DNA from: Pyrenula massariospora
Taxonomy: Eukaryota > Ascomycota > Eurotiomycetes > Pyrenulales > Pyrenulaceae
DNA length: 64,000 nt
Assembly: GCA_021030905.1 (NCBI GenBank)
Contig: JAGFMI010000013.1
Location: 1,054,001-1,118,000 of the forward strand
Reading direction: 5' to 3'
Part shown: positions 1 through 64,000 of the stretch, piece after piece
Layout: every line of letters starts with the position of its first letter
Numbering within the stretch: the stretch's first letter is position 1
Notes under the pieces: model-generated
What the model was told of the DNA's origin: nothing
Database searches by the model: none
What the model saw: only the letters and a program-made list of their open reading frames with translations
Translations under genes and position numbers: made by a program

Positions 1-29
1 ATATTATCGTATTTAAAAAAGAAGGGTAA

Positions 30-210
30 TGTAACGATCAAGGTTTAAAATAAATGTATTAAGCTATATAAGCAGTTTCTGGCCTGGATATAGCTATATT
101 AAATTAAAAAATTACTCTATATACGCGCGCGCGAGCAAAAATTTTAAAGATATATACTATATATTATATAATATTAAAATTATTAAAACTATATAAAGCG
201 CGATATTATA
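30..210 (-). repeat. LTR of element E (left; 3' LTR)
   Basis: 181 bp, aligning end to end without gaps by eye to 42372-42552. It starts TGTAAC and its end is converted to AT. It is far more AT-rich than its partner. Confidence 0.9.
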
Positions 211-3200
211 TTATTTTTTTTAAAAATAAACTTAAAACAATCTAGTTATAATTTAATATTATAGATAAAAAAAAATCTTTAAAAAGTATTCTCTATTAAA
301 ATATATAAAAAAAATAATAGTTTAATTTATTTCCTATACTTTTTTAATTTTATTTTAATTTTAATTATTATATTATTTTTTAAGGTGGCAACCATTTCTT
401 TTTTTTATATAAATTTTTAATTATTTTTTTAATTTTTTAAACGGTTCGGCGGTTTCTAAATAATATTTATAAAAAATTTTAACTAAATAAAACGAGCCTA
501 TAAAGTTTTTTATTAAATAATAATTTTTATTTAAATTGAATTTTATTTATTAAGTATAATATTATAACATTTTTTTTAATATATAATTATTTAAAAATTT
601 TTTAACTGTTTATTTCGGTTCCTTATTAATTTTTATAAATATTTTTAATTTTTAAATTTATTTAAAAAGTAGGTTGTTAACAGTCTTTTTTAATTTATTT
701 ATATAAAATATTAAATATATTTTTATATATTCCGATAATTATACTTTATAAAAATAATTTTTTATTTTAATAATAAAATAAAATTTACGATTTTACTAAT
801 TGAGCTTATTATTTAAATATTTTAAACTTTAATTTTTTTATTTAATATAAATTAAATTTTTAATTTTAAAATTAAATTTTTATTAATATTTATTAATTTA
901 TTTAGTTTAGCGCTTTTAAGCGATACTTAAATTTTTTTAAATTTATTTAACAATATTATAGGCTCGCTTAATAAATTATTAAATTTTAATATAAATAAAC
1001 TGCTTTTTAGCGATGAGCGATTTTTTTATTTATTTTTTTTAATTAAAATATTATTTTATAAAATAGCTAAATTTTAATTTAAATAATAAATATTTTATTA
1101 GATTATATTTTAAAATTATTTAAACGAAATCGATGACCGGTAAAAATTTTAATTAATTATTTTAAAAATAATTTATAAAGAGTCATAAACACTAGTTAAT
1201 ATATTATATTAAAATTTTAAAATTATTATTAATCTATGAATAATCGATTATATTAAATTTTTATTTAATTTTTATAAATAAATATAGTTTGTTTATAAAG
1301 AAGAAAATAAATTAAAATTTTTAATTTAAAATAATAATTTCGGAGATACTATATACGCGCTAAATATATATATAATATAATTAAATAATTTTATTTATAA
1401 TAACCATTTTTAGATAAAAAAAAAATTTTTTTTATTTAAATAATTTATTATTATTAATATGTTATTAAAGCCTTACTTATTTTTAAAAAAAATTTTTAAA
1501 ATTTATTAAAATATATTATCAATAACACTCTAAGATCGGTAAAGAGTGTAAAAATTTTAAATTTTTATTTTTAAAAATTTTTTTTGGTTGATAAAATAAA
1601 CAGTTTTAAATAAATTACTTTATATTTATTATTAAATTATATTAATAATATTAATAATATTACTTTATAATTAATTTTTATATTTTTTTTATTTTAAATA
1701 CACCACGATAAAATTTATATATATATATTAAATTAATTAAATTTAAAGATTTATTATATTTAATATTTATAATTTATTATATTTTAATAAAAGCCCCTCT
1801 ATAAAATTTTATTTTTATTTTTTTTTTAACTAATTGGCAGTACAGCTGCGCAGCGAAGTTTTTACAATTAATTTTAAAAATTTAATTAATTAGTTTAAAT
1901 GAAGATTTTTTATTAACAGATTTTAAATTTATAATTATTATTAATTTAATTAAAATATTAGTCTGTACAGCAATATTTTTAATTTTTTAAATTTTTAATT
2001 TTTTTATTTTATGCGAGAGGACATCGATAATAATATTTTTAATTTTAAATTAATAAAAAATAAAAAATTAGTAATTTTCTATAAGTTTCTATTAATATGC
2101 TTATTAAAAATGAAATAAATATTTAATTATAAAAACTTTTAGCGTACAGTAATTTATTAAAATAAAAAAAATTTTTTATAAATCGATTAATAATAAATAT
2201 TATTTTTTTAAATTTAAAATTATAACAAATATTTTTTTATTGTAAATTTTATAATATATTTTTATAAATTATAATATTTTAAAGAAGAAGATTATCGACT
2301 TTTAATTTTTATTATTTTATAATTAATATAAAATTTTTATTATTATGTTGTTATTGGCGTCGATTTTTATATATATTTATTAATAAAAAAAAAGTACGTG
2401 AGCATTTAATTGAATATTATAAATTTTTTAATATAATTAAAAATTTATTACTTTTTATCTCTAAAATAATATTAATATTTTTTAATTATAAATTTTTATA
2501 GAAAATGTGCGACGCGTTCCATCTTAAATAAAAATATATAATAAAAATTAATAAAATTTAAAAAAGACTATATAGCTTTTATTAAATAAAATTTTAATTA
2601 ATTTTAAATAATAAATATTTTTTTTAAATTTATTTATAGTTCTTCGGTGCTTACAATAAAATTTAAAAATTTAATTTTTTATATATAGAACTCGCTCTTT
2701 TAAATATTTATTTATAATTTTATTTTTTTTAATCGTTAAAGTATCTTTTTTATATATATTTTATATTTAAAAGAATCTTTAAAGAAAATTAAAATATTAT
2801 TTATATAGGCTGTATAGAAATTATTTAAATAATTAAATAATATTTTATTTATAAATTGCTAAAAAGAAGCAGGATTATTATATAAATTAAAAAATAAAAT
2901 TTAATATTTATATAAATTAAATTATATATAAAATATTGTAAAATTTTTTATTTTAAAAATTATTTAAATTTAATAAAAGGCCTACTATATATTTAGTTTT
3001 ATAAAAATTTATATTTATTATAACCGAGTTAAAGTTTCGCTAATAAATAATAATAAATATTAATTTTTTTTAATAAAAATATTAAAGCGTCGGTAATCTA
3101 TATAAAATTTTTATTTTTTTTTTTAATTTTTTTTTAAATAGTATAAATAAAGCGAAGGAGCTGCCGCTAAATATAATAAATTTTTTTTTATATATTTTTT

Positions 3201-4030
3201 TAGAAGTATGCCTTCGTAAACTTTAAATATTTTAATAATATATTATATAAAAAGTTAAAAGCTAATTTATTATTCTCGGTAAATTCAATTTAATAGTTTA
3301 CTTTTTTTTTTAATAGAAATAATTTATTTAAAGCTATTTTAAAAAATATATTTTAATAATTTTTAGTAAATGTGAAAAGCTTATTTTTTATTATATATTA
3401 TAATTTATTATTATTAATTTTTAAACCGTTTTCTACGCGGTAATTCTTAATAAATTTATTAATTTTATAAATATTTATAGCTCCAATTATTATATTTATT
3501 TTTATATTAAATAAATAGGCCGATTTATTAATTATATAAATATTTATTTATAGTAAGTCTTTAACCCGATACTTCTTTAATAATTTTTTAAATTTATTAA
3601 ATTTTAGGTTCTTTAAATTTTAAATTAGTTTTTTTTTTATTTTTTATAAACTCTTTTAAGTATCCTTTATCCATATTTTATTTTTTAATAAATAATTAAA
3701 AATTTTAATTTTAAGCTCGGATCGGCATAATATTTTAATTAAATTAATTAGCCTATTTATCTATTTTAATAATTAATTTTTTTAATCGGTATCTTCTTAA
3801 TAAACTGCTTTTATTAAATAAAGCGTATTTTATTCTTAACGGAATATTATTATATACTATTTAATACTAGAAGACGCCAGCAAAAATATTTTGCCGTTAA
3901 TTTAAAATATTATTTATTTTTTAATTTACATTTTTTAGATTAATTTTTATAATTTAATTGAATATATCTTTATATATATATTTTATATATATTTTAATTT
4001 TATTAAATAGTTTAATTAATATATTTAATT

Positions 4031-4280
4031 TTAATAAATAAAGCCCGCTAATTATTTATAATAAATAAATTTTTTTAAATTATTTAGTCTTAATAAATAA
4101 AGCCCGCTAATTTATTATTAATAAATAAATTTTATAAATTATTTAGTTTTAATAAATAAAGCCCGCTGATTTATTATTAATAAATAAATTTTATTAATAT
4201 ATTTAATCTTAATAAATAGAGCCCGCTAATAATTTATAAATTATTAAATTTTAATAAATAGAATCCGCAAATTATTATTT
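4031..4280. repeat. 59-60 bp AT-rich tandem repeat, four to five units
   Basis: The motif GCCCGCT recurs at 4043, 4102, 4161 and 4221, giving periods of 59, 59 and 60 bp, followed by a shorter degenerate unit with ATCCGC near 4263. Each unit is a short GC core in AT-only DNA. It lies within element E, near where gag and pol should meet. Confidence 0.85.
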
Positions 4281-5240
4281 TTAATAAATAAATAAATTTA
4301 TTATAATTATTATTAGTAGGTTATTTATATAATTATATAAATTTTATTTTATTATTAATATTATCTTATTGTTAAGTTTATTTTATTATTAATTTTATTT
4401 TATTATAATTTTATTTTTATGTTATATAAATTTTATTATTATATTATATAAATTTTATTTTTATGTTATAAATTTTATTATTATATTATATATATTTTAT
4501 TATTATATCTAAATTTTATTTTATAAATTTATATTTTTATCATTTAAATTTTATTATATTATTTAAAGTTTTTTATATTATTTAAATGTTTTGTTATATA
4601 AATTATATAGTTTTTATTTTATTCATTATATATATTTTATTTTATAAAGTTTATTATTTTATTTATTTTATTATAGAAATTTAATTTAATTATTTATAAT
4701 TTTAATTATTTATAATAACTTTAATTATTTATAATTTTAATCATTTATAATTTTAATTATTTATAATAACTTTAATTATTATTAATAGCTTTAATTATTA
4801 TCAATAGTTTTAATAATTATTTATAATTCTAATTATTATAAATTTTATTATTATAAAACTAATTATTTCTAAATTAAGTTTTCATAAAACTAATTATTAT
4901 AAAGCTAATTATTATAAAGCTAATTATTATAAAGCTAATTATTATAAGAAATATAGTTATTATTAATAGCTTTAATTATTATAAATAGTTTTTATTTTTA
5001 TTAACAGTTTTAATTATTTAAAATTTTAAATATTTAAAATTTTTATTATTTATAATTTTTATTATTTATAATTTTTATTATTTCGATATTAATTATTTAT
5101 AATCTATATTTTAATTAGAATTTTAATTATTTATAAATTTAATTCATAATTATTTACAACTTTAATTATTTATAAATTTATTTATTATCAGTTTTATTAA
5201 TATTTATTATAAATCCAATTATTAAAAATCTAATTATTTG
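4281..5240. repeat. AT-rich low-complexity arrays
   Basis: Nearly pure A/T DNA built of short degenerate repeats. Types seen are TTTTATTATTATATTA-like blocks (4,320-4,690), then taattattTATAAT-like units of about 12-18 bp (4,690-5,240). A run of AAAGCTAATTATTAT units lies near 4,900. I see no gene. Confidence 0.8.
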
Positions 5241-5400
5241 TCAGGCCGGATAGGCGCGCACAGCGCCTCTTAGCCGCTCGGCTAAAACAGTAACAGAGAC
5301 ACCTTAATTGGTATTACCCCTCTACCAATTAAGCTATAAGGCTCTATAAGGCTCTCGAGCCTACTTGGGAAGGTGTGGCGAGGTCTTGGCATTCCTCACA
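5241..5400 (-). other. GC-rich hairpin island with pol III box-A-like motifs
   Basis: A 160-bp island, roughly half G+C, sitting abruptly in AT-only arrays. It contains four perfect inverted repeats: 5252-5268 (6-bp stem), 5270-5285 (7-bp stem), 5304-5332 (10-bp stem, 9-nt loop) and 5350-5361 (5-bp stem). It also has a direct 10-bp duplication CTATAAGGCT (5334-5343 and 5344-5353). On the minus strand TAGCTTAATTGG (5325-5336) fits the pol III box A consensus, and TAGCCGAGCGG resembles the D-arm of Leu/Ser tRNAs. No full cloverleaf can be folded, since the D-loop sequence pairs with the would-be anticodon region. It could be a tRNA-derived relic (SINE-like or a tRNA-fragment array) or a hairpin element. 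Its function is unknown. Confidence 0.55.
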
Positions 5401-5404
5401 TTAT

Positions 5405-5796
5405 TATAATTTAAATTATTTATAAAGTTTTATTGTTATAGATTTCATTATGTATATTTAATTATTATAAATTTAATTATTATAAGTTTAATTATTATAA
5501 GTTTAATTATTATAAGTTTAATTATTAAATATTTATTATGATTTTAATTATTTATAAATCTTATTATTATAAATCTAATTATTATAAATTTCATTATTAT
5601 AAATCTAATTATTATAAGGCTAATTATTATAACTTTAATTATTATAAGGCTAATTATTATAACTCTAATTAGTAATTATTATAATTCTAATTATTATAAA
5701 TTTAATTATTTATAACTTCAATTATTTATAACTTCAATTATTTATAACTTCAATTATTTATAACTTCAATTATTTATAACTTCAATTATTTATAAC
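5405..5796. repeat. AT-rich tandem arrays, ending in a 16-bp unit that runs into the gap
   Basis: Units of the type aatTATTATAAg/a repeat from 5,450 to 5,700. From about 5,708 a very regular 16-bp unit (ttcaattatttataac) repeats at least five times up to the gap. Confidence 0.85.
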
Positions 5797-5896
5797 NNNN
5801 NNNNNNNNNNNNNNNNNNNNNNNNNNNNNNNNNNNNNNNNNNNNNNNNNNNNNNNNNNNNNNNNNNNNNNNNNNNNNNNNNNNNNNNNNNNNNNNN
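5797..5896. other. Assembly gap (100 N)
   Basis: Exactly 100 N. The 16-bp repeat that enters on the left continues for part of a unit on the right (5897-5910), so the gap lies inside a tandem array. Its real length is unknown. Confidence 0.98.
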
Positions 5897-6330
5897 TTCA
5901 ATTATTTATTATAGAGGGCTGTCTTTTTATATATAAGACGGTTCTGCATATATCACAGACCGCTGTATATATAAATTTATATAGGTTGCTGTTTCTTTGT
6001 ACGTGATATTGTCCGCCCTTTAAATTGCTGTAACGCAACTTTTAACGCTTACATCTTCTCCGTTTTTAGCTAAATTTTTATGTAACTTGTGCCGTTAGAA
6101 AGCGCGCATTTTTTATATTAAATTATAATTTTGAAGCACTTAATTACGGCAATAATTAAAATAAAAAATAGTGTGCGAAATTTATATTATACAAATTTGC
6201 GGGCGAGCTCCATTTTGATGGGATTTTTAAAAAAGAATGGTTTTTTAACGAATTTTTTGATTGGCTGGCAGGCAAGGCTGGCCAATAAATAAAAAGCTTA
6301 ACAAAACTGAATTTGCTCGTTCAACATTAT
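5897..6330. other. Less-degraded patch, identity unknown
   Basis: About 430 bp with visibly more G+C than its surroundings, including intact-looking stretches such as TGGCTGGCAGGCAAGGCTGG near 6,264. The ends of that stretch (ATTGGC ... GCCAAT) form a 6-bp inverted repeat. No coding frame, tRNA or clear terminal inverted repeat was found. It may be part of E or a separate small insertion next to the tandem arrays. Confidence 0.4.
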
Positions 6331-8550
6331 TAATATTAATTATATATAAAGTTATCTTTTTATATTACTCGATATTCTTTACAGTTAAGAAAAATATAAT
6401 TTTTAATAAATTAAATATATTTTAGTAATATATTATATCTTTTTATATTATAAAAAATAAATTAAATAAAAATATATTTTAAACTTAATATTATATTAAT
6501 CTAAAAGGTGTAAAAAAATTAATCAATAATTTAATTATTATATTTTAATATTAATATTTTTTAAATTAATTTATAAGATATAATTTATAGTCATCTTTTT
6601 AATTTTATTTTTTATTTATAATATATAAAGGCCTATCCGTTAATTTTTATATTTAATAATATTTTAATATACAATTTTATCTTTTTAGAAATAATTTTAT
6701 TTTTAATTATTAATATAACTTTTTTTATTAATTTTATTAATATAACTTTTTTTATTAATTTTATTAATAAAAAAATATAGTTTGTTATCTACGCCTTTAT
6801 TTTTTTTAATTTTAAAATAATAATTTTATTTAAAATTATTTATTTTTTAAATTGCTCTCTTTCTTATCCTAATTAAAAATTTTTATTTATTTAATTTAAA
6901 TTGTTTTTTTCGACTCGAAGTAATTATAAACTATATATATTTTTTTTATTATAATTATAGTAAATAATATTTGAGGTATTTAAAATTTTAATTTTTAAAA
7001 TAAAAATAGCCGCAGTTAATAATTTTATTAAAAAAACTATATTTATTAATTAATATATTTTTATTTTTAATTTCGTTATATCAATTAATTTTTTTATATA
7101 AATTATAATTTTATTTTTTTTATTTTATTCGATATATTTTAACTGCTGTATAAAAATATTAATTATATTATAAAAATTTTTAAAAAAAATATTTTTATTT
7201 TTAATATATGTTATAGTCTGAATCCGTAAATTATTATATAATTTTTTTATTATATTTTCTTTTTATTCGTTTTTGCGGATTTTATTTTTATTAATTAATT
7301 ATATAAATTTTACGCAGAAAGAATTAAAGTCTATAAAATATTTTATTTTTAAATTTTTACATTAAATTTTAGCATTCTATTTTTTATAGAGATTTTTAAA
7401 TATATTATAAATAAAATTTATTAATTTAATTAAAATAATAACCTTTTTCTTTTTTTATTTTATTTTAAAATAAAAATGTATATTATTTATTATTAAATTT
7501 ATAATTTAAATAGTAATATATATTATTTTTTTTAAATCGGTAAAATACTAAATAGTATTAATTATTGATTTTTAATTTATAATAAAGCTTTAATCTAAAT
7601 AGATAAAATTTTTTTTATTATTTAATTTAAAAAGGTTTAATATTTTTATAAAATAAATATTTTTATTAAAGATTAAATTAACTGTTTAAATATAAATTTT
7701 AATTATAAAGTTTCGCTATAAAATAAAATACAGTTTTAAAATTTAATTATATCGAATTAACTTCTTATTATTATTAAATAAATTAAAAAAATTATTTAAA
7801 TTATTATTTTTAATAGTCGGCATAGAAGTAGTTATTTTATTTATTTATTTTTATTTTTATTTTTAGCGGCTCACTATTTATTAATAATAATAAAATTTAT
7901 TACTTCGTTAATTAATATATTTAATATAATTAAAATAATTATTTTGATATTTTAATTAAATATTTTTTATAATATTTATTTAAATTCGGCGATCTTTTTT
8001 TTAAATTTATTTATCTTTTTAATATAATCTTACTAAATTTTATAAAAAATAATATTTATAATTTTAATATATAGTATAGAATTACTTAAAAATTAAATTA
8101 AATATTTTTTTTATTAAAGGTATTTCTATAACTTTTTTAAAATATTTTTTAATATATTAAAAAAAAATTTTTTTATTATATCGATATTAGTTGTCTATTT
8201 TTTAAATAATTTAATATTTTTAATAAATTTAAATATTAAAAATTGTAATTTAATATTACGAAGAATTACTATACAGTATATAAAATTTTTAATTATTAAT
8301 TTTTATAAAAAATATTACGAATTTTATTTTTTTTAATATTTTTATTACTTCAAAATAAATATTTTTTTTTAAAAATAATTAAATTTAAATCGAGATTTTA
8401 TTAATATATATATTTTTTTTAAAATAATTTAAATAGTATTATTATATCGGCGGAATTATTTAATTTATTATTTAAAAATTTAAAAATTATAATTAGCTTT
8501 AAAGGTTGATACGAATAGAAAGATAAAAAATATTAATTTAATAATATATA

Positions 8551-8724
8551 TGTAATGGGGCAGGAATGGGAACTATCCCGATTAGATTTAATTAATATTT
8601 AATAGGTTTAGTAGATGTATACTTTTAAATATAAATTATCTTATCATTATTTTTTTAAAGATTTATAGTTATAATTTAAATACTATTAATACCTATTTTA
8701 TATAATTATAGCTAATTTATTATA
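8551..8724 (+). repeat. LTR of element D (5')
   Basis: 174 bp. Its first 35 bp keep G and C (TGTAATGGGG...) where the 3' copy has A and T. The two copies align without gaps by eye. Confidence 0.88.
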
Positions 8725-9941
8725 TTTTATAACTATCTATTTCGATCTAAAATAATAAGAGTAAATTTAACTTATTTAATAAATCTAAAATTTTATATTA
8801 TATATTATTAGTAAAGCTGCCGTTTAAGCATCTACAATAATTTAAATAAATTAGTAATTATATTAATAATTATTAATCGAAATTTATATAATTAATTAAA
8901 AATATAATTTTATTATTCGCTATAAAAAAATTCTACTAATTAATTAAAATAATATATTAATAATAAAATAAAATATAAAAGGAACTATAAGAGTAGCGAA
9001 ATTTAATATTTAGTTATTAAAATTTAAATAATTATAGACTGTCTAAAATATTTAAAATAATTAAAAAAATTTTTTATTAAATTAAACGATAAAAATACTG
9101 CCGAAAATATTAAAAAAAAAAAAATTAAAAATTCTTACCGAAATTTTAGTAGATATTATATTTTTAAATATATTAAAATAAAAAATTTTAATAATAATGA
9201 TAACCTTTTTATTAATTTTAAATTAACTAGTAAAAAACAATTTTAATTTATATATATAAAAAATTCTTTTAATTTATTAAAAAATATTTTTAATTATAAA
9301 TAAATAATATCGCCAACATAACCGATAAAATAATTTTATTAAAATAAAAAATTAATTAAACTCTATAAAACAATAAAAATTTTTTTTAATTCTTTAACAG
9401 TAAATAGATCGTTAAAAAATATTTAAAAAATAAAATTAAAAAATTAAAGAGTAAGATTTAGAAATTTATTTTTTAAAAATAATATATAAAATTTTTCCAA
9501 AATAAGTATAAAAAAATATATTTAAATAAAAATAAAAAATTCAACTCTCTTCGATAATATATTTTTAAAATTTTTTTTATATTAAAATAGAAATTTGTAG
9601 AATTTGATAATAAAAAAAAATTTATTATTACCATTATTAAAAAACTATTTAATTTAAATATATTAATATTATTAAATTTATCCGCCGTTTTAATACTTCA
9701 TTATTAATTAATTTAAATAATAATAAGTTTAAGGACATCGAGGTCTTTTTAGAAAATAAAAAAAAATAAAATATAATAATTTTAATAGTAAAAAATATTA
9801 ATAATAAAATTTAAAAAAAACTATACCCTATTTTTTTTCAAAAAAAATAAAATAAATTATATTTAAATTTATGTAGCGAGATCTATATATAATATTATTA
9901 AATATTAAGTACAAAATAATAGCGAGGGTTTATATAATACT

Positions 9942-10324
9942 TGTTACGTAGGTACTTTTGAGTGATTGGAAGGTATTTGCGTGGGTTGGTTCTTAAGAAA
10001 TAACTTAGGATTAAATCAAGAAAAAAATATTTGTGAAGAAATTATAAGGATAGTTCAGTACTTTTGTAACTAATTAAGTATCTAACTATATAAGTTGAAT
10101 ATATTTTCGTTTTAAAAAAGAAAGCGAAGTTGATTCCTATATACTTTTTGTTTATATTATACAAGTAGCTAAATAAAGAAGTTTTTTAAATAAAAGCTAT
10201 TTAGTAGCGCTATTTTTCTTTTTGGGTTATATAAATTATTTATTACATGATTTGGGGTTGACCTCGTACTATTTTCTCGAAATTATAAATATTGTAAAGA
10301 TGCCCGAAATGAGCGCCCATAATA
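9942..10324 (-). repeat. LTR of element B (left; 3' LTR)
   Basis: 383 bp, TGTTACG... to ...CATAATA. Bases 9942-10145 are homologous, in reverse orientation, to the last 203 bp of the A and C LTRs. The remaining 180 bp is specific to B. Confidence 0.92.
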
Positions 10325-13300
10325 TTCGCCCTTTTTTTATTAAATTTTAATCCCGAAGATCAGTCGTGATAGTATTTAAATGAGATTTTAACCGACTCAC
10401 ACCTAAATAACAATGTTTATTTTTTCTGTTGAAAAATTTCGCTTTTTTTAACGAATCAAGTGTGGTGATTTCATTGTGAAATTTTTTTATCAATATTATG
10501 TTTAAATCGATTAGTTTTATTTCATTATGCTTTTTAAATTTATAAAATGTTTACAATGTATTCGCCGTGGTAAGCTTTGCGTGTTTGTATTATAGAAATT
10601 TGTTAATTGTACCCTTAACATTTTTCCTTCGCAGATTAAATAAAAGAAGGAGGTAGAGGAGCGATTAATAACAAAACTTTTAAAACATCGTGTAAAAATT
10701 TAATATTTAAAAAAAACTCTTCGGTTGGCACAACGTTGTGTACAAGTTTAATTTAAATATTTAATTAAACAACTGGTGACAAAGAATAATGAACGAATTG
10801 TCAATAACAATTTATTAAATAGTGAATAGGTCGATATCGCTGTAAAACGGAAGTTTTAAAAATTCGCGGCTTTAAGCACTAATCAAATTAACAATTTGTT
10901 AAACGATTCGAATGATGCAGCGGTAACATTTAATTCTGTTAATAATACTATTGTATAAGCGGTTAATAGTTAACAAAATATGATAGTAATTTTTATATAC
11001 TTTTTAAAATAGAATAATTTTTTCACTTAATAAAATAGTTTTAACCTTCTCGTTGTAGAACTCGTTCCATTTTATATATATTTTTCTTCTAAATTTTATA
11101 ATGAAACGTTTTCTATATCGGGATGTTAAAATATGCTGATTTTAAAAATTCGATATTAAATACAGAGTGTATTTCCGCGTTATTTAATAACTCTAATTTA
11201 TAAACTGCCGATTCTTTTATTTATTTAATTTTAAATAATTTAGTTTATTGATAATTCATTTTTTTATTTGGTCGTAAGATTTTTTAATTTTTTATAAAAA
11301 AGTAAACCTTATCTTTCTCTTTCAGCTGAGAATTTTCTTCCTAATTTATTTATTATTGTTGTAATTTTTGCTGAATTTATTTCACCTTTTGTAAGGCTGC
11401 TTTAACAGTTTCTTTTTATAAAAAATTTTCTGGAAGGTTTAAATATCTTTTAAAATTTATTTAATAAAAAGAATGTTTTATTGTGTCGTTTCTCTTATTA
11501 TTATAATATAACTATATTATTAGTAACTATTTATTTTAATTATTTATATTTATAAAAAGATAATGTCGTAACCAGTTTTTTAATATTTAATTAATTCTTT
11601 CTATTTATTTATTTATTTATAAATAAAATACTGTCGATATATTTAATTTAATTTTTAATTTTAACATAATTATTTTTCAGTATTAAAATATAAATAATTT
11701 ATCTTTATTTAATATTATTTATTTTAAAAATTTAAAGTACTATATCACTAAATTCATGACAATCTTTATTATTTGTAATGTTGTATAAGTTTCTTTAAAC
11801 AGTTTAAAAATTGCATATTTAATATATTTATTTATAATTATCATAATTGCATTATAATTATATAATAAAGAAAATTTAATGATGAAATTAACTTTAATAC
11901 TTTTTTATAATTTTATAAATTTTTTTTATATTGTTATTAACACATAAAGTAATTTATTAATTTTATTTTTTTAATAAAATATATATCTTTTAATGTAATT
12001 TTTTATCCGCCGTTTTAATTTTAATATTTAGTAAATTCTTTGTATTAGTTTAATAATATTGTTAATTTTTAAATATTTATATATAAATAAATTATGGTGC
12101 TGTTGTATGATGTTTTTTATTAATTTTTTTAATATAATAAGTCTTACTTTTTGTTTTATATTATTTTTAAATCCTTGTTTTTTGCTATATTTTGATATGG
12201 TGATATTAATAATCTAATTTAGATTAAAATTTTCATCTAAATTTTTTTTCAGTATAAATTATTTAATGATTTTTTTTATTATGTAATTTTTTCTTTAATT
12301 AAGTGCATCCGCTTGGTTATTCTTTTTATTTAATTTATAATATATTTTAAATTTATACTGTTTTAAAAGTTTTAATTATTAAATCTATTTTTTATTTAAT
12401 TATTTTGTGGTTATAAATATAACTAAATTTTTATAATTTATAAATACATTTAACTGTGAGACGCTTTTTATATATATTTATTAATATTTAAATATTGTCA
12501 TTATTATTAATAATTTTTTATTATAAATATTGTAATTTTGTTTTGTTGAAATTAATTTTCTAAAATAATATATTATTAAATATCATTTTTTGTTTTGTAA
12601 CTATATTAAATAAATTTTTATAATTAAATTTAATACATTTGTTTCAATTTATTTTGATTAATTTATTTTAAATATAATTAGTACTAAAATTTTTATATAA
12701 AATTATACTAATTAATTAAACGCCTTTTACTATTCTAATTTTTATTTATATTTATAATTCTTTTTAACTAATTTAATTAATAATTCTATTTTATGAAAAT
12801 ATTTTTTGATAAATTGTCGATTGAAATTACAGAATTTAAAAAAAGTTTGTATTTTTGTGATTGTAATTAATTTAGATCATTTTTTGATAATCTTACTTTT
12901 TTTTAAACTGATTTTAATATCGTTTTGTTCAACGATATATTTTAAGAATTTAATTTCTATTTTATAAAATTTGTATTTTTTTAATTTAAGTTGTAACCGT
13001 ACATTAATAAATTTCTATAAAATTTATTTAATTTGTTTTTTGTGTGTTTCAAAATTTTTAAAATAAATAAATATATTATCTAAGTAAGTGATGATAAAAT
13101 TATTAAAAAAAGATTTTAATAAATTATTTATCAATATTTAATAAATAGTTAATATATTTATAAATTTGAACAGTATTACTCAATATTTATAATATTTATA
13201 TTTAATTTTAAAAGTCGTTTTTTATTCCTCGCCCTTTTTTATATATATTAAGTTGTAAACTTTTTGTTGGTTTAACTTTATAAAATATTTAACTTTTTAT

Positions 13301-16300
13301 AATTTGTTCTTCATTTTTGTGATATTAAATAATAAATATTTATTTTTAATAATAATGTTATTAAGTTTTCTGTAGTTTATATATAACTTTAATTTTTTAT
13401 TTTATTTTTTTAATATAAATAAAATGAATAAGCCGGCTGGTGATTTAAATTTTTAAATAAATTCCTTTTTTAAATTATTTTGAATATAGTTTTGTAAAAT
13501 ATTAAATTCTTTTTTAAATAATTTATATATTGATTTAAATATAAATTTTTTTCCTAATTATAGTTTAATTTTATAATTTTATGATTAATATTTTGGTAGT
13601 GTATTTATATTTATTTTTTTTTTAAATAATTCGCTTCACGCAGTATATTTTTAAAATATTATTAAAATTATATATTTTTTTAATACTTCGTTTTCGTCGC
13701 AACTTTTTTTTTTTAAATTGTTAAAGAAAATTAACCTTTATTTTATAAAGTTGTTTAATTTTAAAAAAAAAGTTTTTAAAAATTTCCGCTTTATATTTTT
13801 TTTTTTTTATTAATATATTACAGCATTGCGCAAATTTTTGCATAGTTATATAACTATATTTATTAAATTTAAATTTTTTTATTTACCAGTCGATATCTAA
13901 ATTATGTTTTTATAATTATAATATATTAAGAATTACTTAATTGATTGTCATTATTATAATATTTAAATATATTATTTCGATGTGGTCATTTATTTTATAT
14001 TATAAAGATTTTATTTTAATTAATATTTTCTGCGCTTTTGATTTATCTTTTTTGAAAAATAACATATTGTATATTTTTGTTTTTTTTTTTTATTAAAATT
14101 TTCATCTTATTTATACATTTTTAAAATATAATATTTTTAATAATTTTTAAGTTAATTAAGGTTCGCATCCTTTGTTTATAAAAAATAATTTTTTTTTTAA
14201 TGATACATGTGCTTTCCGTATTTATTAATTATTTTAAAATTATAATGTAAATTTCTTTTTTTCACTTTTTAAATTGAAGGATTCACTTTTTATTTTTTTA
14301 AAAAATTCTATTTCCGATTCTTTAAATTTTTCTTATAATTTATATTTTTAAAAATATTGTTGTATCTCTGCGCTGTGTTTTTAATATAAAAAATTATTTA
14401 TATAAATATATTATATTAATTGAATATATTTATTATTAACTCAATTTTTTCATTTTTTTTTATACTAAGTTTTAAAATTATTAAGAAATAAATTTTGTGT
14501 GTGTTTATTCTTTAAATAGTTTTTATATAAATTTATAGAACAATAAATTCAAAGTATTTTGATATGTGTTATTTTTAAATATATTTTTTAAAATATTAAA
14601 TATTTTATATAAATTTTTATAATTTGATAATATTATATATTCGATTTAAATATTATTTTTATTATTAGCTGTTGCAATATAATTTTTTAAATTTATAATA
14701 TTAATTTCTATACTATTTTTTATTTTTATTAATTTAAAGTAATAAAAAAATATTACTGTCGAAAATGTGCCGTATTATTTTATTATTTAATAATTAAATA
14801 TTTATTTTTAACTTTCTTAACTTTATATATTATTTTTTAAAGTTAATGAATTTTATATTGATTTAATAAACATAGTTTTTAATCTTTTAATTAATATTCT
14901 TAAAATTATTTTTATTTAATAATTTATATTTTTTAATTTAAAATTTTTATTTTTTTTAAAAAATAAATATTAACTTTTTTATCGCGTAAATGATATAAAT
15001 ATTTTCTATTTTTATATTTTTTCTATTTTTTTATGCATGCTTTTTTATAATAAAATTTTTTAAATTTATTTTATACTGTTTAATAAAATATGTAATTTTT
15101 ATATATATATTTATTTCAATAAATTTCTTTATAAAAAAAATTCTATTTATTAAAATATAAATTTTTTTTGTAATATTTTAAAATAATTAAACAATTTTTA
15201 TCTTTAATATATATTTTTTATTTCTTGTTGTGCTGTTTAAATAAGTTAATTTTTTTTTATATTTTTTTTAACTATATTACCTTATTATTTTTTAATATTG
15301 TATAATTATGTAACGGTAGTTTTTTATAAATTTTTATTTTTCTATTAATAAATTAATTTAAGATATTTTTATTTCTTTTTTTAAAATTCATCTCATTTTT
15401 TATTTTTATTAATTCTTTAAGTGTTTATATGATTTTTAAAATATCTATTTTATAAACTATATTAAATTTATATATCGGTTTATTTCTGTAATTTTAAATT
15501 ATATAATTTATTTTATTATAGAAATAGCAGTTTTTAATCATATTCTTATTTATATCTTTCTTTTTTAATGATTTTTTTTCTACGTTATTAATTTATATTA
15601 TGTTTAAATTAAAATTTTTGTTCCTCTATATATAAAAATGTTTAAATTTTTAAAAAATTTTTTTAAATATATATCAATATTCTGCATTATGTTGATTATA
15701 TAATTTTTTTAATTTATAATTTTTTAATTTATTATTTAAATTTATTGTTTTTTTTGTCAGCTCTTTAAATATAATTAAATTTATTTTAATATATATAAAT
15801 TTATTTTTAATATTATTTTTTAATCCAATTTTAAATATCGTTATAAAAAATTTATCGTTTTAATTTAATTCCGTGAAAATTTTTTCAAAATATTAAATAT
15901 ATTTTATCGCTGAATAAATTTAATATATTTATTAAATAATTTTTTTAATATTTTCTTTAATATTTGCTGCACCGAATATTTTTTTTATTTTTTTTTAAAA
16001 TATATTAAAATCTTTAAAGACTTTAACAACAACGATTTTAAAATTATTTAAATTTTTTTCTTTTTTAATTTTAATTAATAGATAATTTTGTATTTATAAT
16101 TTTAATTATTTATAAATTCTTTTTTAAAATAAAATTATTATAAATATAACTTTTTTATTAGTAGCAACTTTATTTTCTTAAAATTTAAAATAAATTTAAT
16201 ATTAAGTAAACTAGTTATTAAACTTTTAATAATTTTTATTATATTTATTTAATAAAAATCCTTTCACTTTTTCGACAGCTGTAAAATTAATTAAAGATTT

Positions 16301-16338
16301 TTTTTATCTTAAATAAATCATCTTTAGAGTATTTAAAG

Positions 16339-16606
16339 TATTATATAGATACTTTTAAATAATTAAAAAATATTTATATAAATTAATTCTCAAAAGATAA
16401 CTTAAAATTAAATTAAAGAAAAAATATTTGTAAAAAGATTACAAAGGTAGTTTAATACTTTTGTAATTAATTAAATATTTAACTATATAAATTGAATACA
16501 CTTTTATTTCAGAAAGAGAAGCGAAGTTGATTTTTATATATTTTTTGTTTATATTATACAAATAGCCAAATAAAGGAGTTTTTTAAATAAAAACTATTCA
16601 GTAGCG
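16339..16606 (-). repeat. Right (5') LTR of element B, first fragment
   Basis: 268 bp matching 9942 onward. It is cut at the tagcg duplication by insertion of A-outer. Confidence 0.92.
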
Positions 16607-16998
16607 TGTTGCGATTCCTTTCGAAGGAACTCTGGGCGGTACTTATATCATTTAATAAAATAATACTGAACATCACGTGACTGATAATTTATACTATTTT
16701 TAGATAATAATTACAGTTATTAGAAGAAGTAGTCATTACTAATAGAATCGATAACTACAGCTATTATCTACCCCGATATAAAGTTATTAACTGTAGATAT
16801 ATAAAAATCGACTTCGCTTCCCTTTTTGAAACGAAGACGTATTTAATTTAAATAGTTAAATATTTAATTAGTTATAAAAATACTGAACTATTTTTATAAT
16901 TTTTTTACAAATATTTTCTCTTAATTTAATTTTGAGTTATTTTTTAAAAATTAATTTACATAAATATCTTTCGGTAACTTTGAAGTATCTATATAATA
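16607..16998 (+). repeat. LTR of A-outer (5')
   Basis: 392 bp, TGTTGCG... to ...ATATAATA. It aligns with 29786-30177; the differences seen are transitions. Confidence 0.93.
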
Positions 16999-18351
16999 TT
17001 TTAAATACTTTAAAGATAATTTATTTAAAATAAGGAGGATCTTTAATCAATCTTATAATTATTAAAAAGGTAAAAGGATTTTTACCGAATAAATATAATA
17101 AAAATTGCTGAAAATTTAATGATTGGTTCGCCTAATACTAAATTTACTTTAAATTTTAAAAAAATAAAGTTATTATTAATAAGAAAGTTATATTTACAGC
17201 AGAGCTACTTTAAAAAAGAGTTTATAAATAATTAAAATTATAAATATGAAACTATCTATTAATTAAAATTAAAAAAGAAAAAAATTTAAATAATTTTAAA
17301 ATCGCTACCGTTAAAATTTTTAAAGATTTTAATATATTTTAAAAAAAAATAAAAAAGATGTTCGGTGCAGCAAATATTAAAAAAAATATTAAAAAAATTA
17401 TTTAATAAATATATTAAATTTATTTAACGGCAGAGTATATTTAACGTTTTAAAAAAATTTTTATAAAATTAAATTAAAATAATAAATCTCTCATAACGAT
17501 ATTTAAAACTAAATTAAAAAATAATATTAAAGATGAGTTTATGCGTATTGAAATAAATTTAATTATATTTAAAAAATTAATAAAGAAGACGATAAATCTG
17601 AATGACAGATTAAAAAATTATAAATTAAAAAAATTATATAATTAACACAATATAAAATATTAATATATGTTTAAAAAAATTTTTCAAAAATTAAAATATT
17701 TTTATATATAGGAAGATAGAGGCTTCGATTTAGACGCGATATAAATTAATAATATAAAAAAAAAATTATCAAAAAAGAAAGATATAAATAAGAATATAGT
17801 TAAGAACTGCTATTTTTATAGTAAAATAAATTATATAGTTTAAAATTACAGAAGTAAATCGGTATACGAGTTTAATATAATTTATAAAATAAATATCCTA
17901 AAGATCGCGTAAACGTTTAAAAAATTAATAAAAATAAAAAATAAAACGAATTTTAAAGAAAGAAATTAAAATATCCCAAGTTAGTTCACCGACGAGGAAA
18001 TAAAAATTTATAAAAAATTATCATTATATAATTATACAGTGTTGAAGAATGATAAAGTAATATAATTAAAAAAGATATAAAAAAGAACCGACTCATTTAA
18101 ATAATACAATAAAAGATAAAAAATATATACTAAAGATAAAAACTGTTTAGTTATTTTAAAATGTTATAAAAAGAATTTATATTTTAATAAACGAAATCTT
18201 TTTTACAAAAAAACTTATTAAAGTAAATGTGTGTATGAAAATTACATATTTTATTAAATAATACGAGACGAGTTTGGGAAATCTCATTATAAAAAAACAT
18301 ATATAAAAGAGTGGAAAGAATATAAAAATAAAAAATATTTATATTATTTAC

Positions 18352-18743
18352 TGTTGCGGCCCCTGCCGGAGGAACTCTAGGCGGTACTTATACCATCCAA
18401 TAAGGTAACACTGGACATCACGTAACTAATAACTTATACAACTACGGACCAATAGCTATGACTATCAGAAAGAACAGCTATTATTAACAAGAGTGATAAT
18501 TACAATTACCATTTACCCCAATACAGAGTTATTAATTGTTAATATATAGAAATTGACTTTGCTCCCTTTTTTAAAACGAAAATATATTCAACTCAAATAG
18601 CTAGATATCTAATTAATTATAAAAATACTAAACTACCCTTGTGATCTTTTTATAAATATTTTTTTTTTAATTTAATTTTAAATTATTTTTTAAAAACTAA
18701 CCCGCATAAACATCACCGATCACTTAGTAGTATTTATATAACA
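18352..18743 (+). repeat. LTR of A-inner (5')
   Basis: 392 bp. It begins TGTTGCGGCCCCTGCC and keeps GC at its left end. Bases 18541-18743 are the segment shared with B and C LTRs. Confidence 0.94.
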
Positions 18744-21700
18744 CTTTAAATACCCCAAAGATGACTTATTTAGAATAAAGAGAATCTTCAACCAACTTTG
18801 CAGCTGTTAAAGAAATAAAAGGGTTTTTATCTAATAAATATAATAAAAATTGTTAAAAGTTTAATGACTAGCTCGCTTAATGCCAAATTTATTTTAAATT
18901 TTAAAAAAATAAAGTTACTACTAATAAAAGGGTTATATTTACAATAAGATTATTTTAAAAAAGAGTTTATAAATAGTTAAAATTACAAATGCGAAATTAT
19001 TTATCCGCTAAAGCTAAAGAAGAAAAAAATTTAAATAATTTTAAAATCACTGCTGTTAAAGTCTTTAAAAATTTTAAAATCTTTTAAAAAAAAATAGAAA
19101 AGATATTCGGCGCAGTAAATATTAAAAAAAATGTTAAAAAAGTTATTTAATAAATATATTAAATTTATTCAGCGGTAAAGTATGTTCAATATTTTAAAAA
19201 AATTTCTACAGAATTAAATTGGGATAATAAATTTTTTATAACAATATTTAAAATTAAACTAAAGAATAATATTAAAGATAAGCTTATGCAAATTAGAATA
19301 AATCTAATTATATTTAAAAAGTTAATAAAGAAAGCGATAAGTTTAAATAATCAGTTAAAAAATTATAAATTAAAAAGATTATATAATCAACATAATACAG
19401 AATATTGATATATGTTTAAAGAAACTTTTCAAAAATCTAAATATTTCTATATATAAAAAAATAAAGATTTTAATTCAGACACGATGCAAGTTGATAATGT
19501 GAAAAGAAAATCATTAAAAAAAAAGAGCACAAATAAGAATATAATTAAAAATTGTTATTTTTATAATAAAACAGACTATATAGCTTAAAACTGTAGAAAC
19601 AAATCGATATATAAATTTAATATAGTTTATAAAGCGGATATTCTAAAAGTCGCATAAACGCCTAAAAAATTACTGGAAATAAAGGATGAGATAGATCCTG
19701 AAGAAGAAGACTGAAACATTCTAAATTAATTTACTAATAAAGAGATAAAAATTCGTGAAGGACTATCATTATATAATTATATAATATTAAAAGATGATGA
19801 GGTGGTATAGTTAAAAAAGATATAAAAAAAAACCGACTTATTTAAACAACATGATAAAAAATAAAAAATATATATTAAAAATAAAAACTGTTTAATTATT
19901 TTAAAACATTATAAAAAAAATCTATATTTTAATAAATGAAATCTTTTTTATAAAGAAATTTACTGAAGCAAGTGTATATATAAAAATTACACATTTTATT
20001 AAACAGTATAAAATAAGTTTGGGAAATTTTATTATAAAAAAATATATATAAAAAAATGAAAAAAATATAAAAATAAAAAATATTTATATTATTTACACGA
20101 CAAAAAAGCTAACGCTTACTTTTTAAAAAAAGTAAAAATTTTAAATTAAAAGATACAGACTATTAAATAAAAATAATTTTAAAAATATTAATTAAAAAAT
20201 TGAAGGCTATGTTTATCAGATTAATATAAAATTTATTAACTTTAAAAAATAATGTACAGAGTTAAGAAAGTTAAAAATAAATATTTAATTTTTAAATAAT
20301 AAAATAATACAGCACATTTTCGACAGCAGTATTTTTCTATTATTTTAAATTAATAAAAATAAAAAATAGTATAAAGATTAATATTATAAATTTAAAAAAT
20401 TACGCTGTAATAATTAATAATAAAAATAATATTTAAATTAAACGTGTAGTATTACCGGATTATAAAAATTTATATAAAATATTCGATGTTTTAAAAAGTA
20501 TATTTAAAAATAATATATATTAAAATGCCTTGAATCTATTGCTCTATAAATTTATATAAAAATTATTTAAAAGATAAATGCGCACAAAATTTATTTTTTA
20601 ATAATTTTAAAACTTAATATAAAGAAAGATGAAGAAACTGAATTAATAATAAATATATTTAATTAATATGGCATATTTATATAAACAGTTTTTTATATTA
20701 AAAATACAGTGTAAAAATACAACAATACCTTTAAAAACATAAACTATGAAAAGAATCTGAAGAATTTGAAATAGAATTTTTTAAAAAAATAAAAAGCAGA
20801 CTCTCCAATTTAGAAAATAAAAAAAAAAGATTTATATTATAATTTTAAAATAATTAATAAACACAGAAAGTGTATATATTATTAAAAAGAAGATTACTCT
20901 TCATAGATAAAGAATAAGAGTTTTAATTAATTTAGGAGCCACTAAGAACATCATATCCTAAAGCTGTATAAATAAAATGGAAATTTTAATAAAAAAGAAA
21001 ACAGAAATGTACAATATGTTATTCTTTAAAAAAGATAAATTAAAAATGTAAAAAGTATTAATTAAAATAAAATTATTATAATGCGCAATAAATAGTTATA
21101 ATAAAATAATATATTTAGACATTATAATAATGGCAGTTAATTAAATAATTTTTAATATATTATAATTACAAAAGCATAATTTAAATATTAACTGGCAAAT
21201 AAGAAAGCTCAAGTTTAATAAATATAGTTATATAACTATATAAAAATCTATATAATATTGTAATATATTAATAAAAAAGAAAGATATAAAGCGGGAATCT
21301 TTAAAAATTTTTCTTTTAAAATTAAATAACTTTGCGAAATAAAGGTTGACTTTTTTTAATAATTTAAAAAAAAAAAGCTGCGACGAGGACGGAGTATTAA
21401 AAAAATATATAATTTTAATAATATTTTAAAAATATGCTGCGTGGAGCGAATTATTTAAAAAAAAAAATAGATATAAATATATTATTAAAATATTAATTAT
21501 AAGATCACGAAATTAGGTTATAATTAAAAAAAGAATTTATATTTAAATTAATATACAGATTATTTAAAAAAGAACTTAATATTTTACAGAACTATATTTA
21601 AAATAATCTGAAAAAAGGATTTATTTAAAAATTTAAATCGTCAATTGACTCACCTATTTTATTTATATTAAAAAAACAAAATAAAGAGTTAAAGTTATAT

Positions 21701-24700
21701 ATAGATTATAAAAAGTTTAATAATATTATTATCAAAAATAAATATTTATTATTTAATATTATGAAAATGAGGGACAGATTATAAAAAGCTAAATACTTTA
21801 TAAAACTAGACTAACAAGGAGTTTACAACCTAATATATATAAAAAAGGGCGAAAAATAAAAAACAACTTTTAAAACTAAATATAGATATTATAAATATTA
21901 AATAATGCTATTTAGATTTATAAATATATTAACTATATATTAAATATTAATAAACAATTTATTAAAATCTTTTTTTAATAATTTTATCATCACTTACTTG
22001 GACAATATATTTATTTACTTTAAAAATCTGAAAATATACAAAAAATAGGTTAAATAAATTTTATAGAAACTTGTTAATATACAGTTACAATTTAAACTGA
22101 AAAAATGCAAATTTCACAAAATAGAAGTTAAATTTTTAAAATATATTATTAAATAAAACGGTATTAAAATCAGTTCAAAAAAAAATAAAATTATTAAAAA
22201 ATAATTTAAATTAACTATAGTTACAGAAGTATAAATTTTTTTTAAATTCTGTAACTTCAATCGACAGTTTATTAAAAAATATTTTTATAAGACAAAATCA
22301 TTAATCAGATTAATTAAAAAGAATTATAAATATAAATTAAAATCAAAACAGCAGAAGGCGTTTGATTAATTAATATAATTCTATATAAAAACTTCAATAC
22401 TGATTATATTTAAAACAAATTAGCTAAAATAAATTGAAATGGATGTATTAAATTTAACCATAAAAATTTATTTAATATAATTATAAGACGGAAAATGACA
22501 CTTGATAATATATTATTTTAAAAAATTAACCCCAGCAAAGTAAAACTACAATATTTATAATAAAAAATTGTTAGTAATAATAGCAATATTTAAATATTAA
22601 CAAATATACACAGAGAGTGTTTTATAGTTAGATATATTTACAAATTATAAAAATTTAGTTACGTTTACAACTATAAAACAACTAAATAAAAGATAGATTT
22701 AATAGTTAAAACTTTTAAAACAGTATAAATTTAAAATATATTATAAATTAAATAAAAAAAATAGCCGGGCGGACACACTTAATTAAAGAAAAAATTATAT
22801 AATAAAAAAGGTCATTGAACAATTTATATTAAAAAAAAATTCAGATGGAAACTTTAGTCTAAACCAGGTTATCAATACCATCATACAAGAATTTGAAGAC
22901 AATACAAAACAAAAAGCAAGATTTATAGTATTAGAAAAATTGGTAGAAGATGTTATACAACAGCATCATGATCTATTTATATATAGACATCCAAAAATTA
23001 ACAACATTATTAAATTAATATAAAAAACCTACCAAATATTAAAACTGAAACGGTGAGTAAAAAGTTACATTAAAAAATATATATTCTGTTAGAAAAATAA
23101 AATTAATAAATTTCTTTATATATTAACAACAATATAGAAAAAATCTATAGAATTATAAAAAAGTGTTGGAATTAATTTTATTATTAAACTTCCTCCGTCA
23201 TACAGCTATAATATAATTATAATAATTATAAATAGATACACTAAATATGCGATTTTTAAATCATTTAAAGAAATTTATACAACATTATAAATAATAAAAG
23301 TAGTTATGAATTTAGTGGTACAGTATTTTAAATTTTCAAAATAAATAATATTAAATAGAGATAAGTTGTTTATATCTTAATACTGAAAAACAATTATATC
23401 GGAATTAAAAATTAAGTTAATATATTAATAACATTTCATCTATAAATAAATAGGTAAACAGAAAGAATTAATTAAATACTGAAAAATTAATTACAGTATT
23501 ATCTTTTTATAAATATAGATAATTAAAATAAATAGTTATTAATAGCGCAGTTATACTATAACAATAGGAGAAACAACACAATGAAATATTCTCTTTATTA
23601 AATAAACTTTAGAAGACACCCGAATTTTTTAAAAAATTTTTTTTAAATAGAGACTGCTGAAGCAGCTTTATAAAAAATAAAATAAATTTAATAAGAACTA
23701 TAATAATAATAATAAACAAATTAGAAAGAGAGTCTTCAGTTGAAAGAGGGGGATAAGATTTATCTCTTTACAAAAAATTTAAAAACTTTATAACTAAGTA
23801 AAAAAATAGATTATTAGTGGATTAAATTATTTAAAATTAAATAGATAAAAAAATCAACAGTCTATAAGTTAAAATTATTTAATAATATAAAAATACATTT
23901 TATATTTAATGTCGAATTTTTAAAATCAGCATATTTTAATACCTCGGTACAGAAAATGTTTCGTTATAAAATTTAAAAAAAGAATATATATAAAGTAGAA
24001 CGAATTTTAAAACAAAAAGATTAAAAATATTTTATTAAGTGAAAGGGCTATCCAATTTCGGAAAGTATGTAAAAATTATTATTTTATTTTATTTACTGTT
24101 AACAACTACTGCAGCATTATTATTATTAATAAAGAGAAAAGTGTTTACCGCGATCAACTTCGTTAAAAAATTATTAATATTCTGTGAGGACATTTAAGCG
24201 AAATCTTTAAAAACTAATTATTAATCGGTAAAGTTTATTTATTTTTTATTATTATAACCTTCCGCATTTACCCATTTTTAAATCTCAATATTTAACTCTT
24301 TTGTTAAATATATTGTCTTAATATCCGTTCGGTGTTCAGCCAACTTTAGGGTTTTTTAAAAATATTTCAACCGCGCACAATGTTCCATAACTTGTGCTAT
24401 AGCTCACTCTTTGTGTTGTTCCTCACAAGCAATCTTTATTTAAATAGAATTATGAGTATAATCTAGGACTTTTTACAACACAGTAATATAAAATTTATTG
24501 TTATAGATATATTCAGCATAACACATCAATTTGAAGGGTGTTATAATGTAGTTAAGATAATTATAATAATAAAATTGACAGAGTAAGACTGCTAAATAAT
24601 TTAGAGAAAAAATTACATAATAAAGACGGAAAAATTAAAAAGCTGAAGAAAACGATATCTTTAATAAACAATTAAATAAAAATATAATCTATTTATGTAC

Positions 24701-24745
24701 AATATAAATAATTTTTAGAATAAAAATTTATAAAAGGGAAGTGAG

Positions 24746-25137
24746 TATTATGACCTCTGTTAAAAAAACTTTAGACAGTATTTATACTATTTAATAAAAT
24801 AACACTGAACATTACATGATTAATAATTTATATAATTACGGATTGATAACTATGGCTATTAAGAGGGACAGCCATTATTAATAAGAGTGGTAGTTACAGT
24901 TACCATTTACTTCGGCACAGAGTTATTAATTGTTAATATATAGGAATTGACTTCGCTCCCTTCCCTGGAATAAAGATATATTTAACTTAAATAATTAGAC
25001 ACCTAGTTAATTATGAAAGTACTGAACTATCTTTGTGATTTCTTTATAAATATTTCTTTCTTAACTTAACCCTGAGTTATCCCTTGAGAACCAACCCGCG
25101 CAAGTATCACCGGTCACCCAGTAGTATTTACATAATA
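24746..25137 (+). repeat. LTR of A-inner (3')
   Basis: 392 bp. The left end is converted, but its right end (25,081-25,121) keeps GC that the 5' copy has lost. The duplicated tttac follows. Confidence 0.94.
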
Positions 25138-28100
25138 TTTACGCGATAAGAGAGTTAATGTTTACTTTTTAAAAAAAATAAAAATTTTAAATTAGAGGAT
25201 ATAAACCACTAAATAAAAACAATTTTAAAAATATTAATTAGAAAATTAAAAGCTATATTTATTAAATTAATGTAAAATTTATTAATCTTAAAAAATAATA
25301 TATAAAATTAGAAAAATTAAGGATGAGTATTTAATTATTAAATAATAAAATAATATAATATATTTTCGACAGCAGTATTTTTTTACTACTTTAAATTAAT
25401 AAAAATGAAGAATAGTATAAAAATTAGTGTTATAAATTTAAAAAGTTACGCTGTAACAATTAATAATAAAAACAGTATTTAAATTAAATATATAATATTA
25501 TCAAATTATAGAAATTTATATAAAGCGTTTAATATTTTAAAAGATATATTTAAAAATGATATATACCGAAATATTTTAAATTTACTATTTTATAAATTTA
25601 TATAAAGATTATTTAAAGAATAAACGCGCGCAAGATTTATTTTTTAAAAACTTTAAAATTTAATACAGAGAAAGATGGAGAAATCGAGCGGATAATAAAT
25701 ATATTTAATTAACGTAATACACCTGCGTAAACGGTTTTTTATATTAAAAATATAGCGTGGAAATATAATAATATCTTTAAAAATACAAATTATAAAAAGA
25801 ATTTAAAAAATTTAAAATTAAATCTTTTAAAAAAATAAAAGGCGGACTCTTCGATTTAAAAAATAAAAAAAAAAGATTTACACTATAGCTTTAAAATAAT
25901 TAATAAATACGGAAAGCGCATATATTATTAAAAGAAAGATTATTCTTTATAAATAAAAAATACGAGTTTTAATAAATTTAAAAGTTACTAAAAATATTAT
26001 ATCTCAGAACTATATAAATAAAATAGAAATTTTTATAAAAAAAAAGATAAAAATGTACAACATGTTATTCTTTAAAAAAAATAAAATAAAAATGTAAAAA
26101 ATATCGATCGAAATAAAATTATTATAATATAAAATAAATAATTATAATGAAATAATATATTTAAATGTTATAACGATGACAATTAATTAAATAATCTTTA
26201 ATATATTATAATTATAAAAATATAATCCGAATATCGACTAATAAACAAGAGAATTTAAATTTAATAAATATAGTTATATAATCATGCAAGAACCTACATA
26301 ATACTATAATATATTAATAAAAAAGAAAGATATAAAATAGAAATTTTTAGAGATCTCTTTTTTAAAATTAAATAACTTTACAAAACGAAGGTCAACTTTT
26401 TTTAATAATTTAAAAAAAAAAAACTACGACGAGGACGGAATATTAAAAAAATATATAATTTTAATAATATTTTAAAAATACGCTGCGTGGAGTGAGTTAT
26501 TTAAAAAAAAAATAAATATAAATACACTATTAAAATATTAACTATAAAATTATAAAATTAAATTATAATTAAAAAAGGAATCCACGTTCGAATTAATATA
26601 TAAATTATTTAAAAAAAAATTCGGTGTTCTACGAGACTATATTCAGAATAATTTAAAAAAAAAATTTATTTAAAAATCTGAATTACCAGCCAATTTACTT
26701 ATTTTATTTATATTAAAAAAACGAAATGGAGAACTGAAGTTATACATAGACTATAAAAAATTTAATAATATTATTATTAAAAATAGGTATCCGTTACCTA
26801 ACATTATAAAAATAAAAAATAAATTATAAGAAGTTAAATATTTTATAAAGTTAAATTAATAAAAAGCTTATAATCTAATATGTATAAAAAAGGGTGAGAA
26901 ATAAAAAACAACCTTTAAAATTAGATATAAATATTATAAGTATTAAATAATACTGTTTAAATTTACAAATATACCAACTACGTGCCAAATATTAATAAAT
27001 AATTTATTAAAATCTTTTTTTAACGATTTTATTATTATCTACTTGGATGATATATTTATCTATTTTAAAAATTTTAAAATGTATAAAAAATAGGTTAAAT
27101 AAGTTTTATAGAAACTTACTAGCGCACGGTTACAACTTAAGTTAGAGAAGTGCGAATTTTATAAAACGAAGATTGAGTTTTTAAAATATATTATTAAATA
27201 AAACGATATTAGAATTAGTCTAGAAAAAAATAAAATTATTAAAAAGTAACTTAGATCAACCACAGTTACAGAAGTATAAATTTTTTTTAAATTCTGCAAT
27301 TTTAATTAATAATTTATTAAAAAATATTTCTACAAGACAGAATCATTAATTAAATTAGTTAAAAAAAATTATAAATATAAATAAAAGCCGGAATAGTAAA
27401 AAGTGTTTAATTAATTAATACGATCCTGTATAAAGATTTTAATATTAATTATATTTAAAATAAATTAGCCAGAACAGATTGAAATGGATGTATTAAATTT
27501 AATTATAAAAATTTATTTAATACAGTTACAAAACAAAAAAAGATATTTAATAGTATATTATTTCAGAAAATTAACTTCAACAAAACAAAATTATAATATT
27601 TATAATAAAGAGTTGCTAGCAGTAGTGGCAGTATTTAAATATTAATAAATATATATAAAGAGCGTTTTACAGTTAAATATATTTACAAACTATAAAAATT
27701 TAACCGCGTTTATAATTATAAAATAGTTAAATAAAAAACAGGTCCGATGATCAGAACTTTTAAAATAATATAAATTTAAAATATATTATAAATTAGGTAA
27801 AAAAAACGGCCGAGCGGACGCGCTTAATTAAAAAAAAGATTATATAATAAAAGAAATCATCGAACAACTTATATTGAAAAGAAATTTAAATAAAAGTTTT
27901 AATTTAAATTAGATTATCAATACCGCCATATAGGAACATAATAAAGAGTAGAAAGCGAAGCTTATAATATTAAAAAAATTAATAAAAAACATCATACGGC
28001 AATACTACGATCTATTTATATATAAATATTTAAAAATTAATAATACTATTAAGTTAATACGAAGAATCTATTAAATACCAGAACTAAAACGGCGAATAAA

Positions 28101-29785
28101 AAATTATATTAAAAAATATATATTCTGTCAGAAGAACAAAATCAATAAATTTATTTATATATTAATAAGGATATAGAAAAAACTTACGAATTTATAAAAA
28201 AGTATTAAAATTAATTTTATTATTAAACTTCCTCTATCAGACGGCTATGATGCAATTATGGTAATTATAAATAAATATATTAAATATATAATTTTTAAAT
28301 TGTTTAAAGAAATCTATACCGTATTACAGATGACGAAGATTATCATAAATTCGATAATGCGATATTTTAAATTTTTAAAATAAATAATATTAAACAGGGA
28401 CAAGTTATTTATATTTTAATATTAAAAAATAATTACGTTAGAACTAGGAATTAAGCTGAATATATTAATAATATTTTATTTATAAATAAATGGGCAGACG
28501 GAAAGAATTAATTAAATATTAAAAAACTGGTTACGGCATTATCTTTTTATAAATATAAATAATTAAAATAAATAGTTATTAATAGTACAGTTATATTATA
28601 ACAATAGAAAAAATAATATAATAAAATATTTTTTTTATTAAACAAACTTTGGAAGACACCCCAAACTTTTAAAAAATTTTTTATAAAAAGGAATTATTAA
28701 AACAGCTTTGCGGAAAGTATAATAGATACAGTAAAAATTACAATAATAATAAAAAATAAATTAGGAAGAGAGTTTTCAGTTAAAAGAGAAAAATAAGATT
28801 TATCTTTTTATAAAAAATTTAAAAATCTTACGATTAAATAAAAAAATAGATTATCGATAGATCGAACTCTTTAAAATTAAATAAGTAAAAAAATTAGTAG
28901 TTTATAAATTAAAACTACTGAACGATGCGCGAATATATTCTATATTTAATATCAAATTTTTAAAATCAATATATCCTGACACTCCGATATAGAAAATATT
29001 TTGATATAAAATTTAAAAAAAAGATACGTATAAAATAGAACGAGTTTTAAAAAATAAAAATTAAAATTATCTTATTAAATAAAAAGAATATTTTATCTCG
29101 GAAAATATATAAAAATTACTATATTATTTTATTTACTGCTGACGGTTATTACAGTATTATTATTATTAATAAAAAGAGAAGTATTTACCGCGACCGGCTC
29201 CGCCAAAAGATTGTTAATATTCTGTGAGAATATTTAAACAAAATTTTTAAAAATTAATTACTAATCGATAAGATCTGTCCGTTTCTCACTATTATAATTT
29301 TTAATATTTATCCGCTTTTAAATTTCGGTATTCAGCTTTTTTATTAAATATATTATTTTAATATCAGCCCGGCGCTTAGCTAATTTTAAAATTTTTTAAA
29401 AACGTTTTAAATATATACGATGTTTTATAATCTGCATTATAGCTCGCTTTTTTTATTATTCCTCTCAAGTAATCTTCATTTAAGTAAAGTCGCGGATGCG
29501 ATTTAGAATTTTCCACAATACAGCAATATAAAATTTGTTGTTGTAAATATATTTAATATAATATACCAACTTAAAAGACGCTATAATATAATTAAAATAA
29601 TTATAATAATAAGATTAACAGGGAAGGACCGCTGAATAATCTAAAAAAAAAATAACGCGATGTAGACGGGAGGATTAAAAAATTAAAAAAAATAATATTT
29701 TTAATAAATGATTAAATGAAGGCACGATCTGTTTATATACAATATAAATAATCTTCAGAACGAAGATTTATAAAAAGGAGGCGAG

Positions 29786-30177
29786 TATTGCGATTTCTTT
29801 TAAAAAAACTTTAAATAATATTTATATTATTTAATAAGATAACACTAAACATTACGTAACTAATAATTTATATTATTTTTAAATAATAATTACAGCTATT
29901 AGAAGAAGCAGCTATTGTTAATAAGATCGATAGCTACAGCTATTACCTATCCCGATATAGAATTATTAGCCGTAGATATATAGAAATCGACTTCGCTCTT
30001 CTTTCTAGAACGAAAGCGTATTCAATTTAAATAATTAAATATCTAGTTAGTTACGAGAGTACTGAACTATTCTTATAATCTCTTTATAAATATTTCCTCT
30101 TAACTTAATTCTGAGTTATTTCTTAAAAACTAATTTATATAAATATCTTTCGGTAACCCCGAAGTACCTACGTAACA
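29786..30177 (+). repeat. LTR of A-outer (3')
   Basis: 392 bp, TATTGCG... to ...CGTAACA, followed by the duplicated tagcg. Confidence 0.93.
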
Positions 30178-30182
30178 TAGCG

Positions 30183-30297
30183 CTACTTTTCTTTTTGAAT
30201 TATATAAACTATTTATTACATAATTTGGGGTTAATTTCACACTACTTTTTCGGAACCATAAGTACTGTAGAGGTGCCCGGGATAAGCGCCCGTAACA
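30183..30297 (-). repeat. Right (5') LTR of element B, second fragment
   Basis: 115 bp that continue exactly where 16606 stopped, once one copy of tagcg is counted. The two fragments total 383 bp, as in the left LTR. Confidence 0.92.
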
Positions 30298-32936
30298 ATA
30301 CTATATTAAAAACTGTTATTAATTTAATTAGTTATTATACTATTTACAATAAGCGGACTATTAACTATTAAAAACTATTTATATTTAAAGCAGAAATAAA
30401 AGTTAGTAAATTATTTAATATATTTTTATTTTACTTCATCGAAATTATTAGCCCGTTAAACTTTAAAAATTTATATAAAAAAAATAATTTAATTTGATTT
30501 TTTATCAAGATTTTAAAATTTTATATTTTTAATTAAAATTTTTATTTAACCTATAAAAAGTTTATAAACAAATTAAAATATATTAATTTAAATATAAGAA
30601 TAACTACTTAATGCGAGTAAAAAGCAAGAATAAAAAAAAATTTATTTAAAAATACTATTTAAATATCTAACAAATCTTTCGCAGATAAAGACTAATTAAT
30701 TTAAAATTTTAAATTTTTAATATTTTAAATAAATTTTATTAAATCTTTTAATCTTTGTAGCAACTATAATAATTTTTTTTAATATATAAAATTAAAATTA
30801 CGAAAACTAAAAAAATATTATAAATATAATAAAAAAAATATATAATTATAAATTAAGATATTTTATATAAAATAAAATTTAAATTTACTTAAAAGCAATT
30901 AATTATTAAAATAGTAATAATTAAAGTTAAATTTAATTCTTAAAAAATATCGGGAAAAACTAAAAAGGTGAAAAATAATATATTTTTAACTTAAATTATA
31001 GTCAAAATATAAAGAATAAATATAACAACTTTTTAAATAAAGATATTCACTTTATTCTATTTATTAAAATAAAAAATAAAAAATTTAAAACTAACCTAGC
31101 TATTTTATAGTTTTTAAGTTATATTATAAACTGTAGCGATCTACAACTTTTTTAAAATAATTAATAATTTAATTTTATTTACCAAGTCGCCAATAGATAA
31201 AATTTAATAACTAAAATAAAACTATTAATTAATATAAATATATTAATTATTATTTTTATTAATAGATAGTTCGCGCAGCGGAATAAATTAAAATTTTTTT
31301 TTTAATTAATACAAAGAATCTGCGACTGGGAAATAAAAAATTAATAAATTTAATTATATATATAATTTAAATATAATTTTTTATATAAAAATATATTAAC
31401 AATACTTAAATATATATAATAAAATTAAATTATTTTAATTTAGTTTTTAAAATATCGTGGTTGAAACAGTACAATTTATTTTTTAACTTTATAAAAAAAA
31501 TATTAATTTTTATATTTAATTATTATTTTAAGTATTATCTATTTACTAATAAATTTATTTTAATTATAGTTAAAAAAACTTATTATAAATATCGACATAA
31601 AAAAAAAGTATATAAAATAATTTTATAAAGTTATTAAAATCTCTATATATATATTTCTAAAAATAAATAAAAAAAAGTAAAATAAAATAGTAGTTTTTTT
31701 TCTATAGACTTCGAGACCCTTAAAAAAAAATTAATAAATTTATAAATTTATCGCCGACCTAATTACTTTAATTTTTAAAAATTTTATTAAATTTTATAAA
31801 AAGTTGCAAGTTAAATTTTAATTTTTTAAATAATTTAAAAAAATAGTACCGACACAATATTGTAACTATTTAAAAATATAAAATTTTAAAAAAATACGTA
31901 AATTACCCGAAAACTAAATATTTAATTATAAAATTAAATTATAACTTAGTACTAATCTATTGGCTGTAAAAATATATAATTTATTTTAAAACTAAATAGC
32001 TGTCATTAAAATATATATTAAAAATATATTTAAAAAATATATATATATTTATTTAAGTCACAGTATATAATTTTTATTTTAATTATTAAAAAATTCAATA
32101 AAGAATTAAAAGTATATATTAATTATTAAATTTTTAATATATTTATTATTAAAAATTATAATATTTTATTATTAATAAAGAAAATATTTACGAAACTAAA
32201 TTAAATAAAAATGTATTTAAAATTTAATATTATCGCTGCTTTTAATAAAGTATATATTTATAAAAACTATAAAAAGAAAATAGTATTTTAAACAAGGTAT
32301 AAATTATTTAAATATTTAATAATACTATTTAATTTTTATAATATATTAAAAATATTTTAAACCTTTATCAATAATATTTTATATTTATTTTTAAATAAAT
32401 TTCATACAGCATATCTCGATAATATTCTTATTTATAATAATAATAAAAAAAATATAAATAATATATATAAGCGGTATTTAAAAAGCTCTAAAAAATAAAA
32501 TTATTTTTAAATATTAAAAAATATAAATTCGGAGTTATAAAAATTTAATATTTAAAATTTATTATTATAATAAAGAATATTATAATAAATTTTTTTAAAA
32601 CTTAAATAATATAAAATTAGAAAGTACTTTGCTATTTATAAAATATATAAAATTTTTTAAATTTATTAATTTTTATTATTATTTTATAAAAAAATGTTTT
32701 AAAATTATAAATTTATTTACCGCTTTAACTAAAAAATTTGTAAAAAATTATATTTTTCTATAAAAAAAAATAGTTGAAAATTTAAAGTTTTTTAAAAATT
32801 AAAAAATATATTTACATTAATTTTAATATTTGTATATTTTAATTTAAATTAAAAAATATAGATCGAAATAAATATTTTAAATTAAATAATTATTATAATA
32901 GTTTTCTAAAAAGGCGATAATAAATTATTATATTTT

Positions 32937-33329
32937 TGTTGCGGCCACCAGTTAGGACACACTAATCGTTACTTATAGAAAAAGGTATCCGAAGATGATT
33001 ACGTAATTTAGTTCGGAAGTAATTAAAAACGTCTTAAGAAAACGTCGCTAATTATCTCTAAATAAAATAACGAGCGATCAGTAAGAATTTAAAAAAGTAG
33101 AATAGATTATAATTAATCATTTTAAAATATATAGAAGGCGCTTCTTTTCTTCTTCCGGGTAAAAAAACGTATTCAATTTAAATAGTTAAATATTTAATTA
33201 ATTACGAGAGTACTGAACTATCCTTATAAATTTTTTATAAATATTCCTTTCCTAACCTAATTTTAAGTTATTTTTTGAAAATTAATTTACGTAAGTACTT
33301 TTCGGTAACTCAAAAGTATCTATATAATA
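32937..33329 (+). repeat. LTR of element C (5')
   Basis: 393 bp, TGTTGCGGCCACCAG... to ...TATATAATA. Confidence 0.93.
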
Positions 33330-36300
33330 TTTTAAATACTTCTAAAGATGGTTTATTTAAGTTAAGAAGGATCTTCAACTAATCTTGTAGATATCGAGGA
33401 GGTAAAGAGATTCTTGCCCGATAAGTATGATAAAAATTGTTAAAAGTTTAATAACTGGCTCGCTCAATGTCAAATTTATTTTAAATTTTAAGATAATAAG
33501 ATTACTATTAATAAATATGTTATGTTTATAGCGAGGCTACTTTAAAAAAGAATTTATAAATAATTTAAACTATAAATGCGAAACTATCTATTAGTTAAAA
33601 TTAAAGAAGGAAAAGATTTAAATAACTTTAAAATTGCTATTGTTAAAGTCTTTAAAGACTTTAGTATTTTTTAAGGAAAGATGAAAAAAATATTTAGAGT
33701 AGCGAACGTTAAAAAAAACGCCGGTAAAGTTATATAATAGATAAAATAAACTTACTTCGCGGCAGAATATGCTCAACGTTTTAAAGAAATTTCTGCGGAG
33801 TTAAAATAAAAAAACAAGACTTTTATAATAATGTTCCGAATAAAATTAAAAGATAACATTAAAAATGAATTGATGCGAACAGAAGTAAATCTATTTTTAT
33901 TTAAAAATTTAATAAAGGAGGCGATACGCCTAAATAATTAGTTAAAAAATTATAAATTAAAATAATTCTATAATCGACGCAACGCGGAACGTTAATAAAT
34001 GTTTAAAAAAACTTTTTAAAAACCTGGACGTTCTCATGCGCAGAAAGTAAAAATTTTTAATTTAAATGCAATATAAATCGATAATGTAGAAAAAAAAATA
34101 TTAAAAAAAAAAAGTACAAGTAAAGATATAATTAGAAGCTGCTATTTATATAAAAAAAAAAATTATATAGTTCGAAACTGCCGAAGTAAATCGGTATATA
34201 AATTTAATATAATTTATCAAGCGGATATTTTAAAAGTTGTGTAAATATTTAAAAAGTTAATAAAAATAGAAGACGAAATAGATTTTAAAGAAAGAGATTA
34301 AAATATACTAAATTAGTTCATTAATGAAAAGATTTAGATTTAAGAAGAATTATTTCTATACAACTATATAATATTAGAGGACGATGAAATTATGCAGTTA
34401 AAAAAAATAAAAAAAAAAGCCGATTTATTTAAACGTTATAATAAAAAATGGAAGATATATATTAAAAATGAACATCGTTTAGTTATTTTAAAACGATATA
34501 AAAAAAATTTACATTTCGATAAGCGAAACCTTTTTCATAAGGAAATTCACTGAAGTAAGTATGTATATAAAGAATGTACGTTTTATTAAATAATAAGAGA
34601 AAAGTTTGGGAAACCTAGATACGAAAAGGCGTGTATAAAAATATAGAAAGAATATAAAAATAGAAGCTGTTTATATTATTTACGCGATAAAAAAATTAAC
34701 GTCTATTTTTTAAAAAAAGTAAAAATTTTTAATTAAAGAATATAAATTATTAAACGGAAACAACTTTAAAAATATTAATTAAAAAATTAGAGGTTATATT
34801 TATCAGATAAATATAAAACTTATTAGCTTTAGAAGATTATGTACGGAGTTAGAAAAGTTAAGAATAAATATTTAATAAAAAAGTAATAAAATAATACAAC
34901 GCATTTATAATAACAGTACTTTTTTATTATTTTAAATCGATAAAAGCGAAGGATAGTATAACAATTAACATTATAAACTTAAAAAGTTATATTATAATAG
35001 CTAATGTTGGAAGCGGCATTTGAATTAAATATTTAATATTATTAAATTATAAAAATTTATGCAGAATAAGCCATATATTAGAAGGCGTATTTAAAAATAA
35101 AATATACAAAAATATCTTAAATTTATTGTTCTATTAATTTATACGAAAACCATCTGAAGGATAAACGTGTTTAGGATTTATTTTTTAACAATTTTTAAAT
35201 TTAGTATAAAGAAAGATGAAGAAACTGAGCTGATAATAAATATATTTAATTATTATAATATACTTGCGTGAACAGATCTTTATATTAAAAATATAGCGCG
35301 GATATACAGCAATATCTTTAGAAGCATAAATTATGAAAGAATTTCGAAGAATCGGATAAAGAAAGTTTCGAGAAAGTAAAAAACAGATCTTTCAATTTAT
35401 AAATAAAAGAAAAGAGATTAACGTTATAATTTTAAAGTAGTTAATAAAATCTAAAAGTGTATATATTATAAAAAAGAAGGTTATCCTTTATAAACGAAGG
35501 ATAAAAATTTTAATCGATTTTAAAACCACAAAAAATATTATATTTTAAAAATGTATAAATAAATTAGAAATTTTAATAAAAAAAAAAATGTAGACGTACG
35601 ACATATTAATCTTCGAAAAAAATAAAATAAAAGTGTAAAAAGTATCGATCGAAATAAAATTATTACAATACAAAATGAATAATTATACGAAAACGATATA
35701 TTTAAACGTCATAATAATAATAGTTAACTAAGTAATTCTTAATATACTATAATTACAAAAACATAATTCGGATATAGATTAATAAATAAGAAAGTTTAAA
35801 TTTAACAGATGTGGTTATATAACTATGTAAAAATCTATACAATACTGTAATATATTGACGGATAAGAAAGGTAATAAGAAAATATTTTAAAAAGTTTTCC
35901 TTTCGAAATTAGACGGCTTCGCGAAACAAAGGTTAATTCTCTTCAGCGATTTAAAAAAAAAAAATTGCGATAAAAACAGAGTATTAAAAAAATATATAAT
36001 TTTAATAATATTTTAAAAATACGCTGCGTGGAGCGAGTTATTTAAAAAAAAAATAAATATAAATATATTACCAGAACATCAGCTATAGAATTATAAAATA
36101 AAATTATAATTAAAAAAGGAGTCCACGTTCGAACTAATATATAAATTATTTAAAAAAAAATTTAATATTTTAAGAGACTATATCCAAGACAATTTAAAAA
36201 AAAGATTTATTAAAAAATTCGAATTACCTGCGGGTTTATTAATTCTATTTATATTTAAAAAGCAAAACGGAGAATTACAACTATATATAAATTATCGAAA

Positions 36301-39276
36301 ATTTAATAAAATTACTGTTAAAAATAAATATTCATTATTTAATATTATAAAAATAAAAAATAGGCTATAAAGTGTAAAATATTTTATTAAATTAAATTAA
36401 CAAAAAGCTTATAATTTTATATATATAAAGAAAGGCGAGGAATAAAAAACAGCTTTTAAAATAAAATATAGATATTATAAATATTAAATAATATTATTCG
36501 GACTTATTAATATATTAATTATTTACTAAATGCTGATGAACAACTTATTAAGATTTTTTTTAAATAATTTTATTATTACTTATTTGAATGACATTCTAAT
36601 TTACTTTAAAAATCTTAAAATATATAAAGAATAGGTTAAATAAATCTTACGAAAATTAGCGAGCGCGAGGCTACAGTTAAAATTTAAAAAGTACAAATTT
36701 TATAAAACGGAGATCGAATTTTTAAAATACGTAGTAAAAAAAAACGATATATATATTAATTTTAAAAAAAGTAAAATTATTAAAAAATGGCCAAAATCAA
36801 CTATGATAATTAAAATATAAGTTTTTTTTAAATTCTGTAATTTTAATCGACAGTTTATTAAAAAATATTTTTATAAAGCGAAATTATTAATTAGATTAGT
36901 TAAAAAGAATTATAAATATAGATAAAATTTAAAACAGTAAAGAGTATTTAATTAACTGGTATAATTCTGTACAGAAGTTCCGATACTAATTATATTTAAA
37001 ATAAATTAGTTAAGCCAGATTGAGACAGATGTATTAAATTTAATTATAAAAATTTATTTTATACAGTTACGAAATGGAAAAAGATATTTAGTAATATATT
37101 ATTTAAAAAAGTTGATCCCGACAGAACAAAATTACGATATTTATAATAAAAAATTGCTAATAATAGTGACAGCATTTAAATATTAATAAATATATATAAA
37201 AAGTATTTTATAATTTAATATATTTACGAATTATAAAAACTTAGCTATATTTATAATTATAAAATAGTTAAATAAAAGATAGATTCGATAGTCAGAACGT
37301 TTAAAATAGTATAAATTTAAAATATATTATTAATTAGGTAGAGAAAACGGTCGAGCGGATGCGCTTAACTAAAAAAAAGATTATATAATAAAAAAGGTTA
37401 TCGAACAATCTATACTGAAAAAAAATTTAGATAAAAGTTTTAACCTGAACTAAGTTGTTAATATAATTATATAAAAATACGGCAAAAAACAGGAACTTCA
37501 GAATTTTAATAAAAAAAATAAGGAAACAAAGCTTATAGTTTTAAAAAAATTAGTAAAAGCTGTTATATAATAATATTATAATTTATTTATATATAGATAC
37601 TTAGGAATTAATAATACCGTCGAATTGATACAAAGAATATATTAAATGCCGAAGCTGAAACAGCGAGTCAAAGACTACATTAAAAAGTATATATCGTATT
37701 AAAAAAATAAAATTAGTAAATCTTTTTATATATTAGCATCAATATGGAAACGGTTTATAAAATTATAAAAAAGTATTAAAATCGATTTTATTACTAAACT
37801 GTTACTATTAAACAGATATAATATAATTATAATAATAATAAATAGATATACTAAGTATATAATTTTTAAACTGTTTAAAGAAAATTATACCGCATTATAA
37901 ACAGTATAAACTGTGATAAATTCGGTAATTCGATATTTCAAATTTTCGGTATAAATTATATTTAATAGAGATAAACTGTTTATATTTTAGTATTGAAAAA
38001 TATTGATATCCGAATTAGGAATTAAACTAAAAATGTTTACGGTATTTTATTTATAAATTAATGAATAGACAGAAAGAATTAATTAAATGTTAAAAAACTG
38101 ATTACGATACTATTTTTTTATAAATATAAATAATTAGAGGACACAGTTATCAACAGTATAATTATATTATAATAATAGAAAAAATGATATAATAAAATAC
38201 TTTTTTTACGAGATAAACTTTAAAAGACATCCGCGTCTTTTAGAAAACTTTTTATAAAAAAAAACCGCTAAAGCAGTTATATAGAGAGTTTGGTAAATAC
38301 AGTAAAGACTACATCAATAATATAATATAAATTAAGAAGAAAGTTTTTAACTGAAAGAGGAGGATAAGGTCTATTTTTTTATAAAAAATTTAAAAATTTT
38401 ATAATTAAATAAAAAAATAAATTATCGATAGATCAAACTTTTTAAAATTAAATAAAATAAAAAATCGACAATTTATAAATTGGAGTTACTAAACGATGCC
38501 CGAATATATTTTATATTTAATATTAAATTTTTAAAATCGATACACTTTGAGATCCCGATTTAAAAAATATTTCGATACAAAATTCAGAAGGAAGATATAT
38601 ATAAAGTGAAAAAAATTCTAAAGAAACGAGGTCAGATATATTTAATTAAATAAAAAAAATATTTTATATTAAAGAACACTTGGGAACCCTCGGAGAATTT
38701 AGTTAATTATAAAAAGATAATTTTAAAATATTAACAGCGCGGAAAAGGACGTCGTTTCACTAAATCGATATAAAAATATTAATTAAATTGTTTAGGACGG
38801 TAACCGTATTTACTTTTTAAATAATTATTTCACTCTGTTGTTGATTTAAATTTTTTAACTTTTTTTTTACTTCAGCTTGTTTATTCTGAACGAACATAAG
38901 CTCTTAAGTAAAACGCGTAATACATTGACAATTTTTAAAAATGAAGTACTGCAATCGCTGCCGTTGCTAAATTATATTATTAAAAACATTTATAAAAATA
39001 TTATTATTATATTAATATCCCTTTTTAATGCAATTTAAATATTTAAATGAATTTTTTATAGTAACGTAAAAAGCACTGTCCACTACATACTATTTATAAA
39101 AAATTATAGTAAAAAAAAAGACGGAGGAAAAACGGGCTATAAACTTTTTACAACGATTAATCAACTTCGTAATACGCGGAGATATAATGTATATTTATAA
39201 ATTAAATTTAAACGGGGCGCTAAATCGATTTAAATATAGTCGCAAACGAGGACGTTTTTATAAAAAAAAAAAATAA

Positions 39277-39669
39277 TATTACAGTCACCAGTCAGGGTAT
39301 ATTAATTATTATTTATAAAGAAAGATACCTGAGAATAATCACGTAATTTAATTCGAAAGTGATCAAAAACGTCTTAAGGAAGTGTCGCTGATCACCTCTG
39401 AGCAAGATAATAAATAATTAATAAAAATTTAGAAGAATAGAACAGATTATGATTAATTACTTCAAAATATATAGAAGGCGTTTCTTTTTCTCTTCCGGAT
39501 AAAAAAATGTATTCAACTTAAATAATTAGATATTTAATTAATTACGAGAGTACTGAACTACTCTTATAAATTCTTTATAAATATTCCTTTCTTAATTTAA
39601 TCCTAAGTTATCCTTTGAGAATCAATCTACGTAAATATTTTCCGGTAACCCAGAAGTACCTACGTAACA
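39277..39669 (+). repeat. LTR of element C (3')
   Basis: 393 bp, TATTACAGTCACCAG... to ...TACGTAACA, followed by atttt. Bases from about 39,467 on are shared with A and B LTRs. Confidence 0.93.
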
Positions 39670-42089
39670 ATTTTATTATATTTTTATTAAATAAAATATT
39701 ATCTGTGGAGCAGAATTATAAAATTTATAATAAAAAATTGCTTATTATTATATAAATATTTAAAAAATAATATTTAGAATTGGTAAATACCAATTTTAAA
39801 AACTTTATTTATATTCTTTTAAACTATAAAAATCTAAAATATTTTATAATATTAAAAAAATTTAATAAACAATAAGCTAAATAGACGGAATTTTTATTTA
39901 AATTTAATTTTTAAATTAAATACCGACCAAAATAAATAGATATTAAATTTAATAATTTAATAAAATATTTAAATAATATAAAGCGGAAAGATAAAAAAGA
40001 GCAGATTATTTTAAAATTTTATTATTTAAATTAAAAAGTACGCAACGCGTTATCCTTATTAATAATTATATTAAATAAATATAAAAAATTTACGCTCTTT
40101 TTCATTATAATAATATATAATATTAAAAATATTAAATTAAAATTACAAAAAATTAATCTATATATTAAAATTAATAGAAATATAAAAAAATTAATAAAAA
40201 AATCTATATCAACGAAAAATTTTAAAAAATAGATTAATTTAATTTATAAAAAAAAATAAAATAATTTAAATATTAATATAAATAAAGACTAATAGAGATC
40301 GAGTACTATTAGTATTATTAATAAATAAAAATTTAAAATTAAAATTAAAAAATTATCGATTAACAGAAAATAAAATTTATATAAATAAATATTTATTTAT
40401 ATTTATAAACTTCGAATTTAAAATTGTAATTATTTGAGGTCTTTATAATATTTAAATAATAAAATATAAAAAAAGAAAAGCTACTTTTTATTAAATATTA
40501 AAAAAATATTATTGACTTAAAATAAAAAAAACTATTTTAATATATATTTAAAATTGCCAAATATATTATTATTTAAAATTATTTAAAAAAAAAAAGTACG
40601 GCTTATTAAAATCTTTATTAATTTTAAAAAAATATTAAATTAATATTTTTATAAACTTTATTATATTATTATTTAAAAATACTATAAAAAAAACTATATA
40701 TAAATATATAATAATAATAGTAGATTGACTCTCTAAATATAAAAAGTTTATATTATTATTATTATTATTTAATATAAAAATAATAATCCGAATATTTATT
40801 TAATAAATTTAAAAAAATATTAAATATCCTAAAAAAATTATATTAAATTAAAAAATTTAATTTATATTAATATTATAAAAATATTTATATAAATGTATTA
40901 AAATATTTTTTAAGCTATTAACTATATTTTATTTAAAAATTAATAATTAAATAAAAAATATTAATTTCGCCTTAAAATAATATCTATAAATATATATTAA
41001 TTATTAATAAAATAACTAGATCGAACTGCTGCCTTTTATAAAATTTAAAATTAATTTTAATATAAATAATTCGACTAAAATAGTATTTTTTAAAATAATA
41101 ATAAAATATTTATTTCAATCTAAAACAAAGAATCTATAATTATTTTTAATAAAATTTATTAAATTTTTAATTTAAACAGTAAATAACTTTATATAAAAAA
41201 TAAAAAAATTAAAATTTATATTATAAAATAATTTTTTTTAAAGCTAAATAAAATAGGTTAAATAAATAAATAAAATTAAATATTTAATATTTAAATTTAG
41301 AGTAAACAACTATATATATTTAAATATTAAAAATATTAAAATATAATATTCGAATAATTTTTTAAATTATTTTAATTTTAATCTATATATTATTTAACGC
41401 ATTATAAATAATATTATTTATAAATTAAAATTTTTTACTTTTTTAAAAATATTTTAAATTTTTTATTTTTAATTTTTATATTTTACAGCTAATAATTTAT
41501 TATTTAAATAAAAAATTAAATCAGTTTCACTAATCGCGATATATAATAATAATATTAAAAACTATAAAATAAAAAAAATAGTTAATTTGAAAATTTATAA
41601 AAAATTAAAAAATTTAAGTATAAAAAGAAAGGAGCTATTATAATATAAAATTAAATATTATAATTAAAAAAAGTAAAATATTAATCCAAATTAATAATTT
41701 TATATTAAAATTAAAAATTATTTAAATAAAATAATAAATTTTTATTATTAATATTTAAAAAAAATCGGATTTTTATAAAATATTTAAAAAATTTTTAAAT
41801 TAAATTTTTAAAATTTAATTAATAAAAATCTAAGTCTCATCTTCTACTTATAAAATTATTAATAAATTATATAAAAATTCTTTACAGTCGCACTATTTAA
41901 AATTATTTATAATATAAAAATAGCGCTTTATAATATATTTAGTATTATTTATAACTTCTATTTATATAAAATTATATAAAGAATATTTAAAGATCGATAA
42001 ATCATTATCGGTAATATAATTATTGTCTTTAAAATTTTTATTATCTTTTTATATTTTTATAAAAGCTCAATTTTATAGGCGAAAAATAA

Positions 42090-42263
42090 TATAATAAAAT
42101 AAAAATAAAAACTATTTCGATTAAACTTAGCTAATATTTAGCAAATTTAATAAATATATATCTTTAGGCACAGATTACCTCGCTATTATTTTTTTATAAA
42201 TTTATAATTATAACTTGAATATTATTAGCACCTATTCTGTATAATCACAGCCAGTCCATTACA
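42090..42263 (+). repeat. LTR of element D (3')
   Basis: 174-bp partner of 8551-8724. Its right end keeps CCATTACA, where the 5' copy has the converted form. The duplicated atata follows directly. Confidence 0.88.
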
Positions 42264-42371
42264 ATATAGTTTTAAATATGATTAGTAAATTAAATTTAAA
42301 ATTAATATTAATTTAATATTAATTACTATTATATCGTCTACGAAGATTAATAGATAATAAATTTAATATAA

Positions 42372-42552
42372 TATAATAATTAAGATTTAAAATAAATATA
42401 TTAGACTATATAAGTAGTTTTTAGTCTGGGTGTAGTTATACTAAATTGAAGAATTGCTTTATATATGTATGCGCGAGCGAAAACCTCGAGAATATGCGCC
42501 GCGCGTTACGTGACGCTAAGACTGCTAAGGCTGTATAGGGCGCGGCGCCACA
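42372..42552 (-). repeat. LTR of element E (right; 5' LTR)
   Basis: 181-bp partner of 30-210. Its last 75 bp or so (42,478-42,552) keep a GC-rich sequence, including an 11-bp GGCGC-G-GCGCC palindrome and a CRE-like TTACGTGACG. In the left copy the same positions are almost fully converted to A/T. Confidence 0.9.
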
Positions 42553-42557
42553 GGTAA

Positions 42558-43650
42558 ACTCTTTACAAAATTTTATTTTTATAAAATTTTTTATTTTATT
42601 TAGTTAAAACAATGTTATTTCGAGCACCGTAATAAAAATATATATTTAATATTTTTATACTTTACATTTTCTATTTATTATTTTAATTTATATATTTAAA
42701 ATAAATGGCAGGAAGAATTAAGTATAAATTTAAAAAAAAATTAATAATATGTTCCGTGCGTCTTGGCGATAAATTATATTTATAAATTTAATATTTTTTT
42801 ACCTTTTTGTTCCCGTTTTTTATTTTAATTTATATCAAAAATAAATAGCAGAAAGAATAAAAAATAAATTTAAAAAAAAAACTAGCAATAAGGATATTAC
42901 TGTGTTTAAAAAAAAAAATAATATAATAATTTAAAAAATTAATTCTTTAAAAAGCCCGTGAAACCTTTTTAATTAAAAAAGATTTTTAATATATTTTTAT
43001 TTTATACACCTATACGCACAGCTCTATAATTTTTTATAGCTATATATTTATAATATCGATTTATATTTATAGACCCCCTAAACTCTACGAGCATTCTATT
43101 ACATTAATAAACGAAGATTTCAGCGCCAATTTATATATTTAGATTTTTTTAAAAAAAAATTTTTATATATTATAAATTTAGTAGAATCTTTATATAAAAT
43201 AATACATCGATTTATACAGCAAAAAAAGTAAAAAAATAGTTAAAATTAAATAAAATTAAAATAATTAAGTTTTTACTATATTCGCTAAATATAAATCTAA
43301 TTAAATATATTTAAATATAAATAAAGAAGTAAATTGGCGAAAAATATGTATATTTTAATAATCTAAATATAACTAACGAGATCTATATAATTTTAATAAA
43401 TATAATTAAATATGCCTGATACGTAGTACTACAAAAATTAATTAATAATTTAATATAAAGTATATATCGGCGCGTTTTAACACTTTATAAAATAAATAAA
43501 TAATATACTAAATATTAAATATAATAATTTCTATTAAAATTTATATTTATATATAGTTAGAGACTTAGCGATTAAAATAAATTAAAAACGAGCTTAAAAT
43601 ACCAGAAAATAGTTAAAAAATAATTATATATACGAAGACGTCTTTGGTAG
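42558..43650. other. AT-rich degraded flank (insertion target of E)
   Basis: About 1.1 kb of RIP-like AT-rich DNA outside every delimited element. It contains a direct imperfect duplication of about 70 bp (42677-42748 and 42826-42890), each copy with a TAAATGGCAGGAAGAA-like core. It is probably the remnant of another, unidentified repeat. I see no gene. Confidence 0.6.
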
Positions 43651-44006
43651 GATTAGTAAAATAAAATAAAATACCCCCAAACTTGTTGCCTAGTACTGTA
43701 GGATAAAACGCCGGAAAATAGGAGCGTATCCTGCGCCAAGAAAATTAGGCTGCTGCTCCCTTCGATTCCCTTCCCATGTTTCGAGAAAGAAGCGCATTGC
43801 CATCTATGCGACCTGGAATCCATCAAAAATATGGAAATCCGCCTAGCTAGTCAACGCTGCTCGACCGCTCCCAAATTTGGAAATATTCTATCCATTCCAA
43901 GCGTAAGCTTTCGGGCGTTGTGAACACCTCCCACGGTAGCAATGCACTAAAGGTTGCGCGACAGAACCTCGATGTAGCTAGATGCTTTCAGAATCGCAAG
44001 GGAGCG
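43651..44006 (+). promoter_or_regulatory. Boundary zone and upstream region of the F-box-like gene
   Basis: Composition switches within about 50 bp (43,650-43,700) from AT-rich to balanced sequence. The 300 bp that follow carry no frame I trust. A short ATG at 43,939 closes after two codons and would act as a minimal upstream frame if transcribed. No TATA box is obvious. Confidence 0.45.
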
Positions 44007-44699
44007 ATGCGCACAAGCAATCGCCTTCTTGCAGAGCTGCCCACCGAAGTTCTTCTGGCAATCTTTTCTTGGCTCATTGTTCCGGCGCCTGTTCGCTATC
44101 CCCCCGCGAAACCACGCTTTCTCTGCTGGGAGACCCCAAGTCGTGTCCGACTAATCTACTCTTCGACTACAGATCTAGCCTCCGGACGTGCTGTTCGCGT
44201 CGACCTCGTCTTTCCTCCAGAGTTCTATCCTTGGCAACCGGATATCCCATCTCAGCTCTGCCTCGCGCTCACCTGCCGCCGCCTGCTGTCTGTTGCTAGG
44301 CTGATCAAAATCCCCGATCGCGTTGCCTGTCCCACTGGAACGGTACATCTGCCTATGGCCAGCATGCAGCGCTGTGGCAAATGTAACCTCTTCTGGCTAA
44401 AAAATGGTTACCATTCTGATCCTGCCCGCTGGACCACCGTCCATCCAAACGCGCCGGAAGTAACGCTCGATTTCTGCCCAGGTTTTATCGCGCAGCAAGC
44501 GCGTCTCGACGACATGATGGAATTGGATCCTGGCAGCCACTATTTCCTATATCGGAGAGAAAGTAGGGGTGCGAGTTTGGAACATATGTGGCCGGGGTGG
44601 GAGAAGAAAGGATGTAGGCTAGAAGACGTTGTCGAGGTCGGCGCAGAGCATGACTGGGACGAGGAATTGAGACTCGTGTGTGAGGGAACCCCCACGTAG
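44007..44699 (+). CDS. F-box-like domain protein (hypothetical)
   Basis: Single exon, 230 residues from the first usable ATG. The frame is open upstream to about 43,920 but only with a GTG start, so I chose 44,007. Residues 8-24 (LAELPTEVLLAIFSWL) fit the start of an F-box, the Skp1-binding helix of SCF ubiquitin-ligase adaptors. A second helix, QLCLALTCRRLL, follows after an insertion of about 60 residues, as in many fungal F-box-like proteins. Further on there is a CGKC pair near a Trp/His-rich stretch and a conserved-looking PGWEKKGCRLEDVV segment. No leucine-rich or WD repeats are present. It is the first gene beside the RIP block. The substrate is unknown; the F-box call is by motif only. 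Confidence 0.65.
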   Translation: MRTSNRLLAELPTEVLLAIFSWLIVPAPVRYPPAKPRFLCWETPSRVRLIYSSTTDLASGRAVRVDLVFPPEFYPWQPDIPSQLCLALTCRRLLSVARLIKIPDRVACPTGTVHLPMASMQRCGKCNLFWLKNGYHSDPARWTTVHPNAPEVTLDFCPGFIAQQARLDDMMELDPGSHYFLYRRESRGASLEHMWPGWEKKGCRLEDVVEVGAEHDWDEELRLVCEGTPT

Positions 44700-45472
44700 G
44701 GTAGGGCAGTATGCAGGCACCCGCTGTTAGGACCAAAGGACCAAGTTGACAGGCTTCTAGCTTCTATCATAGCTCCCATACTACCCTAGGATCGTTTCAT
44801 TCAATCCTAATTGAAGTACGGATACGAACGGAGGTGATGAGCTTTCCCACTAGTTCATAGGATCGAGGAAGCGGGGGAAAGGCCGTAAAAAGAGCGAAAT
44901 TGCAAGCAGTGATGAGCTCGAAGAAGGAAGATGAGGTTACGTTGGGGGGTCTCTTGATTAAAACGGTGTCACAATCGATCACAACTGGAGAGCACGTTTT
45001 GTCACCGAGGCCAAGCGAATTCTATTTGGATCAACAACAAACAAACAACAATACAAATTGACCGCTAACCCATAGACACATGTCATCCTCGGTCGTAATC
45101 AAACCGTAATTGCAGTAGAACATCCTCTCGGAAGAGAACAAGCTTGAAGAGGTCATCAGAGCTCTAACGCATCCTCCCGGGGACTCTGGGCTCGGTGGAA
45201 ACTCGCCTTCACGCTAACCAAGCCTACCTCCTACATATTTATTCACTATCGCCGAAGTTGGGACACTCGAATTGACTTGTAGGTGTCACGTCACAGGCCA
45301 AAACAATACCTGCATCAATCCAAGCAGGTAGAGCGCGGTCATTCACAATACTTCCCGCTTGTTGCTTCTCTCAATCCTTTCATGATACACTGTCTTCACT
45401 TCGAGTCCCATAATCCCTTTCCTTGACAGTTTGAGTAGAGAGACCGTCAGTCCGCTTCACGCAATTAGCAAC
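44700..45472 (+). promoter_or_regulatory. Intergenic region upstream of the trehalose synthase gene
   Basis: About 770 bp without a credible gene. It holds a CRE-like TCACGTCA at 45286-45293 and an A/C-rich stretch (45,030-45,060). The final 130 bp are pyrimidine-rich, as is common ahead of fungal start codons. Any regulatory role is inferred. Confidence 0.35.
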
Positions 45473-47808
45473 ATGGAGTCGATACAATCGCCGGCAGTTG
45501 GTCAGCATGAGTTTGAGGCACAATGTCCCCAGCATCACAAAAAGAGGATGAACGAAATAGAGAAGCTGGAGGGGAATCTGGGAACGCACCTCGAGGTATT
45601 GTATTCCTTGTCTGCTCTGCCTCATGTCTGCCCCGCCGCTGAATCGAGCTAGCCAATGTATGCCGGTATCGCCGCGATCCTTCGCGAGGATGAAATACAA
45701 ATTGGCCTAGCTGCGAACGATACAATGTACAACATTGACTTCAGTGTCCGTCATTTGAGAGTTCTTCCGCAGACTAGCCACAAAGAGAGATCTACGAGGG
45801 TGTGTGATTTCGTCGTCCGGACCATTCAAAAATATCAGAAAGAGCATCTATGGTACGTACATTTCGCTAAATGGAATCATGAAGCGACGGGGTGTATACT
45901 GATTGTAGACAGCAAGTTTCTGAGCATGGGCATTACCGAAAAACTCTATAACGACATCGCTCCGGAACTACCATCCACATTGTGGTCTGAGCTGGACACT
46001 ATTCCAATGGTCTATCGACATGGAACATCTTATCCTGCCCAGTTGCCAGACCAGCAGCGTGTTGACGAGCAAGCGGATTCTATGGCTCGGAAATCGGTGG
46101 CAAGCTTTGGCCCAAGCCTGCAACCACGAGCAGAGATTGGGTTCCTCAACCAAGTTGAAGTTGACTCAGGCGGTCACGCTGTATTGGCATCCCTGGAGAG
46201 TTACAAAAAGACTGTGGGAGAGGGAACATGGACTACTGTCCTGACGTTTGCCGAGAGCCTCAAGAGCAGGAAGACAAAAGTTGCATTCTTCAGTAGCACA
46301 CCGCAAGGCGGTGGGGTTGCTCTCATGAGGCATGCGCTCGTCCGTTTCCTTCGCTTACTGGGCGTCGATGTCAAATGGTAAGAGCCATTACCAAGTCGGC
46401 ATCGACTGAGACTGACTTCGAACAGGTATGTTCCAAAGCCTAGACCTGGTGTCTTTCGCATTACAAAGACCAATCACAACATCCTCCAAGGTGTCAATGA
46501 CAAGAAAGACCAACTTACAGGGGAAAAGGCAGGCGCCATCACCAGTTGGTTGCAGGAAAACGCCACAAGATATTGGCTTCCCGATGGTGGACCATTGTCA
46601 GCACCCGAACACGGCGGCGCAGACGTGATCTTTATCGACGACCCTCAGATGCCGGGACTGATTCCTCTCTCCAAGGATGTGGCGCCGAACAGACAAGTTC
46701 TTTTTCGAAGTCATATTCAAATTCGGTCCGATCTTGTCAAGGACGGAAGCCATCCAGCGCACGAGGTGTGGCAATACTTGTGGAATGACATCAGGCATGC
46801 AGATTTATTCATAAGCCACCCTGTTGCAAGTTTCGTGCCAGATGAGGTTCCATCGAAAATGGTGGGCTATATGCCAGCTACTACAGACTGGTATGATAAG
46901 TCGTCTTATTACAGAAAAGAGGCGAGCTAATTGCGATGACTTAGGCTCGACGGTCTAAATAAACAGCTGGACAGTTGGTCTAGAGGGTACTATCTACACA
47001 ACTATAATCTCGAATGCGACAGCCGACGTATTCCGAAGCTACTCGTCCCACATCGTAGCTACGTCATCCAGGTTGCTCGCTTCGACCCATCCAAGGGTAT
47101 CCCTGATCTGGTCGAGTCTTACGCTGCTCTTCGCCGCAATTATCTCAAGAGCATCTCTCCTGAGGACACCCCACAATTAGTTATGTGAGTCATTTCGTAT
47201 TTGAATACAAGGTTGCTTGTCTGACACCGAACAGATGTGGACATGGCGCAATTGATGACCCAGATGCCTCTAGGGTGTATGATGAAACCATGGACCTAAT
47301 CGAGAAGCAGTACCACGATATTGCTAAGGATATCTCCGTCATGCGTCTCGGACCTATTGATCAACAGCTCAACGCTCTCATGTCAGGCGCTAAAGTTGCT
47401 CTTCAATTATCAACACGAGAAGGCTTCGAAGTCAAAGTCAGCGAGGCTCTGCACAAAGGCATCCCCGTGATCGCAACCAAGGCCGGAGGGATCCCACTCC
47501 AAGTGCAGGATGAGCGAAACGGATACCTTGTTGAACCTGGAGATAGCGAGGCTGTGGCAAGGCATCTCCATGATTTGCTGACTGACGAGGTCTTGTACGG
47601 ACGTATGAGTGCGTATGCAGCGGAGTCGGTAAGTGACGAAGTTCATACGGTGGGGAATGCTTTGAGCTGGCTGTATCTGGCAGATGCGATGAGCAAAGGC
47701 GAAGATGTTAGTCCGAACCGAAGGTGGATCAACGACATGGCAAGGGAAAAGGCCGGTCAGCCGTACCAGAAGGGAGAAAATCGGCTGCCCAGAAATTTCA
47801 CAACTTAG
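45473..47808 (+). CDS. ccg-9: Trehalose synthase / trehalose phosphorylase, CCG-9 type (GT4)
   Basis: Five exons: 45473-45595, 45653-46377, 46426-46890, 46945-47184, 47235-47808. The four GT-AG introns are 57, 48, 54 and 50 bp. The product is 708 residues. Enzymes of this family interconvert glucose, glucose-1-phosphate and trehalose in the cytosol; the Neurospora homologue is clock-controlled gene 9. The N-terminal third (GIAAILREDEIQIGLAANDTMY) is typical of the family. The C-terminal Rossmann half carries PKLLVPHRSYVIQVARFDPSKG and the retaining-GT4 E-x7-E motif (REGFEVKVSE, near residues 580-588), then GIPVIATKAGGIP. All exon joins keep the protein continuous and conserved. The start at 45,473 is the first ATG of the frame. 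Trehalose links it to stress tolerance. The gene symbol rests on family recognition. Confidence 0.9.
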
Positions 47809-48320
47809 ATTGTGCGTGTAGGGACACAAAGAATGGAGGAACTGGGAAAGCGGTGATGTCCTTTCTCCCGCACCGAGCAGCATTGAAATATGGCGAGACG
47901 AATCCTCATCGTTTGCGGTTGCACTTTACCTTTAGAACCTATACTCTGCGGCGCTCTTCATGCCAAAGTGTCAGTGACAGAAAATTGTACTTTATGAAGA
48001 GCCTCGGAGACTAGTATCAGCTCCACAGCAATGCTCCTGTAAAGAATTAACATGAAAATATACGCCTTAATTCAGATATGAGCAGCGCAATCTTGAGGAA
48101 ATCACAAGGTGTAGGCGACCTTCATCGAAATAGAGTATTCTAGAAGCGCGATAAATTTCCGTACCATGGGTGACGGCGGCTCTGTCCGGGGGCTTCTTCT
48201 CCGGAGGGAAGTCGTCACATCACTCAGCCGGGTCTATAACGATCACCCACTCACACATAACCAACCGAAGTTTCCACCGATATATGCCCTCTACTTGATA
48301 TAAGATTGGCAGCCTTCAAG
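47809..48320. other. Intergenic region
   Basis: About 510 bp between two co-directional genes. The right part contains C-rich and TATA-like stretches (TCTATAACG near 48,232 and GATATAAG near 48,296) that may belong to the downstream promoter. Nothing coding was seen. Confidence 0.4.
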
Positions 48321-49783
48321 ATGTCCTACACACTACCAGTCTTCCAGGACGGCTTCTCCTATGCCAACGACAGCTTTTTGGCAGAAGCCAGCAACCAGAA
48401 TCATCACCGCCGTGCTACGGTCCAGCAACTTCAAGCACTCTTCCATCCAACGAAAACGCTGCCAAGAGTCACTGACAAAGAGCCCGTGGGTCATTGGTAT
48501 GAAGCTCAGCTGTTACATTACGGTCTCCCGGTATCCAAGAGTAAGGCGGTTGCTAAGACGAGGTTGCTGGATGCTCTGAATAGAGGCACGCTGGCTGTGC
48601 CAGAATACATCCGGAAGATTGAAGAGGAATTAAGAAAGAAGTGGCTGAGAAGGGACAATGCTGTTAAAAAAGCGATGCGGAAAGAGGAGGCCGTAGCCGA
48701 GAATTTTGCAGCAACAAGCATCAGCAACACGGTGGGTGGCAAGAATGCGACACCAAAGCGAAAGAGAGAAAAAGAAGAGGACGGTGACGTGGTCGACGAC
48801 AGGCTGAGTGTCAATGTTTCTGTGAATATTGGTGCGAATAAGAAGTTGGCTAGAGAGAGTATCCCGAATCTAGCAACCCCGAAGCGACAGAGGCAGAGCG
48901 GAGTGCATCCGGAGACGCCTGGTGGAAGCAGCCAGGGAAGAAGGGATCCGCTGCAAATAAAAGATAGATCAACTGGCGGTAAGACGAGAACCGCCATGTC
49001 TTCTTTGACGGCCAAATCTCCCGGCTCTCATCGTTCACCACAAACGGCGCGACCAGGTAGCGGCTTTCAGCCAGGTCGAGGAAGAGTAGCTACTACGACA
49101 CCTAGCACCTCCGAGTGCAGTTTGAAAAAGGAAAATAAAGTCAAGGAAGAGGACTCATACTATGCAGAAAATAGTTCGGTAAGTTTTCATCTTCTCCTAG
49201 CCTTACATAGTCGTTCATATAAACTACGTCCGGTGGAGACTGACAGCATCAAATTCAGCTTAGGCTCTCCGACGCCAACAGTAGCAGCAATCTGGGCAAC
49301 GATGCCCAAAATCTTGGTCCACTCGGACTCATAAACGGCACCTACATGATCCACTCCGACGATCTGGACCAGTGGTCGATGTTCGATCGCGAAGAGTTCT
49401 CACTCGTCCTCTGCCTGGAAGGAAGCGCACTCTGGGGGGCATACGATTTCGGCATGTATAGCGGAATCATGCACCTATTGAATCGTCCTCGTTATTCGTC
49501 ATATGAAGAAATCCCCTTCTCCTGGCGCGGTCGTGAGAATAGCGAGGGGCAGATGTCATTCGGCCCTAACAATCAAGGCTGGATTCGGTTTCTCGGTGCC
49601 GGAAGAATCGAGGGGATGATCAATTGCTATGGAGAGGCTCTTTTTGCTGGCCAAAGGATCAGTGGTAATGAAACTAGAGCACCTCGAGATGCCAGAAGCA
49701 TGCGGGCAGAGTGGGATGGATACAATTCGAGGGAATATGACAGAGAGAATAGGGCACGCTGGGGAGGAAATGGCATGTGGTAG
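48321..49783 (+). CDS. Conserved fungal protein with SAP-like N-terminus, function unknown
   Basis: Two exons (48321-49178 and 49259-49783) joined by an 80-bp intron with GTAAGT donor and TTCAG acceptor; 460 residues. The frame is open upstream to 48,306 only through TTG, so I chose the ATG at 48,321. Residues 54-88 (VGHWYEAQLLHYGLPVSKSK...RLLDALNRG) look like a SAP-type helix-turn-helix, a motif often used in DNA or RNA binding. Residues 90-285 are low-complexity and basic, with KRKREKEE and TPKRQRQ patches that could be nuclear localisation signals. The C-terminal 150 residues (DLDQWSMFDREEFSLVLCLEGSALWGAYDFG...) form a compact, probably conserved domain I cannot name. A nuclear role is inferred only. 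Confidence 0.75.
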
Positions 49784-50372
49784 AATTGCTGTAGGGACTG
49801 ATCTCTTCGCCTACGATAGTTTCAAGTGACGGCCGTTGTTTAGCCATTGCTTAGCCTGTCAATGGTCATGGAAAGCAGAAGCATAAGAGGTTGTTGCGTG
49901 TCATCTGGATAGACTCTTGGACAGTCGACCTTAGCCTCGTTTGGTCTTCTGACCGACGATGAGAGAGTCTCAACCCAATTCTTGAAATCTCTTCGCCTTC
50001 GTGGTAGTCAGACTCTCCCCATAAGGGAGATCGTTCAATACGCATCCTTCCAACGAGAAATGATGGGATCGGTCTTGCACTCTGCCAATGTACAGTAGAA
50101 GAGTGGGCTATGCGCGCTAGACCCAACCGAGACAGATGTCAGCCTCCTGACACGATGCACTTATGCGTCTACCTACACCTCGTATTCCTCACGCTCGTTC
50201 TATCAAAAAGGGTCATCTGTCAGGTTATTGATGTCGCGTTAGTCCCTCGTGTTAAAGTGCCGTCCCCTCGTTACAGTCACTGCTCGTTCTGGTCCCACAG
50301 TGCTCTACTCAAACGACTTGTACGATATGATCTAAAGCGCGCAGCGAATCTAGAATGCTTCCGTAATTCCCC
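49784..50372. other. Intergenic region
   Basis: About 590 bp between the SAP-like gene and the IRS4-type gene. A 97-codon frame at 50110-50403 overlaps the next start codon, but has no family features and is not called. The last 250 bp are pyrimidine-rich, consistent with a promoter or leader. Confidence 0.4.
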
Positions 50373-52034
50373 ATGTCAAGCGCTTCGAAGCATCCGTCCG
50401 TGACGTCGAATGATCGATCAAGGATAAAGGCAAAGCGTGCGGCTCTCAGACCTGGATCCGAAGCCATCCGAGGCGCTGCTTTAGCTTTTACCACCAACCA
50501 GACACAGCAACCTCTGAGCCAAAATGCCGCCGGAGCTCGGGCAGCCGCTCTGGCCGCAGGCGTTGGCGTGAATCCGCGTCCTATTCCATCTCCTATTACC
50601 TTGACCTCCTCTCCTGGCCCCAGCGACCCATCGATACAGTTCGATAGCGTCAGGAAGCAAGTTCAGAACCTTGAACGGTCCAAGACGCAAGGTAATCTTA
50701 CGCAAGAACGACAAGTCCATCATAGATCACGGCCGCAACCATTTCGATCACACTCTCAGGTTGCGGCACAGCTGGCAAGTACGAATGCCGCTCGAAAAGA
50801 CTATTCAGCACCAATTTCAGGTGCTCATAGACCCTCTCGAAGCCTCCCAAACAGTGACTCTGCGGCTATTGATAATCTGGCAGCTGATGGTCTTACTCCA
50901 TCCAAGTCTAGAGGAAAAGGCGGCCGTCCTTCAGATTCTCCAGTTCTTGAAAGCCCAGATCCTGATTATGATGAGTCTTCTGTTCCCTATGCCTCCCTTT
51001 CAAAGATTCCTCCAAAAGCTTCCGGCGTAGCGAATCACACCGTCAAAGCCATGGCCCTCATCAATTCATCTGGAAGCCTGTCACCAAATCAGTCGCTAGG
51101 TTCCAGAACTTCGCCATCTCTTTCTCCTGCTTCTCAAGGTCGACCTAAGGTAGAAGACACGTCACCTTCTCGAACCAGTCAGCTATCCGTAGCTCCTCCT
51201 CCCAAACCTATATCCCTACAAGTCAGACGAAGCTCTAACAGGTCCCAGAGCATAGCAAGATCGCGCTCAAACTCGGCGCCACGCAAAGCGCCTAAATTTA
51301 GTCACGATGGTCTCACTGTAAACACGCTCGCAGATGCCATGGTAGCGTCCTCTCTTGCCTCTTCTCGTGCCCCATCCCCGGCCAAGACCATCGCACCACC
51401 AATACCTCGCCGGCAGCATTCCCGATCCCGTAATTTCTTCCATCACCACAGTCATCCGTCAAGCTCTGGTCCATCGCGTACCACTAGTCCCAGTAAGTCC
51501 GGAGTCAGTGGCATGCGGCAGACCCTTCGGAATCATCCAAAATCCGACGACGAAGCAGAAGACGTTCGCGGACGTCGGCACCATTTTGTTCGCAAGCATC
51601 CAAACAAGCACCATGAAGGAGATCGCCGGCGCTGGCGCGACGAGATCACCGACCGGGAAAGAAGACGTTACGAGGGAGTCTGGGCGGCTAATAGGGGATT
51701 ATTCATCTCGCCGCTGGAATCGGCTGCTCAAGGGGATTCTGAATCGATCTCTAACAAACCATTTAATGCTAACAGTGTTCTCAACCTCGTGGTTCGGGAG
51801 CTGTGGCAGCGCAGTCGACTGTCAGAGCTACTACTCGAGGAGATTTGGGACTTGGTCGCAACAGGTGAAGAAACAGATAAGAGAGGAAGTCTAGCAAAAG
51901 AGGAATTCGTGGTTGGGATGTGGCTAATTGATCAAAGTTTGAAGGGCAGGAAGCTGCCCATTCGAGTGAGCCCTAGCGTGTGGGATAGCGCCAGAAGGAC
52001 ATTGTCTGTTCAGCTGAGAAGAGGAGAGGGATGA
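50373..52034 (+). CDS. irs4: EH-domain protein of the IRS4/TAX4 type
   Basis: Single exon, 553 residues. About the first 410 residues are a disordered Ser/Pro/Arg-rich region with many SP and RS motifs. A basic linker (RGRRHHFVRKHPNKHHEGDRRRWRD) leads into a C-terminal EH domain, about residues 423-545. The EH part reads EITDRERRRYEGVWAANRGL, then VRELWQRSRLSELLLEEIWDLV, then LAKEEFVVGMWLIDQSLKGRKLP. This is the arrangement of yeast Irs4 and Tax4, which bind the phosphoinositide 5-phosphatase Inp51, affect PI(4,5)P2 levels and cell-wall integrity, and were found through rDNA silencing. EH domains bind NPF peptides. The fungal family is somewhat longer on average. It lies upstream of LIG4 on the same strand; no operon-like link is implied. 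Confidence 0.82.
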   Translation: MSSASKHPSVTSNDRSRIKAKRAALRPGSEAIRGAALAFTTNQTQQPLSQNAAGARAAALAAGVGVNPRPIPSPITLTSSPGPSDPSIQFDSVRKQVQNLERSKTQGNLTQERQVHHRSRPQPFRSHSQVAAQLASTNAARKDYSAPISGAHRPSRSLPNSDSAAIDNLAADGLTPSKSRGKGGRPSDSPVLESPDPDYDESSVPYASLSKIPPKASGVANHTVKAMALINSSGSLSPNQSLGSRTSPSLSPASQGRPKVEDTSPSRTSQLSVAPPPKPISLQVRRSSNRSQSIARSRSNSAPRKAPKFSHDGLTVNTLADAMVASSLASSRAPSPAKTIAPPIPRRQHSRSRNFFHHHSHPSSSGPSRTTSPSKSGVSGMRQTLRNHPKSDDEAEDVRGRRHHFVRKHPNKHHEGDRRRWRDEITDRERRRYEGVWAANRGLFISPLESAAQGDSESISNKPFNANSVLNLVVRELWQRSRLSELLLEEIWDLVATGEETDKRGSLAKEEFVVGMWLIDQSLKGRKLPIRVSPSVWDSARRTLSVQLRRGEG

Positions 52035-52421
52035 ATTGTGGCAGCCTCCGAGAATATCATGCACGGTGATCTTCTCTTATCGTTCAGCGCTGGCCCCTGG
52101 CCTTCATGATAGACCGGGGCCCCATGACTAAAACTGTACGTGCTCGCGAGGGGCGATGGCTCTATCGAGAAGATGTAGTGCACAATCACTGGTGGGTGAC
52201 AGCTGTTGCTCGGTACTGAGTGCTCGAGATGCCTCTAAAGGTCACGTGATCTCGCGGTGATCTCGCGCGCCTGTTGCCTGAGCGGTTCACGTCATTTCTG
52301 ATGTAGCGTGAGTCCTCTTGACGGAACACAGATGCTCATCTATCTTGCATCGTATCAACACTCTCCCAACCATCATTAGTGCTCGGGCCTTTAACCCTTC
52401 TGTATCTGCGGGCTATTCGCC
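52035..52421 (+). promoter_or_regulatory. LIG4 upstream region with E-box palindrome and 11-bp tandem repeat
   Basis: 387 bp. It holds the 8-bp palindrome TCACGTGA (52242-52249), a CACGTG E-box of the kind bound by bHLH factors. An overlapping perfect tandem duplication GTGATCTCGCG follows (52246-52256 and 52257-52267). Whether these sites control LIG4 is inference. Confidence 0.4.
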
Positions 52422-55400
52422 ATGTCTTCTGACATTGGCGACAATATGGATGTCGACGAGGCTGTCGAACCCTCGACTCTGACAAGAGACGATACCGAGG
52501 CAGAACTAGACCAAAAGTATCCTAATAGACCTCATAATCATTCAGAAACCCTTGCGTTTCATTCTTTATACGAACAACTTTTTAATCCCCTCAATGAGAA
52601 CAAAAAGAGACCTACTGGGCCACAGGTCAACCGGCGGCGCCAAGGACCCCATTCGATTCAGAGGCAGAACCCGCATGAGATTCGCAAGGCTATCCTTGAT
52701 AGATACATCTCGCGCTGGCGCAAAGAGGTTGGTAGTGACATCTATCCCGCGTTCCGGCTTATCCTACCAGAGAAGGACCGTGAGCGCGCGATGTATGGGC
52801 TGAAAGAAAAGGTTCTTGGCAAGATGCTCGTCAAGGTGATGAAAATAGACAAGAATTCTGAAGACGGCTTCGCGCTCCTGAACTGGAAATTACCGGGCCA
52901 GAATGCGGCGAGCAGGATGGCAGGCGATTTTGCCGGCCGATGCTTCGAAGTTATCTCAAAACGCCCGATGCGGACAAGTCCAGGTGACATGACCATTGGA
53001 GAAGTGAATGACTTGCTTGATCAGCTTGCAGCTGCGCCTAGGGAGGAGATACAGCTACCTATCATTCGAAGATTCTATAATCGAATGAACGCGGAGGAGC
53101 TAATGTGGCTGGTTCGCGTGATTCTACGTCAAATGAAGATAGGAGCAAGTGAGAAGACTATTTTTGACCTGTGGCATCCAGATGCAGAAAGCTTGTTCAA
53201 TGTGTCAAGTAGTCTTAGGCGTGTTTGCTGGGAGCTTCATGATCCGGCTATCAGGCTCGAAAATGATGAGCGCGGAGTCCACCTCATGCAGTGCTTTCAA
53301 CCCCAACTTGCTCAATTTCAAATGCACTCGATTCAGAGAATGATCGATAAGATGAGACCAACCGAAGAGGATGCCACCTTTTGGATCGAGGAAAAGCTAG
53401 ATGGGGAGCGCATGCAGCTGCATATGATCACAGATGAGGAGCACCCCGGCGCGAAGCGGTTCGGCTTTTGGTCTAGAAAAGCAAAAGATTACACTTACCT
53501 GTACGGCGACGGATTCCAGGACGAAAATGGTGCTCTGACGCGGTACCTCAACGAGGCATTTGAGGACGGAGTAGATGACATCATTGTTGATGGCGAAATG
53601 ATTACTTGGGATCCAGTTGAGAAAGCTTTTGTGCCGTTCGGTACATTGAAGACAGCAGCAATCAGTGAACAGAGAAACCCATTTGCTGATGGACATCGGC
53701 CATTGCTCCGTGTTTTCGATATTCTTTACCTCAATGGTCAGCCACTCACTCGTTATACGCTGAGAGACCGTTACAATGCCTTGGAGAAGAGTATAAAGCC
53801 AGTCAAAGGCCGCTTTGAACTACATCCCCATGTAGAAGCTACCACTGCTGCTGCGGTTGAGACTGAGCTCCATAAAGTTGTGGAAGAAGCGTCGGAAGGC
53901 CTAGTACTGAAGAATCCACGCTCCGCCTATCGATTGAATGATCGTAATGACGACTGGATGAAAGTGAAGCCCGAGTATATGACCGAGTTTGGAGAATCGC
54001 TCGACTGTGTTATCATTGGTGGTTATTACGGCTCTGGACACCGTGGGGGTAAACTGTCCAGCTTCCTTTGCGGTTTAAGAGTTGGTGACGATGGCAGTAC
54101 AAGCCAGAAGAGCAATCCTATGAAATGCTACTCGTTCTGTAAGGTCGGTGGTGGCCTTACTGCGACGGACTATGCCAATATCAGACACCATACAGAAGGA
54201 AAGTGGAAGAGGTGGGATCCCAAAAGTCCACCAACCGAATATATCGAGCTTGGGGGCGGAGACTTGCAGTATGAGCGACCTGATGAATGGATTTTGCCGT
54301 CCGACTCCGTCGTGATTTGTGCAAAGGCGTCGTCCGTCACCAAGACCGACCAGTTTCGCACAAATTGCACCTTACGTTTTCCCCGATTCAAGCGCCTTCG
54401 AATGGACAAATCCTGGGAGACGGCGCTTTCTTACCAGGAGTTCTTGGAGCTCAAAGCCAGCGCCGAAAAAGATGTCAAAGACAAGGCTTTCAAGGTTGAA
54501 AGTGAAAAGAAGCGCACTAGACCGAGTAGCCGGAAGAAACCTCTAACGGTGTTGGGTTACGATGCCCTGTCACGGCCCGCTCATTATACTGGCCCACAAG
54601 GACAAATTTTTAAAGGACTCAATTTCTTCGTGCTAAGCGACGGGTTGAAACCGCAGAAGAAAACTAAGGCGGAACTCGAGGAGATGATCAAGGCAAACGG
54701 AGGTCGGATTTATCAAACACATACAAAAGTTGCAGACACAATTTGTATCGCGGAGAAAAATGTCGTCCGTGTGGCATCTATTAAAAAACATGGGAATCCC
54801 GAGATTGTGAGACCAATGTGGCTCTTTGACTGCATCAATCAGGCCCAGATTGATGCAAGTCACGGTTTTAGCGAATTGATCTTACCATACGAGCCGGAGC
54901 GGCATCTCTTCTTTACGCCAGAAGGAAGAGAAAAAGATTTCCTGGAAAATGCTGACCGGTTTGGAGACAGCTATGCCAGAGATGTTGATGCGGAGGAGCT
55001 AAGAGAGATCTTCTCAAGAATGCCGCTTCTTGAGGAAGATTTTGTAGGCAATGCGGCGGAGGATGTCAATCAACGGTTCGAGCAGGAGCTAGAAGACGGT
55101 GAGACCGCTGGCAGGATATTTGCAGGATGCGTACTCTATTTCGATGGAAAGGCAGCATCAGCATGGCTGCAGAATGACACATCCTCAGGATCACAACAAT
55201 CTATCAACACTGCCCAACGCATGGCCGAAACTACTTCGCGTTTTGAAGGTGCGAGAATTGCGAACAGTTTGCAGGACGAATCCATCACGCAAATCATAGC
55301 ATGTGACGCTAATAACCTCTCAGCATTACGCAAGGTCATTTCTACACGGAGCAAAATCCCTAGAATTGTTACATTGGACTGGATCGAGGAGAGCTGGCAG

Positions 55401-55442
55401 GCAGGAACTCGATTGGATGAGGAGAGATTCATCGCGAGATAG
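52422..55442 (+). CDS. LIG4: DNA ligase IV (ATP-dependent, NHEJ)
   Basis: Single exon, 1,006 residues, the usual length for fungal ligase IV. It seals double-strand breaks in non-homologous end joining in the nucleus, in complex with an XRCC4/Lif1-type partner. Domains in order: N-terminal ligase domain (about 45-260, LYEQLFNPL...), then the adenylation domain with motif I EEKLDGERMQ, whose AMP-accepting lysine is K325. Next come motif IV (EGLVLKNPRSAY), motif V (DDWMKVKPEYM) and the OB fold. BRCT1 is about 727-815 (GQIFKGLNFFVLSDG), followed by the linker that binds the XRCC4-type partner. BRCT2 is about 896-1003 (FAGCVLYFDGKA ... VTLDWIEESWQAG). All catalytic motifs appear intact. The start ATG follows a short pyrimidine-rich leader and matches the family N-terminus. 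Confidence 0.96.
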   Translation: MSSDIGDNMDVDEAVEPSTLTRDDTEAELDQKYPNRPHNHSETLAFHSLYEQLFNPLNENKKRPTGPQVNRRRQGPHSIQRQNPHEIRKAILDRYISRWRKEVGSDIYPAFRLILPEKDRERAMYGLKEKVLGKMLVKVMKIDKNSEDGFALLNWKLPGQNAASRMAGDFAGRCFEVISKRPMRTSPGDMTIGEVNDLLDQLAAAPREEIQLPIIRRFYNRMNAEELMWLVRVILRQMKIGASEKTIFDLWHPDAESLFNVSSSLRRVCWELHDPAIRLENDERGVHLMQCFQPQLAQFQMHSIQRMIDKMRPTEEDATFWIEEKLDGERMQLHMITDEEHPGAKRFGFWSRKAKDYTYLYGDGFQDENGALTRYLNEAFEDGVDDIIVDGEMITWDPVEKAFVPFGTLKTAAISEQRNPFADGHRPLLRVFDILYLNGQPLTRYTLRDRYNALEKSIKPVKGRFELHPHVEATTAAAVETELHKVVEEASEGLVLKNPRSAYRLNDRNDDWMKVKPEYMTEFGESLDCVIIGGYYGSGHRGGKLSSFLCGLRVGDDGSTSQKSNPMKCYSFCKVGGGLTATDYANIRHHTEGKWKRWDPKSPPTEYIELGGGDLQYERPDEWILPSDSVVICAKASSVTKTDQFRTNCTLRFPRFKRLRMDKSWETALSYQEFLELKASAEKDVKDKAFKVESEKKRTRPSSRKKPLTVLGYDALSRPAHYTGPQGQIFKGLNFFVLSDGLKPQKKTKAELEEMIKANGGRIYQTHTKVADTICIAEKNVVRVASIKKHGNPEIVRPMWLFDCINQAQIDASHGFSELILPYEPERHLFFTPEGREKDFLENADRFGDSYARDVDAEELREIFSRMPLLEEDFVGNAAEDVNQRFEQELEDGETAGRIFAGCVLYFDGKAASAWLQNDTSSGSQQSINTAQRMAETTSRFEGARIANSLQDESITQIIACDANNLSALRKVISTRSKIPRIVTLDWIEESWQAGTRLDEERFIAR

Positions 55443-56060
55443 ATGACCGGGCTTGGAGAAAGTCAAATCGGGATACTGAGAATGGGAATACGAGGTCATG
55501 ATCAATGTTCATGGTAAACGAGGGACGCAGTCGCACCCCAGACTATCCAAGCGATTTTTGATGCTCGTTGGGATAATGCACAAGTCACTCTGATCTTCTC
55601 GGAGTGCTTGAAGCCTCGCGGGTGTTCTTGTAACCGTATGGTGCATTTTCCAGATCCAACTTGGCCAGAAGGGGGATGAATACTGTACCTGATCGACCCC
55701 TGCAAGAGCCGACTTTGCGGGGAAAGATGCAGCCGAGGGGGTCTCCGCAAGCATGGGCCATCCGGATTTTGCACCATTCATCACTCGCAACCTCTCTATC
55801 TAGTCGCGGCAAATTGTCCGACTGCTTGAACGATGATTAAATGATCGTCTTCCCACTAAAACCTTGACAAGAAACATGGATTGTAGTGGAGGTGTCGTCG
55901 GTATAAGTATTCCACCGGAGTTTGCACCTACCACATTGAGGAAGGGCTCGAAGAAGCCTTTTCAATATCAATATGCTGAGCATCATGGACGTCCGTTCGG
56001 TATTGTTCGAGAGACCGGCCGCACACAGCACCCAAAATCTCGGGGTGGTATCAGTTCACG
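55443..56060. other. Intergenic region
   Basis: About 620 bp between LIG4 and the DUF5695-type gene. Several overlapping short frames occur on the minus strand (55,502-55,812), none with coding character. No clear regulatory motif was seen. Confidence 0.4.
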
Positions 56061-58804
56061 ATGCTCTATTTCCTGTGGTCGTTGCTGGCACTAGGAGTCG
56101 CCGGGCAGAAAAGCTTCAACACAACGCAATTTTCGGGTCTCTTTGCTCAGGGTTCTGGTGTTCTTCAATCTCTCAGGCCAAATTCAGACCCTAGCTTTGA
56201 CTTCTCACCATCTGATTTCTTCGCCTTGCGAAACTCCAACGGCAACTACCACACAGGAGATCTCACCCTCCGATATCGTCAAGCCGGTGGCACTCAATGG
56301 AGCCAGGGGGATACTGCTGCCAAGCGAAGTAACACCACGTCTACGCCTGCGCTCGGCGTAGGAGCTTCGCTCGCCTCTGCACTGCCCGGAATATCCGATT
56401 ACCTCAACGTCACCAGGACGTGGTCACAGCTCGATGGCGATCTTACGTTGCAATTTACACTGTCCAACATCCGAACTTCGGCTGTTGAGATAGGTAGCTT
56501 GGGCATGCCAATCGAATTCAATAACATTTTCAGCACCCGTATGCCGACAGATACGACGGCCAAATGCGTACTTTTGGACCCTTTTATTGGATTGCATGCT
56601 GGATACGTTCAAGTGACGCGCCTGACAGGCACCGGGCCTGATTTGGTCATCACCCCGTTAGGCAACCTTACGAAGCTAGAGGCATGGCGTTTCCTGAAAG
56701 AACCGCCAAATAGACAATTGGGCTATCAGACCCAAACCTACGAAGGAAACTATGAGTTCCAAGTCTACTCTCAGGCCTATGCCCAGCAGGAATGGAACGC
56801 AACTACTCCATGGAATCCTCCCACATCGGTAACGATCCAGCCAGGCCAATCAATCTCCGTGGGCTTGAGATTCTCCATTGCACCATCTGTTGAAGAGATT
56901 GAAGACACCGTCTCCGCAAAGGGTCTTCCCATAGCTGTTGGCCTCCCAGGATACGTTTTGCCGCATGATCTTGCAGGTAAACTTTACGTCAAGACATCAT
57001 CTCGCATTTCTTCGATGACTGTGACGCCTGCAGGCGCCATACAAATCACGAATAATGGCGCAGTTCAGAATGCGTGGCAGAGCTTCACGCTTCAATCGTC
57101 AAGCAGTGCATTCGGCCGAGCAAGGATTGACATCACCTATGGTACGGCCCAAGTCATGAGCCTACATTACTGGATTAGCAATTCAGGCCCTTCAGCCCTG
57201 GATGGATTGGGCAATTTTTTGACTACTAAACAATACTTTACGGACACGTCTGATCCGTTCCACCGAGCTCCCTCAGTTATTACGTATGATCGTTCTGTTA
57301 ATAGCTATGTCCTGCAGGATAACCGGACCTGGATTGCAGGTCTGTCGGATGAAGGTGGAGCCGGTTCTTTCCTCGCGGCTGGCATGAAACAAGCGGTCCG
57401 TCCAAATGCAGGCGAGGTAGCTAAGCTTGAAGACTTCGTCAACAAAGTTGTTTGGGGATATCTACAATTGAGCAACGGAACAACTAAGTACGGTGTACGA
57501 AAGAGTTTGTTCTTTTACGAGCCAGCCTTGGTACCGGGGTACCAGTACGATCCTAGATTCAACTGGGTCATAAATCCAGGCGAGTCCTGGAATCGCCAGG
57601 CAGCCTACCTTCTAAATCGCGGCTATGACTATGTACATGTCTCGAACCTTTATTATTCTCTCTACCAAGCGGGTCGCACGCATCCTGGTATGCTAACCCA
57701 ACAAAATTACACATGGTACCTCAATCAAGCCTACCAAACGTGAGCCCCTAGATTCGGTGAGCTATTTCCATGCACTAAATTAATCACAGGGTAATGTACA
57801 TCTACGGCAAGTCTAATTCTGTTGGCTACGGTGATCTTGGCTTAATGGGTGAAACTATCTGGGGCAACATTCTCGATTCTTTGTATATCGAGAATCTCAC
57901 CGCCCAAGCCACCTCGCTCGAATCTGTCCTCCGCGCCCGGCAAGCCGCCTGGTCGACACAACCAAACCCCTTCGGCAGCGAGATGGCCTGGGACTCAACC
58001 GGCCAAGAGGGCGTTTACTATTGGTCTGCGTATTTCAACGACTCGGCTACCGCAGACAGGACCCTGGCTTCGATCCGAGGATACATGCCGACGGTCCCTC
58101 ACTGGGGATACAACGGCAACGCGAGGAGATACTGGGACTTTCTGTACGCGGGAAAATTGCCGAGAGTCGAAAGGCAGATCCACCATTATGGGAGTGGATT
58201 GAACTCGTTACCGCTGCTGGCAAATTACCGGGCTACTTCGGATCCCTCGTTCTATGACCTCCGGGTCGGGTATGGCGGCAACCAAGGGCCGCTGTCGAAT
58301 ATCGACGCGGAAGGTTTTGGATCGATGGCTTTTCATTCGTACGCGGATTCCCTGTACTGGGACCCTTATTCTGGCGACTATGGACCAAACTTCGTTGGGC
58401 ACATTCTTGGCGCGGCCACGTACCTTGTAAACCACGATGTGTTTGGGTGGGTCAGCTTTGGCGGTAATCTGGCCTCGAATGGAGGGAATGGGACGTTGAC
58501 GGTGCAGCCGAGGGACATGGTGAGGAAGAGGATATTTGTTGGAGGGATGGGTGTGTATGTCACGGTCGATGCTGGGACTGTGACCCAGTTCACTTATGAT
58601 CAAAGTGCACGGACGGTGAAGGTGGATGTTACGGGAGAAAGTGGCATGAATTTGGTTGCTGTGATGAAGGTGGAGCAGAGCGCTTCCTCGGCGGCGATGG
58701 GAAAGGCCAGCGTATTGAGCCCGGCACTGGCGATGGGGAGGGGAGGATATCTGCTCAATTTGCCGGCCAGTGGGACAGTTACGGTCACGGTTGGCTTTAA
58801 GTGA
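56061..58804 (+). CDS. Secreted DUF5695-type protein (putative glycosidase-like fold)
   Basis: Two exons (56061-57739 and 57790-58804) split by a 50-bp GT-AG intron; 897 residues. The first 16-18 residues (MLYFLWSLLALGVAGQ) form a typical secretion signal. The mature part begins with a beta-rich region containing LRNSNGNYHTGDLTLRYRQAGG and several N-x-S/T sites. The C-terminal half is Trp/Tyr-rich with repeated helical segments (NLYYSLYQAGRTHPGM; GHILGAATYLVNHDVFGWVSFGG), suggesting an alpha/alpha toroid like six-hairpin glycosidases. I recognise the family as fungal DUF5695 from overall sequence character. No catalytic acid can be assigned from sequence alone. It is probably an extracellular or cell-wall carbohydrate-active protein, by inference. 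Confidence 0.75.
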
Positions 58805-59660
58805 TTGATATTTTGCATAGCTGTCAATGACAATGGCGACATTTGGTTTTCGTCTTTTCCGACTTCTCATTGACAGGTCACTGCTCATATTTTCGACTTC
58901 GATAGTACATACCCCTAATCGATTAGACACTGTCGTTACTATAAACTCCGCCACACCAAAAAGCGTACTCCAGCACATATCCTAACAAATTGCTGCCATC
59001 TATCCTTGCGGTTGGTTTTAGACTTTGAAAAGGACTCACTCCCAGGCAGGAGAAAAGCGGATACTGGAGTATCCAACTGGCCGAACGATCTATCGCTACG
59101 CAATGGTTCTCTTTCTCATGCCTGGATTACAGCTGAAAAGCCTCCAAAAAGCCATTCAGCTTCAAAATTTAATACACCCGCAATACTACCTATTCCACTC
59201 TATTCCCACGCGTAGCGTGCTACAACCCCAAATCTAGCAAACAAGTCTTGAAGAACGAAGCGATGGAAATTTTTGCTCTCAATGCACACATATCTTTGTC
59301 ATTCATATATGGCTTCGACGATAGCTGATGGCGAGCTCGTCCATATTTTCAATAGTAGATAGGTATGTATAAGCAAGAATGCTCAGTGGACCTCCCCAAG
59401 TATAGACACGTATGCCAAACATCCGCTGATACTGTACACATGTCTATCTATCGTACGCGAGTACTCCGCTCACTTACTCACTTTCTCCTTGGTGGAGCCC
59501 AATTCGTCTTTTTTCTTCGCCATCTATGCGCCACTCCAAACTTTTTGAATGCTAAATTCATAATCATTTTCAAATGCGTAACCCATATCCGAACATCATA
59601 AATCATCTCAAATAGATTATCTTCACAAAACATCTTTCTCTCCTGTTTTCCTTTCTTTAC
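58805..59660. other. Convergent intergenic region
   Basis: About 860 bp between the ends of two converging genes, so it should hold both 3' untranslated regions and terminators. It is somewhat AT-rich with scattered AAT/TATA-like words. No gene or repeat was recognised. Confidence 0.45.
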
Positions 59661-61160
59661 TCAAGCAGTCAGACTTTCCCACCTCGCTTCCCCGAGAACC
59701 ACCTTCCCATCTCTGACGCTCTCATTTACCCTCCGAGGGGGTAGCCACAGCTTTGCCTTCCCTTCCGCCTGTTCGCTGAACTTGCCCGCCCGTCGCATCG
59801 CCATCTCACACACAAAGATGCGCAGGAATTCGCCATTTTCACGGACCTCACGTGGGCGGGAGTTGGGCGCGGTCGAGCCTGCAGGAGCTGCGTCTGGGTC
59901 ATCGATGAGGGGAGAGTGAGATGGAAAGATTGGCGGTGAGGATGAAGAGCCTGTGGGCGATCGATGGAGCGGAGGGAGGTAGGTTTGGAGCTGGATATAG
60001 GCAGGAGAGGAACTGGTGCCTTCACGATCAGCCGGAAGATCGGAGAAGGTGTGCATCTCGGCTGGCGAATAATATGAGGGCGAAGGAGGTTGAGATGTAG
60101 GGTTCAAGTATCTTCTAAGGGCAGGAGAAGGAGGTTCTGAGAGTTGTGGTGGTCGTTTGTCATCGGTGAGGCTGGGATCGATGTTGAATATCGATCGGGT
60201 GAGAAAGTCGTCAGGATGGTGCAACGGTGGGCTCAGGGCCAAGGAAGAGACCGCCTGAGCAGCATTTTTGATGGCTTTGAGAGATGCTGTAAGGTTGGAC
60301 CGGAAAGCAGATTGGCTTTGACGGCTCCGAGGGAACGACGGTCGAGGGACTTTCACAGTGGCCGCATTGGCGTCATTAGGTGGGTGCAGTTTGGTAGAAG
60401 ATTCTAAGGCAATAAGCGGGTGATCCGACTTGCACTCTTGCGAGGTTGAGAGTTTTCGAAAGTTTTTGGCTGGCAATGCCCGGCGGACGGAGAGCAAAGG
60501 CGCAGGTCCTTCACTGAGGGAGGCTGTCGTTGCCGAATCGGTATCATTCTCTAATGATGGCATAGATTCAGTAGATACAGATCTCGTTGATAAGATGGTG
60601 GCATCCACGTCTTCGCTGCCCACTGTGATTTCGTCTTCTTGGCGTTCATTCGGACTGCCGAAGATAAGATCATATTGAGGATTTCCCAGACTTCCACTAG
60701 CCGCCTCTTCTCGAGCTGAGAGATCCTCCTGCAGCAACCTAGAAAATTCGGCGACATGATCACAATCTGGTAGCCTCTGGGATTGTTTCCTCCGAAGATG
60801 GCGTGGCGGTGGAATGGAGGTAGATGCCAGAAGGGAATCCACGGAGGCAATGGTGGTTGCACGAGATATCTTTGCACGAGGACGTTGAGACCCAGCCTTC
60901 TGAGAGCCAAGAGAGTGATCGGTAGAAAACGATTTATCACTGTAGACTGGTCGTGTATGCCTCCTGGATGGTATTCGAACAGGTGAGGCCGAGGCAGATG
61001 AGGGCCGTATCGACGTGTGCTCGGATTTATTGAGAACCTTCGCTTTGTTCAAGCTATCTTTCTTTGAATGAGCCCAACACAATTCTTGTTTTTCTCTGCT
61101 TGAAGGGCTGCGGTTCGAAGGAACTGATGTGATATGGGGAAAGGCACGAGGGACCATCAT
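59661..61160 (-). CDS. Ser/Pro-rich fungal protein of unknown function
   Basis: Single exon, 499 residues. It is mostly disordered, rich in Ser, Pro and Arg, with short hydrophobic segments such as RATTIASVDSLLAS and CDHVAEFSRLLQEDL (about 115-140), and SFRSNLTASLKAIKNAAQAVSSLAL-like helix remnants in the middle. The most regular part is the C-terminal 60 residues: ENGEFLRIFVCEMAMRRAGKF, then KAKLWLPPRRV and a short acidic/basic end. That C-terminus looks like a conserved signature of a Pezizomycotina-specific family whose role I do not know. No catalytic motif, membrane segment or signal peptide is visible. It converges with the DUF5695-type gene. The codon character and length argue that it is a real gene rather than chance. 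Confidence 0.7.
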   Translation of the reverse strand: MMVPRAFPHITSVPSNRSPSSREKQELCWAHSKKDSLNKAKVLNKSEHTSIRPSSASASPVRIPSRRHTRPVYSDKSFSTDHSLGSQKAGSQRPRAKISRATTIASVDSLLASTSIPPPRHLRRKQSQRLPDCDHVAEFSRLLQEDLSAREEAASGSLGNPQYDLIFGSPNERQEDEITVGSEDVDATILSTRSVSTESMPSLENDTDSATTASLSEGPAPLLSVRRALPAKNFRKLSTSQECKSDHPLIALESSTKLHPPNDANAATVKVPRPSFPRSRQSQSAFRSNLTASLKAIKNAAQAVSSLALSPPLHHPDDFLTRSIFNIDPSLTDDKRPPQLSEPPSPALRRYLNPTSQPPSPSYYSPAEMHTFSDLPADREGTSSSPAYIQLQTYLPPLHRSPTGSSSSPPIFPSHSPLIDDPDAAPAGSTAPNSRPREVRENGEFLRIFVCEMAMRRAGKFSEQAEGKAKLWLPPRRVNESVRDGKVVLGEARWESLTA

Positions 61161-62121
61161 CGTGATGTGTGCCGCTAGGCAGCTGAGCCCCTGAGAGCGA
61201 CAACGCGAGTTCAGAAGATGGCGTCGCTCAACCGATCATTGTATCTGCGGTCTGAGCAGCCCCGATGAAAGCTTTGGCCAGAACGCTCCGCACCCGAGAG
61301 TCCATGGCAGAGGTTCGGCGATGGAAGAGGGCCGGGTGAGAAAAGTGAGGTTGTGAGAAGAGGAAGCACACGACGGCTGAGAAAAGGGCGGCGCGTGAGT
61401 GGACGGCGATAAGGCTGAGCGGCGGCGTTTTTGGGGTTTGGCTTTGCTAAGAGAATCGAACAATCAGGACGAGTGTCTCACGTCTGCCTCAGCCGACAGA
61501 GCACCGCTGAAGAATCCGGCTCTTTCACCTAAGTAAGACTTGTCGTCGTGGAACCGTGCATCCCACGTCCATCGGCCTCAGGGTTCAAGGATTCCTGAAT
61601 AGGGAGGTCGGTGGCGAGCAAGAGACGGCGCCCTGTTCTGCCGCCTGCCCCCACCGGGGAATGTTTCCGCTCTACGTACCATAGTGCTCTTCTTCTGGAC
61701 ATTGAAAAATGCCCTTACAAACTGTAGATACTCTCGGACAAGATCATTTGTCGCCCGACGTGTCGCCGCGGGTTTCTCGTGGCGTTGACTACCTTACGTC
61801 GAATACAAGAGCGAGGCATCCCCAGCCGCATCCGGGAGCGTGGGGGAAAGCGGGTAGCTGGGGCCTGTGCGAGAATGCGTGACACAGAAAACACTACTGT
61901 CAAGGCATGACATTGAGCAATTCAAGGTCGTGCACGGTGGCTCATCGTTGGCTCTGGCCAGTAGCCTGTACGACGCTCGCTGCAATGAGGTCCAAGAAAG
62001 AGGTTCATTCGGCGCGGATGTCAAGCAGCGTGGGCTTTCCGTCGCCGCCACTGCCTGTGCCTGCAACCGAGTACTTGACGGAAGATCAGAGGGCTTGACC
62101 ATACGCTCGCTGCTTTTGAAT
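61161..62121. other. Intergenic region upstream of the 59661-61160 gene
   Basis: About 960 bp holding the upstream region of the minus-strand Ser/Pro-rich gene and the 3' side of the carrier gene. It contains a stress-element-like CCCCT near 61,187 and purine-rich stretches (61,315-61,400). No gene is supported. Confidence 0.4.
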
Positions 62122-63130
62122 TCATCTGAGAGTGCGCTGACCCAGCAAGTTCCATGCCCATTGATAGGTACCCAGAAAGATGGCGCCTCCAATACTGATC
62201 CACGTAACTCGTGGCACAAATCCGCTAAACCACGTTCTCCACCCCTCCACCCTCGAGATATTCCGCATCAGCCTTATTGTCCTAATCCTCTGGTCACTAT
62301 CACCGTGCTGCCTGCGACTCAACATGATTCTCGTTTTCAGAACATCAAGCGGCGTAGTGAGCCCAGCAGCGACAGCGCCGGCAAAACTGCCAAAGAGCGC
62401 ACTCTCCCAAGCGGTCACAAAGTCCCTTTCTCGCCCGTAATTGAAGCTTTGATACATGGAATAGTAGTTTTTCAGATATTCCCACAGGCTGAACTGGATC
62501 ATTGTAAAAGGGATCTCTCTCGTGATGGTGACGCCTCCTCCCTTATAAAACTCTTGCATCATTATCGAATACCCATTGCGCTGTCTTCGCAGCGATAGTA
62601 TGTCTTGAAAAGCTGCAAGGGAAGAGCCCTTGAAGAGCCCGGCCTGAGCTCGCTGCTTGACAACTTCGGTCGGAACCCGTACTGCGCAAGCGGCAATTTC
62701 ACCCAATGAGGCTGCAATCATATGAACCCCGGATGGCGGCAAGTCCTTGAGAAAGGTGTGCTTCTTGGATTCTTCAGTCTGTACAGCACGTTTGACCCCA
62801 TCATAGACGACGAAGAAGGAGGCCGCCGATGGCGCGGAACCTAGGAGAACGGACGGCAGACCGGCATAGACCGAGCGAAGCGCAGCAGAGGCACTTGATC
62901 GTGATCGCGCTGTGGGGCGTACATCCTGAGTCTGCTGGAGACGGGTCTTGAGAGTGTCAAGCGGGTATAGCGAGACGTCGACAGTCAAGCCTGCAAAAGC
63001 TCCAGCCTGCAAATGGGTTACGTGAGCTTGAAATGGCTCAAAGAACCTAGGTGGATATACCTACCAGAAGGGATTTCGACCATGGCGAGACGGAGATTAG
63101 AGCTCCATTGCCATGGCCGGCTTCTGCCAT
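62122..63130 (-). CDS. PET8: Mitochondrial S-adenosylmethionine carrier (PET8/SAMC, SLC25A26 type)
   Basis: Two exons on the minus strand: 63130-63065 (22 codons) and 63006-62122, with a 58-bp GT-AG intron (63064-63007); 316 residues. The open frame of exon 2 begins at an ATG inside the intron (63012). The join I give restores the family start [26 protein letters not shown]. The protein imports SAM into the mitochondrial matrix in exchange for S-adenosylhomocysteine, serving methylation, biotin and lipoate synthesis. Three carrier repeats are visible through [16 protein letters not shown] and [25 protein letters not shown] and [18 protein letters not shown] are close to the SAM-carrier subfamily signatures. 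Six transmembrane helices are expected. It is divergently placed to the TilS-like gene. Confidence 0.93.
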
Positions 63131-63293
63131 ACAACAGACACAATCTGCTTCGTCAACTCTGCAGAGAAATGTCGGCCGTGGAGCATGATTTTCGATGTTG
63201 TCATGGGAGTTTCAAATGACATCCTGACGGTTGACTTTCTCCAACGATGTTGAACCTTTTTGCTCTCCACCTTTTCCATCGTCCAGATGCTAG
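63131..63293. promoter_or_regulatory. Shared 163-bp divergent promoter region
   Basis: The start codons of the SAM carrier (minus) and the TilS-like gene (plus) are only 163 bp apart, so both transcription starts must lie in or beside this segment. No TATA box was found. The segment is short enough that one set of sites could serve both genes. Confidence 0.6.
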
Positions 63294-64000
63294 ATGGGCA
63301 TGGGCATTCTAAACCCACGATCGACCAAATATCCTGCAGTGAATGTAGCAGACTTCGCCAAAGCCGTACGAAAATCATGGAACCCATCTCCGACGCCACC
63401 AGGCCGCCAGAAGCATGCCAAGATCGGTACAAGACAGATCCAGATTTCCCTTCGCAAGTTGCTCGAACTGACATGGGTAGGGCTTTGCGTGAGCGGGGGC
63501 TCAGATTCCATGGCTTTGGCCGTCTTATTCGCAAAATTAAGGGATGCTCATCATGAGCATGCCTTTCCGCCGCTCGAGCTGCATGGGTTCATTGTAAATC
63601 ATAGCGCTCGAAAAGAAAGCTCTGAAGAAGCTGACCTTGTGTCTGAAAGGCTTGATAAGATCGGTTTGGTCCTACATGAATTTTGAAGATTTTTCATTGA
63701 CTTACTCTTGAAAGGCGTCTCCCCACATGTTCTCTCCGTACGCTGGGATCAGGATCAAGACCCATCAGCACTCTCCTCCTTTGAGACAGAAGCGCGAAAT
63801 AAACGTTTGGCGCTCATACTGCGCGCAAGCCAGATCAAAGGCATCTCAGACCTGTTCACAGGCCATCACCAGGATGATCAAGCTGAGACACTCATGATGA
63901 GAATGATAAACAACCACAGCGTGGCCAGCCTCGGCCTCGCAGGCATTCGCGCGCGAAGCTCCTGGCCACAAGTCCCTCTCAACAATGATTGTGATGACTC
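63294..64000 (+). CDS. tRNA(Ile)-lysidine synthase, TilS-like (5' part, runs off the window)
   Basis: Exons seen: 63294-63426, 63481-63663 and 63715 to beyond 64000. Introns are 54 bp (GTACAAG donor, CTGAC branch-like site, GGTAG acceptor) and 51 bp (GTTTGG donor, GAAAG acceptor). TilS attaches lysine to C34 of the CAU-anticodon tRNA(Ile), changing it to read AUA; in fungi the nuclear gene presumably serves mitochondrial translation. The PP-loop GLCVSGGSDSMALAVL binds ATP. IVNHSARKESSEEA and GHHQDDQAETLMMR match TilS motifs, and the joins put IGLCVSGG and KIGVSPHVLSVRWD in the expected places. The 54-bp intron has no stop and a length divisible by three, so it is easily missed. The ATG at 63,300 is an alternative start. 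Confidence 0.88.

Follow-up and report, generated by a model that had tools for sequence, protein, structure and literature searches.

The window analyzed here is a 64,000-nucleotide stretch of Pyrenula massariospora DNA (contig JAGFMI010000013.1). Within it we confirmed six LTR retrotransposons (E, D, B, C, A-outer, and A-inner) nested up to five deep, with LTR pairs and exact target site duplications (TSDs) at all six, as a sequence-only reading of the same DNA had proposed. The chain of nesting runs from E through D, B, and A-outer to A-inner, with C lying in D beside B. The outermost element, E (30 to 42552, minus strand), is marked by its LTR pair (30 to 210 and 42372 to 42552, 181 bp each), the TSD GGTAA (25 to 29 and 42553 to 42557), and homology in purine/pyrimidine (R/Y) letters. 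Inside it lies D (8551 to 42263, plus strand; TSD ATATA), with LTRs of 174 bp each (8551 to 8724 and 42090 to 42263) and three internal pieces (8725 to 9936, 30303 to 32931, and 39675 to 42089). D in turn holds both B (9942 to 30297, minus strand; TSD ATACT) and C (32937 to 39669, plus strand; TSD ATTTT; LTRs of 393 bp each at 32937 to 33329 and 39277 to 39669). The left LTR of B occupies 9942 to 10324, and its right LTR is split into 16339 to 16606 and 30183 to 30297 (268 + 115 = 383 bp) by A-outer (16607 to 30177, plus strand; TSD TAGCG; LTRs of 392 bp each at 16607 to 16998 and 29786 to 30177). A-inner (18352 to 25137, plus strand; TSD TTTAC; LTRs of 392 bp each at 18352 to 18743 and 24746 to 25137) is innermost; it, A-outer, B, and C carry Pfam matches. 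Net lengths are 8,805 bp for E (with 100 N), 6,614 for D, 6,733 for C, and 6,780, 6,780, and 6,786 for B, A-outer, and A-inner, the last three just as previously claimed. Counted from left to right with the TSD copy included, D entered after base 8521 of the 8805 of E, B and C after bases 1391 and 4025 of D (6614), A-outer after base 268 of the 383 of the right LTR of B, and A-inner after base 1745 of the 6780 of A-outer. The orientation of B is opposite to that of the A elements, giving long inverted repeats within the nest; arms at 14081 to 16363 and 18719 to 21001 span 2,283 nt with 84% complementarity.

All six LTR pairs aligned end to end without gaps and at equal length within the pair, so the lengths first read from the sequence (181, 174, 383, 393, 392, and 392 bp) hold. 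This includes the split LTR of B, which the left LTR matches in two gapless pieces of 268 and 115 bases (79.1% identity each, with only transitions differing). Identities within pairs were 66.3% (E), 69.5% (D), 79.1% (B), 81.6% (A-outer), 75.8% (A-inner), and 79.4% (C). The six 5-bp TSDs, also claimed earlier, are exact on both sides; because two random 5-mers from the AT block match at a frequency of 0.010, exact duplications in six of six elements are not due to chance. Outer LTR ends are TG..CA in five of the six elements, and TG..TA in A-inner, the left LTR of which ends in CA. With the insertions removed, the sequence continues at the A-inner, A-outer, and C junctions, as the sequence-only reading had expected. 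The A-outer flanks of A-inner matched the corresponding copy within A-inner itself at 100 of 100 R/Y letters on each side (two misregistered control comparisons gave 53 and 47), and over the same 100 bases per side they agreed with B in full (100 letters on each side) and with C at 94 and 99 letters. The pol of D resumes on the far side of C, its length differing there by 24 or 25 bases (R/Y diagonal offsets): the RT region of D (31888 to 32593) and a later stretch (39804 to 39961) lie on the A and C diagonals, shifted by C plus one TSD, and a weak RT_RNaseH match of D (E = 0.042, below cutoff) begins directly after C. In the E and D LTR regions, the best 150-base R/Y windows match at 1.0 and 0.993. 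The B-in-D and D-in-E junctions, which have no outside copy, are supported by the TSDs and complete LTR pairs.

The earlier claim that the nest is fully delimited stands for the ends of E but not for E as a clean element, since a tract without detectable element homology lies inside it (3961 to 6330). This tract comprises AT-rich tandem arrays (3994 to 5796; a 59-bp unit in 4.5 copies, then units of ~15 bp), an assembly gap (5797 to 5896, 100 N), and a higher-GC stretch (5897 to 6330; GC 0.31, less AT-rich than the surrounding E) in which no Rfam family reached threshold. If the tract is foreign, E would measure ~6.4 kb, near the other elements. A 162-bp island of GC 0.52 (5239 to 5400) sits in a tandem-repeat tract of GC 0.07, with TG..CA ends, TTATT on both sides, and a hairpin with an 11-bp stem. 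From these features, the island is probably a seventh insertion, either a solo LTR or SINE-like. The TTATT duplication is moderate evidence because a chance 5-mer match in the surrounding array has a probability of about 0.03. The composite index of repeat-induced point mutation (RIP) for the island (0.93) derives from few dinucleotides and by itself gives no support for an unmutated sequence; GC content alone suggests that the island is free of RIP. The four Rfam matches at 5100 to 6400 fell well short of their gathering scores, and none lay in the island.

To the right of E, AT-rich DNA starts directly after 42552, a sharp decay boundary: over the last 61 bases of the right LTR of E (42492 to 42552), C/G was lost at 30 sites in the left copy and at none in the right. 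This right flank (42558 to 43650; GC 0.163, composite index 0.55) is AT-rich, RIP-like DNA, and E therefore need not be the first insertion of the block. From 43650 to 64000, the sequence shifts abruptly to gene DNA (GC 0.51). Of 15 open reading frames listed there, 10 were scanned and 7 had a domain match: F-box-like (below cutoff), TreT_GT1, EH, DNA ligase IV, mitochondrial carrier, and DUF5695 in two adjacent frames.

As judged from predicted domains and alignment, A-outer, A-inner, B, and C are members of one Ty3/gypsy group in which C is a diverged subfamily. Pfam searches, which covered the right piece only of A-outer and two of the three minus frames of B, found RVT_1, RT_RNaseH, and Integrase_H2C2 in this order in A-outer and C, and RT_RNaseH followed by H2C2 in A-inner and B, where RVT_1 had no match in the frames searched. 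RT_RNaseH and H2C2 are thus present in all four copies, with H2C2 below cutoff in B and in C (24.7 against 25.5). B gave an SH3_Tf2-1 match below cutoff, and C a weak Chromo match (8.5 × 10−5; 22.8 bits against a cutoff of 25.1); Chromo was absent from the matches of A-inner (E up to 0.01), the right piece of A-outer, and two of three frames of B. Gag, protease, and integrase core had no Pfam match in the frames searched. Against chain 7q5b_A of the Ty3-G polyprotein, part of the C RT gave a match at 3.2 × 10−16. In the gap-free region 600 to 5600, the three pairs among A-inner, A-outer, and B have transversion counts of 24, 29, and 35 (4,942 to 4,964 sites per pair), and C differs from these three by 195, 195, and 202 (4,961 to 4,983 sites); on these counts, A-inner, A-outer, and B form one subfamily and C another. 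Full-length counts were dropped, being inflated by poor alignment of the LTRs and of the 3′ parts of B and C.

D and E are related to this group by pol homology. The reverse strand of E 211 to 3150 scored 644 against C in R/Y comparison (three nulls of 490, 490, and 412) and 613 against A-inner (nulls of 486, 486, and 430), with RT homology at about 2539 to 3149 on the minus strand. Since these scores exceed the nulls, we take E as a minus-strand Ty3/gypsy element. E 3150 to 3960 and 6331 to 8545 scored below the nulls, or at most 0.6 above, against C and A-inner, so the homology is limited to 211 to 3150. Pfam gave no match in six minus-strand frame-segments of E and one weak match in nine plus-strand frame-segments of D. 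An R/Y self-comparison with a reversed-sequence null yielded 48 direct, 92 reverse-complement, and 5 null matches; a reverse-complement pair can enter the count twice, once from each side, and all five null matches pair a stretch with its own reversal. A low-stringency self-comparison of the window by blastn was set aside because the matches listed were filled by AT-rich ones of 57 to 60% identity, leaving only those of higher identity useful. A search for self-priming primer binding sites, run without a control, gave R/Y matches of 10 to 14 letters in all six elements at no common position. A tRNA scan of the window (bacterial setting) and an Rfam scan gave nothing at threshold.

The differences between LTRs carry a mutational signature that the earlier reading had not remarked on. 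The six pairs differ at 442 of 1,915 sites, comprising 441 transitions of RIP-like type and a single transversion, in D, with no gaps. Internal GC of the elements is 0.09 to 0.20 (without E 3961 to 6330) versus 0.508 in the flank, and the RIP composite index (formula as quoted in a passage of PMC13041039) ranges from 0.09 to 0.66 across nine element segments versus −0.70 in the gene flank. We infer that RIP was probably the process behind this C:G to T:A decay. Where the 3′ neighbor is invariant in four copies (reference positions 400 to 5599; gapped or varying-neighbor columns dropped), estimated per-copy conversion was 0.70 at CpA (392 columns), 0.64 at CpT (578), 0.51 at CpC (21), and 0.30 at CpG (38). 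Conversion at CpA is therefore above that at CpG and hardly above that at CpT, and a one-rate model fits poorly. The corresponding count in LTR pairs was 0.71 (CA), 0.59 (CT), 0.72 (CC), and 0.47 (CG). We dropped the idea of a context-free RIP, given that the near-flat LTR-pair and leave-one-out counts are partly an artefact of mutated neighbors.

Taken together, we consider it very probable that the locus forms the edge of an AT-rich block produced by repeated Ty3/gypsy insertion and then mutated by RIP. Ordinary cytosine methylation and deamination (CpG decay, MIP-like) would also produce LTR differences that, all but one, are of C:G to T:A type, and a looser count in A-inner put conversion at CpG (0.59) level with that at CpA (0.58). 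However, CpG is the least converted dinucleotide both with an invariant neighbor and in the LTR pairs, making deamination a very unlikely substitute for RIP. Leftover CpG is enriched at 1 to 10000 (3.81 observed/expected), although GpC is too (4.15), and this enrichment is hence not specific. Slightly less probable still is that the nest is very old and its 18 to 34% LTR divergence the product of ordinary slow decay. The LTRs of one element are identical at insertion, and both the high divergence and the very low GC would agree with great age. Against it, the 1,915 gap-free sites of the pairs contain a single transversion, where 9 to 14 would be expected (P of one or fewer, 1 × 10−3 to 2 × 10−5) with the internal between-copy rate, rather than that of LTRs, as the yardstick. 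The transversion count thus refutes slow decay unless transversions are suppressed here. Least credible of all is an assembly or chimera artefact in a gapped, repeat-rich region, to which the 100-N gap lends some color but which is countered by TSDs that are exact and LTR pairs that align without gaps throughout the nest, by copies separable by transversions, and by a distance of >2.6 kb from the gap to the nearest element end.

Because the LTR differences carry the RIP signature, the divergence of 18 to 34% is no clock. Transversions remain usable: the single one in 1,915 LTR sites sets a 95% upper limit of 0.0029 per site, compared with 0.0048 to 0.0071 per site between A-inner, A-outer, and B (internal region), and the insertions are therefore recent relative to the divergence among the A/B copies. 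Such dating is relative, as LTR and internal rates may differ and retrotransposition errors raise copy divergence. Under the preferred reading of insertion followed by RIP, Ty3/gypsy elements would have integrated repeatedly into earlier retrotransposons, each time with a 5-bp target duplication, and RIP (C:G to T:A) would then have struck the duplicated DNA, probably hitting older layers more than younger ones. RIP may have been repeated between insertions. The block may be heterochromatin, which a chromodomain-type integrase would prefer, and selection against insertions in it may be weak.

Because nesting fixes the insertion order along the chain, the locus separates order from mutation load. 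The order proposed at first sight (E, D, then B and C, then A-outer, then A-inner) stands for the chain, but the timing of C relative to B and the A elements does not follow, since nesting leaves C ambiguous. Converted internal C/G sites numbered 1371 of 1,938 in B (0.707), 1151 of 1,843 in A-outer (0.625), 1157 of 1,853 in A-inner (0.624), and 980 of 1,669 in C (0.587, the lowest of the four), in a count that includes poorly aligned 3′ stretches of B and C. With sites treated as independent, B exceeded A-outer (Fisher P = 7 × 10−8), C differed from A-inner (P = 0.025), and A-outer and A-inner did not differ (P = 1.0). Across 14 position bins, B had the top load on its own in 11 and shared it in 1; the 2 bins at 5501 to 6500 were exceptions. 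GC at RT-homologous columns was 0.083 (D), 0.098 (E), 0.119 (B), 0.137 (C), 0.137 (A-inner), and 0.147 (A-outer), D falling below E although E is older. Outer layers thus tend to be more C:G depleted, though some measures disagree. CpA conversion with an invariant neighbor was lower in B (0.70 of 338) than in C (0.73 of 330) and A-outer (0.76 of 345), and the composite index of B (0.09) is the lowest of the nine segments; both figures make a simple increase of load with depth less likely. The low load of C hints that it inserted late, which nesting cannot decide.

Whether the nest is a dated RIP stratigraphy, with order known independently, young insertions, and depletion that tends to rise outward, we regard as a tentative possibility on the doubtful side. 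If it is, RIP would have acted between successive insertions, new elements would have entered already RIP-mutated DNA, and steps of depletion would count RIP rounds (sexual generations), not time. The locus could serve to ask if RIP load builds up stepwise, and it is a concrete case in which LTR divergence misleads as a clock under RIP while transversions can still be counted. It is a very clean, deep nest of an already known kind of fungal AT-rich region, and its value lies in an ordered record of RIP, not in a novel element type.

The AT-isochores of Leptosphaeria maculans are AT-rich, RIP-degenerated transposon blocks of ascomycetes, and the Tf1/MAGGY type represents fungal Ty3/gypsy chromoviruses. 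Like ascomycete RIP blocks, the nest contains full-length elements, decays mainly by transitions, and forms an AT-rich block bordered by gene DNA of balanced GC; its outer layers reach GC 0.09 to 0.12. The context of conversion differs: CpA and CpT are about equal in the nest, unlike in L. maculans, where about 90% of C-to-T sites lie at CpA, and closer to the CpA+CpT pattern of Botrytis, Sclerotinia, and Magnaporthe, according to the survey of C-to-T dinucleotide signatures in PMC4352252. As in chromoviruses, whose hallmark is the chromodomain (so described in an excerpt of PMC3605345), the predicted domain order is RT, RNase H, and H2C2 integrase, with weak SH3_Tf2-1 and, in C, weak Chromo; unlike in chromoviruses, Gag, protease, and integrase core are without a match in the frames searched. 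Plant nested LTR retrotransposons, as portrayed in part of PMC6911290, share the nesting, same-family insertion, and prominence of Ty3/gypsy. In plants, by that source, insertion into coding regions or LTRs is uncommon, whereas here A-outer sits within an LTR and C within pol, and the nest bears a RIP overprint. Nested insertions making TE-rich compartments are described for Zymoseptoria tritici in a section of PMC9970103. Finally, solo LTRs of crapaud in Podospora, found alongside full copies mutated by RIP, themselves show few RIP mutations or none, as stated in an extract of PMC10787394; like them, the island at 5239 to 5400 keeps GC 0.52 amid decayed long elements, and by this analogy it would fit as a candidate solo LTR.
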